Origin: Azonexus sp.
GTDB lineage: Bacteria > Pseudomonadota > Gammaproteobacteria > Burkholderiales > Rhodocyclaceae
Reading direction: 5' to 3'
Assembly (NCBI GenBank): GCA_017983755.1
Contig: JAGOAU010000001.1
Coordinates: forward strand, 245,572-309,571
Length of the DNA: 64,000 nt
The notes beneath the pieces are model-generated. The model made no database searches. It was not told the DNA's origin and was given only the letters and a program-made list of their open reading frames with translations. Shown one piece after another: positions 1-64,000 of the stretch. How positions within the stretch are numbered: position 1 is the stretch's first letter; each line of letters begins with the position of its first letter. Position numbers and translations under genes: made by a program.

Positions 1-2
1 TG

Positions 3-185
3 TCGGCGCATGCCGACCAAACGGCGCTACTCGACTGGCTGCGCGGCTTCCACAAGCCACCCGGGCACACCTTCGTCGTGCATGGCGAAGCCGGCGCCGC
101 GGGCAATTTCGCGACCGCAATCCAGGAACAACTGGGCTGGCCGGCAGTGCATCTGCCGCGGCTTGGCGAGTCCGTCGAAATCTAG
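3..185 (+). CDS. MBL-fold beta-CASP RNA nuclease, C-terminal fragment
   Basis: Only the last 60 codons of a gene entering from the left edge are present. The reading begins SAHADQTALLDWLRGF, which carries the SAHAD signature of the Zn-dependent RMMBL domain at the end of beta-CASP metallo-beta-lactamase RNA nucleases (CPSF73/YSH1-like). It ends with the LGW...LGESVEI tail usual for that bacterial family. Family knowledge suggests an RNA exo/endonuclease acting in the cytoplasm. The catalytic metallo-beta-lactamase motifs lie outside the window, so activity cannot be judged. The TAG stop is 9 bases before the sirtuin start, so the two are probably co-transcribed. Confidence 0.8.
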   Translation, partial: SAHADQTALLDWLRGFHKPPGHTFVVHGEAGAAGNFATAIQEQLGWPAVHLPRLGESVEI

Positions 186-194
186 CAGACGACT

Positions 195-962
195 GTGGAC
201 ATACCTACCGCCATCGAACGCATCGCCCGGCGTCTCGCCCGCTCCCGCCGGGTGCTGTTCATCACCGGCGCCGGGATCTCCGCCGATTCCGGCCTACCTA
301 CCTATCGCGGGGTTGGCGGGCTCTACAACGACGAAGCGACCGAGGACGGGTTGCCGATCGAAACGGCACTTTCAGGCGCGCTGTTTTCAATCCGGCCGGA
401 CGTCACCTGGAAATACCTGGCCCAGATCGCCCACAATTGCCGCGGGGCACAGCCCAACCCGGCGCACCTGGCGATCGCCAGCCTGGAACGCCGGATCCCC
501 GATACAGTCGTCTTCACCCAGAACGTCGACGGACTGCACCGCAAGGCCGGAAGCTCCAATCTCATTGAAATCCACGGCAACCTGCAGACGCTGTTTTGTC
601 CGCAGTGCGGCTTTCAGGAAACGGTCGAAGACCTCGATGGCCGCGACCTGCCACCGCGCTGCCCGAAATGCGGCGCCGTCCTGCGCCCAAACGTCGTGCT
701 GTTCGGCGAAGCCCTGCCCGAAGCGGAGATGGCACGCTTCATCGAAGCTCTGGAAAAAGGCGTGGACATGGTTTTCACCATCGGCACCTCGGGGGTGTTT
801 CCCTATATCTCGGAGCCGGTCGCCTGGGCAGCCCAGTTTGGCATTCCGACCATCGAAATCAATCCCGAGCGCACCCGGCTGACCCCGCTCGTCGCATATC
901 ACCTGCCGCTGCGCGCTGCCGAAGCCATGACCGCGATCATGACCCGGCTTGCGGACGGCTGA
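195..962 (+). CDS. cobB: NAD-dependent protein deacylase (sirtuin, Sir2 family)
   Basis: A 255-residue sirtuin. It removes acetyl or other acyl groups from lysines using NAD. Visible motifs are GAGISADSGLPTYRG (about residues 25-39, NAD binding), TQNVDGLH (108-115), the catalytic histidine in EIHG (His127), a structural zinc site made of two CxxC pairs (Cys135/138 and Cys156/159), and IGTSG near residue 197. The start is a GTG 9 bases after the preceding stop; the first ATG in frame would remove the NAD motif. The gene converges on ccoG with a 58-base gap in which I see no terminator. Confidence 0.92.
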   Translation: MDIPTAIERIARRLARSRRVLFITGAGISADSGLPTYRGVGGLYNDEATEDGLPIETALSGALFSIRPDVTWKYLAQIAHNCRGAQPNPAHLAIASLERRIPDTVVFTQNVDGLHRKAGSSNLIEIHGNLQTLFCPQCGFQETVEDLDGRDLPPRCPKCGAVLRPNVVLFGEALPEAEMARFIEALEKGVDMVFTIGTSGVFPYISEPVAWAAQFGIPTIEINPERTRLTPLVAYHLPLRAAEAMTAIMTRLADG

Positions 963-1020
963 TATACCGAACCGCCGCACCTGCGACAACCGCTGGTCTC
1001 AATTAATGACGAGAAGGCGG

Positions 1021-2412
1021 TCACGGCAATACAAAGCTGCTTTTTTCCTGCACACGGATTGCCGGATCGTGCTTTGCGACAATCTCGAAATGAATCGGCT
1101 GAATTCCCGACTGTTCGCTGTCGCCCGGCGCCGAGACCGTAATCGATACCGGGTGAATGCTGCCCGGCTCGGCCGAAAACTCATCGACGCCGACGATTTC
1201 CAGCCCTGGCAAGCCGTTGACCGCAACCTTGAACTTCCGGGAAACGTCATCGAGATTCATCAACTTCAAGGTGTAAGCGTTTTCGATGCGCCCCTCCGAG
1301 GTTTCGCGGAGTAGCGCCCCCCTGTCGCGCAGAACATCAACCAGCAACGGGGAGCGCTGGCTGACGGTCCACACGCCAAGGCCCGAAACTGTCAGCAGCA
1401 GGCTGGCATAGAGCGCAACCCGCGGTCGGCTGCGCAGACCTTTGGGCCTGGGTTGCCCTGCCAGTTCCCGTTCGGAAGCAAAGCGGATGAGGCCAACCGG
1501 GGCGCCGATCTTGTCCATGACCTGATCGCAGGCGTCGATACACAATCCGCAATTGATACACTGATATTGGAGTCCATCGCGAATGTCAATGCCGGTTGGA
1601 CAGACCTGCACGCAGATGCCGCAATCGATGCAGTCGCCGGTAGCGCCTGCCTGGTGTTTGACATTGCGCGGCTCGCCGCGCTGACGGTCGTAGCTGACGT
1701 TGGCAGTCGTCGGGTCAAACATCACCCCCTGAAAACGCGAGTACGGACACATGTGCTGACATACTGCCTCGCGCGCCAGGCCCGCCTGCACATAGCAAAA
1801 AACAGCGTAGAAAATCAGCCAGAAAGCTTCCCAGGGACCCGTCTCCAGCACGAAGATCGTCGGCAGCAATTCGCGAATGGGGGTGAAATAGCCAACGAAG
1901 GTGATTGCCGTCCATGCCGCGACAAGGATCCAGAGACCGTGCTTGGTCGCCTTGAGCAGCAGCTTCCGACCGCTCATCGGCCCCTGATCGAGTTTCAGGC
2001 GGGCCAGATGGTCGCCTTCCACCCTCGCTTCGATCCAGGTGAATATCATCGTATAAACCGTCTGCGGGCAGGCGAAACCGCAGAACAGTCGGCCAGCCAG
2101 CGCAGTCACAAGAAACAGGGCGGTCGCCGCCGATATCAGCGCAAAGGCAAGCAACAAGGCATCCTGCGGCCAGAGCACCAAGCCAAACAGGTAAAGCTTT
2201 TCGTGGGCGATATCGAACAGGATGGCCTGGCGGATCGCACCATTGCTCTCCCAGTTCAGCCAGACAGCGCCGTAAAAGATGATCTGGGTAAACCAGACCA
2301 TCGCCCAGCGCAGGGTGTTGAACCTGCCCTCGATAGCCTTGGCGTGAATTTTCCCCTTCTTGCGGTACAACTCCAGCTTCGCTTCTCGAACCTTGCTGAC
2401 GGGCTTGCTCAC
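1021..2412 (-). CDS. ccoG: Cytochrome c oxidase accessory protein CcoG (FixG/RdxA)
   Basis: A 463-residue polyferredoxin-like membrane protein. Family members assist copper delivery and maturation of cbb3 oxidase. It has an N-terminal cytoplasmic stretch, transmembrane segments around residues 40-55, 75-105, 160-178 and 195-212, and the CGFACPQTVY motif near 111. Two 4Fe-4S clusters are visible (Cys261/264/267/271 and Cys285/288/291/295). The C-terminal 120 residues form the Ig-like FixG domain. The expected ccoNOPQ genes are not in the window. The gene is divergent from the Cox3-like gene across about 200 bases; no FNR-type TTGATnnnnATCAA box was found there. Confidence 0.95.
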   Translation of the reverse strand: MSKPVSKVREAKLELYRKKGKIHAKAIEGRFNTLRWAMVWFTQIIFYGAVWLNWESNGAIRQAILFDIAHEKLYLFGLVLWPQDALLLAFALISAATALFLVTALAGRLFCGFACPQTVYTMIFTWIEARVEGDHLARLKLDQGPMSGRKLLLKATKHGLWILVAAWTAITFVGYFTPIRELLPTIFVLETGPWEAFWLIFYAVFCYVQAGLAREAVCQHMCPYSRFQGVMFDPTTANVSYDRQRGEPRNVKHQAGATGDCIDCGICVQVCPTGIDIRDGLQYQCINCGLCIDACDQVMDKIGAPVGLIRFASERELAGQPRPKGLRSRPRVALYASLLLTVSGLGVWTVSQRSPLLVDVLRDRGALLRETSEGRIENAYTLKLMNLDDVSRKFKVAVNGLPGLEIVGVDEFSAEPGSIHPVSITVSAPGDSEQSGIQPIHFEIVAKHDPAIRVQEKSSFVLP

Positions 2413-2611
2413 AACGGCACTCCTGATCTTTGGATGGTCGCCAGTAGATCATCGGAAGCAAAACAGCAACAGTTTCAGATTACCAAGTATTCGATAGGCA
2501 CAGATTCGCAAATCGTCGGCCAACTGTGCAGGTCGAAAAACTGTATGCCTGTCCCTGTGATTTTTTTCTGGTGCTGAAAAAATGGCGGCATCCAGTCAGG
2601 AGTCTGCAAAC

Positions 2612-3223
2612 ATGACGGCCATCACCATTCCGCTCCCCGAAACGCAGCAAGAATCCTCAGAATCAAGCCAAGGGCACATTCCAGGGAACAAGGGCATCTG
2701 GGTTGGCATTTGCTGCGAGTTCGTCGAATTTCTCGTGCTGTTTGTCGTCTATTTCGTCGCCCGCGCCCATTTCCCGGAGTCGTTCGAACAGGGTGCGGAA
2801 CGTCTGTCCCGGCTTTCAGGCACGCTCATCACGCTGCTGATGGTGACCAGCAGCTTCTTCATTGCCTGCTCGGTGGCGACGATACGTGCCGGCCAGCGCC
2901 GCCGTTCGTTGTATTGGCTGATCGCCGGACTGGTCGTTGCACTCGGATATCCGATCGCCAAATATTTTGAAATCCAGTGGAATCTGGCTCATGGAATCAA
3001 TGGCGAATCCGGCATCTTCTTCACCGTTTATTACTACCTGACCTTCAACCATCTGGTGCACGCCGTCTGGGGCATTCTCGGCATCTTCTGGGTATTGGCC
3101 CGACATCTGGCTGGCGGCTACTCACCCGAGGACTACGGTGGCCTTGAAGCATTGGCCAGTTACTGGCACGCCACCGACATCATCTGGCTGATCATCTTCC
3201 CCTTCTTCTACGTATTGGTCTGA
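2612..3223 (+). CDS. norE: Cytochrome c oxidase subunit III-like protein (NorE type)
   Basis: A Cox3-family membrane protein of about 203 residues with five or so hydrophobic helices. NorE proteins accompany nitric oxide reductase and are thought to aid its activity or assembly, although the catalytic norCB genes are not here. The typical end HATDIIWLIIFPFFYVLV, with its conserved WH, is present. I chose the ATG at 2612 because an AGGAG sits about 8 bases upstream; a longer in-frame ATG at 2582 lacks a comparable site. The Cox4-like partner follows after 3 bases, so they form a two-gene unit. A role in a terminal oxidase instead of Nor cannot be excluded. Confidence 0.8.
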   Translation: MTAITIPLPETQQESSESSQGHIPGNKGIWVGICCEFVEFLVLFVVYFVARAHFPESFEQGAERLSRLSGTLITLLMVTSSFFIACSVATIRAGQRRRSLYWLIAGLVVALGYPIAKYFEIQWNLAHGINGESGIFFTVYYYLTFNHLVHAVWGILGIFWVLARHLAGGYSPEDYGGLEALASYWHATDIIWLIIFPFFYVLV

Positions 3224-3226
3224 ACC

Positions 3227-3535
3227 ATGGAGAACACGACACAACAACCGGGCGCCGCGCTTTTTCCGCTGGCCATGGCATGGCTCGTACTGGTCGCACT
3301 GACCTTGTTCAGCCTCATGCTCGGCAAATGGTTTCATGGCGCAGCATGGCTGCAAGTTCTGGTCGCAGCCATCATCTGGATCAAGGGACACCTCATCGCC
3401 AGACGGTTTATCGAATCTGAACAGGCACATCCATTCATCCGGAACGTATTGCGGGGCTTCATCGCCTTCGCGCCGATTGCGCTTGTCCTGACGGCGTTTT
3501 ACGGCCATCAGTTTGCCCGCTGGGCGACGCTATGA
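3227..3535 (+). CDS. norF: Cytochrome c oxidase subunit IV family protein (NorF type)
   Basis: A 102-residue protein with three predicted transmembrane helices and the conserved IWIKGHLIARRFIE stretch (about residues 48-61) of the bacterial Cox4/NorF family. It follows the Cox3-like gene by 3 bases, and the pair is the usual NorE-NorF arrangement. Its last codons overlap by 6 bases the end of the convergent MocR-type regulator gene. The function inferred from neighbours is a membrane accessory for nitric oxide reductase or a heme-copper oxidase; the sequence itself shows no cofactor ligands. Confidence 0.75.
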   Translation: MENTTQQPGAALFPLAMAWLVLVALTLFSLMLGKWFHGAAWLQVLVAAIIWIKGHLIARRFIESEQAHPFIRNVLRGFIAFAPIALVLTAFYGHQFARWATL

Positions 3536-4942
3536 CTGATCGGCAATCAACTGCCCGAGCGTAGCCATTGCTGCCTGCCGGCTGGCGGAATCGGGATGGC
3601 CGAAATTGAGGCGCAGATGATGGCCGAATTCGCGCTTGGCCGAGAAGATGGGGCCGGGCGCAATGCTGATGCCCCGAGAAAGGGCCTGCTGGTGCAGCAG
3701 CAGGGTATCAACCTGTTTCGGTAGCTCCAGCCACAGGAAATAGCCGCCCTGTGGCAGTGCCAGCCGTGTGCTGTCGGGGAAATGGTGCTCGACCGCTGTA
3801 ACGAGAGCAGCCTGCTGCTCGGCCAGCTTTCGCCGCAATTGCCGCAGATGGTTCTCAAACGCGCCATGCTTCAGGTAGTCGGCCAGCGCGATCTGGACCG
3901 GCACCGTCGTTGCCAGGCTGGTGGAGAGTTTCAACCGCTGAATTTGGTGGGCATATCGGCCGGCAGCGACCCAGCCCAGTCGATAACCTGGCGCCAGGCA
4001 TTTTGAAAACGAGGAAACATGCATGACCAGCCCATCCTTATCCTTGGCCTTGCTGCACAGCGGCGCCTGGCGTCCAAAGTACAACTCGGCATAAACATCG
4101 TCCTCGATCAGCGGTACCTGATACCGATGAAGTAGTTCGAGCAAGGCCATCTTGCGCTCCTCGGTCACCAGGCTGCCGGTCGGATTGGCAAAGTTGAGCA
4201 TGAGCAGGCAGGCCTTGATCGGATGGTGGCTGAACGCCTCCTCCAGCGCCGTCAGGCTGACACCTTCCCGTGGATGACTGGGAATTTCGATCACTTTAAG
4301 ACCCAAGCGCTCACTGGCCTGCAGTCCAGCGTAAAACGTCGGGGACTCGATGGCAATCAGGTCACCGGGCTGCGTCACCGCCTGCAAGCAAAGGTTCAAC
4401 CCTTCCATGGCGCCGGAAGTGATGATGATTTCCTCGGGCGCAACCGATGCACCATGGGCCATATAGCGCAGGGCCAACTGACGGCGCAGCTCCTCGTTCC
4501 CCGGTGGCAGGTCGGTCACCGTGGCGAGAGGATCGAATTTGCGTGCGGCGCTGGCCAGAAAGCGCCCCAGTTTGTGAAAGGGAAACAGATAAGGACTGGG
4601 AAAGCTCGAGCCGAGCGGCACCACCGATGTGTCGCGCACACTGTCCAGAATCTGGAAGATGAAATCGCTGACCTGCAATTCGGTGGAGCCCCCGGCCGGG
4701 TGCGTCATCGCGGGTTCAGGCAGGACACGGCCACGCCGGGCACGAACGAAATAGCCGGACTTCGGACGCGCTTCGATGAGCCCCCGGCTCTCCAGCAGGT
4801 AATACGCCTGGGTGACGGTTATCGGGCTGATGTCATGGGTACGGCAAGCCTGTCGGACGGAAGGCAGACGATCTCCGGCGCGCAGAATTCCATCGACGAT
4901 CAACTTTTCCGTTTGCTCGGCAATGTCTTGATAAAGGCTCAT
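3530..4942 (-). CDS. MocR-type GntR regulator with PLP aminotransferase domain
   Basis: A 470-residue fusion. A GntR winged-helix DNA-binding domain (residues 1-70, with the helix region LPSVRQACRTHDISPITVTQAYYLLES) is followed by a fold-type I aminotransferase domain. The PLP lysine is Lys314 in SSFSKCLAPGYRLGW, with the usual upstream NFANPTGS and DDVYAEL motifs. Such proteins are usually transcriptional regulators sensing PLP or an amino compound; some are true aminotransferases. No obvious target gene is divergent from it; amtB lies upstream in the same direction, 52 bases away. The regulon is unknown. Confidence 0.88.
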   Translation of the reverse strand: MSLYQDIAEQTEKLIVDGILRAGDRLPSVRQACRTHDISPITVTQAYYLLESRGLIEARPKSGYFVRARRGRVLPEPAMTHPAGGSTELQVSDFIFQILDSVRDTSVVPLGSSFPSPYLFPFHKLGRFLASAARKFDPLATVTDLPPGNEELRRQLALRYMAHGASVAPEEIIITSGAMEGLNLCLQAVTQPGDLIAIESPTFYAGLQASERLGLKVIEIPSHPREGVSLTALEEAFSHHPIKACLLMLNFANPTGSLVTEERKMALLELLHRYQVPLIEDDVYAELYFGRQAPLCSKAKDKDGLVMHVSSFSKCLAPGYRLGWVAAGRYAHQIQRLKLSTSLATTVPVQIALADYLKHGAFENHLRQLRRKLAEQQAALVTAVEHHFPDSTRLALPQGGYFLWLELPKQVDTLLLHQQALSRGISIAPGPIFSAKREFGHHLRLNFGHPDSASRQAAMATLGQLIADQS

Positions 4943-4994
4943 GCATAAATGTTAGCAGCGCTGAACACATAGAGCCTTTGCTCAATCATCAGTA

Positions 4995-6197
4995 TCACCA
5001 GTTCGGCTCGCGCTCCGGCGTCGCGGTGATCTTGTGGATGCTCAGGTCTGCCCCCTGGTATTCGTCTTCCTGGTCAAGGCGCAGGCCGAGCGCTGCCTTC
5101 AGTGAGCCGTAAACCAGCAGGCTGCCGATCACGGCCACCACGATCGCCAGCGCGGTCATGATCAACTGTGGCATGAAGGCGACGCCACCGGCGCCGCCGA
5201 GCGCCTTGCTGCCGAAGATGCCGGCCGCGATGCCGCCCCAGGCGCCGCACAGGCCATGCAGTGGCCAGACGCCGAGTACGTCGTCGATCTTCCAGCGATT
5301 CTGGGTCAGGGTGAACATGACGACGAACAGGCCGCCGGCAATGCCACCGACAGCCAGCGCACCGATCGGGTGCATCAGGTCCGAACCGGCGCAGACCGCC
5401 ACCAGGCCGGCCAGCGGGCCGTTATGCACGAAACCCGGGTCATTCTTGCCGAGCAGCAGCGCGACCAGGGTGCCGCCGACCATCGCCATCAGCGAATTGA
5501 GCGCCACCAGACCGGAAATCTTGTCGAGCGTCTGGGCGCTCATGACGTTGAAGCCGAACCAGCCGACGGTCAGTATCCAGGCACCAAGCGCCAGGAATGG
5601 GATCGACGAGGGCGGGTGGGCGGAGATGCGTCCGTCCTTGCCGTAGCGTCCATAACGGGCGCCGAGCAGGAGCACCGCCGGCAGCGCGATCCAGCCGCCC
5701 ATGGCATGCACGACGATCGAGCCGGCGAAATCATGGAACTCTTCGCCGAAGGTGGCCTTGAGCCAGGCCTGGATGCCGAAGGCCTGATTCCAGGCGATGC
5801 CCTCGAAGAAGGGATAGACGAAGCCGACCAACAGGAAGGTGGCGATCAGTTGCGGATGGAACTTGGCGCGCTCGGCAATGCCGCCCGAAATGATGGCGGG
5901 AATCGCGGCGGCGAACGTCAGCAGGAAGAAGAACTTGGTCAGCTCGAAGCCGTTCTTCTCCATCAGCGTATCGACGCCGGAAAAGAAGCTGACGCCGTAA
6001 GCTATGGTGTAGCCGATGAAGAAGTAGGCAACGGTCGACATCGCGAAATCGGTCAGAATCTTGACCAGCGCGTTGACCTGGTTTTTCTTGCGGACCGTGC
6101 CCACCTCGAGAAAGGCGAAGCCGGCATGCATGGCGAGCACCATGATGGCGCCCAGCAGAATGAAGAGGACGTTGCCGCCCGATTGAAAAGCTTCCAT
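4995..6197 (-). CDS. amtB: Ammonium transporter AmtB
   Basis: A 400-residue Amt/Rh channel with 11 predicted membrane helices that moves ammonium across the inner membrane. The twin-histidine pore residues are visible as His164 (SIVVHAMGG) and His314 (WPLHGLCGAWGG). Asp157 precedes the first histidine as in the family. Unlike the Escherichia coli protein there is no cleavable signal peptide. The glnK gene that normally sits upstream is absent; the upstream neighbour is mltA. Upstream DNA carries a sigma-54 promoter and NtrC-type dyads (separate entries), so nitrogen-limitation control is well supported by sequence. A GGGGG ribosome-binding run lies 4 bases before the ATG. Confidence 0.95.
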   Translation of the reverse strand: MEAFQSGGNVLFILLGAIMVLAMHAGFAFLEVGTVRKKNQVNALVKILTDFAMSTVAYFFIGYTIAYGVSFFSGVDTLMEKNGFELTKFFFLLTFAAAIPAIISGGIAERAKFHPQLIATFLLVGFVYPFFEGIAWNQAFGIQAWLKATFGEEFHDFAGSIVVHAMGGWIALPAVLLLGARYGRYGKDGRISAHPPSSIPFLALGAWILTVGWFGFNVMSAQTLDKISGLVALNSLMAMVGGTLVALLLGKNDPGFVHNGPLAGLVAVCAGSDLMHPIGALAVGGIAGGLFVVMFTLTQNRWKIDDVLGVWPLHGLCGAWGGIAAGIFGSKALGGAGGVAFMPQLIMTALAIVVAVIGSLLVYGSLKAALGLRLDQEDEYQGADLSIHKITATPEREPNW

Positions 6198-6230
6198 GAA
6201 ACCCCCGGATCAAAGAACCCGCGGATGAAA

Positions 6231-6245
6231 GCAAGCACCATTCCA
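6231..6245 (-). promoter_or_regulatory. Sigma-54 (RpoN) promoter of amtB
   Basis: Read on the minus strand, TGGAATGGTGCTTGC has GG and GC at the exact spacing of the -24/-12 consensus TGGCACGNNNNTTGCW, matching 10 of 12 defined positions when the next base (T) is counted. The expected transcription start is near 6219-6220, leaving a leader of about 22 bases with a GGGGG ribosome-binding run before the amtB ATG. Confidence 0.8.
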
Positions 6246-6250
6246 GTGCA
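6234..6250. promoter_or_regulatory. NtrC-type dyad overlapping the amtB promoter
   Basis: Minus-strand TGCACTGGAATGGTGCT fits the NtrC dyad TGCACY-N5-RGTGCA with one mismatch in the last base. It overlaps the -24 element. It may therefore be an auxiliary or inhibitory site, or a chance match imposed by the promoter sequence. Confidence 0.5.
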
Positions 6251-6280
6251 TCAAACATGTTACAAATCAGTGCATTAGCC

Positions 6281-6297
6281 CGCACCGAAGCAGTGAA
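6281..6297. promoter_or_regulatory. NtrC-type dyad, about -70 from the amtB start
   Basis: CGCACCGAAGCAGTGAA matches TGCACY-N5-RGTGCA in both half sites with two mismatches at the outer positions. It lies at enhancer distance upstream of the sigma-54 promoter and 20 bases (two helical turns) from the next dyad. Confidence 0.6.
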
Positions 6298-6300
6298 TTA

Positions 6301-6317
6301 CGCACTAATAAAGTGCA
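6301..6317. promoter_or_regulatory. NtrC-type dyad, about -90 from the amtB start
   Basis: CGCACTAATAAAGTGCA matches TGCACY-N5-RGTGCA with a single mismatch at the first base. This is the best of the three dyads. With the site at 6281 it would form a tandem enhancer on the same face of the helix. Confidence 0.7.
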
Positions 6318-6356
6318 TAACGATGCGGCGACGCCTCGCGACGGTGCAGGCGTGCC

Positions 6357-7583
6357 TTATTTCGGCACTGCTTCGGGCGGCAGCAACACCCACATGCGGC
6401 CGCTCTGCTTCATCCGGCCGGCCTGTTCCCCGGCCTCCTTGCCGAAGCCCCAGAAGAAATCGGCGCGCACCGCGCCCTTGATGGCACCGCCGGTATCCTG
6501 CGCCAGCACCAGGCGATTCAGGGGCTTGTTCGAATTCGGGCGCGTCGTTGCCAGGAACACCGGCGCGCCGAGCGGCACCGAACGCGGGTCGACGGCGATG
6601 CTGCGCTCGGCGGTAAGGGGAACGCCCAGCGCCCCGACCGGGCCATCCTTGCTGTTCGGCACTTCGCGGAAGAAGACATAGCTGGGATTGGCGTTGAGCA
6701 GTTCCTCAAGACGCCCGGGATTGGCACGCGCCCAGGCCTGGATGCCCTGCATCGAGGCCTCCTCCAGCTTCAGTTCGCCGCGGTCGACCAGCACGCGGCC
6801 GATGGATTGATAGGGATAGCCGTTCTGGTCAGCGTAGTTGAGGCGGGCCATCGTACCGTCCGGCAGGCTGACCCGCCCTGAACCCTGAACCTGCAGGAAG
6901 AAGAGCTCGACAGCGTCATCGACGTAGAGCAAGGTACGGCTCGGCAGCTTGTCGCCGCGTGCGGCGATTTCTGCCCGCGACCAGTAGGGAACGACCTTGT
7001 TGCCTTCCAGGCGGCCGCGGACACGCTTGTCCTTCAGCTCCGGAAAGATGGCGGACAGGTCGATGGTCAGCAAATCCTCCGGCACACCGCGCACCGGTTG
7101 CTCGAAACCCTTGCTGCGGGTGCGGCTGCCGCGCAGCAGCGGCTCGTAGTAGCCGGTTACCAGCCCGGTGGCATTGCCGTCGCCAGCCTGGATGGCGTAC
7201 GGCCTGAGCTGGCTCTCGAAGAATCGGCGCGGGTCGTGCCCCGGCTTGCCGTCGGCGGCACGCGCCAGGTCGCAGACGCGCTTCCAGCCCGCGCCATGCG
7301 GCTTGCTGGCAACGCCGCGGCAACTGGCCATGAAGGCCGGCCAGGCGGCGCCGAGGTCATCCTCTTTCCAACCCGGCAGGTCCGCCCAGTTCGCCGGCTG
7401 CAGATTGCGGGAAAAAGGCGCTGCCGCTGGCGGAATCGTCGGCGCCGGCGGGCAGGCCGGACAAGCGGGGCAGGGTTTGCAGCCTGTGGCCGGCTCGCCG
7501 ATGGGCGTCGTCGTGCTGCACGCGGTCAAAAATATCGCAGCAAGAACAGGGAATAAACGCGCGGCAGCTTGGATTTTTCGCAT
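6357..7583 (-). CDS. mltA: Membrane-bound lytic murein transglycosylase A
   Basis: A 408-residue outer-membrane lipoprotein that cleaves the glycan strands of peptidoglycan, leaving 1,6-anhydro ends. The signal peptide ends in a lipobox LTAC, giving Cys22 as the lipidated residue. A Cys/Pro-rich linker (about residues 33-55) follows, then the MltA domain and the C-terminal 3D domain with LAQDTGGAIKGAVRADFF, which holds the aspartates used in catalysis. The ATG is 47 bases from the divergent AAA-protein gene, so both promoters must lie in that short gap. Length is close to the family norm. Confidence 0.93.
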   Translation of the reverse strand: MRKIQAAARLFPVLAAIFLTACSTTTPIGEPATGCKPCPACPACPPAPTIPPAAAPFSRNLQPANWADLPGWKEDDLGAAWPAFMASCRGVASKPHGAGWKRVCDLARAADGKPGHDPRRFFESQLRPYAIQAGDGNATGLVTGYYEPLLRGSRTRSKGFEQPVRGVPEDLLTIDLSAIFPELKDKRVRGRLEGNKVVPYWSRAEIAARGDKLPSRTLLYVDDAVELFFLQVQGSGRVSLPDGTMARLNYADQNGYPYQSIGRVLVDRGELKLEEASMQGIQAWARANPGRLEELLNANPSYVFFREVPNSKDGPVGALGVPLTAERSIAVDPRSVPLGAPVFLATTRPNSNKPLNRLVLAQDTGGAIKGAVRADFFWGFGKEAGEQAGRMKQSGRMWVLLPPEAVPK

Positions 7584-7630
7584 GTGTTTCTATAGAGTTC
7601 GCAAATTCGCCGCGAAGTATAACCGCCACC

Positions 7631-8521
7631 ATGCCCGACATCTCTCAACTCGAACGCCTGCTCGCCCGTGCCGAAGCCGTTCTCGGCCAATTCGAAGCCA
7701 GCCTGCCGCCCGCCCCGCCGCCGCCCGACTGGCAGGCCGCCATCGCCTTCCGCTGGCGCACACGCAACGGCCGCGGCTGGCTGCAGGCGGTACGCCATCC
7801 GCACCCGATCCGTCTTGCCGATCTCGAGAACATCGACGACCAAAAGGCGCGCATCGTCGCCAATACGCGCCAGTTCGTCGCCGACCAACCGGCCAACAAT
7901 GTGCTGCTGACCGGCAGCCGGGGTTCGGGCAAGTCGTCGCTGGTCAAGGCCGTGCTCAACGAATATGCGCGCAAGGGGCTGCGCCTGATCGAAGTCGACA
8001 AGGACGACCTGGTTCACCTGCAGGACATCGTCGACCTGCTCGAAGGCCGTCCCGAGCGCTTCATCATCTTCTGCGACGACCTCTCGTTCGAGGCGGGCGA
8101 GACCGCCTACAAGGCGCTGAAATCGGTGCTCGACGGTTCGGTCGCGGCGCCGCCGGACAACGTGCTGATCTATGCCACCTCGAACCGGCGCCACCTGATG
8201 CCCGAGTATTTCGCGGAGAATCTGGAAACCAAGCGCGTCGACGATGAAATCCACCCCGGCGAAACCACCGAAGAGAAAATTTCGCTGTCCGAACGCTTCG
8301 GGTTGTGGATTTCCTTCTACCCATTCAGCCAGGACGATTACCTCGACATCGTCAATCACTGGCTGCGCCATTTCGGTGTCAGCGAGGCGCAGATCGCGAG
8401 CTGCGAACGCGATGCGCTGAACTGGGCGCTCGGCCGTGGTTCGCGCAGCGGCCGCGTCGCCTGGCAGTTCGCCCGCGACCTTGCCGGCCGGCAGAAACCG
8501 GCGCACAAGAAGGCAAAGTGA
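7631..8521 (+). CDS. DUF815-type AAA ATP-binding protein
   Basis: A 296-residue P-loop ATPase. Walker A is GSRGSGKS (about residues 95-102) and Walker B is FIIFCDD (144-150), followed by a sensor-like ATSN motif. The layout matches the DUF815 family of uncharacterised bacterial ATPases. The substrate is unknown. The stop overlaps or abuts the start of the Nudix gene, so the two are probably one operon. The neighbourhood (Nudix enzyme, yacG, zapD, coaE) is a recurrent betaproteobacterial cluster in my recollection but does not reveal its role. Confidence 0.8.
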   Translation: MPDISQLERLLARAEAVLGQFEASLPPAPPPPDWQAAIAFRWRTRNGRGWLQAVRHPHPIRLADLENIDDQKARIVANTRQFVADQPANNVLLTGSRGSGKSSLVKAVLNEYARKGLRLIEVDKDDLVHLQDIVDLLEGRPERFIIFCDDLSFEAGETAYKALKSVLDGSVAAPPDNVLIYATSNRRHLMPEYFAENLETKRVDDEIHPGETTEEKISLSERFGLWISFYPFSQDDYLDIVNHWLRHFGVSEAQIASCERDALNWALGRGSRSGRVAWQFARDLAGRQKPAHKKAK

Positions 8522-8526
8522 ACCAG

Positions 8527-9462
8527 ATGGTCGAAGTGGCTGCCGCTGTCATGCTGCGCGCCGGCGGCAGCGAATTCCTGCTGGCCCAGCGCCCTGCGGG
8601 CAAGGTCTATGCGGGCTACTGGGAGTTCCCCGGCGGCAAGGTCGAGCCCGGCGAAACGGTTCGCGCAGCACTCGTCCGCGAACTGCACGAGGAGCTCGGG
8701 ATCACGGTCACCGCCTGCTCACCCTGGCTGACCCGCGTGTTCACCTACCCACACGCCACCGTGCGCCTCAATTTCTGGCGCGTCACGGCGTGGGATGGCG
8801 AGATCGGCATCACTGCGCCGCTCGAACATAGTGCGGTCGACTGGCAAAAATGCGGCAAATCCGCCAGCGTCGCGCCGATCCTGCCGGCCAACGATCCGAT
8901 CCTGAAAGCGCTGGCGCTGCCGACGACGATGGCCATCACCATGGCCGAGAGCGAAGGCGTCGAACGCCAGCTGGAGCGGCTGGAAGAAGCGCTGAACGCG
9001 GGCCTGCGGCTGATCCAGGTGCGCGACAAGGGCTGGCCGCAGGCGCAGCGCCTGTGGTTCGCCGAGACCGTCGTCCGCCTCGCGCACAGCCATGGTGCAC
9101 TGGTTGTCATCAACGACGACGAGGAGATCGCCCGGCGCACCAGTGCCGACGGCGTGCACCTGTCGGCGGCGCGCCTGGCTGGCTGCAAGCAACGGCCGGA
9201 TTTCGCCTGGGTCGGCGCTTCCTGCCACGATGCTGTGGAAATCGCCCGGGCCGGCGAACTCGATCTCGATTACGCGCTGCTCGGCCCGGTGCTGCCGACG
9301 CCGACCCACCCGGAAGCGGTCGGACTCGGCTGGAACGGGTTCGCCGGGATGCTGGCCGGCAATACGCTGCCGGTCTTTGCGCTCGGCGGCATGCAACCGA
9401 CGCTGCTGGCCGCGGCCCAAGGCCAAGGTGCGCATGGCATCGCGCTTATGCGCGGCTGGTAG
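8527..9462 (+). CDS. Nudix hydrolase fused to a ThiE-like domain
   Basis: A 311-residue two-domain protein. Residues 1-130 are a MutT-like Nudix domain with a complete Nudix box (GGKVEPGET...RELHEELGI, residues 36-58), expected to hydrolyse oxidised nucleoside triphosphates such as 8-oxo-dGTP. Residues 135-311 resemble thiamine-phosphate synthase ([14 protein letters not shown], a VINDD segment, [31 protein letters not shown]). I chose the ATG at 8527; a GTG at 8518 overlapping the previous stop is an alternative. Its 3' end overlaps convergent yacG by 17 bases. The second domain may bind a nucleotide-like ligand rather than make thiamine phosphate. Confidence 0.85.
8830..8841 (+). repeat. 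GYTGCGGTCGAC site 1 (core only)
   Basis: The 10-base core TGCGGTCGAC is exact but is preceded by AG rather than GY. It lies inside the Nudix gene in the frame reading Ala-Val-Asp. Confidence 0.6.
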
Positions 9463-9643
9463 GGTCGGGATCGACGCCCGGTTCGCTGTGCTCTTCCTGC
9501 ACCGGAATCCGGTAGGAATCGCTGGCCCAGCAGCCGAGGTCGATCTGCTTGCAGCGCTCGGAACAGAACGGCCGCCACGGGTTTTCCGGCGACCAGAGCG
9601 ACTCGCCGCCGCATTGCGGACAGCGGACCTTGCGAACCGTCAT
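9446..9643 (-). CDS. yacG: DNA gyrase inhibitor YacG
   Basis: A 65-residue zinc protein. The four zinc ligands are Cys8, Cys11, Cys27 and Cys31 in CPQC and FCSERC, followed by the [14 protein letters not shown] segment typical of YacG. Family members bind GyrB and restrain gyrase. Its ATG overlaps the TGA of zapD by one base (TGATG), so translation is probably coupled in the order zapD-yacG. The 3' end overlaps the convergent Nudix gene. Confidence 0.92.
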
Positions 9644-10401
9644 CAGAGATTACAGAAGGTCAGGTCGAACGGCACATCGCGCTCGCAGACCCTGGCCTTG
9701 AGCTCGCCGGCCGACGGATTGGTGAAGCGGATGTTGAGGAAATACTTGTTGGCGCTGACTTCGGGAATCGCCGGCTCCTCGGTCTTGACCTCGACGCGCA
9801 CCATCTGCGCCGCCGTGCCGCCCAGGTTGAGCTGGAACTGACCCTTGACGGCCGTGTGATGCTTGGGCCGCCCGCTCGATCGCAGCAGGCGCAGGACGAT
9901 GGCCGCCGCATCGCGCAGCGGCAGCATCGGCCTGGTCCACCCGGCAATCGCCTCGCGCCGCACTTCCGGCGGGCGGTGCAGCCACCAGTGATAGGACGGC
10001 AGGTCAAACTCGCAGACGCCGCCGGGGATCGCCGCGCGGCTCTTGATGCCCATCAGCCAGTCGTTGTCGCGCAGGTACTGGCCGATCTTGCCGGCCATGC
10101 CGAGCAGCGCCGCCGACGAATGCTCGATTTCGTAGAGGGCACCGGACAGGGCTTCTTCGGAAATTTCGGGATTGTTGCGGTAGGACAGCAAGGTCTGGCG
10201 CTGGCGCTCGAGTTCCTGGATGAGGTCCATCTTGAGGTCGGCGCGGCCGGCAGTTTCGAGAATCTCGAACAGCGTGACGAGGGCCGTGTGATGTTCCAGC
10301 TGACCGTCGCTTTCGGCAAAATATGCTGTCTTTTCGAATAAATCTTCGAGACGCAACAGCGTGCGGATGCGCTCATTGAAGGGATATTCGTAGGTGATCA
10401 C
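9643..10401 (-). CDS. zapD: Cell division protein ZapD
   Basis: A 252-residue cytoplasmic protein beginning [22 protein letters not shown], the hallmark N-terminus of ZapD (YacF). ZapD crosslinks FtsZ filaments and stabilises the Z-ring. The helical N-terminal half and the beta-rich C-terminal half (from about residue 115, [20 protein letters not shown]) are both complete. It sits between coaE and yacG in the same direction, with 61 bases to the coaE stop that could hold its own promoter. Confidence 0.93.
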
Positions 10402-10462
10402 GCTTATTTTGGCTTTTAAGAACGGAAAATTTCGCTAATTCTGAGCTATTTGCAGGCAAATC

Positions 10463-11086
10463 TCAACAGTTTGCTTTAGGTATTTGTGACGATAGCCGCA
10501 GATACTTCTGATGCAGTTCGCCGACCTGCATTTCCAGATTGGCGAGATCGCCGTCGTTGGCAATCACGTCGTCAGCGACGGCCAGACGCTCGGCGCGCGA
10601 CGCCTGAGTGGCCATGATGGCGCGCACTTCTGCCTCGGACAGTCCGTTACGCGCCATCACGCGGCTGATTTGCAGGCTTTCCGGGCAGTCGACCGCGACG
10701 ATCCGGTCGCAACGCTCGCGATAGCTGCCGGACTCGACCAGCAGGGGCACCGCAAGGATGACGTAGGGCGAGCCGGCGAGCCGGCAGCACTCGGCCGACA
10801 GGGTGCGGATCAGCGGGTGCAGAATGGCTTCCAGGCGGCCGCGCGCGGTCGGGTCGGCAAAGACCAGGCGCCGCATGCGGCTGCGGTCAAGGGCGCCGTC
10901 TGCCATCGCCACGTCGGCGCCGAAAGCGGCGACCAGCGCCGGCATGGCCGCGCCACCGGCGGCGGTCAGCTCATGGGCGATGGCGTCGGTATCGACCACG
11001 CCGACACCGAGCGCGGCAAAACAATCGGCGGCGGCGCTCTTGCCGCTGCCAATGCCCCCGGTCAGACCGACGACGAAATCGCTCAC
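10463..11086 (-). CDS. coaE: Dephospho-CoA kinase
   Basis: A 207-residue kinase carrying out the last step of coenzyme A synthesis, phosphorylating dephospho-CoA on the ribose 3'-hydroxyl. The P-loop is TGGIGSGKS (about residues 9-17), followed by DTDAIAHELT and a CoA-binding HPLIR segment. I set the start at a GTG (11084-11086), giving the usual VSDFVVGLTGG N-terminus; the open frame continues far upstream but has no family match. That GTG overlaps the TGA of the SPOR gene by 4 bases (GTGA), so translation is coupled. CoaD of the same pathway is at 24.3 kb. Confidence 0.93.
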   Translation of the reverse strand: MSDFVVGLTGGIGSGKSAAADCFAALGVGVVDTDAIAHELTAAGGAAMPALVAAFGADVAMADGALDRSRMRRLVFADPTARGRLEAILHPLIRTLSAECCRLAGSPYVILAVPLLVESGSYRERCDRIVAVDCPESLQISRVMARNGLSEAEVRAIMATQASRAERLAVADDVIANDGDLANLEMQVGELHQKYLRLSSQIPKANC

Positions 11087-11769
11087 TTGCAGGCCTGGGC
11101 CGGCACTTTCGGCACGATGGCGGCGGCAAGATCCTGGACATCCGCCTGGCGCGCCAGCGGTCCGCGTGCCTGGACCGAGAAATGGCTCTCCTTGCCTGGC
11201 CGCGGCCCGACTTTCGCCGACTTGACCCCCTTGGCTTTCAGTTCGGCAAGGAGTTCCTGCCCGCCCTTCTCGGCCGAGAAGATACCAAGCGAAATGGCGA
11301 AGCGGTTGGGCCCCTCCTGGATGATGAAGAAATCCTTGACGCCCAGCTCCTTCAGTTCGCCGGCTTTCTTGTCGGCATCGGCCTTGCTCGGCTGCGGCGG
11401 CACGAAGACCCACCAGCCGGAACCTTCCGAGGCGACGGCCCGGCGTTCGACGCGCACGCCGACGAGTTTCTCCGCAAGCGTCGACGCCAGTCGATCGGCA
11501 TCGGCTGCCGGCAGGCGCTCCCAAACCAGACACAGCTCCTCGGGTTCGGTATTGCGCGGGGATATTGTTTCTGCCGCCTGCCGGTCGCCACCGCCGTTGC
11601 TCCCCTTGGGCGGCGGCTGGTCGCCGCGCGCCACGATGCGGACACGTTCCGCCGCCAGCTGCTGCTCGACGCGGCCGGCGTCGGGGTTGCCGGAACGGCC
11701 GAGATAGCCGCCGGTGAAGGCATAGAACAGCAGATTGACGAGAACGAGGAGAAAAACCAGGGCTTTCAA
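11083..11769 (-). CDS. SPOR-domain membrane protein
   Basis: A 228-residue protein with an N-terminal transmembrane helix (MKALVFLLVLVNLLFYAFTGGYLG), a charged, Pro-containing linker and a C-terminal SPOR-like domain (about residues 125-220, with repeated GWWVFVPPQ... and FAISLGIFSAEKGGQELLAEL). SPOR domains bind denuded peptidoglycan at the division septum. In many relatives the type IV prepilin peptidase gene stands next to coaE; here this gene occupies the place. It is encoded just downstream of the TrpB2 gene and overlaps coaE. Confidence 0.75.
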   Translation of the reverse strand: MKALVFLLVLVNLLFYAFTGGYLGRSGNPDAGRVEQQLAAERVRIVARGDQPPPKGSNGGGDRQAAETISPRNTEPEELCLVWERLPAADADRLASTLAEKLVGVRVERRAVASEGSGWWVFVPPQPSKADADKKAGELKELGVKDFFIIQEGPNRFAISLGIFSAEKGGQELLAELKAKGVKSAKVGPRPGKESHFSVQARGPLARQADVQDLAAAIVPKVPAQACK

Positions 11770-11773
11770 GCGC

Positions 11774-13138
11774 TCAACCCACCTTCGGCAGATGCTTCAG
11801 CGATTCGGCAATCGCCTCGGCCGGGTAGTCGTAGTCCTCCAGCTGGCCGGAGAAATACTTGTCGTATGAGGCCATGTCGAAGTGGCCGTGGCCGGTCAGG
11901 CTGAACAGGATGGTCTTGGCCTCGCCGGTCGCCTTGCACTTGAGCGCCTCGTCGATGGTGGCGCGGATGGCGTGGCAGGATTCCGGCGCCGGGATGATGC
12001 CTTCGGCGCGGGCGAACTGGACGCCGGCCTCGAAGGTGGCGACCTGCGGCACGGCCAGCGCCTCGATGCTGCCTTCGTGCAGCAGTTGCGAGACGAGCGG
12101 CGAATCGCCGTGGTAGCGGAGGCCGCCGGCGTGGATGCCGGGCGGCATGAAGTCGTGGCCGAGCGTGTACATCTTCATGATCGGCGTGTAGCCGGAGACG
12201 TCGCCGTAGTCGTAGGCGTAGTGGCCCTTGGTCAGCGTCGGGCAGGAAGTCGGCTCGACGGCGACGCAGCGCAGGTTGGTGGCGCGTTTGTCGCCGGCCG
12301 CCTTGTCGGCGAGGAAGGGGAAGGCGATGCCGCCGAAGCTCGAACCGCCGCCACAGGGCCCGAAGATCACGTCCGGGTAGAGGCCGATCTTGTCGAACTG
12401 CTTCTTGGCTTCGAGGCCGATGACGGTCTGGTGCAGCAGCACGTGGTTGAGCACGGAACCTAGGGTGTAGCAGGTGCCGGGATCGGCCGCCGCTTCCTCG
12501 ACGGCTTCCGAGATGGCCAGACCGAGCGAGCCCTGGTTGTTCGGGTCGGCGGCCAGCGCGGCGCGGCCGGCGTTGGTCAGGTTGGTCGGGCTTGCGAAGA
12601 CTTCGGCGCCCCAGGTCTGCATCATCGAACGGCGGAAGGGCTTCTGCTCGTAGCTGACCTTGACCATGAAGACGCGCACGGGCAGGCCGAACATCTGGCC
12701 GGCGAAGGCGATCGACGAGCCCCACTGGCCGGCGCCGGTTTCGGTCGTCAGCTTCCTGGTGCCAGCCAGCTTGTTGTAGAAAGCCTGCGGCACGGCGGAG
12801 TTCGGCTTGTGCGAACCGGCCGGCGAGACGCCTTCATATTTGTAGAAAATCTTGGCCGGCGTGCCGAGCGCCTGTTCCAGACGCAGGGCGCGGCAAAGCG
12901 GGGCCGGGCGCCACAGGGCGTAGATCTGGCGGACTTCTTCGGGAATGGCGATCCAGCGTTCCGCCGACATTTCCTGCTCGAGGATCGGCCCGGGGAAGAT
13001 GGCGCCCATCGCTTCCGGCGGCACCGGGTTGCCGTCCGGCCCGAGCGGCGGCGCCGGCGGGTTGGGCATGTCGGCAACGACGTTGTACCAGTGGGTGGGG
13101 ATATCTTCTTGTTCCAGATTGATCCGCAGCGGTGTCAT
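11774..13138 (-). CDS. TrpB-like PLP enzyme (TrpB2 type)
   Basis: A 454-residue member of the TrpB2 group of tryptophan synthase beta chains. The PLP lysine is Lys111 in SPAGSHKPNSA, and the phosphate-binding loop is GGGSSFGG. The long N-terminal extension (LEQEDIPTHWYNVVADMPNPPAPP) is characteristic. It is expected to make tryptophan from indole and serine; no trpA is present here. The start is the ATG at 13136-13138, preceded by GGGAGAG; the open frame runs further upstream without family match. Confidence 0.9.
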   Translation of the reverse strand: MTPLRINLEQEDIPTHWYNVVADMPNPPAPPLGPDGNPVPPEAMGAIFPGPILEQEMSAERWIAIPEEVRQIYALWRPAPLCRALRLEQALGTPAKIFYKYEGVSPAGSHKPNSAVPQAFYNKLAGTRKLTTETGAGQWGSSIAFAGQMFGLPVRVFMVKVSYEQKPFRRSMMQTWGAEVFASPTNLTNAGRAALAADPNNQGSLGLAISEAVEEAAADPGTCYTLGSVLNHVLLHQTVIGLEAKKQFDKIGLYPDVIFGPCGGGSSFGGIAFPFLADKAAGDKRATNLRCVAVEPTSCPTLTKGHYAYDYGDVSGYTPIMKMYTLGHDFMPPGIHAGGLRYHGDSPLVSQLLHEGSIEALAVPQVATFEAGVQFARAEGIIPAPESCHAIRATIDEALKCKATGEAKTILFSLTGHGHFDMASYDKYFSGQLEDYDYPAEAIAESLKHLPKVG

Positions 13139-13233
13139 TTTCTCTCCCTGATCCTTGTTCCGCAAAGGCGGTAAATTACTCCAAAAGACCCGGCCGACCA
13201 AGGGCAGAGCCTGGTTTTGGCCGTTTTTGGCCA

Positions 13234-13245
13234 GTCGACCGCAAC
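13234..13245 (-). repeat. GYTGCGGTCGAC site 2 (intergenic)
   Basis: Exact GTTGCGGTCGAC on the minus strand, in the gap between the TrpB2 gene and the DOMON-like gene, about 65 bases before the latter. Confidence 0.75.
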
Positions 13246-13307
13246 AATCCGTGGTGCGAGCGGGTAAAGTACGGCCTGCGCTTTCCGACCGCCCCCAAAC
13301 CGACGCC

Positions 13308-13856
13308 GTGCCCGCTGCCCACGAACATTCCCTGCTCTGCCACCCCGCCAGTCGCTGCACTGCCGTGCATGGCGTTGCCGCCAGCGCCTGCCTGACGGCC
13401 GACGGCACCCTCGTCCTGCGCTACGACGTGCGCGGCGAACCGGACGGCATCAGCATTCCCGAACCCCAGCCATCCTGCGCGGCCGACGGCCTGTGGCAGC
13501 ACACCTGCTGCGAAGCCTTCGTTGCTGCGGTCGACGGCCCGGAATACCGCGAATTCAACCTTTCGCCTTCCGGCCAGTGGGCGGCTTATCGCTTTCCCGC
13601 CTACCGCGAGCGCGATGCCGCCTTCCTGCCGCTGGCCGCGCCGCATATTGCCGTCGCGCGCCACGCGGCCGGCTTCAGCCTGACCGCACGGATTGCCCCC
13701 GAACTGTTGCCGGGGGCCAAAACCCTCATCATCGGCCTGAGCGCCGTCGTCGAAGCCGCCGATGGCGGCAAGAGCTACTGGGCGCTCGCCCACGCCGGCG
13801 CGCAGCCCGATTTTCATCTCCGCCAGAGCTTCACGCTGACCCTGAACCGCCCATGA
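13308..13856 (+). CDS. DOMON-like domain protein
   Basis: A 182-residue soluble protein without signal peptide. The pattern (LRYDVRGEPD..., DGLWQHTCCEAFVA, YREFNLSPSGQWAAYRF) resembles DOMON-like/carbohydrate-binding beta-sandwich proteins found in proteobacteria. The ligand is unknown. The start is a GTG at 13308, the most upstream plausible start; there is no convincing ribosome-binding site. Its stop overlaps the ATG of the NamZ-like gene (ATGA), so the two are coupled. The conserved SPSGQW...Y core supports a real gene. Confidence 0.75.
   Translation: MPAAHEHSLLCHPASRCTAVHGVAASACLTADGTLVLRYDVRGEPDGISIPEPQPSCAADGLWQHTCCEAFVAAVDGPEYREFNLSPSGQWAAYRFPAYRERDAAFLPLAAPHIAVARHAAGFSLTARIAPELLPGAKTLIIGLSAVVEAADGGKSYWALAHAGAQPDFHLRQSFTLTLNRP
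13524..13535 (+). repeat. GYTGCGGTCGAC site 3
   Basis: Exact GCTGCGGTCGAC inside the DOMON-like gene, in the frame reading Ala-Ala-Val-Asp. Confidence 0.7.
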
Positions 13857-15070
13857 AACCCATCATCCAGTTCGGCATCGACCGTCTGCTCGCCGACCCC
13901 GCCCTGCGCCGCCCGCTGGCCGGCCGGCGCGTCGCCCTGCTCGCCCACCCCGCCTCGGTCACCGCCGATCTCACCCATTCGCTCGACGCGCTGGCCGCGC
14001 TGCCCGGGATCAAGCTGAGCGCCGCCTTCGGCCCACAGCACGGACTGCGCGGCGACAAGCAGGACAACATGGTCGAGTCGCCGGACTTCGTAGACCCGCT
14101 GCACGGTATTCCGGTGTTCAGCCTCTACGGCGAAGTACGCCGGCCGACCGCCGCGATGATGGACACCTTCGACGTGCTGCTGGTCGACCTGCAGGACCTC
14201 GGCTGCCGCATCTACACCTTCATCACCACGCTGCGCTACGTGCTGGAAGCCGCGGCGCAGCATGGCAAATCGGTCTGGGTACTCGACCGCCCGAACCCGG
14301 CCGGCCGCCCGGTCGAAGGCCTGAGCCTGCGCGATGGCTGGGAAAGTTTCGTCGGCGCTGGCGCGATGCCGATGCGCCATGGCCTGACCATGGGCGAACT
14401 CGGCCGCTGGTTCGTCACCACACTCAAACTCGACGTCGACTACCGCGTCATCGAAATGCAGGGCTGGCAGCCCGATGCCGCCCCCGGCTACGGCTGGCCG
14501 CTCGGTGAACGCCCCTGGATCAACCCGAGCCCGAATGCCCCCAACCTGTGGATGGCGCGCGCCTACGCCGGCACCGTAATGCTCGAAGGCACGACCCTCT
14601 CCGAAGGGCGCGGTACGACGCGGCCGCTGGAAATCTTCGGAGCACCGGATATCGACGCCCGTGCCGTCCTCGGCGAAATGCGCGCCTTTGCCCCGCACTG
14701 GCTGGCTGGCTGCCAGCTGCGCGAAATCTGGTTCGAGCCGACCTTCCACAAGCATGCCGGCCAGTTGTGCAACGGCCTCCAGATCCACGTCGAAGGCCCG
14801 ACCTACGATCACGCGGCCTTCCGCCCATGGCGCCTGCAGGCGCTCGCCTTCAAGGCGATCCGCCGGCTTCATCCCGATTACCCGCTGTGGCGCGATTTCG
14901 CCTACGAGTACGAGCACGACCGGCTGGCCATCGACCTGATCAACGGCTCGCCGCTGCTGCGCGAGTGGGTGGACGATCCGGCATCGATGCCAACTCAGCT
15001 CGATGCGCTGACCACCGTCGATGAAGCCGCCTGGCGAGCGGCCACCGCAGAATTTCTCCTCTATCGCTGA
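13853..15070 (+). CDS. NamZ-like exo-N-acetylmuramidase family protein (DUF1343)
   Basis: A 405-residue DUF1343 protein. Characterised NamZ enzymes release N-acetylmuramic acid from the non-reducing end of peptidoglycan fragments. Visible family segments are GPQHGLRGDKQDNM (about residue 62), PVFSLYGEVRRPT, LVDLQDLGCRIYTFITTL, LDRPNPAGR and the LSEGRGTTRPLEIFGAP motif. No signal peptide is seen, so a cytoplasmic role on imported cell-wall sugars is inferred. It is coupled to the DOMON-like gene by ATGA, and a DUF1415 gene follows after 11 bases. Confidence 0.85.
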   Translation: MKPIIQFGIDRLLADPALRRPLAGRRVALLAHPASVTADLTHSLDALAALPGIKLSAAFGPQHGLRGDKQDNMVESPDFVDPLHGIPVFSLYGEVRRPTAAMMDTFDVLLVDLQDLGCRIYTFITTLRYVLEAAAQHGKSVWVLDRPNPAGRPVEGLSLRDGWESFVGAGAMPMRHGLTMGELGRWFVTTLKLDVDYRVIEMQGWQPDAAPGYGWPLGERPWINPSPNAPNLWMARAYAGTVMLEGTTLSEGRGTTRPLEIFGAPDIDARAVLGEMRAFAPHWLAGCQLREIWFEPTFHKHAGQLCNGLQIHVEGPTYDHAAFRPWRLQALAFKAIRRLHPDYPLWRDFAYEYEHDRLAIDLINGSPLLREWVDDPASMPTQLDALTTVDEAAWRAATAEFLLYR

Positions 15071-15081
15071 GGCCGCGCGCC

Positions 15082-15654
15082 ATGACCGAAGTGCTGAAGC
15101 CCTACCCCGACCCCGCCGGTGCCGACCAGATCCTGACCGCCACCGAGCGCTGGCTGGAGCGCGCCGTCATCGGCCTCAACCTCTGCCCCTTCGCCAAGAG
15201 CGTCTTTGTCAAAAAGCAGGTCCGCTACGCGTTGACCGCGGCCGGCAGCGCTGACGAACTGCTGGCCGAATTGGAACACGAACTGAATTTATTGGCTGCC
15301 AGCGACCCGGCCGAACTCGACACCACCCTGCTAATCCACCCGCTGGCGATGACCGATTTCCTCGACTATCACTTCTTTCTCGCCGAAGCCGACGCGCTTT
15401 TGAAGAATCTCGGCTACGAAGGCGTGTTCCAGATCGCCAGCCTGCACCCGCAGTACGAATTCGCCGGCAGCGACCCCGACGACATCGCCAACTTCACCAA
15501 CCGCTCGCCCTGTCCGACGCTGCACCTGCTGCGCGAAAGCAGCATAGACCGCGCCGTCGCCGCCTTTCCCGATGCGGCGGACATTTTCGAGCGCAACATC
15601 GAAACCATGGAACGGCTCGGGCACGAGGGCTGGCGCAAACTCTGGCTGGCCTGA
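15082..15654 (+). CDS. DUF1415 family protein
   Basis: A 190-residue cytoplasmic protein of the uncharacterised DUF1415 family. Recognisable conserved stretches are WLERAVIGLNLCPFAK (about residues 23-38), a DTTLLIHP segment, FQIASLHPQYEFAG and NRSPCPTLHLLRESS. The conserved Cys-Pro pairs suggest a catalytic or metal-binding role, but no activity is established to my knowledge. It lies 11 bases after the NamZ-like gene, probably in one operon with it. Confidence 0.85.
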   Translation: MTEVLKPYPDPAGADQILTATERWLERAVIGLNLCPFAKSVFVKKQVRYALTAAGSADELLAELEHELNLLAASDPAELDTTLLIHPLAMTDFLDYHFFLAEADALLKNLGYEGVFQIASLHPQYEFAGSDPDDIANFTNRSPCPTLHLLRESSIDRAVAAFPDAADIFERNIETMERLGHEGWRKLWLA

Positions 15655-15713
15655 GTTGCGGAACCTTCGCCGCCGGCCGCACCTAACGGACAAAGCCCGC
15701 CAAGGAGAACCCC

Positions 15714-16322
15714 ATGAAGCTTTTCTACACGCCCGGCGCCTCTTCCTTGTTCCCGCACATCGTCCTCTGCGAACTCGGACTGCCGCACGAACTCGAGAAA
15801 GTCGACCTGCGCAGCCACACCACTGCCGACGGCAGCGACTATTACGCGACCAACCCCAAGGGTTACGTGCCAGCGCTGCGACTTGACGACGGCCAGTTGC
15901 TGACCGAGGGACCGGCCATCGTCCAGTATCTCGCCGACCTAAAACCGGAAGCCGGGCTGCTGCCGCCCGCCGGCACGCTGGAGCGGGCGCGCGTTCAGGA
16001 ATGGCTGACCTTCATCGGTACCGAAATTCACAAGAACTTCAGCCCGCTTTTCCGCCCCGATACTTCAGATGAATGGAAGGCTGCAACCCGCGCCAATCTC
16101 GACCGCCGTCTCGCTTTCGTCGACCAGGCGCTCGCCGGCCGCGACTATCTCGCCGGCAGCCAGTTCAGCGTTGCCGATGTCTATCTTTTTACCGTCCTCA
16201 GCTGGGCCCGCTACGTGCAAATCGATCTCGCCCTCTGGCCGGCGCTGGCCGCCTTCCAGGCCCGGGTGGCGGCGCGTCCGGCGGTGCAGGCAGCCATGCA
16301 GTCGGAGGGACTGCTGAAGTAG
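15714..16322 (+). CDS. gstA: Beta-class glutathione S-transferase
   Basis: A 202-residue protein closely following the Escherichia coli GstA pattern (MKLFYTPGASSLFPHI, NPKGYVPAL, LLTEGPAIVQYLADL). It has an N-terminal thioredoxin-like and a C-terminal helical domain, and conjugates glutathione to electrophiles. The conserved histidine in TEIHKNFSPLFR is kept. The residue at position 10, which is the mixed-disulfide cysteine in beta-class enzymes, is serine here. A clear AAGGAG ribosome-binding site precedes the ATG. Confidence 0.9.
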   Translation: MKLFYTPGASSLFPHIVLCELGLPHELEKVDLRSHTTADGSDYYATNPKGYVPALRLDDGQLLTEGPAIVQYLADLKPEAGLLPPAGTLERARVQEWLTFIGTEIHKNFSPLFRPDTSDEWKAATRANLDRRLAFVDQALAGRDYLAGSQFSVADVYLFTVLSWARYVQIDLALWPALAAFQARVAARPAVQAAMQSEGLLK

Positions 16323-16352
16323 GCGTTCAGCCCCCTGCCGATCGGCCGTTCG

Positions 16353-16748
16353 TCATTTGGTGAACTCGATCTTGCGCACCGGATCCACCTTGTTGAGGTA
16401 ATAGGTACCGTCCTCGCCCTTGACGATGGTGGCGCACCATTTTTCGAGTTCGCGCTTCCAGTCGATCTCGACGCAGTACTTGCCGGCATCGTTTATGGAC
16501 CATTTACCGGGTGATGACGCCGAGGCCGACATGGCGCCACCGTATTTCTTGTTGCTCGTCGAGGCAACGAGCGTACCGTCCGGATCGTTGGTCCAACGCC
16601 GTTCGCTGCCGAAACTGGAAACGTGCTGCACCTTCGCACCCGTGACGAGCGTGCGCAGCTCCTCCCCGGTCACCTTCGTCGCCACCTCGTCGGCACCGGC
16701 CTGGAACGATGCGACGACCGCCACTCCTGCAATCAATTTCGCAAGCAT
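16353..16748 (-). CDS. Small secreted protein, DUF995-like
   Basis: A 131-residue protein with a signal peptide (MLAKLIAGVAVVASFQAGA) and a mature domain of about 110 residues containing a WSINDAGKYCVEIDWKRELEKWCATIVKGEDGTYYL stretch in two parts, with two cysteines that could pair in the periplasm. The pattern resembles DUF995 secreted proteins, but I am not certain. The start at 16748 is supported by GGGGGTGG a few bases upstream and by the signal peptide; an in-frame ATG 54 bases earlier would mask it. It stands alone and converges with gstA. Confidence 0.65.
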   Translation of the reverse strand: MLAKLIAGVAVVASFQAGADEVATKVTGEELRTLVTGAKVQHVSSFGSERRWTNDPDGTLVASTSNKKYGGAMSASASSPGKWSINDAGKYCVEIDWKRELEKWCATIVKGEDGTYYLNKVDPVRKIEFTK

Positions 16749-16873
16749 GATCCACCCCCTTCGTATCGGGCAGGGCCGTTTCGCTTGCCGACTGCCCGGC
16801 AAGCCTGGCAGGACCTCGTCGCCATTTGAATCATTTTAGGCCCGAATCGGCGGCCCAGGTTCTGGATGCGGAT

Positions 16874-18493
16874 TCAGGGCGGCGTGGAAGCAGCCCTGGA
16901 CTGTCGGGCAAGAACCCGTTCCGCGGCCACCACCCCGCGATACTGCGCCTCTTCGAACAGCGAAAAGCCGGACAGGTCGGCGTGCGCCAGGGCAATGCGC
17001 GGGTGGCGGAATTCGGCCAGTTTTTCGCGTTGACCGTACCAGAGGCTGCCCGGCACCGGGCGCCGCATGGCATGGCCGTTGCGGAAGATGTCGAGGCGGG
17101 TGGTCAGGCGGCGGATGTCGGGATGGACGCGTTCGAGCTCGGCGAGAATGCCCTCGGCCCAGGCCTCGCGCGGCGTTTCGAGCAGCAGGCGACGCCCCTC
17201 GGCAGGGGTAACGTCGTGCAGGGCGCGGTACCAGGTGAACACCGTGCCGCGCAGGCTGCGGCGGATCAACTGGTGGGTCGCCACCACGTAGCCGAGCCCG
17301 GCACTTTCGTAAAAGACGTTGTCCCAGGCCGGCGGCGCGCCGTGCCGCTCTTCCGGGAAATCAGCGAGGTGCAGGTTGGCGGTCAGCCAAGGCGCGTAAT
17401 CGCCGGCCAGCGCGGCGGCCTTGAGTGCGCCCGGCATGGCGCCCCAGACACGCGGCAGGACGAAGGCCGGCGCCGCCCAGATCAGTTGCCGCGCTTCGAT
17501 GCGGATGGTTTTTGCCCCGGCAAGCACGTCGACCGCAACCGACGACTTGCCTTCCTCGATACGCCAGACCAGCGCATCGCCCAGGATGCGCCCGGCAGCC
17601 TTCTGCGCCAGCCCGCGCGCCAGCCAGGCGTTGCCCTCTGGCGCGGTGAGCACGGCATCGCCGGCGGCGTTGGCCGCCGCACCATTGCGGCAGGCGAAAT
17701 AGTGCAGCCCGGCCCAGGCCGAGGTCTGGTCATGGGCCGTACCGTAGTCGTCGCGCGTCGCGTAGTTGGCCAGCCAGTGCAGGCTGGGCGCGGTGAAACC
17801 GTTGGCGGTCAGCCACTGGCTGAAGGACATGCGATCGAGCGCCCGCCATTCAGGGTCGCGGCTGGAGAGTTCCATCGGGATGGCGAAGAGGCGCCGGCCA
17901 CCGCTGCCACGGGCGTGTTTGAGTTCCTCCATCCGCTCGTGGAAGCGCCGCTGCTGCTCGCGCTCGTCGGCGTCGATGCCGCGATGCGGCAGCAGGCCCT
18001 CTTCCCACAGGCCGTGGCGATAGACCCGTTCCTGCGGTGTCGCACAAAGGAAGCGTTCGTCGTAGATCGGCTTCTCGGCGGCCGGATCGCCCTGCAGCAC
18101 ACCCAGTTCAGCGAGCAGCCGGCGGGCATGTACCGCCTCGCGCGGCGGCAGCGGCAGGTAGTGGGCGCCCCACGGGTAGGCGACGAGCGGACTCTGCCCG
18201 GCGCGCGAATTGCCGCCCGGCTCGCTTTCCATTTCGAGCACCAGGAAGTCGTCGACCGCAGCACTCGCCAATTTCCAAGCGGCCGACAGCCCGGAAATGC
18301 CGCCGCCGACGATGACGACACCGGTCCTGCGGGTGTCCGAGGGCGCCGGGAAACCGCCGTCGCGCAACCGGTGCCCGAGCGCGTGCGACATGCCGAGCAA
18401 TTCGCCGGGCGGCAGACCGGGTTTTCCGTTGGGCGCACAACCGGCAAGGGCGGCTGCCCCCACCGTACACAGAAAGTCGCGGCGGCTAGTCAA
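16874..18493 (-). CDS. Tat-exported lipoprotein flavoprotein (amine oxidase-type FAD domain)
   Basis: A 539-residue protein with a Rossmann FAD motif VVIVGGGISGLSAAWKL (about residues 60-75) and EMESEPGGNS after it, as in flavin amine oxidases and phytoene-desaturase-like enzymes. The N-terminus reads TSRRDFLCTVGAAALAGCAP: a twin-arginine motif followed directly by a lipobox, so a folded, FAD-loaded, membrane-anchored periplasmic protein is predicted. The start is a TTG at 18491-18493 overlapping the ftsX stop by 8 bases. The substrate is unknown. The open frame continues upstream inside ftsX, but that part is a shadow. Confidence 0.75.
   Translation of the reverse strand: MTSRRDFLCTVGAAALAGCAPNGKPGLPPGELLGMSHALGHRLRDGGFPAPSDTRRTGVVIVGGGISGLSAAWKLASAAVDDFLVLEMESEPGGNSRAGQSPLVAYPWGAHYLPLPPREAVHARRLLAELGVLQGDPAAEKPIYDERFLCATPQERVYRHGLWEEGLLPHRGIDADEREQQRRFHERMEELKHARGSGGRRLFAIPMELSSRDPEWRALDRMSFSQWLTANGFTAPSLHWLANYATRDDYGTAHDQTSAWAGLHYFACRNGAAANAAGDAVLTAPEGNAWLARGLAQKAAGRILGDALVWRIEEGKSSVAVDVLAGAKTIRIEARQLIWAAPAFVLPRVWGAMPGALKAAALAGDYAPWLTANLHLADFPEERHGAPPAWDNVFYESAGLGYVVATHQLIRRSLRGTVFTWYRALHDVTPAEGRRLLLETPREAWAEGILAELERVHPDIRRLTTRLDIFRNGHAMRRPVPGSLWYGQREKLAEFRHPRIALAHADLSGFSLFEEAQYRGVVAAERVLARQSRAASTPP
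17528..17539 (-). repeat. GYTGCGGTCGAC site 4
   Basis: Exact GTTGCGGTCGAC on the minus strand inside the Tat flavoprotein gene, frame Val-Ala-Val-Asp. Confidence 0.7.
18251..18262 (-). repeat. GYTGCGGTCGAC site 5
   Basis: Exact GCTGCGGTCGAC on the minus strand inside the Tat flavoprotein gene, frame Ala-Ala-Val-Asp, 711 bases from site 4. Confidence 0.7.
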
Positions 18494-19385
18494 ACTTCCG
18501 CAGCGACAGGCTGACGGAAAGCTGCGCCCCGAGCCAGCCGAGGAAGGCGCCGCTGGCGGCCAGCGCCGCGATCTCGACGCCCCCAGGCAGGCGCAGCCCG
18601 AAGCTGCCGCCGTAGAGCGCCGCCAGATCGCCGACCGGCCCGGCCAGCAGATGCAGCGCGCCGACCACCAGGCCGGCCGCCAGCAGGCCGCCCAGCGCGC
18701 CCTGCAACGCCCCGTAGTAATAGAACGGTCGGCGGATGAAGGCATCGGTGGCGCCGATCATCCGCGCCACCTCGATCTCGGCGGCCTGCGCCATGACCTG
18801 CAGGCGGATGGTATTGAAGGTGACGGCGACCAGCCCGGCGGCGAAGATGCCGGCCAGCATCCACAGCGCCAGCTTGGCGAGCTTGAGGAAGGCATCGAAA
18901 CGCTTGACCCAGGCCGAATCGAGCTGCACGTGGGCGACCTTGGGCCAGCCGGCGATTTCCTTGCGCAGGATTTCCAGCGCCTCGGGCTCGCTGTTGGTCG
19001 GTTCGATGATGAAGGCGTCGGGCAGCGGGTTGCGCGGCAGGCTGGCGACGATTTCGGCCATGCCTTCGCTCGCCTGCATGCGCTTCAGCGCCTCCTCCTT
19101 CGGCACGAAGCGCCAGTTGCCGGTCGTCGCCTGGCGGAGCCGGTTCTCGATCTCGCCGACCTCTTTCCTGCTGGCGTCGACGTTCATGAACAGGCTGATC
19201 TGCTGGACGCTGGACGCCCCGTTGCCGAGGTCGCGCAGGTTGTCGAGCGCCACATAGCCGAAGCCGGGCAGGGTCAGCGCGATGCCGATGACGAGCAGCG
19301 ACAGCAGGGTATTGAGCGGCGTCGCCCACAACCGGCGAAAGGCAGAGGCGAGCGCCGCGCGGTGCTGCGAAAACCAGGCGCTCAT
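18486..19385 (-). CDS. ftsX: Cell division protein FtsX
   Basis: A 299-residue membrane partner of the FtsE ATPase. It has an N-terminal cytoplasmic stretch, a first transmembrane helix (about residues 20-45), a periplasmic loop to about residue 165, and three further helices. FtsEX transmits ATP hydrolysis to periplasmic peptidoglycan hydrolases at the septum. The gene overlaps ftsE by 4 bases, and its stop overlaps the TTG start of the flavoprotein, giving an ftsY-ftsE-ftsX-flavoprotein operon. Confidence 0.93.
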   Translation of the reverse strand: MSAWFSQHRAALASAFRRLWATPLNTLLSLLVIGIALTLPGFGYVALDNLRDLGNGASSVQQISLFMNVDASRKEVGEIENRLRQATTGNWRFVPKEEALKRMQASEGMAEIVASLPRNPLPDAFIIEPTNSEPEALEILRKEIAGWPKVAHVQLDSAWVKRFDAFLKLAKLALWMLAGIFAAGLVAVTFNTIRLQVMAQAAEIEVARMIGATDAFIRRPFYYYGALQGALGGLLAAGLVVGALHLLAGPVGDLAALYGGSFGLRLPGGVEIAALAASGAFLGWLGAQLSVSLSLRKFD

Positions 19386-20035
19386 GCCGCCAGCCTCCCG
19401 TGGTCGAGGCGCAGCACGCTCGGGTGGTAGCGCTCGATCCAGTTCTGGTCGTGGGTGGCGACGACCACGGTGACGCCGACACGGTTGAAATCGGCGAAGA
19501 GTTCGAGGATTTCGCCCGCCGATTCGGCATCGAGGTTACCGGTCGGCTCGTCGGCGATCAGGATGGTCGGCCGGTTGACGACGGCGCGGGCAATCGCCAG
19601 CCGCTGCTGCTCGCCGCCCGAAAGGGCAATCGGCCGCGCTTTCTCGCGCGCCAGCAGGCCCACCTTGTCGAGCGCCGCCGAGGCACGGCGGATCGCCTCG
19701 CGCCGCGGCAGCCCGGCGATCTGCAGAGGCAGCAGCACGTTGTCGAGGGCGCTGCGGTCGAACAGCAGCTTCTGGTCCTGAAAGACCAGCCCGAGATGGC
19801 GGCGCACGTAGGGAATAGCGCTGCGCCGCAGGGCCGACAGGTTCTGGCCGTTGACCACCAGGCTGCCGGCGGTCGGCCGCTCGATGGAGGCGATCAGCTT
19901 GACCAGCGTCGTCTTGCCGGCGCCCGAATGGCCGGAGATGAAGACCATCTGCCCGGCCTCGATTGCGAAACTGACGTCCCGAACCGCCTCGTAGCCGCCG
20001 GGGTAGCGCTTGCCCAGATTGCTGGCGACGATCAT
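19382..20035 (-). CDS. ftsE: Cell division ATP-binding protein FtsE
   Basis: A 217-residue ABC ATPase. Walker A is GHSGAGKTT (residues 35-43), the signature is LSGGEQQRLAIARA, and Walker B is ILIADEPTGNLD. It pairs with FtsX at the septum. The start is the ATG at 20033-20035, overlapping the ftsY stop (ATGA); the open frame extends upstream through ftsY as a shadow without family similarity. Both junctions of ftsY-ftsE-ftsX are 4-base overlaps. Confidence 0.95.
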   Translation of the reverse strand: MIVASNLGKRYPGGYEAVRDVSFAIEAGQMVFISGHSGAGKTTLVKLIASIERPTAGSLVVNGQNLSALRRSAIPYVRRHLGLVFQDQKLLFDRSALDNVLLPLQIAGLPRREAIRRASAALDKVGLLAREKARPIALSGGEQQRLAIARAVVNRPTILIADEPTGNLDAESAGEILELFADFNRVGVTVVVATHDQNWIERYHPSVLRLDHGRLAA

Positions 20036-21018
20036 TCGAACAGCGCGTCGACGAAGTCTTTCGCGGAGAAGGGGCGCAGATCGTCGATCTGCTCGCCGAC
20101 GCCGATGAAGCGGATCGGCTTCGGACACTGGCGGGCGATTCCCAGCACGACGCCACCCTTGGCGGTGCCGTCGAGCTTGGTGACGACGAGGCCGGTGACA
20201 TGGATCGCCTTGTCGAAGGCCTTGACCTGCTGCAGCGCGTTCTGGCCGATGTTGGCGTCGAGCACCAGCAGCGTTTCGTGCGGGCCGGCCGGATCGATCT
20301 TCTGGATGACGCGGCGGACCTTGGCGATTTCTTCCATCAGGTGCAGCTGCGTCGGCAGGCGGCCGGCGGTGTCGGCCAGCACGATGTCGATGCCGCGCGC
20401 CTTGGCCGCGGCGATGGCATCGAAGATGACGGCCGCCGGATCGCCCGACTCCTGGGCGATCACCGTCACGTTGTTGCGCTCGCCCCAGGTCTGCAACTGT
20501 TCGCGGGCGGCAGCGCGGAAGGTGTCGCCGGCGGCCAGCAACACGCTCTTGCCCTGGCTCTGAAAATAGCGGGCCAGCTTGCCGATCGAGGTCGTCTTGC
20601 CAGCGCCGTTCACGCCGGCGATCATGATCACGTAAGGCTTGTGGCCGGAAACGTCGAGCGGCTTCTCGAGCGGCGCCAGAGTTTCCAGCAGAGCGCCGGC
20701 CAGTGCCTTCTGGATCGCCTCCGGACTGTCCAGCTTGTCGCGCTTGGCGGCCTTCTTCAACTCGTCGAGCAGATGGGTGGTCGCCTCGATGCCGACATCG
20801 CTGGTCAGCAGAAGGGTTTCCAGTTCCTCGAGCAGTTCGTCGTCGACCTTGCCGCGCGAAAAGATGGTCTTGAGCTTGCCGCCCCACTGGGCGCGGGTCT
20901 TGGCCAGCCCCTTGAACAGACGCTCGCGCCAGGAGGGTTTGGCTGCTTCGGCCGGCGCCGGCTCGGCCGCGGCTTCAGGTTTGGCGTCGGGGGCGGATTT
21001 TTTCAGGAAACTGAACAT
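20032..21018 (-). CDS. ftsY: Signal recognition particle receptor FtsY
   Basis: A 328-residue SRP GTPase that docks ribosome-nascent-chain-SRP complexes at the inner membrane. The short acidic/Ala-rich A domain (residues 1-30) is followed by the helical N domain and the G domain with GVNGAGKTT (135-143), DTAGRLPT and TKLDGTAKGG. The start carries the amphipathic MFSFLKKS sequence. It heads the ftsYEX operon and is divergent from the M16 peptidase genes across 107 bases. Confidence 0.96.
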   Translation of the reverse strand: MFSFLKKSAPDAKPEAAAEPAPAEAAKPSWRERLFKGLAKTRAQWGGKLKTIFSRGKVDDELLEELETLLLTSDVGIEATTHLLDELKKAAKRDKLDSPEAIQKALAGALLETLAPLEKPLDVSGHKPYVIMIAGVNGAGKTTSIGKLARYFQSQGKSVLLAAGDTFRAAAREQLQTWGERNNVTVIAQESGDPAAVIFDAIAAAKARGIDIVLADTAGRLPTQLHLMEEIAKVRRVIQKIDPAGPHETLLVLDANIGQNALQQVKAFDKAIHVTGLVVTKLDGTAKGGVVLGIARQCPKPIRFIGVGEQIDDLRPFSAKDFVDALFE

Positions 21019-21100
21019 GAGGAATGTGGTCTGAGGCCGTGCTGACAGGCAGACGGCAAGCCGTTAAGATGCCGCCCAAAGAATACAAATTTCGCCGCTG

Positions 21101-21109
21101 ATTCTAGCA
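21101..21109 (-). promoter_or_regulatory. Possible extended -10 promoter of ftsYEX
   Basis: On the minus strand the sequence TGCTAGAAT matches the extended -10 form TGnTATAAT with one mismatch. It would start RNA near 21094 and give a leader of about 75 bases before ftsY. No good -35 box is visible, which is acceptable for an extended -10 promoter. Weak evidence. Confidence 0.35.
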
Positions 21110-21125
21110 GAAAGCCCGATTTCCC

Positions 21126-22484
21126 ATGCGCATACGACACCTGATCGCCATCCTGGTCGCCCCCTGGCTGTTGACCGCAGCGCTCGCCAATCCCTACGAA
21201 ATGACGCTGAAAAACGGCCTGCGCATCATCGTCAAGGAAGACCGCCGGGCGCCAACCGTCGCCCAGATGGTCTGGTACCGCATCGGCAGCATGGACGAGG
21301 TCGACGGCGCCTCGGGCGTCGCCCACGTCCTCGAACACATGATGTTCAAGGGCACGCCGAGCGTCGGCCCGGGCGAGTTCAACAAGCTGGTGGCGGCTGC
21401 CGGCGGGCGCGACAACGCCTTCACCAGCCGCGACTACACCGCCTACTTCCAGCAGGTGCCGAAGGAAAAACTGCCCGAGATGATGCGCCTCGAAGCCGAC
21501 CGCATGCGCCATCTGAACGTCGACCCCAAGGAATTCGCACAGGAAATCAAGGTGGTCATGGAAGAGCGCCGCATGCGCACCGACGACAACCCGCAATCCC
21601 GGCTGTTCGAGCAGATGAACGCCGTCGCCTTCCAGGCCCATCCTTACCGGCGGCCGATCATCGGCTGGATGAGCGACCTCGAGAACATGAGCGCCGCCGA
21701 CGCCAAGGCCTGGTACGACACCTGGTACGTGCCCAACAACGCCTACGTGGTGATCGTCGGCGACGTCGACCACCGGGAAGTCTTCGCGCTGGCCGAGAAA
21801 TATTACGGCGTGCTCGAAGGGCGCGCCCTGCCGGCGCGCAAGCCGCAGGTCGAACCGGCCCAGGACGGCACGCGCCGGGTCAACGTCAAGGCACCGGCCG
21901 AGCTGCCGGTGCTGATCATGGGCTACAAGGCACCGGTGCTGCGCGACGTGGACAAGGACAGCGACCCCTACGCCCTGCAGATGCTGGCGGCCATTCTCGA
22001 CGGCCACGACGCCGCGCGCTTCAACAAGAAGCTGGTGCGCGAGGACAAGGTGGCACTGTCGGTCGGCATCGACTACGACGCGACGGCGCGCGGCCCCGGC
22101 ATGATCTACCTGCATGGCAGCCCCTCCGAAGGCAGGACGGTTGGCGACCTGGAAAGCGCCCTGCGCGCCGAGATCGCCCGCATCCAGAAGGAAGGTGTCA
22201 GCGAGCCGGAGCTCAAGCGGGCGCGGGCGCAACTGGTCGCCGCCGAGGTCTACAAGCTCGACTCGATGTTCGGCCAGGCGATGGAGATCGGCCAGGCCGA
22301 ATCGGCGGGAATTCCGCACCAGAAGATCGACCGCATGCTGGAAAAGCTGCAGAAGGTCACCGCCACCGAGGTGCAGGCGGTGGCGAAGAAATACTTCACC
22401 GATGACACGCTGACCATCGGCGTGCTTGAACCGCAACCGCTCGACGGCAAGGCGCGCCGTCCGTCCGTCGCCACCCACCACTGA
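21126..22484 (+). CDS. M16 family zinc metallopeptidase (catalytic subunit)
   Basis: A 452-residue secreted protease with an N-terminal signal peptide (MRIRHLIAILVAPWLLTAALA). The inverted zinc motif HxxEH is present as HVLEH (His67, Glu70, His71) in the usual FKGT context. It resembles the PqqL/mitochondrial-processing-peptidase-like pairs in which one subunit is catalytic and the next is not. The following gene overlaps by one base and encodes the non-catalytic partner. Expected location: periplasm. Confidence 0.9.
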   Translation: MRIRHLIAILVAPWLLTAALANPYEMTLKNGLRIIVKEDRRAPTVAQMVWYRIGSMDEVDGASGVAHVLEHMMFKGTPSVGPGEFNKLVAAAGGRDNAFTSRDYTAYFQQVPKEKLPEMMRLEADRMRHLNVDPKEFAQEIKVVMEERRMRTDDNPQSRLFEQMNAVAFQAHPYRRPIIGWMSDLENMSAADAKAWYDTWYVPNNAYVVIVGDVDHREVFALAEKYYGVLEGRALPARKPQVEPAQDGTRRVNVKAPAELPVLIMGYKAPVLRDVDKDSDPYALQMLAAILDGHDAARFNKKLVREDKVALSVGIDYDATARGPGMIYLHGSPSEGRTVGDLESALRAEIARIQKEGVSEPELKRARAQLVAAEVYKLDSMFGQAMEIGQAESAGIPHQKIDRMLEKLQKVTATEVQAVAKKYFTDDTLTIGVLEPQPLDGKARRPSVATHH

Positions 22485-23781
22485 TGAAAATGACCATGAA
22501 AAAGCTGTTGACCGCAGTCGTCGCCATTCTTGCCGCCCAGTCCGCGCTGGCCGGCGTCAAGATCGAGCACTGGGTGTCGCCGACCGGCGCCCGCGTCTAT
22601 TTCGTCGAAAGCCGCGTCCTGCCGATGCTCGATGTCCAGGTCGATTTCGCCGCCGGCTCGATGTTCGACCCGGACGGCAAGTCCGGCACCGCCGCGCTGA
22701 CCCGGTCGACGCTCGACCTCGGCGCCGGCACGCGCGACGAAACCGCCATCGCCGAGCAACTGGCCGACATCGGCGCCACCCTCGGCGGCGGCGCCGACAC
22801 CGACCGCGCCAGCGTCGCCGTGCGTACGCTGGCGGCGCCCGAAAAGCGCAATGCGGCAATCGACATCCTGCGCAACGTGCTGCAGGCACCACGCTTCGAC
22901 CCGGCCATCGTCGAGCGCGAAAAGGCGCGCACCGTTGCCGGCCTCAAGGAAGCGCTGACGCGCCCCGATGCCATCGTTGGCAAGGCCTTCTGGAGCGCCC
23001 TCTACCCGGCGCACCCCTACGGCCGGCAGGCGACACCGGAATCGGTCGCGGCGCTGACCCGCGACGAACTCGCCGCGCACCACGCCCGCTACTACACCGC
23101 CGCCAACGCCAGCATCACGCTGGTTGGCGACATCTCGCGCGCCGAAGCCGAGAAGATCGCCGAATCGCTGGTCGTCGGGCTGCCTGCCGGCGCTGCCGCC
23201 ACGCTGCCGGCAGCACCGGTCGTCGCCCCCGGCAAGAGCGTCGCCCTCGCCCACCCGGCCAGCCAGGCCCATGTGCTGATCGGCCTGCCGGCCATCGAGC
23301 GCGGCAACCCGGATTTCTTCCCGCTGCTGGTCGGCAACTACACACTGGGCGGCGGCGGTTTCGTCTCGCGCCTGATGAAGGAAGTGCGCGACAAGCGCGG
23401 CTACGCCTACAGCGTCTACAGCTACTTCTCGCCGCTCAGGCAGACCGGGCCGTTCCAGATCGGCCTGCAGACCAAGCGCTCGCAGGCACAGGATGCGATC
23501 AAGGTGACGCGCGACGTGCTCGATGGCTTCCTGAAGGAAGGCCCGAGCGCCGACGAGCTTGCCGCCGCCAAGGCCAACCTGACCGGCAGCTTCCCGCTGC
23601 GCCTCGACAGCAACAAGAAGATCCTCGACAACGTCGCGGTGATCGGCTTCTACGGGCTGCCGCTCGACTGGCTCGACCGCTATCAGGCCAGTGTTCAGGC
23701 AGTTACGGTCGACGCCGTGAAACAGGCATTTTCCCGGCGCGTGCGGCCGGCCGACCTGATGACGGTGACGGTCGCCGCCGA

Positions 23782-23785
<4 letters not shown>
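22484..23785 (+). CDS. M16 family protein, non-catalytic partner
   Basis: A 433-residue secreted protein (signal peptide about residues 1-24). It aligns by pattern with the preceding peptidase but lacks HxxEH; the equivalent region reads GTAALTRSTLDLGAG. The C-terminal half keeps the LGGGGFVSRLMKEVRDKRGYAYS motif that shapes the chamber in M16 heterodimers. It probably forms the clam-shell with the upstream subunit. Start ATG at 22484; ATGs at 22490 and 22496 are alternatives. The stop overlaps the TTG start of rsmD. Confidence 0.88.
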
Positions 23786-25092
<1,307 letters not shown>

Positions 25093-25108
25093 GCTTTCTG
25101 CGCCCCCG

Positions 25109-25141
25109 ACAAAAAACCCGCGAAATTCGCGGGTTTTTTGT
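25109..25141. terminator. Bidirectional intrinsic terminator
   Basis: An A6 run, an ACCCGCGAA/TTCGCGGGT stem and a T6 run form a near-perfect symmetric hairpin between the convergent ferredoxin and dynamin-like genes. It can act on both strands. Confidence 0.92.
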
Positions 25142-25142
25142 T

Positions 25143-25154
25143 GTCGACCGCAAC
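25143..25154 (-). repeat. GYTGCGGTCGAC site 6 (intergenic)
   Basis: Exact GTTGCGGTCGAC on the minus strand, placed directly against the terminator hairpin and 9 bases from the end of the dynamin-like gene. Confidence 0.75.
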
Positions 25155-25162
25155 CAGCCGGA

Positions 25163-27103
25163 TCAGGCAGCCTGCATTTGCGCCACCGGTGGCAGCAGCA
25201 GTTCGCGCACCCGCCCGACCACGGCCTCCAGCGCCTGAATCTGCTGCAGCAGGCTCTTGTCGATGCTTTCCAGTTCGGCGATGCGGTCTTCCAGCGTATC
25301 GGTCGCCTGATGGATGCGCTTGATGCTCTCGAGACGGCGCTTGAGCTGGATCTGGTGCTCGCGGACCTGGGTTTCCATCGGCGCCATGATCGCCCGCAGC
25401 CAGGTTTCGGCGTCCTTGTTGGCCCGCTCGAAGGCACGCCGGACCTGCAGCGCAACCTCCTCGAAAAACTTGTGCGTCAGGTTTTTCTTGTCGGTCGTCA
25501 GCAGGCTGCGCATGGTGTTGAGGTGCGTATCGCACCAGCCCTCCAGGCGATCCAGTTCCTTGTCGTAGCGCAGTAGCGAGAACGCCGCCGGCTTCCCGAG
25601 CTTGAGACCGTGCTCGACCGAGAATTTCTTGTACACCGCTTCCATCATGTTCTGGATTTCGCCGATTTCTCCGGCGGAACGCGCCAGGGCGTAGCGCGAA
25701 CGGCTGAAGAAGGCACCCATCGCATCCGACAAAGTGCTGGAAAAATTCGCTTCCAGCATCGCGGCACGGGTCTCCTGCGTCAGGTGGCGCAGTACGTCGA
25801 GGCCGAGGTGGCCGAACAGGTTGTTGGTCAGGGTCGAGAAGACGCTGCGCACCGCGTAATAGCGTTGCAGGCCGGATTCGAACTCATCCTTGTCGGCGCG
25901 CACCTTGCCCATCATGTACTCGACGACACCCTTGTTCTTGCCGCGCAGTTCGATCAACTCGTTCAACTGCTCGCGCAGGCCGGCGAGGCGCGATTCGAGC
26001 AGGCCGCGCACGCGCAGGCTGACTTCGCCGAATTCGCCGTCGGTGTTGTCGCGCACGATGTCCTGCTTGGCCGGGATCAGCTCCTCCGACAGCGCCGCCT
26101 CGAGAATCGGCAGGCGGCTCTTGGCGAGCAGCGCCGGGTCGCCGTTGATCTTGGCAACGAGCCCCTTCTGCGCCGAAACCGGAAATATCTGACGCTCCGG
26201 CAAGCCCAGTATCCCGGCGCAAGACGCAACCTGGCGGTCGATTTCAGCATCGACTTCGGCGACCGATTTCAGTTCGTCCCACTGGCCGTCGATCTTGTTC
26301 AGCACAACCACCCGCCCGCGCTTGGCGGAACCGCCATCGCCGATATGTTCCTTCCAGATGGTCAGGTCCGATTGCGTGACGCCAGTGTCGGCCGCCAGGA
26401 TGAACAGCACGGCGTGCGCATTCGGCAGCAGCGACAGGGTCAGTTCCGGCTCGGTGCCGATGGCGTTTAGGCCAGGCGTGTCGAGGATGACCAGCCCCTG
26501 CTTGAGCAGCGGGTGCGGGAAGTTGATCAGCGCGTGGCGCCAGCGCGGAATCTCGACCAGTCCGTCGTCGCCGACCCGGTACAGGTCGTCGGCACCGACC
26601 TCGAAGCCGAGACGCCCGGCCTCGTCGGGCGAAACCCGTATCGTTTCGCTGACATGGCGCAGCGCTTCCTGCATGACGTCGGCCGAGTCGACGTCGAGCG
26701 GCACCATGAACCATTCCTCGGGATAGCGCTTGTATTCGCTGACGCTGCCATTGGCGGCCCGTGTCTGGATCGCCAGCAGCTCGATGCGCGGCGTCTTGTC
26801 CGCATCATAGAACAGCTCGGTCGGGCACATCGTCGTGCGGCCCACCGACGAGGGCAGGATGCGGTTGCCGTAATCGGCGAAGAAGATGGCGTTGATCAGT
26901 TCCGACTTGCCGCGCGAGAACTCGGCGACGAAGGCAACATTCAGGCGATCTTCGCGCAGGCGCTCGAGCAGTTGGGTCAAGCGCAGGTCGGTCTGCGCAT
27001 CCGACAAGTCGTTGGCGACCAGCCAGCCCTGAAACTCGCCGATATTGGCAGAGAGGCGCGAACGCCATTCGGTATAGGCGGCAAACTGGTGGGCAAGAGT
27101 CAT
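25163..27103 (-). CDS. Dynamin-family GTPase
   Basis: A 646-residue bacterial dynamin-like protein. The G domain has a P-loop AEFSRGKS (residues 60-67, alanine in place of the usual first glycine), a DTPGLNAIG switch II motif and LNKID as the G4 motif. The C-terminal half is mostly helical with a coiled-coil segment near the end (QLKRRLESIKRIHQATDTLEDRIAELE in two stretches). Relatives act on membranes. I prefer the ATG at 27103; a TTG at 27133 would add 10 residues. It shares no operon; mutM lies upstream in the same direction across 63 bases. Confidence 0.85.
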   Translation of the reverse strand: MTLAHQFAAYTEWRSRLSANIGEFQGWLVANDLSDAQTDLRLTQLLERLREDRLNVAFVAEFSRGKSELINAIFFADYGNRILPSSVGRTTMCPTELFYDADKTPRIELLAIQTRAANGSVSEYKRYPEEWFMVPLDVDSADVMQEALRHVSETIRVSPDEAGRLGFEVGADDLYRVGDDGLVEIPRWRHALINFPHPLLKQGLVILDTPGLNAIGTEPELTLSLLPNAHAVLFILAADTGVTQSDLTIWKEHIGDGGSAKRGRVVVLNKIDGQWDELKSVAEVDAEIDRQVASCAGILGLPERQIFPVSAQKGLVAKINGDPALLAKSRLPILEAALSEELIPAKQDIVRDNTDGEFGEVSLRVRGLLESRLAGLREQLNELIELRGKNKGVVEYMMGKVRADKDEFESGLQRYYAVRSVFSTLTNNLFGHLGLDVLRHLTQETRAAMLEANFSSTLSDAMGAFFSRSRYALARSAGEIGEIQNMMEAVYKKFSVEHGLKLGKPAAFSLLRYDKELDRLEGWCDTHLNTMRSLLTTDKKNLTHKFFEEVALQVRRAFERANKDAETWLRAIMAPMETQVREHQIQLKRRLESIKRIHQATDTLEDRIAELESIDKSLLQQIQALEAVVGRVRELLLPPVAQMQAA

Positions 27104-27166
27104 GGCGGTCACCAAAAGCGGAAAATAGTTCAATTTAGCACGAAAACATGGACTTGCAGCCCATAT

Positions 27167-27991
27167 TTAATGCTGGCAGGCGGGACAGTAGAAGGTCGAG
27201 CGCCCGCCCTGGCGCACCTGCCGGACAACGCCGTCACAGCGCCGGCACGGCTCGCCGGCACGGTCGTAAACCGCGCACTCGACCTGGAAGCAGCCGGCCC
27301 CGCCGTCGCTGTGCACATAGTCGCGGATGCTGCTGCCACCGGCGGCGATGGCATCCGACAAGGTCTGGCGGATGGCCGGCACCAGCCGCTCGTAACGCTC
27401 GCGGCTGATCCGGTTGGCCGCCCGCAATGGCGAGATGCCGGCGCGGAACAGACTTTCCGAGGCATAGATGTTGCCGATGCCGACCACCAGGTGGCTGTCC
27501 ATCAACAATGGCTTGACCGGCGCGGCCCGCCGGCGCGTTGCCTCGAACAGCCAGGCCGCCGTGAACGCGTCGTCCAGCGGCTCGATGCCGAGCACCGCCA
27601 GCATCGGGTGTGGCGCCGCACCGTCCGGTTGCCAGAGCACCACGCCGAAGCGCCGCGGGTCGGCAAAGCGCAGGATTTGGCCGGCAAAGACGATATCGAC
27701 GTGATCGTGCTTGCCGGGCGGCGCGGCGGAGGGCACGAAGCGCAGGTTGCCCGACATGCCGAGATGGACGATCAGACAACCATCCTCGACGCCACCGCGA
27801 CAGTCGAGCAATAGATACTTGCCGCGCCGGCGCACGGCGACCACCCGCTGCCCGGCCAGCGTTTTGCCCAGGGTGGCGGACAGCGGCAGACGCAGGCGCG
27901 GCGAGCGCACCACCGCCCCGAGAATCAGCTGCCCTTCGATCTCGGGCTGCAGACCACGCCGACAGACCTCCACCTCCGGCAATTCCGGCAT
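27167..27991 (-). CDS. mutM: Formamidopyrimidine-DNA glycosylase MutM
   Basis: A 274-residue base-excision repair enzyme that removes 8-oxoguanine and FaPy lesions. The mature N-terminus PELPEVEV supplies the catalytic proline and glutamate. A conserved lysine loop (MDSHLVVGIGNIYASE) and a C-terminal zinc finger (CRRC...CPAC) are complete. The ATG at 27991 is fixed by the MPELPE start; the frame is open upstream but unrelated. It is divergent from the TPR gene with 89 bases between. The Nudix MutT-like enzyme at 8.5 kb acts in the same oxidised-guanine system. Confidence 0.95.
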   Translation of the reverse strand: MPELPEVEVCRRGLQPEIEGQLILGAVVRSPRLRLPLSATLGKTLAGQRVVAVRRRGKYLLLDCRGGVEDGCLIVHLGMSGNLRFVPSAAPPGKHDHVDIVFAGQILRFADPRRFGVVLWQPDGAAPHPMLAVLGIEPLDDAFTAAWLFEATRRRAAPVKPLLMDSHLVVGIGNIYASESLFRAGISPLRAANRISRERYERLVPAIRQTLSDAIAAGGSSIRDYVHSDGGAGCFQVECAVYDRAGEPCRRCDGVVRQVRQGGRSTFYCPACQH

Positions 27992-28080
27992 CGCTTGTTC
28001 CTCCGACCAATCCCAAATAACATCGCAAACTTGTAGGATTTTAAGCGCTCTAATGCGCGAACCATGACCGAAAGCAGCGC

Positions 28081-29787
28081 ATGCCCCAGAAGCTGATCCT
28101 TGCCGCCCTCGTCCTTGCTCTTGCCGGGCCGCTCCACGCCGCTGACAAGAATGTGGTGAAAAAGCCGGCGCGCAAGCAGTCGACCGCAACCTACGGCCCC
28201 GAAGATCTGCTCGCCCGCACCGTCTTCCAGTCGCTGCTCGCCGACCTCGCGCTGCAACGTGGCGATACCGAGCTGGGCGTCAGCGCCTGGGCCGACCTCG
28301 CCCGCCGCACCCGCGACCCGGCAGTGATCGCCCGCGCCACCGAGGTTGCCGCCGCCACCAAGCAATACGAGCTGGCGCTCGAACTGACCCGCCTCTGGCT
28401 ACAGGTCGAACCGGATTCGGCGCAGGCCCGGCAGACCGAATCGTCGCTGCTGCTGCTGTCCAACCGTATCGACGACCTCGCACCGCAACTCGCCAAGTTG
28501 CTCGAACAGGACAAGGCCAGCCTGCCCGGCAACCTGATGCACCTGAACCGCATGCTGAGCCGGCATCCCGACAAGAAGGCCGTGCAGCGCCTGATCGATC
28601 GCGTTGCCGAACCCTATGTCGAACTGCCGGAAGCCCATTTCGCGATGGGCCTGGCCGCTTCCAACGCCGACGACCTGATGCGGGCGCAGAGCGAGTTCTC
28701 GCGCGCCCTGCAATTGCGCCCGGACTGGGAAGTCGCCGCCCTCGCCCGCGCCCAGTTGCTGGCCCGGCAGTCCCACGCCAGCGCCGTCGACAGCCTCAAG
28801 GAATTCGTCGCCGCCAACCCGGATGCCCGCGATGCGCGCCTGACCCTGGCCCGCCTGCTGATCAGCGACCAGAAGTACGACGAGGCACGGGTCCAGTTCG
28901 ACCGCCTGCTCAAGGAGCACCCGGACAACCCCGATGTGATCTATCCGGTCGGCATGCTGGCGCTGCAGCAGGGCGACACCGCCACCGGCCGCGCCCTGCT
29001 CGAAAAGCTGCTCAAGTCCAACTTCCCGGACAAGAGTACCGTCCATTTCTTCCTCGGCCAGCTCGACGAGGAGCAGAAAAAGCCGGAGGCGGCGCTCGAG
29101 CATTTTCGTCAGGTCACTACCGGCGACCAGTACATCGCCGCCCGCGCCCGGGCCGCGCAGATCCTGCTGCAGCAGGGCAAGCCGGAAGAGGCGCGCGAAC
29201 TGCTGCACGCCACGCGCGGCGGCAGCGCCGCCGAGCAGGCCCAGCTGGCGATCGCCGAAGCCCAGCTGCTGCGCGAGGCCGGCCGCAGCGAAGACGGTTA
29301 CGCCGTCCTCGAGGCGGCGCTCGCCAAATATCCGGACAACCTCGAACTGCTCTACGAAACTGCCCTGACCGCCGAGCGCCAGGGCAAACCCGAGGTCATG
29401 GAGAAGCACCTGCGGCGCCTGCTCGCCCTGAAGCCGGACCACGCCCACGCGCTCAATGCCCTGGGCTATTCGCTGGCCGAGCGCAATATCCGCCTCGCGG
29501 AAGCGCAGGATCTGATCACCCGCGCCCTGGCGCTGGCCCCCAACGATCCGTTCATCATGGACAGCATGGGCTGGGTGCAATTTCGCCAGGGCAAGCTGCC
29601 GGAAGCGCTGAAGACGCTGGAAACGGCCTACGGCATCAGGACCGACCCGGAAATCGCCGCCCACCTCGGCGAAGTGCTGTGGACAATGGGGCGCAAGGAC
29701 GACGCGGCGCGCCTGCTGAAGGAAGCGGCAAAAAAATACCCGGACAGCGATGTGCTCGCCGGCGCCGTGAAAAAATTCGCCCCTTGA
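28081..29787 (+). CDS. Secreted tetratricopeptide-repeat protein
   Basis: A 568-residue protein with a signal peptide (MPQKLILAALVLALAGPLHA) and TPR-type helical repeats through most of its length, clearest near residues 410-520 (ALKPDHAHALNALGYSLAERN and following). TPRs mediate protein-protein contacts; the partner is unknown. The gene precedes lolB and ispE in a commonly conserved order, and its stop overlaps the TTG start of lolB. A role in outer-membrane biogenesis is inferred from that neighbourhood only. Confidence 0.85.
   Translation: MPQKLILAALVLALAGPLHAADKNVVKKPARKQSTATYGPEDLLARTVFQSLLADLALQRGDTELGVSAWADLARRTRDPAVIARATEVAAATKQYELALELTRLWLQVEPDSAQARQTESSLLLLSNRIDDLAPQLAKLLEQDKASLPGNLMHLNRMLSRHPDKKAVQRLIDRVAEPYVELPEAHFAMGLAASNADDLMRAQSEFSRALQLRPDWEVAALARAQLLARQSHASAVDSLKEFVAANPDARDARLTLARLLISDQKYDEARVQFDRLLKEHPDNPDVIYPVGMLALQQGDTATGRALLEKLLKSNFPDKSTVHFFLGQLDEEQKKPEAALEHFRQVTTGDQYIAARARAAQILLQQGKPEEARELLHATRGGSAAEQAQLAIAEAQLLREAGRSEDGYAVLEAALAKYPDNLELLYETALTAERQGKPEVMEKHLRRLLALKPDHAHALNALGYSLAERNIRLAEAQDLITRALALAPNDPFIMDSMGWVQFRQGKLPEALKTLETAYGIRTDPEIAAHLGEVLWTMGRKDDAARLLKEAAKKYPDSDVLAGAVKKFAP
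28179..28190 (-). repeat. GYTGCGGTCGAC site 7
   Basis: Exact GTTGCGGTCGAC on the minus strand, about 100 bases into the TPR gene, in a different frame from most copies (it encodes Ser-Thr-Ala on the coding strand). Confidence 0.7.
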
Positions 29788-30356
29788 AACTGCTGGCCGC
29801 AGCACTGCTCGCCTGCAGCGTGCTGGCCGGCTGCGCCAGCACGCCCAGTGGCACGCCGGCGCCGCGCGACCAGGTGCGCGACTTTACCCTCGACGCCCGC
29901 TTCGCGCTGCGCGTCAGCCTGCCGGAACGGCCGGCGGAAAGCTCCGGTGGCCGGCTCGCCTGGGAGCACAGGAACGGCAATGACCGCATCCTCGTTTCCA
30001 ACCCGCTCGGCGTCGGGCTAGCCGAGATCGAGACGACACCGACGCTCTCGCGCCTGCACACCGCCGACGGCCAGACCCGCGAATCCGCCGATGCCGACGC
30101 GCTGATGGAAGAAATTACCGGCCAGCCCCTGCCCATCCGCCGGCTTCCCGACTGGCTCCTCGGCCGCGCCAAGCGGCTGGACAATCTCAGGCACGACGGC
30201 AACGGCCGCCCGAAGAGCCTCGCCGAGGCCGGCTGGCAGATCGACTACGCCTACGCTGACGAGGCGCCGGATGCCCTGCCGGCGACCGTCACGCTGCGGC
30301 GCGCCAGCGAAATCGAACTGCGCCTGCGCATCGAGGAATGGAAAACCACGCCATGA
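29784..30356 (+). CDS. lolB: Outer-membrane lipoprotein receptor LolB
   Basis: A 190-residue lipoprotein. The signal peptide ends in a lipobox LAGC (about residues 14-17). The LolB fold is indicated by FTLDARFALRVSLPERPAESSGGRLAWEH and the WLLGRAK and GWQIDYAYADE segments. LolB accepts lipoproteins from LolA and inserts them into the outer membrane. It starts with TTG, overlapping the TPR-gene stop (TTGA), and ends overlapping ispE (ATGA). MltA and other lipoproteins in the window would be its clients. Confidence 0.9.
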   Translation: MKLLAAALLACSVLAGCASTPSGTPAPRDQVRDFTLDARFALRVSLPERPAESSGGRLAWEHRNGNDRILVSNPLGVGLAEIETTPTLSRLHTADGQTRESADADALMEEITGQPLPIRRLPDWLLGRAKRLDNLRHDGNGRPKSLAEAGWQIDYAYADEAPDALPATVTLRRASEIELRLRIEEWKTTP

Positions 30357-31198
30357 GCCACTGGAACTGGGACAGCACCTGGCCAGCGCCGGCCAAGCTC
30401 AATCTCTTCCTGCACGTCGTTGGCCGCCGGGCCGACGGCTACCATCTGCTGCAAACCGTCTTCCGCTTCATCGACCGCGCCGACAGCCTGCGCTTCGCGC
30501 CACGCGACGACGACGCCATTGTCCTCGCGACGCCGACCCCAGGCGTCGCGCCGGACGCCGACCTCACCGTCCGTGCCGCCCGCCTGCTGCAACAGGCCGC
30601 GAACTGCCGCCAGGGCGCGACCATCCATCTCGCCAAACGGCTGCCGATGGGCGGCGGACTGGGTGGCGGCTCATCCGATGCCGCCACCGTACTGCTCGCC
30701 CTCAACCACCTGTGGCGTACCGGCCTGACCCGCCGCGAACTCGAAAAACTCGGCCTGACGCTGGGCGCCGACGTGCCAGTCTTCGTGCATGGCCGCAACA
30801 CCTTCGCCGAGGGTGTCGGCGAAGCCTTCAGCGACGTCGACCTGCCCGCCGCGTGCTATCTGGTGCTGCATCCTGCGGTCAACGTGCCGACAGCGGCCAT
30901 TTTCGGGGCGGCCGAACTTAAGCGCGACACCCCGGTCATCAGTCCCGCCGACTGGCGCCACGGTCAAGGCCGCAACGACCTCGAGGCGGTCGCCTGCGCC
31001 AGATTCCCGGCCGTCGCCGAGCATCTCGCCTGGCTCAGGCAGTTCGCCCCGCAAGCCCTGATGACCGGCTCCGGGGCCTGCGTCTTCGCCGGCTTCTCGA
31101 GCTGTGCCGAAGCGGAAGCCGTTTTCTCCCGCCTGCCCGTGCAGATGACCGGCTGGGTCGCCGCCGGTCTCCCCGAACATCCCCTCGCCGACCTCTGA
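30353..31198 (+). CDS. ispE: 4-diphosphocytidyl-2-C-methyl-D-erythritol kinase
   Basis: A 281-residue GHMP kinase of the MEP isoprenoid pathway. The N-terminal PAPAKLNLFLHVVGRRADGYHLLQ and the ATP-binding PMGGGLGGGSSDAA motif (about residues 99-112) are complete. It provides precursors for ubiquinone, matching ubiA and ubiD at 44-46.7 kb. The ATG at 30353 overlaps the lolB stop; a slightly earlier in-frame ATG (30338) lies inside lolB and is less likely. Confidence 0.95.
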   Translation: MSHWNWDSTWPAPAKLNLFLHVVGRRADGYHLLQTVFRFIDRADSLRFAPRDDDAIVLATPTPGVAPDADLTVRAARLLQQAANCRQGATIHLAKRLPMGGGLGGGSSDAATVLLALNHLWRTGLTRRELEKLGLTLGADVPVFVHGRNTFAEGVGEAFSDVDLPAACYLVLHPAVNVPTAAIFGAAELKRDTPVISPADWRHGQGRNDLEAVACARFPAVAEHLAWLRQFAPQALMTGSGACVFAGFSSCAEAEAVFSRLPVQMTGWVAAGLPEHPLADL

Positions 31199-31276
31199 AA
31201 TGCTTGCCTGCCGGCCCGACCCGGCTTACATTTGCGGCTTATATTAGATTTTCACTATTTACTACTGGAGACCCTG

Positions 31277-31849
31277 ATGAAGCTGCTGAATACCGCCATC
31301 GCCTGCTGCCTGACCTTTCTGCTTGCCCACAACGCCGGCGCCCAGGAAAAGGAAAAGCTGCGCATCATCGGCGAGGACACGAAATTCGTCGTGCAGACCG
31401 CCAATGGCCCGCTCGAAATCACCCGCGAGATGACTTCATGCGCCAAGAACAAGGGCTGGCTGCAACCGCTGATCCCGGAAAAGGGCATCCACCCGGTCAC
31501 CGAAATCGAAATCCTGCACGCGCTGAACGACAAGAACTCCATCGTCGTCGACATGCGCGTCATCGACGACCGCATCAAGGGAACCATCCCCAACTCGATC
31601 AGCATGCCATACACCGAGGTCGCCATGCGCATGAACGAACTCGGCTGCGCCAAGCAGGGCGCCAAGTGGGATTGCAGCAAGGCCAAGAAGGTCTATGCCT
31701 TCTGCAACGGCCCGGTTTGCCCGCAAAGCCCGATCGCCATGAACGCGATGATCCGCGACGGCTTCCCGGCCGACAAGATCTACTATTACCGCGGCGGCAT
31801 GCTCGACTGGGAAGCGCTGGGCCTGACCACCGTGCGCGGCGATTTCTGA
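31277..31849 (+). CDS. Secreted rhodanese-like domain protein
   Basis: A 190-residue protein with a signal peptide (MKLLNTAIACCLTFLLAHNAGA) and a rhodanese domain. The family features are VVDMRVIDDRIKGTIPNSISMPY and the active-site loop FCNGPVCPQSP with a cysteine in the catalytic position. Further cysteines (SCAKNKG, GCAKQG, DCSK) could form disulfides. A periplasmic sulfur-transfer or thiol-redox role is inferred. GGAG lies upstream of the ATG at 31277; an earlier ATG at 31232 would spoil the signal peptide. Confidence 0.82.
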   Translation: MKLLNTAIACCLTFLLAHNAGAQEKEKLRIIGEDTKFVVQTANGPLEITREMTSCAKNKGWLQPLIPEKGIHPVTEIEILHALNDKNSIVVDMRVIDDRIKGTIPNSISMPYTEVAMRMNELGCAKQGAKWDCSKAKKVYAFCNGPVCPQSPIAMNAMIRDGFPADKIYYYRGGMLDWEALGLTTVRGDF

Positions 31850-31884
31850 CCCGCGCTGCAGATCGCCGGAAATAACAAAAAGAC

Positions 31885-31913
31885 TGGATTTCCGCCGGCG
31901 ACTCCTGTAATAT
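31885..31913 (+). promoter_or_regulatory. Possible sigma-70 promoter of tRNA-Gln
   Basis: TAATAT at 31908-31913 is a good -10 box followed by a GC-rich discriminator (CCGCGCC) as in stable-RNA promoters. A weak -35 (TGGATT, 31885-31890) is 17 bases upstream. The tRNA begins about 40 bases after the -10. Confidence 0.45.
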
Positions 31914-31953
31914 CCGCGCCTCGTTCGCACGCGAACCCGTGCAGACGTCCCGC

Positions 31954-32030
31954 TGGGGAGTCGCCAAGTTGGTCAAGGCACCGGATTTTGATTCCGGCAT
32001 TCGAAGGTTCGAATCCTTCTTCCCCAGCCA
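31954..32030 (+). tRNA. tRNA-Gln (anticodon TTG)
   Basis: A 77-base cloverleaf with acceptor stem TGGGGAG pairing CTTCCCCA (one G-T pair), anticodon loop TTTTGAT with anticodon TTG, T arm with GGTTCGAATCC, discriminator G and an encoded CCA end. It lies between the rhodanese gene and prs, the usual place in this block. Confidence 0.96.
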
Positions 32031-32114
32031 AATTCCTTCGGGCAGGTCACAAGCCTGCCCGAATTTCATTGTGGCGGGCAAATGCGTATCGGAAAAGCCC
32101 GGAGGGATGTGAAA

Positions 32115-33065
32115 ATGGCCTACAACAGCCTGATGGTCTTCACCGGCAACGCCAACCCCAGACTGGCGGCTGACGTCGCGACTCAGCTCAACGTCGACCT
32201 CGGCCGCGCCAACGTCGGCCGTTTTTCCGACGGCGAAGTCAGCGTCGAGCTGCAGGAACACGTCCGTGGCCGCGACATCTTCGTGCTGCAATCCACCTGC
32301 GCGCCGTGCAACGACAACCTGATGGAACTCTTGGTCATCGTCGATTCGCTCAAGCGCGCCTCGGCCGGCCGCATCACCGCCGCCATCCCCTACTTCGGCT
32401 ACGCCCGCCAGGATCGCCGCTCGCGTTCGTCGCGCGTGCCGATCGCCGCCAAACTGGTCGCCAACATGCTCGTCGCCTCCGGCGTCGACCGTGTCCTGAC
32501 CATGGACCTGCACGCAGAGCAGATCCAGGGCTTCTTCGACATTCCGGTCGACAACATCTACGCCCTGCCCATCCTGCTCGACGACATCAAGAAGCAGCAT
32601 TACGAGAACCCGATGGTCGTCTCGCCGGACCACGGCGGCGTCGTGCGCGCCCGCTCGCTGGCCAAGCGCCTCGAATGCGACCTCGCCATCATCGACAAGC
32701 GCCGCCCGAAGGCCAACGTCTCGGAAGTCATGAACATCATCGGCGAAGTCGACGGCCGCACCTGCATCATCATGGACGACATGGTCGACACCGCCGGCAC
32801 GCTGTGCAAGGCCGCCACCGCGCTCAAGGAAAACGGCGCCAGCAAGGTCGTCGCCTACTGTACCCACCCGGTGCTGTCCGGCCCGGCGATCGACCGCCTG
32901 AACACCTCGGACCTCGATTCCCTGGTCGTCACCGATACCATTCCGCTGCGCGATGACGCCATCGCCTGTCCGCGCATCCGCCAGCTGTCGGTCGCCGAGA
33001 TCATGGCCGAAACCATCCGCCGCATCAGCAACGACGACTCCGTCTCGTCGCTGTTCATCGACTAA
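32115..33065 (+). CDS. prs: Ribose-phosphate pyrophosphokinase
   Basis: A 316-residue PRPP synthetase producing the ribose donor for purine, pyrimidine, histidine and tryptophan synthesis. Motifs: [46 protein letters not shown] and the PRPP loop [11 protein letters not shown]. The ATG at 32115 has GGAGG upstream; an in-frame ATG at 32082 is less likely. It follows tRNA-Gln and precedes rplY, as in many betaproteobacteria. Confidence 0.96.
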
Positions 33066-33122
33066 GTTTTTTTCAACCCTCCCGTTCTGGTCGCGGATCG
33101 GGAAACATTCTGGAGTATCACC

Positions 33123-33731
33123 ATGCAATTCGAAATCATCGCGCAAGCGCGTACGCTGCAGGGATCGGGTGCGAGCCGCCGCCTGCGTCGCGCTGGCAAG
33201 GTACCGGCCATCATCTACGGTGGCGAAGCCGCCCCGCAGGCCATCGAGGTAGACCACAACGACCTGCTGCTGAACCTGAAGAAGGAAGCCTTCCACGCCT
33301 CCATCCTCAACATCGTCGTCGAAGGCAAGAAGCAGCAAGTCCTGCTGCGTGACACCCAGCGTCACGCCTACAAGCCGCTGATCCTGCACGTCGACTTCCA
33401 GCGCGTCGATGCCACCCACGAACTGCACATCAAGGTGCCGCTGCACTTCATCAACGAAGAGACCGCCCCCGGCGTCAAACTCTCCGGCGGCCTGGTCAAC
33501 CACGTCGTCACCGAAGTAGACGTTCAGTGCCTGGCCAAGGACCTGCCCGAGTTCATCGAAGTCGACCTCGGCGCCCTCAAGGTCGGCGACAGCATCCACC
33601 TGTCCCAGCTCAAGCTGCCGAAGGGCGTCAAGCTCGGCCACCACGGCACTGACGACTCGGTCGTCGTCGGTATCGTCGGCAAGGGCGGCTCTTCCGAAGA
33701 AGCTGCCGAAGGCGAAGCTGCTGCCGAGTAA
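33123..33731 (+). CDS. rplY: 50S ribosomal protein bL25 (Ctc type)
   Basis: A 202-residue long form of bL25 that binds 5S rRNA through its N-terminal domain and carries the C-terminal TL5/CTC beta domain (from about residue 95). Start motif: [26 protein letters not shown]. The C-terminus is acidic and Ala/Glu-rich. CTGGAG precedes the ATG. A hairpin terminator follows before pth. Confidence 0.95.
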
Positions 33732-33752
33732 TTTCCGGCACCTCGCTGCAAT

Positions 33753-33787
33753 AGCCGCCGCTGGCAAGATGCCGCCGGCGGCTTTTT
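33753..33787 (+). terminator. Intrinsic terminator after rplY
   Basis: AGCCGCCG (33753-33760) pairs with CGGCGGCT (33776-33783), with a 15-base loop that can extend the helix, followed by a run of five T. It lies between rplY and pth and may be only partial, since the cluster often reads through. Confidence 0.75.
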
Positions 33788-33800
33788 CATTTAGCCAGCC

Positions 33801-34379
33801 ATGAACCCACCCCGCCTGATCGTCGGCCTCGGCAACCCGGGTCCGGAATACGAGACTACCCGGCACAACGTCGGCTTCTGGTTTGTCGACCACCTGGCCG
33901 ACAAGCTCAAGGCGACGCTCGCCCCGCAGGCCAAGTTTTTTGGCAAGGCCGCGCGCGCCGGCGACACCTGGCTGCTCGAACCGAGCACCTTCATGAACCG
34001 CTCCGGCCAGTCGGTCGCGGCACTGGCCAATTTCTACAAGATCGCCCCGGCCGAGATCCTCGTCATTCACGACGAACTCGACCTGCCACCCGGCGGCATC
34101 CGTCTCAAGCAGGGCGGCGGCAACGGCGGCCACAACGGCCTCAAGGACATCCAGGCCCGGCTCGGCACCCCCGACTTCTGGCGCCTGCGCCTCGGCATCG
34201 GCCATCCGCGTACGCTCGGCCTGGCGCAGCAGGTGGTCGATTTCGTGCTGCACCCGCCGCGCAAGGAAGAACTGCCGGACATCGAACACGCCCTCGCCCG
34301 CTGCCTGCTGGCCTGGCCAAAACTCGCTGCCGGCGACTTTGCCGGCGCCCAACAACAGTTGCACGGCAAAGCCGTTTAG
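33801..34379 (+). CDS. pth: Peptidyl-tRNA hydrolase
   Basis: A 192-residue enzyme that releases peptides from drop-off peptidyl-tRNA. The N-terminal [25 protein letters not shown] holds the catalytic histidine (about residue 20); [23 protein letters not shown] and [11 protein letters not shown] are all present. It sits between rplY and ychF in the standard order, 23 bases before ychF. Confidence 0.96.
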
Positions 34380-34402
34380 TTGGCAACCCCAAAGGAAAAC
34401 CC

Positions 34403-35494
<1,092 letters not shown>

Positions 35495-35518
35495 CCCCGG
35501 GCCACGTGGCGGCGGAAT

Positions 35519-35530
35519 GCTGCGGTCGAC
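35519..35530 (+). repeat. GYTGCGGTCGAC site 8 (intergenic)
   Basis: Exact GCTGCGGTCGAC in the ychF-MFS gap. It lies inside an 8-base inverted repeat (GGCGGAAT 35511-35518 with ATTCCGCC 35547-35554), and CCGGAAAAACCGG follows it directly. Confidence 0.75.
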
Positions 35531-35593
35531 CGGAAAAACCGGCCAGATTCCGCCTCCTCCCTGCCCGCCCGAACGCCCCCTGAAAGCGCACCC

Positions 35594-36847
35594 GTGACGC
35601 CCGCTACCGACCGGACCTCGCTGTCCCGGCCCGACACGCCGACCCTGGTGCTGCTGGCCAGCCTGTATTGCGCGCAGGGCTTGCCGTCGGGCCTGTTCGC
35701 CCATTCGCTGCCCGTCCTGCTGCGCCAGCATGGCGTCGACCTGGCCGTGATCGGCATGCTCAAGCTGCTCGCCCTGCCGTGGATGCTCAAGGCGCTCTGG
35801 GCGCCCTGGGTGGACCGCATCGCCTCGGCGCGCCTCGGCCACCATCGCGGCTGGATCCTGCCGCTGCAGGCGACCGTCATCCTCTGCGTCGCGACCTTGG
35901 CGGCAGCCAGCCCGTCGGCGCTTTTCGGCAGCCAGCTGGCGCTGCTGCTCGGCCTCATCCTGGTCATCAATCTCGCCGCCGCGACACAGGACATCGCGAC
36001 CGACGGCCTCACCGTCCGCCTGCTGCCCGAGCGCTGGCGCGGACTCGGCAACAGCCTGCAGGTCGGCGGCTACAAGGTGGGCATGATCATCAGCGGCAGC
36101 GGCCTGCTACTGGTCATGGACCGCTTCGGCTGGAACGGCAGCCTCGGCGGGGTCGCCCTGTTGCTCGTGCTGTGCACCCTGCCGATCTGGCGCTTCGACG
36201 AGAAGCGCCGGGTCCCGCACCAGGCCGGTGTCGCCGAAACGGTGCGTGGGGTGCGCTTGCTGCTCGCGCATTACCGCGGCCTGCTCGCCCAGCCCGGGAT
36301 GTTCGCGTGGCTGGCCGTCGTGCTGGGTTTCAAGCTCGGCGACGCGCTGGGCTCGCCGATGATCAAGCCGATGCTGGTCGACCAGGGCTGGACCAACAGC
36401 ATGCTCGGCCAGCTGACGCTGATCAGCAGCGTCGCCGGCATCGGCGGTGCCGCGCTCGGCGGCATGCTTTACGCGAGGCTCGGCGCGCACCGCTCGCTCT
36501 TCCTGTTCGGCCTGCTGCAGGCACTCGGCATCGCCGCGATGGCGTTCCTCGTCGACCGGGGCGGCAACGTCGCCTTGGTCTATGTGGTGGCGCTCGGCGA
36601 ACAGATCGCCGACGGCATGTCCACCGTCGCCCTGTTCGCCGTGATGATGCGGCGCTGCCGCCCCGAACACGAGGGCGCCGACTTCACCCTGCAGGCGAGC
36701 GCGCAGGTGCTGCTCGCCGGCCTCGTCGGCGCCACCAGCGGCGTCCTCGCCAAGTCCGTCGGCTACGTGCCGCTGTTCCTGATGGCCGGCGCCCTCGGCC
36801 TGGCAGCGCTGGCCCTGCTGCGCTTCGGCATCCCGCGGCGCCCCTAG
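35594..36847 (+). CDS. MFS transporter, AmpG-like
   Basis: A 417-residue permease with about 12 transmembrane helices. The N-terminal YCAQGLPSGLFAHSLPVLLRQHGVDLAVIGML and LPWMLKALWAPWVDRI patterns, and the ATQDIATDGLTVRLL motif, match the AmpG/acetyl-CoA-transporter-like group. AmpG imports anhydro-muropeptides, which would fit MltA, DacB and the NamZ-like protein in this window. The substrate assignment is an inference. Start is a GTG at 35594. Confidence 0.75.
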   Translation: MTPATDRTSLSRPDTPTLVLLASLYCAQGLPSGLFAHSLPVLLRQHGVDLAVIGMLKLLALPWMLKALWAPWVDRIASARLGHHRGWILPLQATVILCVATLAAASPSALFGSQLALLLGLILVINLAAATQDIATDGLTVRLLPERWRGLGNSLQVGGYKVGMIISGSGLLLVMDRFGWNGSLGGVALLLVLCTLPIWRFDEKRRVPHQAGVAETVRGVRLLLAHYRGLLAQPGMFAWLAVVLGFKLGDALGSPMIKPMLVDQGWTNSMLGQLTLISSVAGIGGAALGGMLYARLGAHRSLFLFGLLQALGIAAMAFLVDRGGNVALVYVVALGEQIADGMSTVALFAVMMRRCRPEHEGADFTLQASAQVLLAGLVGATSGVLAKSVGYVPLFLMAGALGLAALALLRFGIPRRP

Positions 36848-36948
36848 GATGCGGCGCCACGCTGACCGGCCGGACAAACCAACGGTGATGGGCTTGGCGC
36901 CGGCCGGCCGTTAGAATGGGGGCTTTCAGGCTAACCGCTATCGCTGCC

Positions 36949-38046
36949 ATGACCCAAACACTGCTCACCCCCGTCCGACTCGGTGCCCTCCAACTGAAGA
37001 ACCGCGTCGTCATGGCACCGCTCACCCGCTGCCGCTGCGACAACGATGGCTACGTGCCGACCGACGCGCTGGCGCGCTACTACGCGCAGCGCGCCAGCGC
37101 CGGCCTGATCATCTCCGAGGGCACCATCGTCTCGCCGCAGGCGCGCGGCTATCCCTTCACACCGGGCATCTGGTCGGCCGAGCAGGTCGCCGGCTGGCGG
37201 CTGGTCACCGATGCCGTGCATGAACAGGGCGGGCTGATCGTCTGTCAGCTCTGGCACTGCGGCCGCCTGTCGCTGCCGGAATTCCACGACGGCCGGCCGC
37301 CGGTGGCGCCTTCCGCGGTCAACCCTAACTGGAAGATGTTTTCGACGACCGGCCACCCGGAGACTGTAACGCCGCATGCGCTGACCCGCGACGAGATCAA
37401 GGCCACCGTCGCCGACTTCCGGCGCGGTGCGGCCAACGCCATGGCTGCCGGCTTCGACGGCATCGAGATCCATTCGTCCAACGGCTACCTGTTCCACCAG
37501 TTCTTCTCGCACCAGTCGAACCGGCGCGATGACGAATACGGCGGCAGCCACGAGAACCGCGCCCGCTTCTTCCGCGAGGTGCTCGACGCGGTCGGCGAAG
37601 TCATGCCGCTCGACCGCGTCGGCTTCCGTCTCAACCCGATGCTCAACCATTTCCACGGCATCACCGTGGACGAGGACACGGTGCCGATGTGGGAGCACGT
37701 CGTGCGCACCGCCAACGGCTACGGGCTGGCCTACCTGCACCTGACCGAGCCGCTGTCGCCGAAACAGGTGGCCAATACGCCGGGCACCCTGCTCGACGTC
37801 GGCGCCCACTTCCGCCCCATCGCCACCATGCCGATCATCACCAATGGCGCCCTCGACCAGGCCAGGGGCGAGGCCCGCCTCGCCGCCAATCTTTGCGATG
37901 CCGTCGCCTACGGCATTGCCTGGATCGCCAACCCGGACCTCGTCGAACGCTACCGCCGCGGCGCGCCGCTCAACGAGCCCGACCGCGACACCTTCTACCA
38001 GGGCGGCGAAAAGGGCTACCTCGACTACCCGACGCTGGCAACATGA
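36949..38046 (+). CDS. Old Yellow Enzyme family alkene reductase
   Basis: A 365-residue FMN-dependent NADPH oxidoreductase (NemA/OYE). Motifs: TPVRLGALQLKNRVVMAPLTRCR, QLWHCGR, and the substrate-binding pair in EIHSSNGYLFHQF (His and Asn, with the proton-donating Tyr), followed by RRDDEYGGSHENRARF. It reduces activated alkenes or nitro compounds. I used the ATG at 36949; the open frame begins 33 bases earlier. A TAGAAT -10-like box lies at 36912. The stop overlaps dacB (ATGA). Confidence 0.93.
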   Translation: MTQTLLTPVRLGALQLKNRVVMAPLTRCRCDNDGYVPTDALARYYAQRASAGLIISEGTIVSPQARGYPFTPGIWSAEQVAGWRLVTDAVHEQGGLIVCQLWHCGRLSLPEFHDGRPPVAPSAVNPNWKMFSTTGHPETVTPHALTRDEIKATVADFRRGAANAMAAGFDGIEIHSSNGYLFHQFFSHQSNRRDDEYGGSHENRARFFREVLDAVGEVMPLDRVGFRLNPMLNHFHGITVDEDTVPMWEHVVRTANGYGLAYLHLTEPLSPKQVANTPGTLLDVGAHFRPIATMPIITNGALDQARGEARLAANLCDAVAYGIAWIANPDLVERYRRGAPLNEPDRDTFYQGGEKGYLDYPTLAT

Positions 38047-39479
38047 AGCATCTCCTGCCGCTGCTGGCGATCGCTATCCTGAGCCAGCCGGTGCTCGCCG
38101 ACGGCCTGCCGTCCACTGTCCTCGGCGCGCTGAAGGCGGCGCAGATCCCGGCGGCCAACGTTTCCGTCGTCGTCCAGCCGGTCGATGCCGGCAAGCCGCT
38201 GGTCGCCCACAACACGGCACAGGCGATGAACCCCGCCTCGGTGATGAAGCTGGTCACCACCTACGCCGCGCTCGACCTGCTCGGCCCGGCGTGGACGTGG
38301 AAGACCACGGCGTGGACCGAGACTGCTGCGGTCGACGGCGTTTTGAACGGCAATTTGTATATCAAGGGCAGCGGCGATCCGCGTTTTTCCATCGAACACC
38401 TGTGGGCCCTCCTGCGCCAGCTGCAGGTGCGCGGCATCCGGCACATCGCCGGCGACGTCGTGCTCGACCGCACGGTGTTCAACGTCCCGGCCATCGACCC
38501 CGGCGCCTTCGACGACAAGCCGATGCGCCCCTACAACGTCGGCCCGGATGGCCTGCTGATCAACTTCCGCGCATTGCGCTTCACGCTGCTGCCCGATGGC
38601 AGCCGGCCGCGCCTGCTACAGGAGACCCCAAATGACGGCCTGCGCGTCGACAACCAGCTGCGCGCCGGCGAAGGCGGCTGCGGCAGCAACTGGAAGGATT
38701 TCATCAACGTCCGCCTGATCCCGGAAAACACCGGCAACCGCCTGGAGTTCACCGGCACCTACAGCGCGGCGTGCGGCGAGAAGCCGCTCAACCTCTCGCC
38801 CCTGCCCGCCGACGCCCAGGCCGGCGGACTGATCCGCAGCCTGTGGAGGGAACTCGGCGGCACCCTGGCCGGCCAGGTGCGCGGCGGCAGCGTGCCCGCC
38901 GGCAGCAAGCTGCTCGCCACCCACGAATCGCCGCCGCTGGCCGACGCCGTGCGCGACATCAACAAGTTCAGCAACAACGTGATGGCGCGCCAGGTTTTCC
39001 TGACCCTCGGCAACGACGGCGCCCCGGCCACCGCCGAGCGCTCGCGACAGCGCATCGGCGACTGGCTGAACGGGCGCGGCCTGCGCTTCGCCGAGCTGGA
39101 AATCGAAAACGGCTCCGGCCTCTCGCGGCGCGAGCGGATCAGCGCCGACAGCCTCAACCGCCTGCTGCTCGACGCCTGGAAGAACCCGGTGATGCCGGAA
39201 CTGATTTCCAGCCTGCCCATCGTCGGCATCGACGGCACCATGAAGAAGCGCCTCAACGGCTCGCAGGCCACCGGCCGCGCCCACATCAAGACCGGCACGC
39301 TGGATGGCGTCAAGACCGCCGCCGGCTACGCCCTCGACGCCCAGGGCCGGCGCTACGCGGTGACTTTCCTCATCAACCACCCGCAGGCGCAGGCCGGCAG
39401 CGCCGCCATCGACGCCCTGCTGATCTGGGTCGCGCAGCGGCGGGCCGGCGAGAAGAACGTCGTCCTCGAAAGCGAGTGA
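38043..39479 (+). CDS. dacB: D-alanyl-D-alanine carboxypeptidase/endopeptidase (PBP4)
   Basis: A 478-residue class C penicillin-binding protein with a signal peptide (residues 1-19). Active-site motifs are SVMK (Ser66, Lys69), SNN in NKFSNNVMA, and KTG in HIKTGTLDG. The inserted domain between the first two motifs (about residues 95-290), typical of PBP4, is present. It trims and cleaves peptide crosslinks in the periplasm. Coupled to the OYE gene by ATGA, which is not a functional pairing I recognise. Confidence 0.94.
   Translation: MKHLLPLLAIAILSQPVLADGLPSTVLGALKAAQIPAANVSVVVQPVDAGKPLVAHNTAQAMNPASVMKLVTTYAALDLLGPAWTWKTTAWTETAAVDGVLNGNLYIKGSGDPRFSIEHLWALLRQLQVRGIRHIAGDVVLDRTVFNVPAIDPGAFDDKPMRPYNVGPDGLLINFRALRFTLLPDGSRPRLLQETPNDGLRVDNQLRAGEGGCGSNWKDFINVRLIPENTGNRLEFTGTYSAACGEKPLNLSPLPADAQAGGLIRSLWRELGGTLAGQVRGGSVPAGSKLLATHESPPLADAVRDINKFSNNVMARQVFLTLGNDGAPATAERSRQRIGDWLNGRGLRFAELEIENGSGLSRRERISADSLNRLLLDAWKNPVMPELISSLPIVGIDGTMKKRLNGSQATGRAHIKTGTLDGVKTAAGYALDAQGRRYAVTFLINHPQAQAGSAAIDALLIWVAQRRAGEKNVVLESE
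38325..38336 (+). repeat. GYTGCGGTCGAC site 9
   Basis: Exact GCTGCGGTCGAC inside dacB, in the frame Ala-Ala-Val-Asp. Confidence 0.7.
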
Positions 39480-39489
39480 GCAGGGCGCG

Positions 39490-40182
39490 ATGAGCGGATT
39501 CCAGCCCTTTCCCGCCGACGCGCTCGCGCGCTGCGGACTGAACCGCCAGCACGTCTTCGACCTCGCCGGCCTGCCGCCCGCGGTCATCGCAACATTGGGC
39601 GACACCGCAATCTACCGCCAGCTCGTCCTCCTCGGCCACGGCGGCAAGCTCCTCTGGGACTGCGTCAAGGCGGCAGGCGCCGGCGGCGAGAATCCGATCG
39701 ACGACTTCACCGTGCGCAGCATCGAGAACTGCTTCGCCGAACACCTGCCGGCCAACCGCTACCGGATCATCTACCCCGGCGATCAGCCGGTCGGCCTGCA
39801 GCAGCTCGGCGCGCGCGCCGGATGGCACCACGCCGCGCCGTTCATGGTCGGCATCGACCCGGACTGGGGCAGCTGGTACGCATACCGCGCAGTCGTCCTG
39901 GCCGATACTGATTTTTGCCCTTCCAGCATCGTCGACCGCAACAGCCCCTGTAACAGCTGCGAAATTCAGCCGTGCATCGCCGCCTGCCCGGCTCAGGCGA
40001 TGGCCGGCGGCAGCTTTTCCCTCGCCCGCTGCGCCGCCTATCGCACGCAACCCGGCTCGGCCTGCGCCTTCACCTGCCAGGCGCGTATCGCCTGCCCGGT
40101 CGGCAGCGCCCATCGCTACGACGCCGACCAGCTACGCCACACCTACGCGATCTCCCTGCGGACGATCCGCGAATATTTCTGA
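39490..40182 (+). CDS. 4Fe-4S-binding protein of unknown function
   Basis: A 230-residue soluble protein. The first 130 residues are unfamiliar but compact (IYRQLVLLGHGGKLLW, RYRIIYPGDQPVGLQQLGARAGWH). The second part has CNSCEIQPCIAACPAQA (about residues 154-170), a CxxC-x4-C-x3-CP iron-sulfur motif, and further cysteines (CAAY, CAFTCQARIACPVG). The arrangement recalls the ferredoxin half of epoxyqueuosine-reductase-like proteins without its cobalamin domain. It lies 10 bases after dacB and before a MIP18-type Fe-S protein gene. Confidence 0.6.
   Translation: MSGFQPFPADALARCGLNRQHVFDLAGLPPAVIATLGDTAIYRQLVLLGHGGKLLWDCVKAAGAGGENPIDDFTVRSIENCFAEHLPANRYRIIYPGDQPVGLQQLGARAGWHHAAPFMVGIDPDWGSWYAYRAVVLADTDFCPSSIVDRNSPCNSCEIQPCIAACPAQAMAGGSFSLARCAAYRTQPGSACAFTCQARIACPVGSAHRYDADQLRHTYAISLRTIREYF
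39931..39942 (-). repeat. GYTGCGGTCGAC site 10
   Basis: Exact GTTGCGGTCGAC on the minus strand inside the 4Fe-4S protein gene. On the coding strand it is read in a third frame, Val-Asp-Arg-Asn. Confidence 0.7.
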
Positions 40183-40275
40183 GCGCTTGCCGGCCGGGAC
40201 TTGATGCAAGGCATAGCCCGCCGCGACGCAGCGCCCTATGATCCCTCCCCATCTTCCCTGCAACCGAAGGCCGCC

Positions 40276-40584
40276 ATGAACAACCCTGCACCCGATGCCG
40301 ATACCGTGCGTGCCCTGCTGCGCCAGGTCATCGACCCCGAGGTCGGCGCCAATATCGTCGACATGGGCCTCGTTTATGAAGTCGAGGTCGGCGCCGACAA
40401 CATCCTGATCCGCATGACCATGACCTCGCCAGCCTGCCCGATGGGCGAGATGATCCTCGACGACGTGCGCGCCGTCCTCGCCGACAAATTGCCGGACTGG
40501 CCGGCGGATGTCGCGCTGGTCTGGGAACCGCCGTGGAACCCGTCGATGATGAGCGCGCGCACCCGCGAGAATTTCGGCTGGTAG
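40276..40584 (+). CDS. MIP18/DUF59 family Fe-S assembly protein
   Basis: A 102-residue protein of the SufT/PaaD/MIP18 family: LLRQVIDPEVGANIVDMGLVYEVEV and MTSPACPMGEMILDDV with the conserved cysteine in the TxxxCP motif. Such proteins help load Fe-S clusters on target proteins. The upstream neighbour is a 4Fe-4S protein and the downstream one a heme-type membrane protein (NnrS). ATG at 40276 chosen over an ATG at 40201 because the family begins close to the conserved core. Confidence 0.85.
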   Translation: MNNPAPDADTVRALLRQVIDPEVGANIVDMGLVYEVEVGADNILIRMTMTSPACPMGEMILDDVRAVLADKLPDWPADVALVWEPPWNPSMMSARTRENFGW

Positions 40585-40614
40585 GCGCATGCCGCGCCTT
40601 CAAGGACGACTGCG

Positions 40615-41721
40615 ATGAAAGACCTGCGCCCGGCCGCCCGCCTGCCGCTGCTCTTCTTCGGCATGATTTCGCTGCTCGCCGGCGTCATGGCCGGGCTGGC
40701 GCGCCTCGCCTGGGACGTACCGCCGCTCGCCGCGAGCGCCGCCGGCTGGCATGGCGCGCTGATGATCCCGGCCTTCTTCGGCACCGTCATCGGCCTCGAA
40801 CGCGCCGTTGCCATCGGCCGCCTGTGGGCCTATGCGGCGCCGGCGGCGGCCGGCCTCGGCGGCCTCTGCCTGATCGCCGGGACACCCGTCGTCGCCGCGC
40901 AGGCGTTCGTGCTGCTCGCCGCCGCCGTGATGCTCGCTGCCAGCCTGCAGGTGCTGCGCCGCCTGACAGCGCCGTTCACCATCGTCCTCGCGCTCGGCGC
41001 CGCCTGCTGGCTGATCGGCGGCCTGGCGTGGCTGTCCAGCGGCGGGCTGGCCGCCGCCGTGCCCTGGTGGCTGGCCTTCCTCGTCCTGACCATCGCCGGC
41101 GAGCGCCTTGAACTGACCCGCTTCCTGCCGACGCCGCCGATCGCGCAACGCCTGTTCATGGTCATCGTCGCCGTCATCCTGTTCGGCGCGGCGCTCAGCC
41201 TCGTGCAGACCGACGCTGGCCTGCGCCTCTTCGCCGGCGGCCTGCTGGCGCTCGCCGCCTGGCTGCTGCGCTACGACATCGCCCGGCGCAACGCGCGGCA
41301 AGCGGGGCTGACGCGCTACATCGCGCTGTGCCTGCTCTCCGGCTACGTCTGGCTGGCCCTGGCCGGCGCCCTCGGGCTGGCCGGCGCGCTGGCGCCCGGA
41401 AACCCTTGGCGCGACGCCGCCGTCCATGCCCTCGCCCTCGGCTTCGTCTTCGCCATGGTCTTCGGCCACGCGCCGATCATCTTCCCGGCCGTCGCGCGGG
41501 TAAAGATTCCCTACCACCCGGTCTTCTACCTGCCGCTGCTGGCGCTGCACGCGTCGCTCGCCTGGCGCATCGGCGGCGGCCTGGCCGGGGATTTCGCCGT
41601 GCAACGCGGCGGCGCCGCGGCCAACGCCGGCGCCCTGCTGCTGTTCATCGTCACCGTGCTGGGCAGCGTCGTGCGCGGCCGGCGGCAACCCGGAAAGGAG
41701 GCGTCACATGAAACGTCATGA
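40615..41721 (+). CDS. nnrS: NnrS family membrane protein
   Basis: A 368-residue protein with about 12 hydrophobic helices. It keeps the family signatures W..HGALMIPAFFGTVIGLERA and HALALGFVFAMVFGHAPIIFPAV, with histidines placed for heme or copper binding. NnrS is a heme- and copper-containing membrane protein associated with denitrification and protection of metabolism from nitric oxide. The hemerythrin gene overlaps its end by 14 bases, so the two are co-translated. Confidence 0.88.
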   Translation: MKDLRPAARLPLLFFGMISLLAGVMAGLARLAWDVPPLAASAAGWHGALMIPAFFGTVIGLERAVAIGRLWAYAAPAAAGLGGLCLIAGTPVVAAQAFVLLAAAVMLAASLQVLRRLTAPFTIVLALGAACWLIGGLAWLSSGGLAAAVPWWLAFLVLTIAGERLELTRFLPTPPIAQRLFMVIVAVILFGAALSLVQTDAGLRLFAGGLLALAAWLLRYDIARRNARQAGLTRYIALCLLSGYVWLALAGALGLAGALAPGNPWRDAAVHALALGFVFAMVFGHAPIIFPAVARVKIPYHPVFYLPLLALHASLAWRIGGGLAGDFAVQRGGAAANAGALLLFIVTVLGSVVRGRRQPGKEASHETS

Positions 41722-42127
41722 ATGGCTGCAGGACCTCTCGCGCGAGCACCATCTGGCCCTCCGGCTGGCGCTCGCCGCCAAACGCGCGGTCGCGGCGGGC
41801 GACCCGGCACAGATCCGGGCGGCGGCCACCCTCTGCGCCGATGCCTTCGGCAGCGACCTGGAACCGCATTTCGTCCGCGAAGAGAGCGATGTGCTGCCCC
41901 TGCTCGCGCTGGCCGGCGCCAGTGCGCTCGTCGAACGAACACTCAACGAGCACGATGAAATGCGCCGCCTTGCCGCGCGCCTCAACGAGGCCGACCCGGC
42001 GACGCTGGAACGTTTTGGCGAGCTGCTCGGCGCCCATGTCCGCTTCGAGGAACGCGAATTGTTCGAGGCGACGCAGGCGCTGCTCGAACCGGCACCGCCG
42101 GCTGGCGGCGACAACCCGACACCATGA
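41708..42127 (+). CDS. Hemerythrin-like domain protein
   Basis: A 139-residue four-helix di-iron protein. Candidate ligands are His in REHH (residues 14-15), PHFVREE (about 56-62), EHDEMR (about 81-86) and HVRFEERELF (about 112-121). Family members bind O2 or NO or help repair iron-sulfur centres. It overlaps nnrS by 14 bases and its stop overlaps the HPP gene (ATGA), so three genes form a tightly coupled unit pointing to nitrogen-oxide handling. Confidence 0.88.
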   Translation: MKRHEWLQDLSREHHLALRLALAAKRAVAAGDPAQIRAAATLCADAFGSDLEPHFVREESDVLPLLALAGASALVERTLNEHDEMRRLAARLNEADPATLERFGELLGAHVRFEERELFEATQALLEPAPPAGGDNPTP

Positions 42128-43059
42128 CCCAGACCCGCTGGCAGCGTTTCCGGCACTTTATCGGCTTCCCGGCCAGCAGCCACCATGCCGGCGAGCAACT
42201 GGTCGCGACGCTCGGCGGCGCGCTCGGCATCTTGCTTGTGCTGGCCGTCACCAAGGCGCTCGTCGGGCCGCTGGCGGCGCTCGTCATCGTCCCCTCGATG
42301 GGCGCCTCGGCGGTACTCATCTTCGCCGCGCCGCACAGCCCGTTCGCCCAGCCGTGGGCGGTGCTGGCCGGGCATGTCCTGTCGGCGCTGGTCGGCGTCG
42401 CCTGCTGGCAGCTGATTCCCAATCCGACCCTGGCGGCCGGCCTCGCCGTCGGTCTGGCGATCGGCGTCATGCACGTGGCGCGCTGTCTGCACCCGCCGGG
42501 CGGCGCCACGGCGCTGGCGGCGGTGATCGGCGGCGCAACGGTGCACGAACTCGGTTATCGCTATGCGCTGAGCCCGATCGCCGTCAATGCCCTGATCATT
42601 CTCGCGGTCGGCGTCGCCTTCAACTACGCCTTCGCCTGGCGGCGCTATCCGGCCAGCCTGATGCGTTACCGGCATGCACCGGAGCACCCCGGCACCGGCT
42701 GGCCCCCTATCGACGAGCGGCACGTGGTGGCGGCCATGGAGCACCTCAACGTCGTCGTCGACGTCAGTCCCGACGAAATGGGCGAACTGATTCACCAGAC
42801 GCTGGATATCGCCCAGCGCGACCTGGATGCTCGCCTGCCGGAAGTCCGGCTCGGGCGCTTCTACTGCAACGACCGTCCGGGGCAGCAGTGGTCGGTGCGC
42901 CAGATCATCGACGAACGGCGCTCGGACAACCCCGATTTCGACCTGGTCATCTACAAGGTGGTGGACGGCAACGGCCTGAATCGCACCGGCAGCTGCACGC
43001 GCACCGAATTCGCGCGCTGGGTGGGCAGCGAACTGCAGCCGCGCGGCCGCAAGTGCTAG
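42124..43059 (+). CDS. HPP family membrane protein with C-terminal soluble domain
   Basis: A 311-residue protein. The N-terminal 175 residues are an HPP domain with four hydrophobic helices and the name-giving motif in ARCLHPPGGATALAA. Plant HPP proteins are reported as nitrite transporters. The C-terminal 120 residues (from about MEHLNVVVDVSPDEMGELIHQ) are soluble and do not look like the CBS domains that follow HPP in other proteins. Coupled to the hemerythrin gene by ATGA. Nitrite transport is a family-based inference. Confidence 0.82.
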   Translation: MTQTRWQRFRHFIGFPASSHHAGEQLVATLGGALGILLVLAVTKALVGPLAALVIVPSMGASAVLIFAAPHSPFAQPWAVLAGHVLSALVGVACWQLIPNPTLAAGLAVGLAIGVMHVARCLHPPGGATALAAVIGGATVHELGYRYALSPIAVNALIILAVGVAFNYAFAWRRYPASLMRYRHAPEHPGTGWPPIDERHVVAAMEHLNVVVDVSPDEMGELIHQTLDIAQRDLDARLPEVRLGRFYCNDRPGQQWSVRQIIDERRSDNPDFDLVIYKVVDGNGLNRTGSCTRTEFARWVGSELQPRGRKC

Positions 43060-43460
43060 CTGACCGGCCGTTCGCCGAACAGCGCCACCCAGCCGCGGAT
43101 GACACGGTAACCGACCCACAGGCCGAGGATGGCGATGAGGATCCAGGCGATCGGGATGCCGATGATGGTGATAATCAGCAGGCCATAGACGACCAGCCAC
43201 AGCGCGGTGAACCAGAAGGTGCGGATCTGCCAGCGGAAATGGCTTTCCAGCCAGGTGCCGTTGACGTCGCCGCGCTTCAGGTAGTTGAGCAGGACGGCGA
43301 CCAGCGAGGGCAGGCCGAAGACGAAGCCGCCGGCGACCGTCGCCGACGAGGTGACGCCGATGAGGACGGCGATGGCGTGCAGGCCGTAGATGAAATGAGT
43401 CAGCTGCACCAGCGAATTGCGCACGCCGTGCACGAGGGTGACAGGGACGGGTTCGGGCAT
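43056..43460 (-). CDS. Small membrane protein, DUF4870-like
   Basis: A 134-residue protein with three transmembrane segments (about residues 20-50, 75-100 and 100-125, the last two closely spaced) and the YLKRGDVNGTWLESHFRWQIRTFW signature of DUF4870/Tic20-like small membrane proteins. Function unknown. GGAGA precedes the ATG. It follows the GNAT gene by 2 bases and converges on the HPP gene with a 4-base overlap. Confidence 0.8.
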   Translation of the reverse strand: MPEPVPVTLVHGVRNSLVQLTHFIYGLHAIAVLIGVTSSATVAGGFVFGLPSLVAVLLNYLKRGDVNGTWLESHFRWQIRTFWFTALWLVVYGLLIITIIGIPIAWILIAILGLWVGYRVIRGWVALFGERPVS

Positions 43461-43462
43461 GA

Positions 43463-43954
43463 TCAGTTCTCCGGAAGGTATTTTTGCAGGAACAGCGCGT
43501 GCCCGGCGGCGGGGTCGAGCACGTAGGGCGCGAAGCCGGCGCGTTCGTAGGCGGCCAGCGCGCGCGTGTTGTTGGACAGGACTTCGAGCGTCAACTTGCA
43601 GCAGCCGAGTTCGCGCGCCCGCTGCTCGGCCCATTGCAGCAGGGCCTGGCCGACGCCCTGCCCACGCCGGTCGGCGCGGGTGACGATGTCGTGGATGTTG
43701 AGCAAGGGCTTGGCGGCAAAGGTGGAGAAGCCGGCGAAGCAGTTGATCAGGCCCACCGCCTCGTCGCCATTGTAGGCCAGCGCGCCGTGGAAGGAAGGCA
43801 GGTCTTTCAGTTCCCGCACCAGATTGGCCCTGGCGTATTCGGAGAGTCCGGCGCCGCCGCCCATCGGGTCGCGTGCATAGTGATCGAGCAGGTAGAGCCA
43901 GGCCGTGGAATTCGCCTCGTTTTTCAGGTCGACCGCAAGCACCCGCAAACTCAC
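43463..43954 (-). CDS. GNAT family N-acetyltransferase
   Basis: A 163-residue acetyl-CoA-dependent acetyltransferase. The pyrophosphate-binding motif is [18 protein letters not shown] (about residues 95-112), followed by [19 protein letters not shown]. Substrate unknown. The start is a GTG at 43954 overlapping the ubiD stop (GTGA); the frame is open further upstream inside ubiD, but that is shadow. Confidence 0.88.
43928..43939 (-). repeat. GYTGCGGTCGAC site 11 (one mismatch)
   Basis: CTTGCGGTCGAC on the minus strand: core exact, first base C instead of G. It lies 15 bases into the GNAT gene, frame Ala-Val-Asp. Confidence 0.65.
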
Positions 43955-45414
43955 AGCCCGAGGTCTCCCCACATGGCATCGACGCGGGCTTTCACGTCGG
44001 CATCCATGACAATCGGCCGCCCCCATTCGCGGCTGGTCTCTCCCGGCCACTTGTTGGTCGCATCGAGCCCCATCTTGGAACCGAGGCCGGCCACTGGCGA
44101 GGCGAAGTCGAGGTAGTCGATCGGCGTGTTGTCGACCAGCGTGGTGTCGCGCGTCGCGTCCATGCGGGTCGTCATCGCCCACACCACTTCCTTCCAGTCG
44201 CGGATGTCGATGTCGTCATCGACGACGATGATGGTCTTGGTGTACATGAACTGGCGCAGGAAGGACCAGATGCCGAACATGATCCGCTTGGCGTGGCCGG
44301 GGTACTGCTTCTTGATAGAAACGATGGCCATCCGGTACGAGCAGCCTTCCGGCGGCAGGTAGAAATCGACGATTTCCGGGTACTGCTTCTGCAGCAGCGG
44401 CACGAAGACTTCATTCAGCGCGACGCCCAGCACCGCCGGCTCGTCGGGCGGCTTGCCGGTGTAGGTGCTGTGGTAGATCGGGTCGCGGCGCATGGTGATG
44501 CGCTCGATGGTGAACACCGGGAACTCGGCCTGCTCGTTGTAGTAGCCGGTGTGGTCGCCGTAGGGGCCTTCGAGCGCCATTTCGCCGGGATGAATGACGC
44601 CTTCGAGGACGATCTCGGCCGAAGCGGGCACTTGCAAACCAGAGCCGAGACACTGGGTCAACTCGGTCTTGCCGCCGCGCAAAAGGCCGGCGAACTGGTA
44701 CTCGGACAGGCTGTCCGGCACCGGTGTCACGGCGCCGAGGATGGTCGCCGGATCGCAGCCGAGCACGACGGCGACCGGGAAAGGCTGGCCGGGATTGGCC
44801 AGCTGGTGGTCGCGAAAATCGAGCGCGCCGCCACGATGGGCCAGCCAGCGCATGATGACCTTGTTCGGCCCGAGCACCTGCTGGCGGTAAATGCCGAGGT
44901 TCTGGCGGTTCTTGTGCGGCCCCCTGGTGACGACCAGCCCCCAGGTGATCAGCGGCGCGATGTCGCCCGGCCAGCAATGCTGGATCGGCAGGCGGCCAAG
45001 ATCGACGTCCCTGCCTTCCCAGACAATTTCCTGGCACGGCGCGTTCGACACTTTCTTCGGCGCCATGTTGAGCACCTGCTTGAGGATGGGCAGCTTGTCC
45101 CAGGCATCCTTCAGGCCCTTGGGCGGCTCTGGTTCCTTAAGGTAGGCGAGCAGCTTGCCGACTTCGCGCAGCGCCTGCACCGACTCCTCTCCCATGCCGA
45201 GCGCCACCCGCTGCGGCGTACCGAACAGGTTGGCGAGCACCGGTATCGTATGGCCCTTGGGCTTTTCAAAGAGGATGGCCGGGCCTTGGGCGCGCAGCAC
45301 GCGGTCGCAGATTTCAGTCATTTCGAGGCGGGTATCGACCTCGACGCCGACGCGCTTGAGCTGGCCGGTCTTTTCCAGTTGCGACATGAAGTCGCGCAGG
45401 TCATGGTATTTCAT
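43951..45414 (-). CDS. ubiD: 3-octaprenyl-4-hydroxybenzoate decarboxylase UbiD
   Basis: A 487-residue prenylated-FMN-dependent decarboxylase of ubiquinone synthesis. It has the family start [22 protein letters not shown], the [26 protein letters not shown] region, and [14 protein letters not shown] near the cofactor. UbiX, which makes prenyl-FMN, is not in the window. The ATG overlaps the preceding cytochrome gene (ATGA) and the stop overlaps the GNAT gene. Confidence 0.95.
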
Positions 45415-45833
45415 CGCGTGCGGTAGGAAAAATGGCAGCCCAGGCAGGCGCCGGTCAGGTTGGGCAGCAGCGCCAGCGCCTGCTCGCGGTCGCCGCTCTT
45501 GGCAGCGGTCGCGAAGTCGCTGGCTGCCTTGTGGCCTTCCATGCCGATGCGGTGCATGGCCGGAGGCATATGCGGGCCGGGCCGCGCGTCGAACGGCAGG
45601 TCGCGGTGCTTGCCCATGGCCGACATGCCGAGCTTGGCCTCGGCTACCTCGCCGGCCTGCCTGATCTTGTTCTCGGCGACCAGCGACAGCACCTCGTTGA
45701 GCGCCATCAGGTTGGCCAGCATCTCCTGGCGCAGGGCTTCCTGCGCCGCTGCCGGCATCGGGGCCAACTGGCGCGGATCGTCGGCGACGGCTGCGGTCGA
45801 CGCCAGCAAAAGGGCAAAAACCAGGGCTTTCAT
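45411..45833 (-). CDS. Cytochrome c'-like periplasmic c-type cytochrome
   Basis: A 140-residue protein with a signal peptide ([17 protein letters not shown]) and a single heme-binding motif CLGCH at the extreme C-terminus ([13 protein letters not shown]), the position used by cytochrome c'. The rest is predicted as a four-helix bundle with a conserved [23 protein letters not shown] stretch (two parts). Cytochromes c' bind NO; an electron-transfer role is also possible. It is translationally coupled to ubiA upstream and ubiD downstream. Confidence 0.78.
45790..45801 (+). repeat. GYTGCGGTCGAC site 12
   Basis: Exact GCTGCGGTCGAC within the signal-peptide codons of the cytochrome gene (minus-strand gene, frame Ser-Thr-Ala). 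Confidence 0.7.
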
Positions 45834-46720
45834 CCGAAGCTCCTTCCGGAAACCAGAAAGTCGACGACGATGCCGGCGAAGATCGCCGCGCCGACGTAGT
45901 TGTTGTGCAGGAAGGCCTTGAAGCAGGCCATCCGTTCGCGGCCGCGGATCCATGTGTAATGCACGCCCATGATGCCGGCGGCGACCGCCAGACCGGCGTA
46001 GAAGGCCCAGCCCAGGTGGTGCATCCAGCCGACCCAGCCGATGATGACGAGGGTCGCTGCATAGCACGCCATCACCGCCGCCACGTCGAAGCGCCCGAAG
46101 GTGATCGCCGAAGTCTTGATGCCGATCTTGAGGTCGTCCTCGCGGTCGACCATCGCATATTCGGTGTCATAGGCGACCGCCCAGAAGACATTGGCGAGCA
46201 GCAGCCACCAGGCTTCGGCCGGTACCTCGCCGAGGTGCGCCGCGTAGGCCATCGGGATGCCGAAGCCGAAGGCGATGCCGAGATAGGCCTGCGGGATGGC
46301 GAAGAAGCGTTTGGTGAACGGATAGCTGGCGGCGAGGAAGAGCGCCGGCACCGACAGCCAGATCACCAGCGGATTGCCGAGCAGCAGCACCAGCGCGAAT
46401 GCGGCGAGCGAGAGTACGGCGAACAGCGCCAGCGCCTCCTTCGTCGTCACGTGGCCGGCGGTCAGCGGGCGTTCCTTCGTCCGCTCGACATGGCGGTCGA
46501 AATCACGGTCGGCATAGTCGTTGATGACACATCCGGCCGAGCGCATCAGCACCGTGCCGAGAATGAAGACCCACAGCACGATGCGGTCGGGCCGGCCGTC
46601 GGCCGACAGCCACAGCGCCCACAGCGTCGGCCAGAGCAGGAGCAGGATGCCGATCGGCTTGTCGAGCCGCATCAGCTTTTCGTAGAGATCGATTCGTTGG
46701 ACGAGTGCTTGCCGGTTCAT
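45830..46720 (-). CDS. ubiA: 4-hydroxybenzoate octaprenyltransferase UbiA
   Basis: A 296-residue membrane prenyltransferase with about eight helices that attaches the polyprenyl tail to 4-hydroxybenzoate. Both aspartate-rich motifs are present: NDYADRDFD (about residues 67-75) and DREDDLKIG (about 190-198). It opens a four-gene overlapping run ubiA-cytochrome-ubiD-GNAT. A TAAAAT -10-like box lies about 7 bases upstream of the ATG on the minus strand. Confidence 0.95.
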
Positions 46721-46740
46721 CGGGCGATTTTACCTTGGCT

Positions 46741-46752
46741 GCTGCGGTCGAC
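46741..46752 (+). repeat. GYTGCGGTCGAC site 13 (intergenic)
   Basis: Exact GCTGCGGTCGAC in the 44-base gap between the LplT-fusion stop and the ubiA start. Confidence 0.75.
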
Positions 46753-46764
46753 CGCCGGAATGGC

Positions 46765-48645
46765 CTATTTTTCCGGGCCGCGCAGGGCCAGCACCCGGGC
46801 ATGCAGTGTTTTCGGGCTGGCTTCCGCCGCCGCTACCGGCGGCCCGGCACGCAAGCTGATCCGCGCGAACAGCCCGCGCCGGAACGGGGTTTTCATCGCT
46901 TCGCCATCGACCCGCGAGAAGTAGCTGCCCCACAGCCCGGACAGCGCCAGCGGCACGACCGGCACCGGGTTGGCGGCGAGAATGCGCGAAATGCCGGGGC
47001 GGAAGGGCTGCAGTTCGCCGTCGCGGGTGATGTTGCCCTCGGGGAAGATACCGACCAGTTCGCCCGCGGCCAGCGCGGTCGACACCTCGGCGAAGGCCTT
47101 TTCCATCAGCGCCGGGTCTTCCTTGGCCGCGGCGATGGGAATCGCGCCGCAGTGACGGAAGACGTAGCTGAGAACCGGTATGCGGAAGATGCGATGGTCC
47201 ATGACGAAGCGCACCGGGCGCGGCGCGGCGCCCATGATGATTACCGCATCGACGAAGCTGACGTGGTTGGCGACGATGACCGCAGCCCCCTCTTCCGGAA
47301 TATTTTCCAGCCCTTCGCTGCGCAGCCGGTAGGCGGCCTTGATCAGCAGCCAGGCGATGAAGCGCAGCAGGAATTCCGGCACCAGCCCGTAGATGTAGAT
47401 CGCCACCGCCGCGTTGAGCAGCGCCGCGATGCCGAACAGCGCCGGGATCGACAGCCCGGCGCTCAGCAGCGCCGCCGCCCCCAGCGCACCGACGACCATG
47501 AACAGCGCGTTGACGATGTTGTTGGCGGCGATGATGCGGGCGCGCGTTTCCTCGGCGCTGCGCAACTGGACCAGCGCGTAGAGCGGCACGATGAAGAAGC
47601 CGCCGAAGACGCCAAGCATCATCAGGTCGAACAGCACGCGCCAGATTGCCGGCAGGCTGAGCAGCGCCAGTAATTCGTGCGTGCCGTTGCCGGCGAGGCC
47701 GACCGGCGAAGCGAAATACATATCGAGCCCGAACAGCGTCAGGCCGATCGAGCCGAAAGGCACGAGGCCGATCTCGACGCGCTTGCCGGACATGCGTTCG
47801 CAGAGCAACGAGCCGAGGCCGATGCCGACCGTAAACGTCGCCAGCAACAGCGTCACCGACGACTCGCTGCCGCCCAGCACGTTCCTTGCGTAGGCCGGGA
47901 ACTGGGCGAGGAACAGCGCGCCGTAGAGCCAGAACCACGAAATACCGAGGATCGACAGGAAGACCGTGCGGTTGGCACGCGCGAAGTTGATGTTGCGCCA
48001 GGTTTCGGTGACCGGATTGGGGTTGACCTTGAGCCCGGGCGCTGGCGCCGGTGCCGCCGGGATGCCGCGGCTGGCCAGATAACCGGCGAAGGCGACGACG
48101 AAACCACCGAGCGCGATCCACGCCGGATGTTCGACCGATCCGGCGAGCAGGCCGCCGGCCAGCGTGCCGACCAGGATGGCGACGAAGGTGCCGGCCTCGA
48201 TCAGCGCATTGCCGCCGACCAGTTCGTCGGTATGCAGGTGCTGCGGCAGGATCGCGTACTTGACCGGGCCGAACAGCGTCGAATGCAGGCCGAGCAGGAA
48301 CAGCCCGCCCATCAGCAAGGGCAGGCTGTGCATGAAGAAGCCGGCGGCGGCGACGCCCATGATGACCATTTCCAGCACCTTGACCAGGCGCGCCAGCATC
48401 GCCTTGTCGTACTTGTCGGCCAGTTGCCCGGCCGTCGCCGAGAACAGGAAGAAAGGCAGGATGAAGATGCCGGCCGCCAGGTTGGCCAGCAGTTCAGGCT
48501 TGAGTGTCGTCCATTGCGCCGACTGGAAGGTGAGCAGGACGACCAGCGCGTTCTTGAACAGGTTGTCGTTGAAGGCGCCGAGGAACTGCGTCGCGAAGAA
48601 GGGGGCGAAACGCTTTTGCTTGAGGAGTCCGAATTGTCCGCTCAT
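46765..48645 (-). CDS. LplT-like MFS transporter fused to a PlsC acyltransferase
   Basis: A 626-residue two-part protein. Residues 1-410 are a 12-helix MFS domain of the lysophospholipid flippase type (FFATQFLGAFNDNLFKNALVVLLTF start). Residues 430-626 are a glycerophospholipid acyltransferase with the NHVSFVD and FPEGN motifs of the PlsC fold. It is expected to flip lysophospholipids inward and re-acylate them. A separate acyltransferase/ligase gene lies upstream, so the E. coli LplT-Aas system is present with one acyltransferase domain in excess. Confidence 0.88.
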   Translation of the reverse strand: MSGQFGLLKQKRFAPFFATQFLGAFNDNLFKNALVVLLTFQSAQWTTLKPELLANLAAGIFILPFFLFSATAGQLADKYDKAMLARLVKVLEMVIMGVAAAGFFMHSLPLLMGGLFLLGLHSTLFGPVKYAILPQHLHTDELVGGNALIEAGTFVAILVGTLAGGLLAGSVEHPAWIALGGFVVAFAGYLASRGIPAAPAPAPGLKVNPNPVTETWRNINFARANRTVFLSILGISWFWLYGALFLAQFPAYARNVLGGSESSVTLLLATFTVGIGLGSLLCERMSGKRVEIGLVPFGSIGLTLFGLDMYFASPVGLAGNGTHELLALLSLPAIWRVLFDLMMLGVFGGFFIVPLYALVQLRSAEETRARIIAANNIVNALFMVVGALGAAALLSAGLSIPALFGIAALLNAAVAIYIYGLVPEFLLRFIAWLLIKAAYRLRSEGLENIPEEGAAVIVANHVSFVDAVIIMGAAPRPVRFVMDHRIFRIPVLSYVFRHCGAIPIAAAKEDPALMEKAFAEVSTALAAGELVGIFPEGNITRDGELQPFRPGISRILAANPVPVVPLALSGLWGSYFSRVDGEAMKTPFRRGLFARISLRAGPPVAAAEASPKTLHARVLALRGPEK

Positions 48646-48764
48646 GGGTGGCTCGCTGAAAAAAGTTGGCGGGGATGGGAAGCCGAGGAGGAAATGGAAT
48701 GCCCTTGCTCCACGAGCAGGCGTTTGAAGACAAATTCTGGCGCCGGCGGATTACCGTATGCCAT

Positions 48765-49862
48765 TCATTGCGCCCCGGATATCCGGCGCACAGGCACGCT
48801 ATCGGTTTCGGATGAAAGCACCTCCAAGGCAACTTGTTTGCTTTCACCTGTTGCGATATTCAACAGCCACAAGGAAAACTGGTGATGCCGCCCCGGATCG
48901 CTGATATAGGCTGCATAAGCGCTGTTCGGGGAAAGGGCAATTCCCTCAATGAGAGACTTCAACCACGTCAGGCGCCTGATTTCCTCACCACGCTTCAGAA
49001 AGAGGTCGTAGTTGTAATAGCCCTTTTGAATACCGTCCAGCAGGTTAGTGCGCGAGGAGAACAACACATCTCCATTCCGGGCGACTCGCGGCGAGCTTGA
49101 GTGCCTACCCTCCGTTTGAAACCATGGCTCAAGGTACTTCCGCATTGGCCCGAGACGGACAATATGGTCCTCACCGAAGCGTTCTTTATATTCTTTGTAA
49201 TCCTTTTTCCTCGATGCGACACCGAACTCGGGGTAATTGCACATCGGCCCTTCGCCGGAAAAGATCAGGTCATCATTGTCCGGGGCGATGAATGGTTTGC
49301 CGAGACCATAGAAGCAGTAATTTGTCACTCTCATATTTGACCCCGAAGCGATATCCAGAATATGAATATCCCAACCCGTCGCGCGCGGATCGCCATTGAA
49401 CCAGGTACGCTGGCGATGAGACTGAATGAAGGCCACACTTTTGTCATCGAATGAGAGACTTGGACTGGACTTATGGCTCGGATCGGTGGTTAGCCGACGA
49501 TAGGTATTGGAATCCAGATCGATCAGGACGATTTGAGGATACGAAGTGAACTCCGCCTTCCGGTAACGCAACACGCCCGCGAGCATGGCCGGATGATTCG
49601 CCATGCTCGCGCTGCTGAAACGGAACTCCTGCTCGACCGGAACTATTCGGCTGAATCTCTGTTCCTCAAGCGAATAGGCAACTAGGTCGCATTCCGAACC
49701 CTTGCAGAAATCGAAGAACAGCGTCTTGCTATCCGATGAAAACGCAGGGCTCCTGATGTCTATGGCCGTAGAAACGCTTGCTCCAGTACCACAAGCTGAA
49801 TTCAGCATCGCCAGCAAGGCCAATACCGCTGCTCTTGCCAACAAGGGTGACATGGCCATCAC
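48765..49862 (-). CDS. TolB-like beta-propeller lipoprotein, atypical composition
   Basis: A 365-residue lipoprotein with signal peptide and a lipobox ending in LNSAC. The mature part has several TolB/WD40-like blade segments (DIRSPAFSSDSKTLFFDF, SSPSLSFDDKSVAFIQS, GKPFIAPDNDDLIFSGEG, SSSPRVARNGDVLFSSR), indicating a periplasmic or surface beta-propeller. Its function is unknown. The DNA is visibly poorer in G+C (about 45-57% in sampled 60-base lines) than its neighbours (about 65%). The GTG start overlaps the ligase-gene stop; an ATG one codon later is equally possible. Confidence 0.75.
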   Translation of the reverse strand: MMAMSPLLARAAVLALLAMLNSACGTGASVSTAIDIRSPAFSSDSKTLFFDFCKGSECDLVAYSLEEQRFSRIVPVEQEFRFSSASMANHPAMLAGVLRYRKAEFTSYPQIVLIDLDSNTYRRLTTDPSHKSSPSLSFDDKSVAFIQSHRQRTWFNGDPRATGWDIHILDIASGSNMRVTNYCFYGLGKPFIAPDNDDLIFSGEGPMCNYPEFGVASRKKDYKEYKERFGEDHIVRLGPMRKYLEPWFQTEGRHSSSPRVARNGDVLFSSRTNLLDGIQKGYYNYDLFLKRGEEIRRLTWLKSLIEGIALSPNSAYAAYISDPGRHHQFSLWLLNIATGESKQVALEVLSSETDSVPVRRISGAQ

Positions 49863-52000
49863 ACCGCCTCCGCCAAGCGCTTCAAGGTCACGTAATCGAC
49901 CTTGCCGGTACCCAGCAGCGGCAGCGACTCGACGCGATGGATCTTGCGCGGCACGGCCAGTTCGGGGACGCCGAGTTCGCGCGCTTTGGCGGCCAGCAGT
50001 TCGCGGCTCAGTTCGCCATCGGTGGTGAACAGCACCAGCGCCTCGCCCTTGGCGGCGTCGGGCTGGCTGGAAACGGCGTGCGCCTTGTCCGGCGAAGTCG
50101 CGGTCGCCACTTTTTCGGCGACTTCCAGGCTAACCATCTCTCCAGCAATCTTGGCGAAGCGCTTGACCCGGCCGACGATCTTCACGAAACCCTCGTCGTC
50201 GATCTGCACCACGTCACCGGTTTCGTACCAGCCGTCCCCAAGTTCGGAAAGCGGCGGCTGCAGCACGCCCGGCTGGTCGGCCTTGAGGTAGCCGGACATG
50301 ACGTTGGGGCCGCGCACATGCAGGATGCCGCCGTGCTCGATGCCGGTAACCGGCAGCAGGCGATGTTCTATACCCGGCAACAGGTTGCCGACGGTGCCGG
50401 TTTTGTAGGCCATGGGCGTGTTGACCGCGAGCACCGGCGCCGTCTCGGTGGCGCCATAGCCTTCGAAGATGCGCAGGCCGAACTTTTCGAACCACTGGTT
50501 GCGCACCGCCTCGGAGAGCTTTTCGGCGCCGGCGACGACGTAGCGCAGGCGGTAGAAGTCGTAAGGATTGGCGAACTTGGCGTAGTTGGCGAGGAAGGTC
50601 GAGGTGCCGAACAGCACCGTGCAGCCCCGGTCGTAGGCCAGCTCGGGAATCACCCGGTAGTGCAGCGGCGAGGGGTAGAGGAAGAGGCTGGCGCCGTTCA
50701 ACACCGGCAGCAGCGCCCCCGCCGTCAGGCCGAAGGAATGGAAGATGGGCAGCGCATTGAGCACCTTGTCGTACACCGAAAAATCAATGACGGCGCGAAT
50801 CTGCGCGATGTTGGCGAGAATCGCCCGGTGCGGCAGCACGACGCCCTTCGGCTTGCCCTCCGACCCGGAGGTGAACAACACGACGGCAGCTTCCTCGGGT
50901 GAGGTTTTCAGTTCGAAGGCGCGTGGAAAGTGGATGGCGTAACCGATCAGCCATAGCTTGTCAGCCAGACCGATCTGCTCACGGATGTCTTCCAGGTAAT
51001 GCACTTGCACCCCCTTAAGCCCGGCCAGCTTGTCGGTCAGCTTGCCCTGCTCGACAAAGGCGCGCGAGGTGATAACGGTACGGATCTCGGCGCCGTCGCA
51101 GGCGGCCTGCATGGCATCGACACCGGCCGTGTAATTGAGCATGGCCGGCACCCGGCGGCGGGCGCTGAGGCCGAAGATCAGCCCCAGGGTCGGCACCAGA
51201 TTGGGCAGCAGCAAACCGACGCGTTCGCCGGGCTTGGTCAGGCGTTCGACCTGGCGCGCGAGGATGAGCGCCATCTTCAACAGATCGTTGTACGAATATT
51301 CGATCTGCTTGACGTCCTCGAACGGGCGGCGGCCGCGACCGAAGATTTCCGCCGCGTCGCACAGCGCAGTGTAGATCGTCTGCTCGGGGCGCGAGGCGAA
51401 GATCATTTCCTGCATCAAGCGGCGCATCTGCTCGCCGGCCTTGCGTCGCCGCTGCTTGGCGGTGGCCGCTTCGGGCATCGGAAAGTGCGCTTCGGGCAGC
51501 ACGGTTAACTTGATTTTCGGAAAGATTTCCTTCGGATGGCGGCCGGACAAACGCGAGAAATACGAGCGCGAGGCGCCGTCCAGGCGCACCGGAATCACCG
51601 TCGCGCCGGTCTTGGCGGCGACGAAAGCCGGGCCGTCATAAACCTTCATCAGCGAGCCGGTCAGCGTGATGCGCCCCTCCGGAAAGATGACCACCGGGCG
51701 GCCGGATTCGATCAGCCGGATAACCTTCTTCATCGCCATCGGGCTGGTCGGATCGACCGCCAGGTAATCGACCTGCGACAGCAGGATGCGGAACCAGAAG
51801 CTGTTGGCGATGCTAGTATGGACGACGAAAACCGGGTCGATCGGCAGGAACAGGCCGAGCAGCAGGCCATCGAGGAAGGATTCGTGATTGGCGACGATGA
51901 GCAGGCGCTCATGCGAGAAATCGGACTGCCGGAACTGGATGTCGACACGGAACAGCAAACGGGCCAGGCCGCGCAACAGCGGCCGCAATACCTTGCGCAT
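49859..52000 (-). CDS. aas: Acyltransferase/acyl-ACP synthetase (Aas-like)
   Basis: A 713-residue bifunctional enzyme. Residues 1-190 are a PlsC acyltransferase domain with NHESFLD (Asn38, His39, Asp44) and FPEGR. Residues 200-713 are an AMP-forming acyl ligase with LFTSGSEGKPKG and a GYGATETAP motif. It is expected to acylate lysophosphatidylethanolamine and to activate fatty acids onto ACP at the inner membrane. It shares one base with the arsR stop (TGATG) and overlaps the lipoprotein gene, so it is in the arsR operon. Confidence 0.92.
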   Translation of the reverse strand: MRKVLRPLLRGLARLLFRVDIQFRQSDFSHERLLIVANHESFLDGLLLGLFLPIDPVFVVHTSIANSFWFRILLSQVDYLAVDPTSPMAMKKVIRLIESGRPVVIFPEGRITLTGSLMKVYDGPAFVAAKTGATVIPVRLDGASRSYFSRLSGRHPKEIFPKIKLTVLPEAHFPMPEAATAKQRRRKAGEQMRRLMQEMIFASRPEQTIYTALCDAAEIFGRGRRPFEDVKQIEYSYNDLLKMALILARQVERLTKPGERVGLLLPNLVPTLGLIFGLSARRRVPAMLNYTAGVDAMQAACDGAEIRTVITSRAFVEQGKLTDKLAGLKGVQVHYLEDIREQIGLADKLWLIGYAIHFPRAFELKTSPEEAAVVLFTSGSEGKPKGVVLPHRAILANIAQIRAVIDFSVYDKVLNALPIFHSFGLTAGALLPVLNGASLFLYPSPLHYRVIPELAYDRGCTVLFGTSTFLANYAKFANPYDFYRLRYVVAGAEKLSEAVRNQWFEKFGLRIFEGYGATETAPVLAVNTPMAYKTGTVGNLLPGIEHRLLPVTGIEHGGILHVRGPNVMSGYLKADQPGVLQPPLSELGDGWYETGDVVQIDDEGFVKIVGRVKRFAKIAGEMVSLEVAEKVATATSPDKAHAVSSQPDAAKGEALVLFTTDGELSRELLAAKARELGVPELAVPRKIHRVESLPLLGTGKVDYVTLKRLAEAV

Positions 52001-52311
52001 CAGGTGTTTTCCTTCAGGTAGTCGAGCACATTGCCCAGGGTCGTTTCCAGGGCCGCGCGATTGATCCAGAACCAGACTTCCTTGCCGATCTTTTCGGAAG
52101 CCAGGACGCCAGATTCGTGCAGAATTTTCAGGTGGTGCGAGACGGTCGACCGCGCCAGGGTCGAGACTTCGGCGATCTGCCCGACGTTGAGCCGTTCGCC
52201 CGGCTCGAACAGCAACAGGATGCGCTGCCGGTGCTCATCGCCGAGGGCGACGAAAATGCGGGACATCGCCTGCCACGCGGGCGGGATGGCTTGGGTGTAA
52301 TCATTCTTCAT
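52000..52311 (-). CDS. ArsR-family transcriptional regulator without cysteines
   Basis: A 103-residue winged-helix repressor. The core LGDEHRQRILLLFEPGERLNVGQIAEVSTLARSTVSHHLKILHESGVLASEKIG contains the ArsR recognition helix (STVSHHLKIL). There is no cysteine at all, so classical thiol-metal sensing is excluded; a lipid, acyl or redox-independent signal is possible. A second ATG (residue 16, at 52266) is an alternative start closer to the usual family N-terminus. The operator and promoter described separately overlap the first ATG. It heads the operon with aas. Confidence 0.88.
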   Translation of the reverse strand: MKNDYTQAIPPAWQAMSRIFVALGDEHRQRILLLFEPGERLNVGQIAEVSTLARSTVSHHLKILHESGVLASEKIGKEVWFWINRAALETTLGNVLDYLKENT

Positions 52312-52338
52312 GTCGATGATCTTAGTTATATCGACATG
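52309..52338. promoter_or_regulatory. Palindromic operator of the arsR-aas operon
   Basis: CATGTCGAT (52309-52317) and ATCGACATG (52330-52338) form a perfect 9-base inverted repeat with a 12-base spacer. The left arm includes the first ATG of arsR and the spacer contains the predicted -10 box. It is a likely autoregulatory site. Confidence 0.8.
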
Positions 52339-52348
52339 ACTTCGTCAA
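52319..52348 (-). promoter_or_regulatory. Promoter of the arsR-aas operon
   Basis: On the minus strand TTGACG (52348-52343) and TAAGAT (52324-52319) are separated by 18 bases. The transcript would begin at or within a few bases of the first arsR ATG, so translation from that ATG would be leaderless; from the second ATG the leader would be about 45 bases. Confidence 0.55.
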
Positions 52349-52411
52349 GAGGATTTTTCTGGCGAGTCTCGTCAGCCGCTCAAGCCAGGATAGCCAACCG
52401 CATTTATTCAC

Positions 52412-52430
52412 CGTTCGATTTCGGCGAACG
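52412..52430. repeat. Inverted repeat upstream of hsdR
   Basis: CGTTCG (52412-52417) and CGAACG (52425-52430) with a 7-base spacer, about 55 bases before the hsdR ATG in a 170-base divergent region. It may be an operator for the restriction genes. The rest of this gap shows no other clear element apart from the arsR promoter. Confidence 0.4.
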
Positions 52431-52481
52431 AAACGGCAAGATGTTAAGCTCATTGTCATTGCTCTCCACCATCTGCGCTGA

Positions 52482-54827
52482 ATGGACAAAAAGTCGCTTT
52501 CCGAGCGTGACATCTGCACCAAACTCATCACACCGGCCATGGAAGCCGCTGGCTGGGACCGGGCAACGCAGTTCCTTGAAGAGGTCAATCTCACCAGCGG
52601 CCGCATCGTCGTTCGCGGGAACAAGGCCAGGCGCGACGAGAAAACCATTCGCCGCGCCGACTACGTCCTGTATTTCAAGCCGGGCATCCCCATCGCGGTC
52701 GTCGAGGCCAAGGACAACAATCACTCGGTTCGGGATGGCATCCAGCAGGCTCTCGGCTACGCGGAAATGCTCGACGTGCCGTTCGCCTTTTCCAGCAATG
52801 GCGACGGTTTTCTCTGGCACGACAAGACGGCGACCAGCGGCCTGATCGAGTGCGAGATCGCGCTCGACGAATTTCCATCCCCGGCCGTTCTCTGGCAGCG
52901 TTATCTGGCCTGGAAAGGCATCGCCCCCGCCGCCGAGCCGGTATTCGCGCAGGACTACTACACCACCGGCAAGCTGCCGCGTTATTACCAGTTGAATGCA
53001 GTCAACCGGGCTGTCGAAGCCATTGCCAAGGGACAGGATCGCGTTCTTCTGGTCATGGCCACCGGCACCGGCAAAACCTTCACTGCCTTCCAGATCATCT
53101 GGCGCCTGTGGAAAGCCCGGGCAGCCAAACGCATCCTGTTTCTGGCCGATCGCAACATCCTCGTCGATCAGACCAAGACCAACGACTTCAAGCCCTTTGG
53201 CGGGGCAATGACCAAGATCGAAAAGCGTCAGGTGGACAAATCCTACGAGATCTACCTGTCGCTCTATCAGGCCGTCACCGGCAACGAAGAAGAAAAGAAC
53301 ATCTACAAGCAGTTCAGCCCGGATTTCTTCGACCTGATCGTCATCGACGAATGCCACCGCGGCAGCGCCGCCGAGGACTCCGCCTGGCGCGAAATCCTGG
53401 ATTACTTCAGTGCCGCCGTGCATCTCGGCCTCACCGCCACCCCCAGGGAAACCGAGGAAATCTCGAACATCACCTACTTCGGCGAGCCGGTCTATACCTA
53501 TTCCCTCAAGCAGGGCATCGAGGATGGCTTCCTGGCACCGTACAAGGTGATTCGCATCGACCTCGACAAGGATCTCGGCTGGCGACCGACCCAGGGCAAG
53601 GTCGACACCAGGGGGCAACTGGTCGAGGACCGGATTTATAACGCCTCGGACATGAACAAGACGCTGGTCCTCACCCAGCGTGACACGACCGTGGCCCGGC
53701 GCATCACCGAATTCCTCAAGGCCACCGACCGCATGGCCAAGACCATCGTCTTCTGCGAGGACATCGACCACGCCGCCCGCATGCGCCAGGCCCTGATCAA
53801 TGCCAATCCGGACCTCGCCAGCCAGAACCCGAAGTACGTGATGCAGATCACCGGCGACAACGAGGAAGGCAAGCTCGAACTCGACAATTTCATCAATCCG
53901 CGCAAGCCCTACCCGGTCATCGCCTGCACCTCCCGGCTGATGACCACCGGCGTCGACGCCAAGACCTGCGAGTTGGTCGTCCTCGACCGCACCATCAACT
54001 CGATGACCGAGTTCAAGCAGATCATCGGCCGCGGCACCCGCATCGACGAGGACTACGGCAAGCTCTGGTTCACCATCCTCGACTTCAAGCGCGCCACAGA
54101 ATTGTTCGCGGATGAAGCCTTCGACGGCGAGCCGGTCGTGATCTATCAACCCGGCCCCGATGCCCCGGTGGTGCCGCCGGAAGATCCCGAGCCGCCTCCG
54201 GGCGCAGATGGCAGTCCGGACGGAATACCCGGCGACGGCGGCATCATCGAAGACCCGCCGGGCGGCGGCCGGGTCAGGTACGTGATCGACGATGTCTCCG
54301 TCTATGTGGTGAATGAGCGTGTCCAGTATTACGGTAACGACGGCAAGCTGATTACCGAATCGCTCAAGGACTTCACGCGCATCCTGCTCAACAAGCGTTT
54401 CGCATCACTCGACAGCTTCCTGCAAACCTGGAACGACGCCGAGAAAAAGGCGGCCATCATTGCCGAACTGGAAGAACAGGGCATCCTGTTCGACGAACTG
54501 GCGAAGGAAGCCGGCAAGGAACTCGACCCCTTCGACCTGATCTGCCACATTGCCTTCGGCCAGAAGCCACTGACCCGCCGCGAACGGGCGGAACGTGTCA
54601 GGAAACGCGACTACTTCACCCGCTACGGTGACACCGCGCGCAAGGTGCTGGAAGTACTGCTCGACAAATATGCCGACGAAGGCATCGGCAACATCGAGCA
54701 GATGGAAGTCCTGCGGGTCGCGCCGCTCGATCAGTTCGGCTCCCCGGTCGAAATCGTCCAGACCTTTGGCGGCAAGGCCCAATACCAGGCAGCCCTTCGG
54801 GAACTCGAACAACACCTTTACCAATAA
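52482..54827 (+). CDS. hsdR: Type I restriction enzyme R subunit (EcoEI-like)
   Basis: A 781-residue motor nuclease subunit. The nuclease core is Asp60 with Glu75 and Lys77 (AVVEAKD), a PD-(D/E)xK site. Walker A is MATGTGKT (192-199), the DEAD-like motif is DECH, and the SF2 C-terminal helicase motifs ([15 protein letters not shown]) are complete. A Pro/Gly-rich linker (about residues 560-600) precedes the C-terminal subunit-binding region. It translocates and cuts DNA lacking the HsdMS methylation. The remaining subunits follow after fic. Confidence 0.93.
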
Positions 54828-54972
54828 ATCGGCCACCGGCCGGAAAAACAACCGGCAAAAATTGCTCAAAAAATTGCCGAAAATATCAGGGTAAATAACA
54901 AACTTTCACAATAAATACCGCATGTTGTGAAACAATTGAAAAGCAATTCAATTCGGCAAACAAACCGGCAAA
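54828..54972. promoter_or_regulatory. AT-rich spacer between hsdR and fic with repeats
   Basis: A 145-base gap of low G+C compared with its surroundings. ACCGGCAAAA occurs twice, at 54851-54860 and 54964-54973, the second reaching into the fic ATG. AATTG/CAATT (54934-54938 and 54944-54948) forms a small inverted repeat. No Shine-Dalgarno sequence is visible before fic. It probably carries an independent promoter or operator for fic-hsdM-hsdS. Confidence 0.45.
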
Positions 54973-56181
54973 ATGGACCCGACAATCATTCCGCGTTACA
55001 CCCAGCCCCATCAATTCGAGCCGCTGCTGCCGCAAAGCAGGCTGGAAGAATTGCGCCAGCGCAGCCGCGGCATTGTCGAACGCTCCTTCCGCCTCACCGG
55101 CAGCGCCCACCCGGCCACCATCGCCAGCCTGCGCGAACTCGTCCGGGCCATGAACTCCTACTACTCCAACCGGATCGAAGGCCAGGGCACCCATCCGCGC
55201 AATATCGAACGCGCCCTGCGCCGCGACTTCTCCGCCAAGCCCGATGTCGCCCGCCTGCAACGCCTCGCCCTGGCCCACATCGAAGCCGAGCGCGAACTCG
55301 AAACCCGCCTCGCAGCCGGCGCCCTGCCACTCAGCAGCGCCTTCGTTCGCGAAGCCCACGCCGCGCTCTACGGCCGGCTGCCGGAAGCCGATCGCCTGAG
55401 CGCCGATGAGCACCTCGTCACCCCCGGCGCCCTGCGCAGCGAACTCGAACTGGTCGCCGTCGGCCGCCATGAACCGCCGCCACCCGAAGCGCTACCGGCT
55501 TTCCTTGAGCGTTTCGATCAGGTCTATGGCCGCCAGCCACCGCTCGAAGACCTCCTGTTCACCGTTGCCGCCGCCCACCAGCGCATGGCCTGGATACACC
55601 CTTTCCTCGATGGCAATGGCCGCGCCTGCCGCTTGCAGACCCATTGCGCCCTGTGGTCCGTGAGCCGTGGCCTGTGGTCGGCCAGCCGCGGGCTGGCGCG
55701 CCAGCGGGACGCCTACTACGCCCGCCTCGACGCCGCCGACGCCCCCCGCCAGGGCGATCTCGACGGCCGCGGCAACCTTAGCGAAAAGGAACTGCACAAC
55801 TGGTGCGCCTGGTTCATCGGCATCTGCGAAGACCAGGTCAACTTCATGGCCCGGATGCTCGACCTCGACAGCATGAAAACCCGCATCCATGCGCTCATCT
55901 CCTTCCGCGCTGCCCATGACAAAAGTATCCGCCCGGAGGCCATCGTGCCGCTTTACCACCTCTTCCTGGCCGGCCCCACGCCACGGGGAGAATTCCAGCA
56001 AATGACCGGCCTCGGCGAACGCACTGCCCGCAGCCTGCTCTCCCGCCTCATCGAAACCGGGCTCGTCACCAGTGAAGGGCATACCGCGCCCGTGCGCTTC
56101 GCCTTTCCGCTCGATGCCCTGCAATTCCTGCTCCCGGAGCTCTATCCGGAAGCCGCCACCCACGAAGACAGCTTTCAATGA
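54973..56181 (+). CDS. Fic family protein (class II, N-terminal inhibitory motif)
   Basis: A 402-residue Fic protein. The active-site motif HPFLDGNGRACR is at residues 209-220; it transfers AMP or another nucleotide-derived group to target proteins. The inhibitory helix motif (S/T)xxxE(G/N) is present N-terminally as SNRIEG (65-70), so the protein is self-restrained. A C-terminal winged-helix-like region (about 320-385) follows. Directly after the Fic motif LWSVSRG/LWSASRG is a 7-residue tandem repeat. The stop overlaps hsdM (ATGA), tying its expression to the methylase. Confidence 0.93.
   Translation: MDPTIIPRYTQPHQFEPLLPQSRLEELRQRSRGIVERSFRLTGSAHPATIASLRELVRAMNSYYSNRIEGQGTHPRNIERALRRDFSAKPDVARLQRLALAHIEAERELETRLAAGALPLSSAFVREAHAALYGRLPEADRLSADEHLVTPGALRSELELVAVGRHEPPPPEALPAFLERFDQVYGRQPPLEDLLFTVAAAHQRMAWIHPFLDGNGRACRLQTHCALWSVSRGLWSASRGLARQRDAYYARLDAADAPRQGDLDGRGNLSEKELHNWCAWFIGICEDQVNFMARMLDLDSMKTRIHALISFRAAHDKSIRPEAIVPLYHLFLAGPTPRGEFQQMTGLGERTARSLLSRLIETGLVTSEGHTAPVRFAFPLDALQFLLPELYPEAATHEDSFQ
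55651..55692 (+). repeat. 21-base tandem duplication in fic
   Basis: Two adjacent 21-base units (55651-55671 and 55672-55692) encode LWSVSRG and LWSASRG. They are in frame and lie immediately after the Fic catalytic motif. The units differ at several bases, so the duplication is not brand new. Confidence 0.75.
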
Positions 56182-57647
56182 CCATCAGCACCACCTTCAT
56201 CAAATCCATCCAGGACATCATGCGCCAGGATGCCGGCGTCGATGGCGACGCGCAGCGCATTTCCCAGCTCTCCTGGCTGCTCTTCCTGAAAATCTTCGAC
56301 GATCAGGAAACCGAACTGGAAATCCTGCGCGACGCCTACAAGTCGCCGATTCCCGACCACCTGCGCTGGCGCCACTGGGCGGCCGACAGTGAAGGCATGA
56401 CCGGCGAGGAACTGCAGGATTTCATCAACAACACCCTCTTTCCCAAGCTCAAGAACCTCAACGCCGACCCGCTGCGCAACCCGCGCGGCTACGTCGTCCA
56501 GCAGGTCTTTGAAGACGCCTTCAACTACATGAAGTCCGGCCACCTGCTGCGCCAGGTGGTCAACAAGATCAACGAGATCGACTTCAACAACCGCAGCGAC
56601 CGCCACCTCTTCAACGACCTCTACGAAAAGATCCTCAAGGACCTGCAAAGCGCCGGCAACGCCGGCGAGTTCTACACCCCGCGCGCCGTCACGCAATTCA
56701 TGGTCGACACGGTCAACCCGCAAATCGGCGAAAAAATCCTCGACCCCGCCTGCGGCACCGGCGGCTTTCTCGCCTGCACCCTCGAACACCTCAAGGCGCA
56801 ACGCAAGAACGTCGAGGACGACACCGTGCTGCAAGCCGCCATCCACGGCGTCGAAAAGAAGCAGATGCCGCACCTGCTGTGCACCACCAACATGCTGCTG
56901 CACGGCATCGAAGTGCCCAGCAACATCCGCCACGACAACACCCTGTCGCGCCCGCTCGTCGATTACGGCCCGCGCGACCAGGTCGACGTCATCCTCACCA
57001 ACCCGCCCTTCGGCGGCACCGAGGAACCCGGCACCGAAGCCAACTTCCCCGCCGACGTGCGCACCAAGGAAACCGCCGACCTCTTCCTCGTGCTCATCAT
57101 CGAACTGCTCAGGCACAACGGCCGCGCCGCCGTCGTCCTGCCCGACGGCACGCTGTTCGGCGAAGGCGTCAAGACGCGCATCAAGGAAAAGCTGCTCAGC
57201 GAGTGCAACCTGCACACTATCGTCCGCCTGCCCAACGGCGTCTTCGCGCCCTACACCGGCATCAAGACCAACCTGCTCTTCTTCACCAAGGGCGCGCCGA
57301 CCCGCGAAGTCTGGTACTACGAGCACCCCTACCCGCCCGGCTACAAGAGCTATTCCAAGACCAAGCCCATCCGCATCGAGGAATTCGCCGCCGAAAAAGC
57401 CTGGTGGGGCGACGAAGCCGACGGCTTCAAGGCCCGCGTCGAAAACGAGTACGCCTGGAAGGTCGACATCGCCACGCTGAAAGCCGCCAACTACAACCTC
57501 GACCAGAAAAACCCGCACAGCCCCGACGCCATCGCCCACGACCCCGACGCGCTTTTGGCCGAATACGGGCGGTTGACCGCAGAAGCCCAGCAACTGCGCG
57601 ACCAACTCAAGACCATCCTCGCGCAATCGCTGGCAGGGCAGGCATGA
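56178..57647 (+). CDS. hsdM: Type I methyltransferase M subunit
   Basis: A 489-residue N6-adenine DNA methylase subunit. The SAM-binding motif is DPACGTGGF (about residues 189-197) and the catalytic motif is NPPF (275-278). The helical N-terminal domain and the C-terminal HsdS-contacting region are complete. Both ends overlap neighbours by 4 bases (fic and hsdS), so the three are translationally coupled. Confidence 0.95.
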   Translation: MTISTTFIKSIQDIMRQDAGVDGDAQRISQLSWLLFLKIFDDQETELEILRDAYKSPIPDHLRWRHWAADSEGMTGEELQDFINNTLFPKLKNLNADPLRNPRGYVVQQVFEDAFNYMKSGHLLRQVVNKINEIDFNNRSDRHLFNDLYEKILKDLQSAGNAGEFYTPRAVTQFMVDTVNPQIGEKILDPACGTGGFLACTLEHLKAQRKNVEDDTVLQAAIHGVEKKQMPHLLCTTNMLLHGIEVPSNIRHDNTLSRPLVDYGPRDQVDVILTNPPFGGTEEPGTEANFPADVRTKETADLFLVLIIELLRHNGRAAVVLPDGTLFGEGVKTRIKEKLLSECNLHTIVRLPNGVFAPYTGIKTNLLFFTKGAPTREVWYYEHPYPPGYKSYSKTKPIRIEEFAAEKAWWGDEADGFKARVENEYAWKVDIATLKAANYNLDQKNPHSPDAIAHDPDALLAEYGRLTAEAQQLRDQLKTILAQSLAGQA

Positions 57648-59416
57648 GCGCCAAACTGGAAGCCCGCGAACCCGTCGCCCGCTACCTCGCCACGCCGCCG
57701 CTGCTCCAGCACTTCGACCGCGTCGCCCAGGCCCCCGGCGGCGTCGCCCGCCTGCGCGAACTGATCCTGACCCTGGCCGTGCAGGGCAAGCTGCTCCCGC
57801 AAGACCCGGCAGATGAGCCGGCCAGCGTGCTACTGGAGCGCATCCGCGAGGAAAAGGCGCGGCTGGTCAAGGCAGGGAAGATCAGGAAAGACAAACCGCT
57901 GGCGGCGATAGAGGAGGAGAAGCAGTTTGCGCTGCCGGCGGGGTGGGAGTGGGTAAGGCTTATCCAGTTGCTAACGAAAATTGGCGCCGGTAGCACGCCG
58001 CTTGGTGGCAAAGAGGTTTACGTTTCAGAAGGCATCAAATTCCTGCGCTCTCAAAACGTGTGGAACGAAGGTCTGCGTCTAATCGATGTTGCCTATATCA
58101 AGCCAGAGACGCACATGAAAATGTCGGGCACTACGGTTTTTGCTGGCGACATTCTTTTCAACATTACCGGCGCATCAATTGGCCGCTGCGCAGTTGTCCC
58201 AACAACCTTCGATGAGGCAAATGTCAGTCAGCACGTAACCATAATTCGTCCGACGCTACCAACAGTAACTCCCTACCTGCATTTGGTATTGATCTCGCCT
58301 CACGTTCAACAGACCGTTATGGATGTCCAGGTCGGGGTATCGAGAGAAGGATTGAGCATTGGAAAGCTTGGCCTGTTCCTCGTACCTATTCCTCCACTTG
58401 CCGAACAATCCCGCATCGTCGCCCGTGTCGAGGAATTGATGGCGCTGTGCGATGCGCTGGAGGACAAGGGGCAACTGGCAGCGGCGCAGCATGAGCGGCT
58501 GGCCGGGGCCTTGCTCGACGCGCTGGCCAACAGCGCCTCGGCCGAGGAAGCCGCCGAGCACTGGCAGCGCATCGCCGCCCACTTCGACCTGCTGCTCGAC
58601 CGGCCTGCTGCGGTCGACCGCCTGGAACAGGCCATTTTGCAACTCGCCGTCCGCGGCCGCCTCGTCCCGCAAAACCCCGCCGACAAACCCGCCAGCGCCC
58701 TGCTTCAAAAAATCCGCACCGAAAAAGACCACCTGATCGCCACCGGCCAACTCAAACGCGACAAACCCCTGCCGCCGATCAGCGACGAGGAGAAGCCGTT
58801 TGCGTTGCCTGATGGTTGGGAGTGGGCAAGATTCGGCGAACTGATTCTTTCTAGCGATGCTGGCTGGAGTCCGAGTTGCGAATCGACTCCACGTGAGGGC
58901 AATGAATGGGGCGTTCTCAAGGTAAGTGCCGTTTCATGGGGAGAATTCCGCCCGGAGGAAAACAAGGCCCTGCCTGCTGGCCTATTTCCGAAACCCGAGT
59001 TCGAGGTCAAGCCGGAAGACTTTCTTCTTTCTCGCGCAAACACTGAGGAATTGGTGGCGCGTAGCGTTATCGCTTGGGAACCTCCAGGCCGATTGATGAT
59101 GAGCGACAAGCTGATTCGCCTGCGTCTCTCCAGCCATATCGACAAAGCGCTTTACTGTGAGATCAACAACTCCAGACTGTCACGAGACTATTACATCGTT
59201 AATGCCTCTGGCACTAGCAGCTCAATGAAGAACGTTTCCCGGGAAGTTATATTGAAGCTCATGGTTCCGGTTCCGCCCGCTCCAGAACAATCCCGCATCG
59301 TCGCCCGCGTTGCCGAACTGCGCGCCCTGTGCACCCAGTTGCGCGACCGCCTCGCCACCACCTCTCAGACCCGGTCCCGGCTCGCCGAAGCGCTACTGGA
59401 GCAAGCCGTCGCGTGA
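57644..59416 (+). CDS. hsdS: Type I specificity subunit
   Basis: A 590-residue specificity protein with two target-recognition domains (roughly nucleotides 57950-58400 and 58830-59285), each opened by a GWEW segment and closed by a PP-x-x-EQSRIVARV helix start. The two halves are a tandem repeat of the same plan. Both recognition domains have lower G+C (about 47-50% in sampled lines) than the conserved arms, as expected for exchangeable modules. It chooses the bipartite DNA target; the sequence recognised cannot be read from this data. ATG at 57644 overlaps hsdM; the open frame upstream is shadow. Confidence 0.93.
   Translation: MSAKLEAREPVARYLATPPLLQHFDRVAQAPGGVARLRELILTLAVQGKLLPQDPADEPASVLLERIREEKARLVKAGKIRKDKPLAAIEEEKQFALPAGWEWVRLIQLLTKIGAGSTPLGGKEVYVSEGIKFLRSQNVWNEGLRLIDVAYIKPETHMKMSGTTVFAGDILFNITGASIGRCAVVPTTFDEANVSQHVTIIRPTLPTVTPYLHLVLISPHVQQTVMDVQVGVSREGLSIGKLGLFLVPIPPLAEQSRIVARVEELMALCDALEDKGQLAAAQHERLAGALLDALANSASAEEAAEHWQRIAAHFDLLLDRPAAVDRLEQAILQLAVRGRLVPQNPADKPASALLQKIRTEKDHLIATGQLKRDKPLPPISDEEKPFALPDGWEWARFGELILSSDAGWSPSCESTPREGNEWGVLKVSAVSWGEFRPEENKALPAGLFPKPEFEVKPEDFLLSRANTEELVARSVIAWEPPGRLMMSDKLIRLRLSSHIDKALYCEINNSRLSRDYYIVNASGTSSSMKNVSREVILKLMVPVPPAPEQSRIVARVAELRALCTQLRDRLATTSQTRSRLAEALLEQAVA
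58403..58425 (+). repeat. 23-base direct repeat in hsdS, copy 1
   Basis: This 23-base word, which begins GAACAATCCCGCATCG, recurs exactly at 59284-59306. It encodes the EQSRIVAR helix start at the end of the first recognition domain and is a candidate recombination arm. Confidence 0.85.
58607..58618 (+). repeat. GYTGCGGTCGAC site 14
   Basis: Exact GCTGCGGTCGAC in the conserved central arm of hsdS, frame Ala-Ala-Val-Asp. It is the only copy in the restriction locus. Confidence 0.7.
59284..59306 (+). repeat. 23-base direct repeat in hsdS, copy 2
   Basis: Identical to 58403-58425, at the end of the second recognition domain. Confidence 0.85.
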
Positions 59417-60081
59417 CCGAACGGTTCGCGACACCCCCGGCATCCCGCCGAAATACCCGGCGACAGGTCATCCTTGTCGGGCTGCTGGCGGTTTTCCTGC
59501 CGGCCTGCGGCAAGCAGCCGAAGGCAAGCCCGGTGCCGCCCGGCAGCACGGTGCTGGCTTTCGGCGACAGCGTCACTTTCGGCACCGGGGCGGGTGCCGG
59601 CGAGGACTGGCCGAGCCTGCTCGGCCAGCTGACCGGCTGGCGCGTCATCAATGCCGGCATCCCCGGCGACACGGCCGAAGCCGGCAAGGCGCGCATCCAG
59701 GCTCTGCTGGACGAACATCGGCCGGCCTTGGTCATCATCGAGATCGGCGGCAACGACTTTCTTCGCCGGCGGCCGGCCGCCGCCGTCAAGGAGGATATTC
59801 GCCATCTGGCACGCATCAGCCGAGCGGCGGGGGCGCAGGTGGTTCTGCTTGCCGTTCCCGAGTTGTCCCTGCTGGCAGCCGTCGCCGGCCGGCCCGGCGA
59901 TTCACCGATCTACCGGGAAATCGGCAAGGACGAGAATGTGCCGGTCGTGGCCGACGTCTTCTCGAACATCCTGGCGCAGCCGGAACTCTGCGCCGACAAA
60001 ATCCACCCGAACGCCGCAGGCTACCGCGAGTTCGCGAAAGGCGTTTTCGCAGGCTTGCGCGAGCTCGGCCTGCAGGGCTGA
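59413..60081 (+). CDS. SGNH/GDSL-type lipoprotein hydrolase
   Basis: A 222-residue esterase/lysophospholipase-like protein (TesA/arylesterase type). Block I is LAFGDSVTFG with the catalytic serine, block III is IGGNDFLRR, and block V is DKIHPNAAGY with the Asp-His pair. The N-terminus has a signal segment with lipobox FLPAC. The GTG start overlaps the hsdS stop (GTGA), although nothing in its chemistry links it to restriction. It could act on lysophospholipids or esters in the periplasm. Confidence 0.85.
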   Translation: MTERFATPPASRRNTRRQVILVGLLAVFLPACGKQPKASPVPPGSTVLAFGDSVTFGTGAGAGEDWPSLLGQLTGWRVINAGIPGDTAEAGKARIQALLDEHRPALVIIEIGGNDFLRRRPAAAVKEDIRHLARISRAAGAQVVLLAVPELSLLAAVAGRPGDSPIYREIGKDENVPVVADVFSNILAQPELCADKIHPNAAGYREFAKGVFAGLRELGLQG

Positions 60082-60084
60082 GGG

Positions 60085-60573
60085 CTATGCGTCCTGGCGG
60101 ATGTCCGCCCAGCCGGCGCCGGTAATGGCGACCAGTTGCTCGGGCGCCAGCGGGAACACCGAGAACGGGGTGCCGGCCGCCGCCCAGATTTTCGTGAAGC
60201 GCCGGAGGTCGGCATCGAGCACGACTTTCACCGGGTTGGCGTGCCCCAGCGGTGAAACGCCGCCGATCACGTAGCCCGTCGCTTCGCGCACGAAATCGGC
60301 GTTGGCGCGCCCGAGCCGTTCGCCGACCAGGCGCGAGACCTTGTCTTCGCAGACGCGATTGTCGCCGGAGGCGACGACGACGACTGCCTGGCCGCTTGGC
60401 TTGGCGCGGAAGACGACCGACTTGGCGATTTCCGCGACGCTGCAGCCGATGGCGGCGGCCGCTTCGGCGCTGGTCCGGGTGGGTTGTTCGAATTCGACAA
60501 CCGCGGTGGCGATGCCGGCTTCGGCGAGCAGCCGCTGGGTACGCAGCGCGGTGGGGTGTTGGGCTGGCTTCAT
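60085..60573 (-). CDS. YbaK/EbsC-type aminoacyl-tRNA deacylase
   Basis: A 162-residue trans-editing domain protein. Signature segments are SVVFRAKPSGQAVVVVASGDNRV and TGYVIGGVSPLGH with the conserved Gly-Gly-Val-Ser-Pro loop, and a lysine in IAKSVVF. Relatives hydrolyse mischarged Cys-tRNA-Pro or similar. It converges with the SGNH gene, with 3 bases between stops. Confidence 0.88.
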   Translation of the reverse strand: MKPAQHPTALRTQRLLAEAGIATAVVEFEQPTRTSAEAAAAIGCSVAEIAKSVVFRAKPSGQAVVVVASGDNRVCEDKVSRLVGERLGRANADFVREATGYVIGGVSPLGHANPVKVVLDADLRRFTKIWAAAGTPFSVFPLAPEQLVAITGAGWADIRQDA

Positions 60574-60695
60574 CGGGGCGATACCGGGCAGGTGTAGGGA
60601 TGCCCGAGTTTAAGGCAAGAGCGCATTCGGCAGCGCCGCGGCAATTCAGGCTGTCCGCGCTGCGGGCGCGCTAGAATCTGCTTTCCGCGCCGCCT

Positions 60696-60707
60696 GTTGC
60701 GGTCGAC
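60696..60707 (+). repeat. GYTGCGGTCGAC site 15 (intergenic)
   Basis: Exact GTTGCGGTCGAC in the gap before the alpha/beta hydrolase gene, 23 bases before its ATG. Confidence 0.75.
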
Positions 60708-60729
60708 CCTCAAAAAAGTCCGAAAACCG

Positions 60730-61620
60730 ATGCGCCCCTCCCGTTCCGAATATCTCGACCTGCCCAGCGTCCGCCTGCACATCCGCCGCTGGGGCGACCC
60801 CGCCGCCCCGACGCTGTTCCTGCTGCACGGCTGGATGGACGTTTCCGCCTCCTTCCAGTTCGTCGTCGATGAACTGCAGCGCGACTGGAACATCGTCGCC
60901 CCCGACTGGCGCGGCTTCGGCCCCTCGCAATGGCTGAACCGCCCCTATTTCTTCGCCGAACACCTGGGCGACATGCAGGCGATCATCGACCGCTACGCGC
61001 CGGAGGGCAAAGTCCGCCTGGCCGGGCACAGCATGGGCGGCATCCTCTCCTGCCTGTATGCCGGCCTGCTCCCCGAGCGGGTCGACAAAGTCATTTCGCT
61101 GGAAGGCTTCGGCATCGCGCCGACGACACCGGACATGGCGCCGGAACGCTACCGGAACTGGCTAGGCGAATTGCAGAATCCGCCCCGCATGCACGTCTAC
61201 CCGGAGCGCGCCGCCTTCGCCCGCCGGCTGATGAAAACCGATCCCTACCTGACGGCGGAGCGCGCCGATTTCCTCTCACGCCACCTGGCACGCATCGGCG
61301 ACGGCTCGTCCAAAAGCGGCGAGCGCCGCCACGGCATCATCTGGAACGGCGACCCCTGGCACAAGGCGACATCGCCCTACCTGTTCCGTCTGGAAGAATC
61401 GATGGCGATCTGGAAACAGGTCACCTGCCCGGTGCTGTGGGTGGCCGGCCGCCAGTCGTGGATAGTCCGCGACTACGCCACCCGGCCGGGCGACTGGGAA
61501 GCGCGCCGCGCCTGCTTCGCCGACGTGCGCGAAGACTGGATCGACAACGCCGACCACATGCTGCACCACGACCAGCCGGCGGAAGTCGCGCGGATGATCG
61601 AGGACTGGTTTACGACTTGA
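60730..61620 (+). CDS. Alpha/beta hydrolase
   Basis: A 296-residue alpha/beta-fold hydrolase. The oxyanion region is LLHGWMD, the nucleophile elbow is AGHSMGG (about residues 98-104), and the catalytic His is in DNADHMLHHDQP near the C-terminus. Substrate unknown; the layout resembles MhpC-like esterases. The ATG at 60730 is preferred; the frame is open to 60697. A TAGAAT -10-like box is at 60672. It overlaps the end of convergent recG by 11 bases. Confidence 0.88.
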   Translation: MRPSRSEYLDLPSVRLHIRRWGDPAAPTLFLLHGWMDVSASFQFVVDELQRDWNIVAPDWRGFGPSQWLNRPYFFAEHLGDMQAIIDRYAPEGKVRLAGHSMGGILSCLYAGLLPERVDKVISLEGFGIAPTTPDMAPERYRNWLGELQNPPRMHVYPERAAFARRLMKTDPYLTAERADFLSRHLARIGDGSSKSGERRHGIIWNGDPWHKATSPYLFRLEESMAIWKQVTCPVLWVAGRQSWIVRDYATRPGDWEARRACFADVREDWIDNADHMLHHDQPAEVARMIEDWFTT

Positions 61621-63661
61621 GCAGCTCCTCCCGCGACCCGAGCCAGCGCTGCAAATGGCGCTCGGCGAGTTCGGGATGCCCGGTCAGCATTTCCTCGGCC
61701 ACATCGCGCGCCATTTCGACCAGATCGGCATCCATCTCCAGGTCGGCGTAGCGCAGCAGCGGCACGCCGCTCTGCCGGCTGCCGACGAATTCGCCGGGGC
61801 CGCGGATCTGCAAGTCCTGGCGGGCGATCTCGAAGCCATCGGTACTCTCGTAGATGATCTTCAGCCGCTGGCGGGCGATTTCGCCGAGAGGGCCGGCGTA
61901 GATCAGCACGCAGTTCGACTCGTGCGCGCCGCGCCCGACGCGGCCGCGCAGCTGGTGCAGTTGCGAGAGGCCGAATCGCTCGGCGTGCTCGATGACCATC
62001 AGGCTCGCGTTCGGCACATCGACGCCGACTTCGATCACCGTCGTCGCCACCAGCACGTCGATGTCGCCGGCAGCGAAGGCGGCCATGACCGCCTGCTTTT
62101 CGTCGGCCTTGAGGCGGCCATGCACCAGCCCCACGGTCAACGCCGGCAAATCGGCCAAAAGCGTTTCATAGGTTTCCTGCGCGGTCTGCAACTGCAGGGC
62201 TTCCGATTCCTCGATCAGCGGGCACACCCAGTAGGCCTGCCGGCCTTCCTCGACGTGCTTTTTGACGAAACCGACGACATCCTCGCGCCGGCTGTCGGCG
62301 ACCAGCCGCGTCTTGATCGGCGTGCGGCCGGGCGGCAGCTCGTCGAGCACCGTCACATCGAGGTCGGCGTAATAGCTCATGGCCAACGTGCGCGGGATCG
62401 GCGTCGCCGACATCATCAGCTGGTGCGGGTTGTTGCCCTTCTTGCGCAGCGCCAGGCGCTGGGCGACGCCGAAGCGGTGCTGTTCGTCGACGATGGCCAG
62501 GCCGAGTCTGGCGAAATCGACGCCATCCTGGATCAGTGCGTGGGTGCCGACGACCAATTGCGCCTCGGCCGCCGTCGCCGCCAGTTGCGCCCGCTTCGCC
62601 GCGCTCTTGAGGCTGCCGGAGAGCCAGGCGACCTTGATGCCGAGCGGTTCCAGCCAGTCGCGCAATTTGACGTAATGCTGCTCGGCGAGAATTTCGGTCG
62701 GCGCCATGAAGGCCGCCTGCCAGCCGGCCGAAATCGCCTGGCAGGCCGCCAGCGCGGCGACGATGGTCTTGCCGGCACCGACATCACCCTGCAACAGGCG
62801 CTGCATTGGATAGGGCTGGGCGAGGTCGGCGCCGATTTCGGCCATCGCCCGCAACTGCGCGCCGGTCAGAGCGAATGGCAACCCGTCGAGGAGACGTGCA
62901 CCGAGGTCGTCCTGCGCCACCAGCACCGGCGCCCCCTGTTCGCGGCGGGCCAGGTAGGCGCGGCGCAGGGACAGTTGCTGGGCTAGCACCTCGTCGAACT
63001 TGACGCGCCGCCAGGCGGGGTGATTGCGTGCGTGCAGCGTGTCGAGATCGGTGCCCGGCGGCGGCCGGTGCAGGAAGCGCAGGCTGCGCGCCAGGCCGGG
63101 CAGTTGCAGGCGTTGGCGCAACACCTCGGGCAGCGTGTCCGAGAGATCGCCGGCTGCCAGCGCCTTGCCGATCAGCTTTTGCAGCGTCGCATTGCCGACG
63201 CCTGCGGTCGACGGGTAAACCGGGGTCATTTCCGTCGGCAGCGGATCGTCCTCGCCGACCTTGTGAAAACGCGGGTGCACCATTTCGGCACCAAAGAAAC
63301 CGCCGCGCACTTCGCCGAAGGCACGGACCCGCGCGCCTTCGCTCAGGGCGGCCTGCTGGCTGGGGTAGAAGCTGAAGAAGCGCATCACCAGTTCGCCACT
63401 GGCATCCTGCGCGCGGACGACCATCTGCCGGCGCGGCCGGAACTGGACCTCGCAGGAACTGACGACGACCTCGACCTGCACCGGCTCGCCCCAAGGCGCC
63501 CGGGCGACCGGCGTGATGCGGGTTTCGTCCTCGTAGCGCAGCGGCAGGTGCACCAGCAAATCGGCCTCACTGTGGAGGCCGATCTTTGCCAGTTTCTTGC
63601 GCAGCGCTTCGGAGGCGCGAATGGGGGCAGAAGCGGGAACCGAAGCCCCGGCAGCGCTCAT
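61610..63661 (-). CDS. recG: ATP-dependent DNA helicase RecG
   Basis: A 683-residue fork-remodelling helicase. The N-terminal wedge/OB domain (about residues 60-150) precedes Walker A GDVGAGKT (about 291-298), the DEQH motif in IVDEQHRFGVAQR, SATPIPRT, and the motif VI region QLRGRVGRG. The C-terminal TRG region (IYESTDGFEIARQDLQIRGPGEFVGSRQSG in two stretches) is complete. It starts 7 bases after the RidA gene stop. Confidence 0.96.
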   Translation of the reverse strand: MSAAGASVPASAPIRASEALRKKLAKIGLHSEADLLVHLPLRYEDETRITPVARAPWGEPVQVEVVVSSCEVQFRPRRQMVVRAQDASGELVMRFFSFYPSQQAALSEGARVRAFGEVRGGFFGAEMVHPRFHKVGEDDPLPTEMTPVYPSTAGVGNATLQKLIGKALAAGDLSDTLPEVLRQRLQLPGLARSLRFLHRPPPGTDLDTLHARNHPAWRRVKFDEVLAQQLSLRRAYLARREQGAPVLVAQDDLGARLLDGLPFALTGAQLRAMAEIGADLAQPYPMQRLLQGDVGAGKTIVAALAACQAISAGWQAAFMAPTEILAEQHYVKLRDWLEPLGIKVAWLSGSLKSAAKRAQLAATAAEAQLVVGTHALIQDGVDFARLGLAIVDEQHRFGVAQRLALRKKGNNPHQLMMSATPIPRTLAMSYYADLDVTVLDELPPGRTPIKTRLVADSRREDVVGFVKKHVEEGRQAYWVCPLIEESEALQLQTAQETYETLLADLPALTVGLVHGRLKADEKQAVMAAFAAGDIDVLVATTVIEVGVDVPNASLMVIEHAERFGLSQLHQLRGRVGRGAHESNCVLIYAGPLGEIARQRLKIIYESTDGFEIARQDLQIRGPGEFVGSRQSGVPLLRYADLEMDADLVEMARDVAEEMLTGHPELAERHLQRWLGSREELLKS
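63201..63212 (+). repeat. GYTGCGGTCGAC site 16 (one mismatch)
   Basis: CCTGCGGTCGAC: core exact, first base C instead of G. Inside recG, frame Ser-Thr-Ala on the coding (minus) strand. Confidence 0.65.
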
Positions 63662-63668
63662 CAGCCGC

Positions 63669-64000
63669 TTATTTGCCCACGAAAATCACCGCATCGGCCT
63701 CGACCAGCGCACCGCGCGGCAACTCCTTGACGCCGACGGCAGCGCGCGCCGGGAAGGGCTCGCTGAAATACCTGGCCATGGTTTCGTTGACCCGGGCGAA
63801 GTTGGCCAGATCGGTCAGGAAAACGTTGAGCTTGACAACATCGGCCAACGAGCCGCCGGCCGCTTCGGCGACGGCCTTGAGATTTTCGAAGACACGAACG
63901 ATTTGCGCGTCGATACCGTCTACCATCTGCATGGAAGCCGGATCGAGGCCGATCTGCCCTGACATGTACACGGTGTCGCCGACGCGTACCGCTTGCGAGT
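63669..64000 (-). CDS. RidA family deaminase, N-terminus missing
   Basis: The last 110 or so residues of a RidA (YjgF/YER057c/UK114) protein; the start lies beyond the window edge. Visible features are [20 protein letters not shown], the [20 protein letters not shown] segment, and the C-terminal [24 protein letters not shown] with the conserved arginine that binds the imine carboxylate. RidA hydrolyses reactive 2-aminoacrylate-type enamines. It lies just upstream of recG, probably co-transcribed. Confidence 0.92.

Follow-up and report, generated by a model that had tools for sequence, protein, structure and literature searches.

DNA-uptake signals are described from two other bacterial families, the Pasteurellaceae with their USS and the Neisseriaceae with their DUS (GCCGTCTGAA and dialects, with ComP as receptor), the latter being betaproteobacteria too, in NCBI's sense. 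The Azonexus/Dechloromonas group, to which the DNA studied here belongs, is known from wastewater and other environments. The USS has 9-bp cores of a Hin type (AAGTGCGGT) and an Apl type (ACAAGCGGT); its perfect copies far outnumber singly mismatched ones (PMC1626085, available text), and the accessible part of PMC12616744 describes its receptor as still unproven. HIP1 (GCGATCGC) of cyanobacteria is likewise a very abundant short genomic word (PMC4390886, available text). Among the literature matches listed, none reported motif-dependent uptake or transformation for Azonexus or Dechloromonas.

Results

A 10-base word is strongly over-represented on both strands

The word TGCGGTCGAC or its complement occurs 16 times in the window (the whole 64,000-nt stretch of Azonexus sp. 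DNA analysed here), nine times on the plus and seven on the minus strand, at the positions given by the original prediction. Dinucleotide-preserving shuffles of the window yielded 0.27 expected copies, with none of 100 shuffles reaching 16, and an order-3 Markov model of the window predicted 0.67, so that the claim of an excess far above chance held. In 13 copies the match lengthens to GYTGCGGTCGAC, and in 15 of the 16 a pyrimidine stands ahead of the core, also as described. These sites and variant forms of the element are as follows, where flank is the A/T count at the seven tract positions defined below:

8830..8863, plus strand, USS-like site, core 8832-8841 as AG-TGCGGTCGAC, flank 7/7
13212..13245, minus strand, USS-like site, core 13234-13243 as GT-TGCGGTCGAC, flank 7/7, in a TrpB-like gene
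13524..13557, plus strand, USS-like site, core 13526-13535 after GC, flank 5/7
17506..17539, minus strand, USS-like site, core 17528-17537 after GT, flank 4/7
18229..18262, minus strand, USS-like site, core 18251-18260 after GC, flank 4/7
25121..25154, minus strand, USS-like site, core 25143-25152 after GT, flank 7/7, between convergent called genes
28157..28190, minus strand, USS-like site, core 28179-28188 after GT, flank 4/7
35519..35552, plus strand, USS-like site, core 35521-35530 after GC, flank 5/7, intergenic, directly past ychF
38325..38358, plus strand, USS-like site, core 38327-38336 after GC, flank 6/7, in a PBP4-family gene
39909..39942, minus strand, USS-like site, core 39931-39940 after GT, flank 5/7
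43906..43939, minus strand, USS-like site, core 43928-43937 after CT, flank 6/7
45790..45823, plus strand, USS-like site, core 45792-45801 after GC, flank 7/7, outside called genes, kept in two relatives
46741..46774, plus strand, USS-like site, core 46743-46752 after GC, flank 7/7, outside called genes, kept in one relative
58607..58640, plus strand, USS-like site, core 58609-58618 after GC, flank 6/7
60696..60729, plus strand, USS-like site, core 60698-60707 after GT, flank 7/7, at a called gene start
63201..63234, plus strand, USS-like site, core 63203-63212 after CC, flank 5/7, inside recG
6028..6061, plus strand, variant site AACGGTCGAC, flank 6/7
17007..17040, minus strand, variant site TACGGTCAAC, flank 6/7
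22485..22518, minus strand, variant site TGCGGTCAAC, flank 6/7
23702..23735, plus strand, variant site TACGGTCGAC, flank 7/7
30872..30905, plus strand, variant site TGCGGTCAAC, flank 6/7
50398..50431, minus strand, variant site CGCGGTCAAC, flank 6/7
56706..56739, plus strand, variant site CACGGTCAAC, flank 6/7
57550..57583, minus strand, variant site TGCGGTCAAC, flank 7/7
62130..62163, plus strand, variant site CACGGTCAAC, flank 7/7, inside recG

We counted patterns over the entire 2.5-Mb draft genome and ranked k-mers in a 455.7-kb sample of it. The draft holds 295 forward and 291 reverse copies (perfect-core density ~233/Mb), confirming the predicted lack of strand bias, against 5 and 8 copies of the word read backwards. 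In the sample, 105 copies were observed where 5.27 are expected under an order-3 Markov model (20-fold) and 10.2 under order 5 (10-fold), and under both orders the word ranked first of the 50,565 10-mers with at least three occurrences; a count near the third-order expectation, named beforehand as the outcome that would speak against the prediction, was thus not seen. Within genes of the sample, sites occur in every reading frame and on either gene strand. Outside called genes there are 33 of the 105, where ~18 are expected (binomial p=0.0004; the gene calling was rough). An explanation by base composition or codon usage in a GC-rich genome could draw on the fit of the word to a high-GC codon table (Ala-Val-Asp, Ser-Thr-Ala), but is refuted by the Markov counts and further opposed by the reversed-word control (13 versus 586), the several frames used and the excess outside called genes, leaving it a negligible probability and supporting the original argument that protein or codon constraint is no explanation. 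One word extremely over-represented on both strands, within and between genes, is the pattern of the uptake-sequence class.

The word is part of a directional element with two downstream tracts

Aligned copies revealed a directional element of ~33 bp, consisting of G-Y-TGCGGTCGAC, an A-tract at +14..+18 and a W-tract at +25..+28, with the consensus G-Y-TGCGGTC[G/A]AC-N4-A-tract-N6-W-tract. The original prediction had seen the core, to which must be added ~20 bases downstream with the two A/T tracts, and variant forms such as TGCGGTCAAC, which belong to the element. Upstream, the aligned copies carry no comparable tracts: at least 6 of the 7 tract positions are A/T at 70 of 105 sites downstream, and at 0 of 105 when the positions are mirrored upstream. 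Flanks past about -6 and +31 are at background level, indicating that the copies do not derive from a longer element.

The word contains the palindrome GTCGAC, and in two places of the 456-kb sample it is doubled into a 14-bp palindromic site, TGCGGTCGACCGCA. Both features would suit a site of a restriction-modification system or orphan methyltransferase, or a highly iterated palindrome in the manner of HIP1, but so few doubled places, conservation that extends on just one side, to about +31, the directional ~33-bp layout with even use of both strands, and a 5' part that differs between species while the tracts stay (below) make such a site very unlikely; the methylation or repair site among the original proposals fits poorly.

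The element is confined in bulk to one genus and occurs in species dialects

As a flanked pattern we counted CGGTCGAC-N6-AAA-N6-WWWW, with the reversed pattern as control, and found 198 copies against 0 in the genome of the window. At least 20 flanked copies (20-289) are present in 39 of 76 genomes of the GTDB genus Azonexus/Dechloromonas, hereafter carriers, and fewer than 20 in the other 37. Of 393 genomes sampled from the order outside the genus, 17 had exactly one flanked site and the rest none, which is not above the reversed control; only this one betaproteobacterial genus has the flanked motif in bulk. The named carriers are Dechloromonas/Azonexus of the Azonexaceae, including the environmental strains D. 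denitrificans ATCC BAA-841 and D. hortensis MA-1, and their G+C content is 54-69% in the stretches examined. Carrier state changed at least 14 times on a tree of 68 of the 76 genomes (eight with missing or partial ychF were left out; pth and rplY were found in 65 each).

The bases right before CGGTC[G/A]AC vary between species and the tracts are constant. Dialect leaders are TG, CA, GA and AG, of which CA and GA yield ACGG instead of GCGG; the sister-dialect words are TTCACGGTCGAC and CAGCGGTCAAC, and the TG dialect is common to the genome of the window and its nearest relative. The AG dialect of genome G063 is weak, with AG heading just 10 of 32 flanked sites, and in G020 and G061 other repeats outrank the motif among enriched words. 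In 80-100 kb from each of five species with few or no sites, we found no word as strong as the carriers' TG and CA words; the best 10-mers there reached z values up to 10.6, equal in strength to the weak AG dialect words in G063 (z 9.9), and a search of this size could therefore miss a weak dialect.

These distributions bear on a second alternative, a site dispersed over the chromosome and bound by a protein of nucleoid organisation, segregation or nucleoid occlusion. Hundreds of scattered copies, the excess outside genes and the absence from a foreign island (below) would fit such a protein as well, and phased A-tracts bend DNA. Against it stand the absence of strand bias, the lack of clear regional bias (KS p=0.18, for at least 51 plus-strand positions in the first 2.18 Mb of the 3.57-Mb contig of G061), the species dialects, a layout that copies the USS, and the scarcity of sites in 37 of 76 species with repeated changes of state, odd for a housekeeping chromosome system. 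Spacing of the sites is no more even than random. We consider this reading unlikely; a nucleoid-organising site, one of the original proposals, gives no reason to expect AT tracts on one side, dialects or a motif that about half of the species lack.

Carriers retain the core at orthologous sites

We compared orthologous sites between carriers with at least 40 flanked sites and non-carriers with at most 9, leaving out genomes in between and pairs at flank identity of 0.93 or more. The core was kept in 162 of 251 carrier pairs and 6 of 144 non-carrier pairs, many pairs sharing one comEC site; identical control 8-mers numbered 1367/6370 and 667/3657, and flank identity was 0.79 and 0.77, respectively. 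Averaged per site, retention was 0.66 over 62 sites in carriers and 0.08 over 52 sites in non-carriers. The original prediction had said that absence of the word from orthologous positions of relatives would count against it; carriers thus speak for the prediction, whereas non-carriers do largely lack the word. The ychF-adjacent site, compared over 30 loci of the genus, is found only in the genome of the window; it is missing at 28 loci, and in the nearest relative the contig breaks off at this point.

At one orthologous position, the dialect has been exchanged in place. Furthermore, 124 of 162 non-carrier alignments run through the site with no gap in the 12 leader-and-core columns examined. 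Such in-place switches and gap-free alignments, together with many copies within genes in several frames and nothing conserved outside about -6..+31, argue against a mobile REPIN/MITE-type repeat spread by copying, which would explain the high copy number and strong consensus and which we regard as extremely improbable.

A 48.5-kb foreign insertion in comEC of the carrier G067 contains 0 flanked sites, against 10 in the adjoining 40 kb, so that low site density in recently acquired foreign DNA is seen in one informative case. The 33.7 kb of G002 hold 0 sites and the 43.3 kb of G085 hold 1; these cases carry little weight as both genomes are site-poor.

Competence genes are widespread in the genus

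ComEC scores above its family cut-off in 68 of the 76 genus genomes, a ComP_DUS-family pilin (PF16732) is present in 70 and a GspH/FimT-family pilin in 69. Classed by hand, comEC is intact in 56 genomes, broken or partial in 19 (some cut by contig ends only) and without a match in one, the draft genome of the window, which is 74% complete and for which the empty result is no proof of absence. Carriers encode ComEC and type IV pilins, as expected of uptake-sequence users, with comEC intact in 32 of 39, broken or partial in six and unmatched in that draft.

Site numbers are lower where comEC is broken or partial (median 3 versus 46; Mann-Whitney p=0.023, or 0.036 for within-contig breaks). The association between comEC state and having at least 20 sites is not significant (Fisher p=0.067, or 0.10 for within-contig breaks), nor is a phylogenetic pairs test of comEC state against the motif; 6 of 19 genomes reach 20 sites despite broken or partial comEC, and 24 of 56 fall below 20 despite an intact one. 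The tie between comEC integrity and motif abundance is weak.

The search for a receptor led to no assignment. Pilins of PF16732 and PF12019 are found in carriers and non-carriers alike, and non-carriers also have an orphan prepilin like that of the genome of the window. Gene order of the pil locus fails as a dialect marker, as the nearest relative combines the same TG dialect with a different pil arrangement. In the carrier G020 the FimT frame is interrupted by a stop, possibly a sequence error.

Discussion

Judged from sequence comparisons, the element very probably serves natural transformation as a DNA-uptake signal of USS type, making this the third bacterial family with an uptake signal. 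Of the options first proposed, the DNA uptake sequence is the one favoured by the anatomy, the dialects, the orthologous retention and the absence from the foreign insertion. In the mechanism we propose, the type IV competence pilus would have a DNA receptor at the cell surface, probably one of its minor pilins, that contacts the G/C-rich core. The A/T tracts, spaced by one helical turn, would ease bending or kinking. The kinked DNA loop would then be pulled through the outer-membrane pore, which we take to be the secretin PilQ, and ComEC would pass one strand into the cytosol. Word-bearing DNA would thereby be taken up preferentially, its recombination would multiply sites across the genome by molecular drive, and exchange with close kin would be favoured as a result.

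With less assurance, we lean towards the view that the Azonexaceae mark their own DNA for uptake with a USS-type signal that has either evolved separately from the one in the gammaproteobacterial Pasteurellaceae or been inherited from a very ancient code shared with them, given the same plan, the inner GCGGTC(A)A and the TGCGGT/AGCGGT alternatives. If true, the choice of word would reflect the mechanical demands of DNA kinking and of a conserved pilus-tip receptor instead of history, and the near-identical core and plan across classes would make a receptor/DNA-mechanics origin of the code testable. Receptor and code could moreover be read against each other within a single genus that has three or more dialects and many gains or losses, a natural series for the receptor search, and adding the motif to DNA might ease laboratory transformation of Azonexus and Dechloromonas.

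HIP1 shares with the Azonexus element its abundance; it is a palindrome, whereas the Azonexus element is directional and has AT tracts. The DUS of the Neisseriaceae likewise shows species dialects and many copies in coding DNA, but is a different word, described in the available parts of PMC1626085 and PMC12616744 as continuous and without flanking AT tracts, and ComP_DUS pilins, although common in our genus, do not follow motif presence.

The Pasteurellaceae USS is closest, albeit in hosts of another class. Its 9-bp cores are not matched: the Azonexus element has GYTGCGGTC[G/A]AC or a dialect of it, the common part being only the inner GCGGT and, in some forms, GCGGTCAA. The Azonexus core is longer by C[G/A]AC, with the first tract ~6 bp further from GCGGT, and, unlike in the USS, perfect copies (105) do not exceed singly mismatched ones (183, summed over 30 variants, the commonest having 30). 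Tract spacing is ~10 bp against 12 in the Hin USS, and the density of perfect cores falls below the ~817/Mb that follows from the Hin count (both from the available text of PMC1626085). Common to both are a directional core followed 3' by two A/T tracts that lie roughly a helical turn apart, the whole measuring up to ~32 nt; the inner GCGGT, present in both USS cores and in the TG and AG dialects; bases that vary immediately 5' of the invariant part; and copies on both strands and inside genes. Layout and core of the USS, as given in the available text of PMC1626085, PMC12616744 and PMC7811141, are matched by the Azonexus element, down to TGCGGTCAA of a variant in the window's own genome, contained in eHin-USS AAAGTGCGGTCAATTTT, and AGCGGTCAA of G063, contained in eApl-USS AACAAGCGGTCAAATTT (both in the accessible part of PMC12616744).

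Copy number and genomic placement

The original prediction placed 16 copies of the core word TGCGGTCGAC in the window, and a recount bore out their positions and strands (9 plus, 7 minus). In 100 dinucleotide shuffles of the window the mean was 0.27 copies, with 0/100 shuffles reaching 16. The draft assembly to which the window belongs (hereafter the own genome; 2,515,346 bases, 43 contigs, 74% complete) contains 295 forward and 291 reverse copies, vs 5 and 8 of the word read backwards. Within a 455.7-kb sample of this genome, consisting of the window and 20 further stretches, we counted 105 copies, vs 5.27 expected from an order-3 and 10.2 from an order-5 Markov model, and the word ranked first of 50,565 10-mers (n≥3) under both models, such that the predicted excess over a third-order Markov background holds beyond the window.

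Copies lay outside called genes or on gene edges in 33 of 105 cases, vs about 18 expected (binomial p=0.0004), with genes called by a rough in-house method (83% coding) whose errors touch observed and expected numbers alike. Intragenic copies occurred in all frames, 41 in gene direction and 31 opposite, and spacing in the sample was no more even than random. Two overlapping palindromic pairs were present in the sample, as was a single close inverted pair (C1:32031/32065). The latter (G000:C1:32031-32074, L002; G000 being the own genome) consists of opposite-facing motifs at a distance of 34 bp, separated by A and T tracts, and resembles the uptake-sequence hairpins in terminators of the two known families, as described in excerpts of PMC13020248.

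A directional element of about 33 bp

Alignment of the 105 copies from the own-genome sample (36% A/T) revealed conservation well beyond the core, with mostly background before -6 and past about +31.

Conservation around TGCGGTCGAC in 105 aligned copies
-6: G 63%
-2: G 86%
-1: C/T 89%
+12: C 62%
+14 to +18: A-rich tract, 58-78% A/T (36% in the sample)
+21: G 70%
+25 to +28: tract, 83-98% A/T
+29: T/C 91%
+30: C 70%

At least 6 of the 7 downstream tract positions were A/T in 70/105 sites, vs 0/105 for the mirrored upstream positions, and the two tracts are spaced about 10 bp apart; the Azonexus element, about 33 bp in length, is directional. Tracts also accompanied single-mismatch forms, mainly TGCGGTCAAC (13/24 with at least 6/7) and CGCGGTCGAC (8/30). 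Among the perfect cores in the window, 9/16 had at least 6/7 tract positions A/T and the other 7 had 4 or 5; the window holds 9 additional flanked variant sites, that is, variant cores with A/T tracts.

In bulk, the signal is confined to one genus

A strict 32-base pattern, which other dialects would escape, matched 25 loci in genome_contigs (84,980 species), 23 of them in records named Dechloromonas, Azonexus or Rhodocyclaceae and one each in 'Ca. Accumulibacter necessarius' and 'Proteobacteria bacterium SZAS-72'. These loci come from 16 genomes, in each of which we counted the flanked pattern CGGTCGAC-N6-AAA-N6-WWWW.

Flanked sites per genome (selected)
D. denitrificans ATCC BAA-841: 191
D. 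hortensis MA-1: 186
Dechloromonas sp. H13: 238
UBA6271: 219
Azonexus sp. R2A61: 146
D. hankyongensis: 3
SZAS-72: 2
Accumulibacter: 1

The copy in Ca. Accumulibacter necessarius UW12 (L043, 7089-7120, minus strand) has full flanks and is that genome's sole flanked site; it may be a chance match, have been acquired from a carrier by DNA transfer, or stem from assembly contamination.

In the window's GTDB genus, 63/76 genomes had at least 1 flanked site and 39/76 had 20 to 289 (carriers, with at least 20), while a reversed-pattern control gave 2 matches in total over the 76. Outside the genus, in a 399-genome sample of the order, 17/393 genomes had 1 flanked site and the others 0, at or below the reversed control, and other genera of the same family had 0 in 7/7 genomes. 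NCBI taxonomy places Azonexus and Dechloromonas together in Azonexaceae (Rhodocyclales, Betaproteobacteria). The signal is real, strong and genus-wide.

Dialects

The two bases preceding flanked CGGTC[G/A]AC, the leader, vary from genome to genome.

Leaders at flanked sites
Own genome: TG 87/114
G020: TG 23/31
G022: TG 11/11
G078: TG 10/11
G071 (nearest relative): TG 7/8
G061: CA 20/31
G011: CA 17/25
G030: CA 13/34, GA 13/34
G063: AG 10/32, GA 6/32; CAA outnumbers CGA (19/32)
G014: TG with CAA in 6/10

In G063 the 11-mers CAGCGGTCAAC and CAGCGGTCGAC were enriched (7 each in 80 kb); the AG dialect is weak. For five species (0 to 3 flanked sites each), tracts accompanied 1/61 CGGTCGAC copies, and no word reached the enrichment of the TG and CA words, although a search of this kind may miss a weak dialect. 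Further repeats outranked the motif among enriched words in G020 and G061. Enriched 11-mers of G020 (CATGCCGGACA and CCGGACATGCC, 15-16 copies in 100 kb; L122-L125, L023) and G061 (TCGGGGGAGAA and GCATCTGGGAC, 8-9 copies in 80 kb; L106-L109) point to additional repeats, dispersed or local.

Retention at orthologous sites

We aligned sites of carriers (here at least 40 per genome) to other genomes through their 270-bp surroundings. Between carriers, CGGTC[G/A]AC was kept in 162/251 pairs (62 sites; flank identity 0.79), with control 8-mers identical in 1367/6370; among carriers, the refuting condition set in the original prediction, absence from orthologous positions in close relatives, did not hold. 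Between carriers and non-carriers (at most 9 sites) it was kept in 6/144 pairs (52 sites; flank identity 0.77; control 8-mers 667/3657), a figure biased downwards because sites were picked in carriers. Many pairs stem from one comEC site; per-site mean retention was 0.66 in carriers and 0.08 in non-carriers. The leader can differ by genome at one orthologous position, with TATGCGGTCGAC (own genome) corresponding to TACACGGTCGAC (G061), and GTTGCGGTCAAC (G020) to TCCACGGTCAAC (G011).

Carrier state changed at least 14 times on a 68-genome tree, where the own species and G071 adjoin five species (3 to 18 sites each). These neighbours look like cases of loss with decaying remnants; the tree itself does not separate gain from loss. 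In the carrier G067, equated with D. hortensis because match positions were identical, a 48.5-kb insertion in comEC holds 0 flanked sites, vs 10 in the adjoining 40 kb; the signal is absent from this one foreign insertion. Insertions in comEC of two site-poor genomes held 1 (G085, 43.3 kb) and 0 (G002, 33.7 kb).

Competence machinery

ComEC scored above the family cut-off in 68/76 genus genomes, a ComP_DUS-family pilin was found in 70/76 and a GspH/FimT-family pilin in 69/76. By our own classing, comEC was intact in 32 of the 39 carriers and broken or partial in 6. Genomes with broken or partial comEC had fewer sites (median 3 vs 46; Mann-Whitney p=0.023); the association of comEC state with carrier state was not significant by Fisher (p=0.067) or phylogenetic pairs test. 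We found no ComEC, nor DNA resembling the G071 comEC locus, in the own draft, which says little because a quarter of the genome is absent.

Insertions of roughly 20-65 kb interrupt comEC repeatedly (L247-L256; G002:C33, G089:C1, G067:C22, G005:C9, G099:C1, G060:C1, G085:C1, G018:C8), in most cases around position 145-166 or 590 in the ComEC model. In G002 the cargo includes a serine recombinase as well as a restriction enzyme of type ISP, and in G085 a C5 DNA methylase. These insertions recall, by analogy, the mobile elements in conflict with transformation described in excerpts of PMC4774983 and PMC11472951.

The own pil locus carries a pilE-like and a FimT-like gene, followed by reading frames without family match that we take for further pilins and PilY1. 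Among the pilins compared in genus genomes, none was tied to dialect or motif presence. The type IV minor-pilin loci of the own genome (G000:C23:98001-118000, L146) and G071 (G071:C25:36500-45500, L266) are arranged differently, and YchF of the two is 99% identical, suggesting that the locus may have been exchanged within the genus.

Comparison with known uptake sequences

We found no uptake sequence for the Azonexus/Dechloromonas group among the matches listed from the open-licence literature, nor there, by title, an uptake paper matching the core word; in its excerpted text, a terminator survey from 2026 mentions no uptake-sequence families other than the two known ones (PMC13020248).

According to excerpts of PMC12616744, the 9-nt core of the Pasteurellaceae uptake signal sequence (USS) is followed on its 3' side by two AT-rich segments, for a total of up to 32 nt; the extended forms AAAGTGCGGTCAATTTT and AACAAGCGGTCAAATTT share GCGGT and differ at positions 3-5. 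Partial texts of two further papers describe spacings of about single helical turns, with 12 positions between Hin segments 2-3 (PMC1626085), and a GCGG crucial for uptake, with tracts interacting with the core (PMC7811141). The Azonexus element shares both plan and inner word with the USS, whose two types are mirrored by the TG and AG leaders. Unlike the USS, it has an added C[G/A]AC, another tract offset, GC-rich hosts and another host class. Judged on the strict core, and on the ratio of perfect copies (105) to mismatched ones (183), it falls outside the Pasteurellaceae USS; its build suggests, by analogy, that it would act in a similar way. The uptake function, the receptor type and the role of the tracts are inferred. 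The best explanation of the signal is a DNA uptake sequence of USS type, in a third bacterial family.
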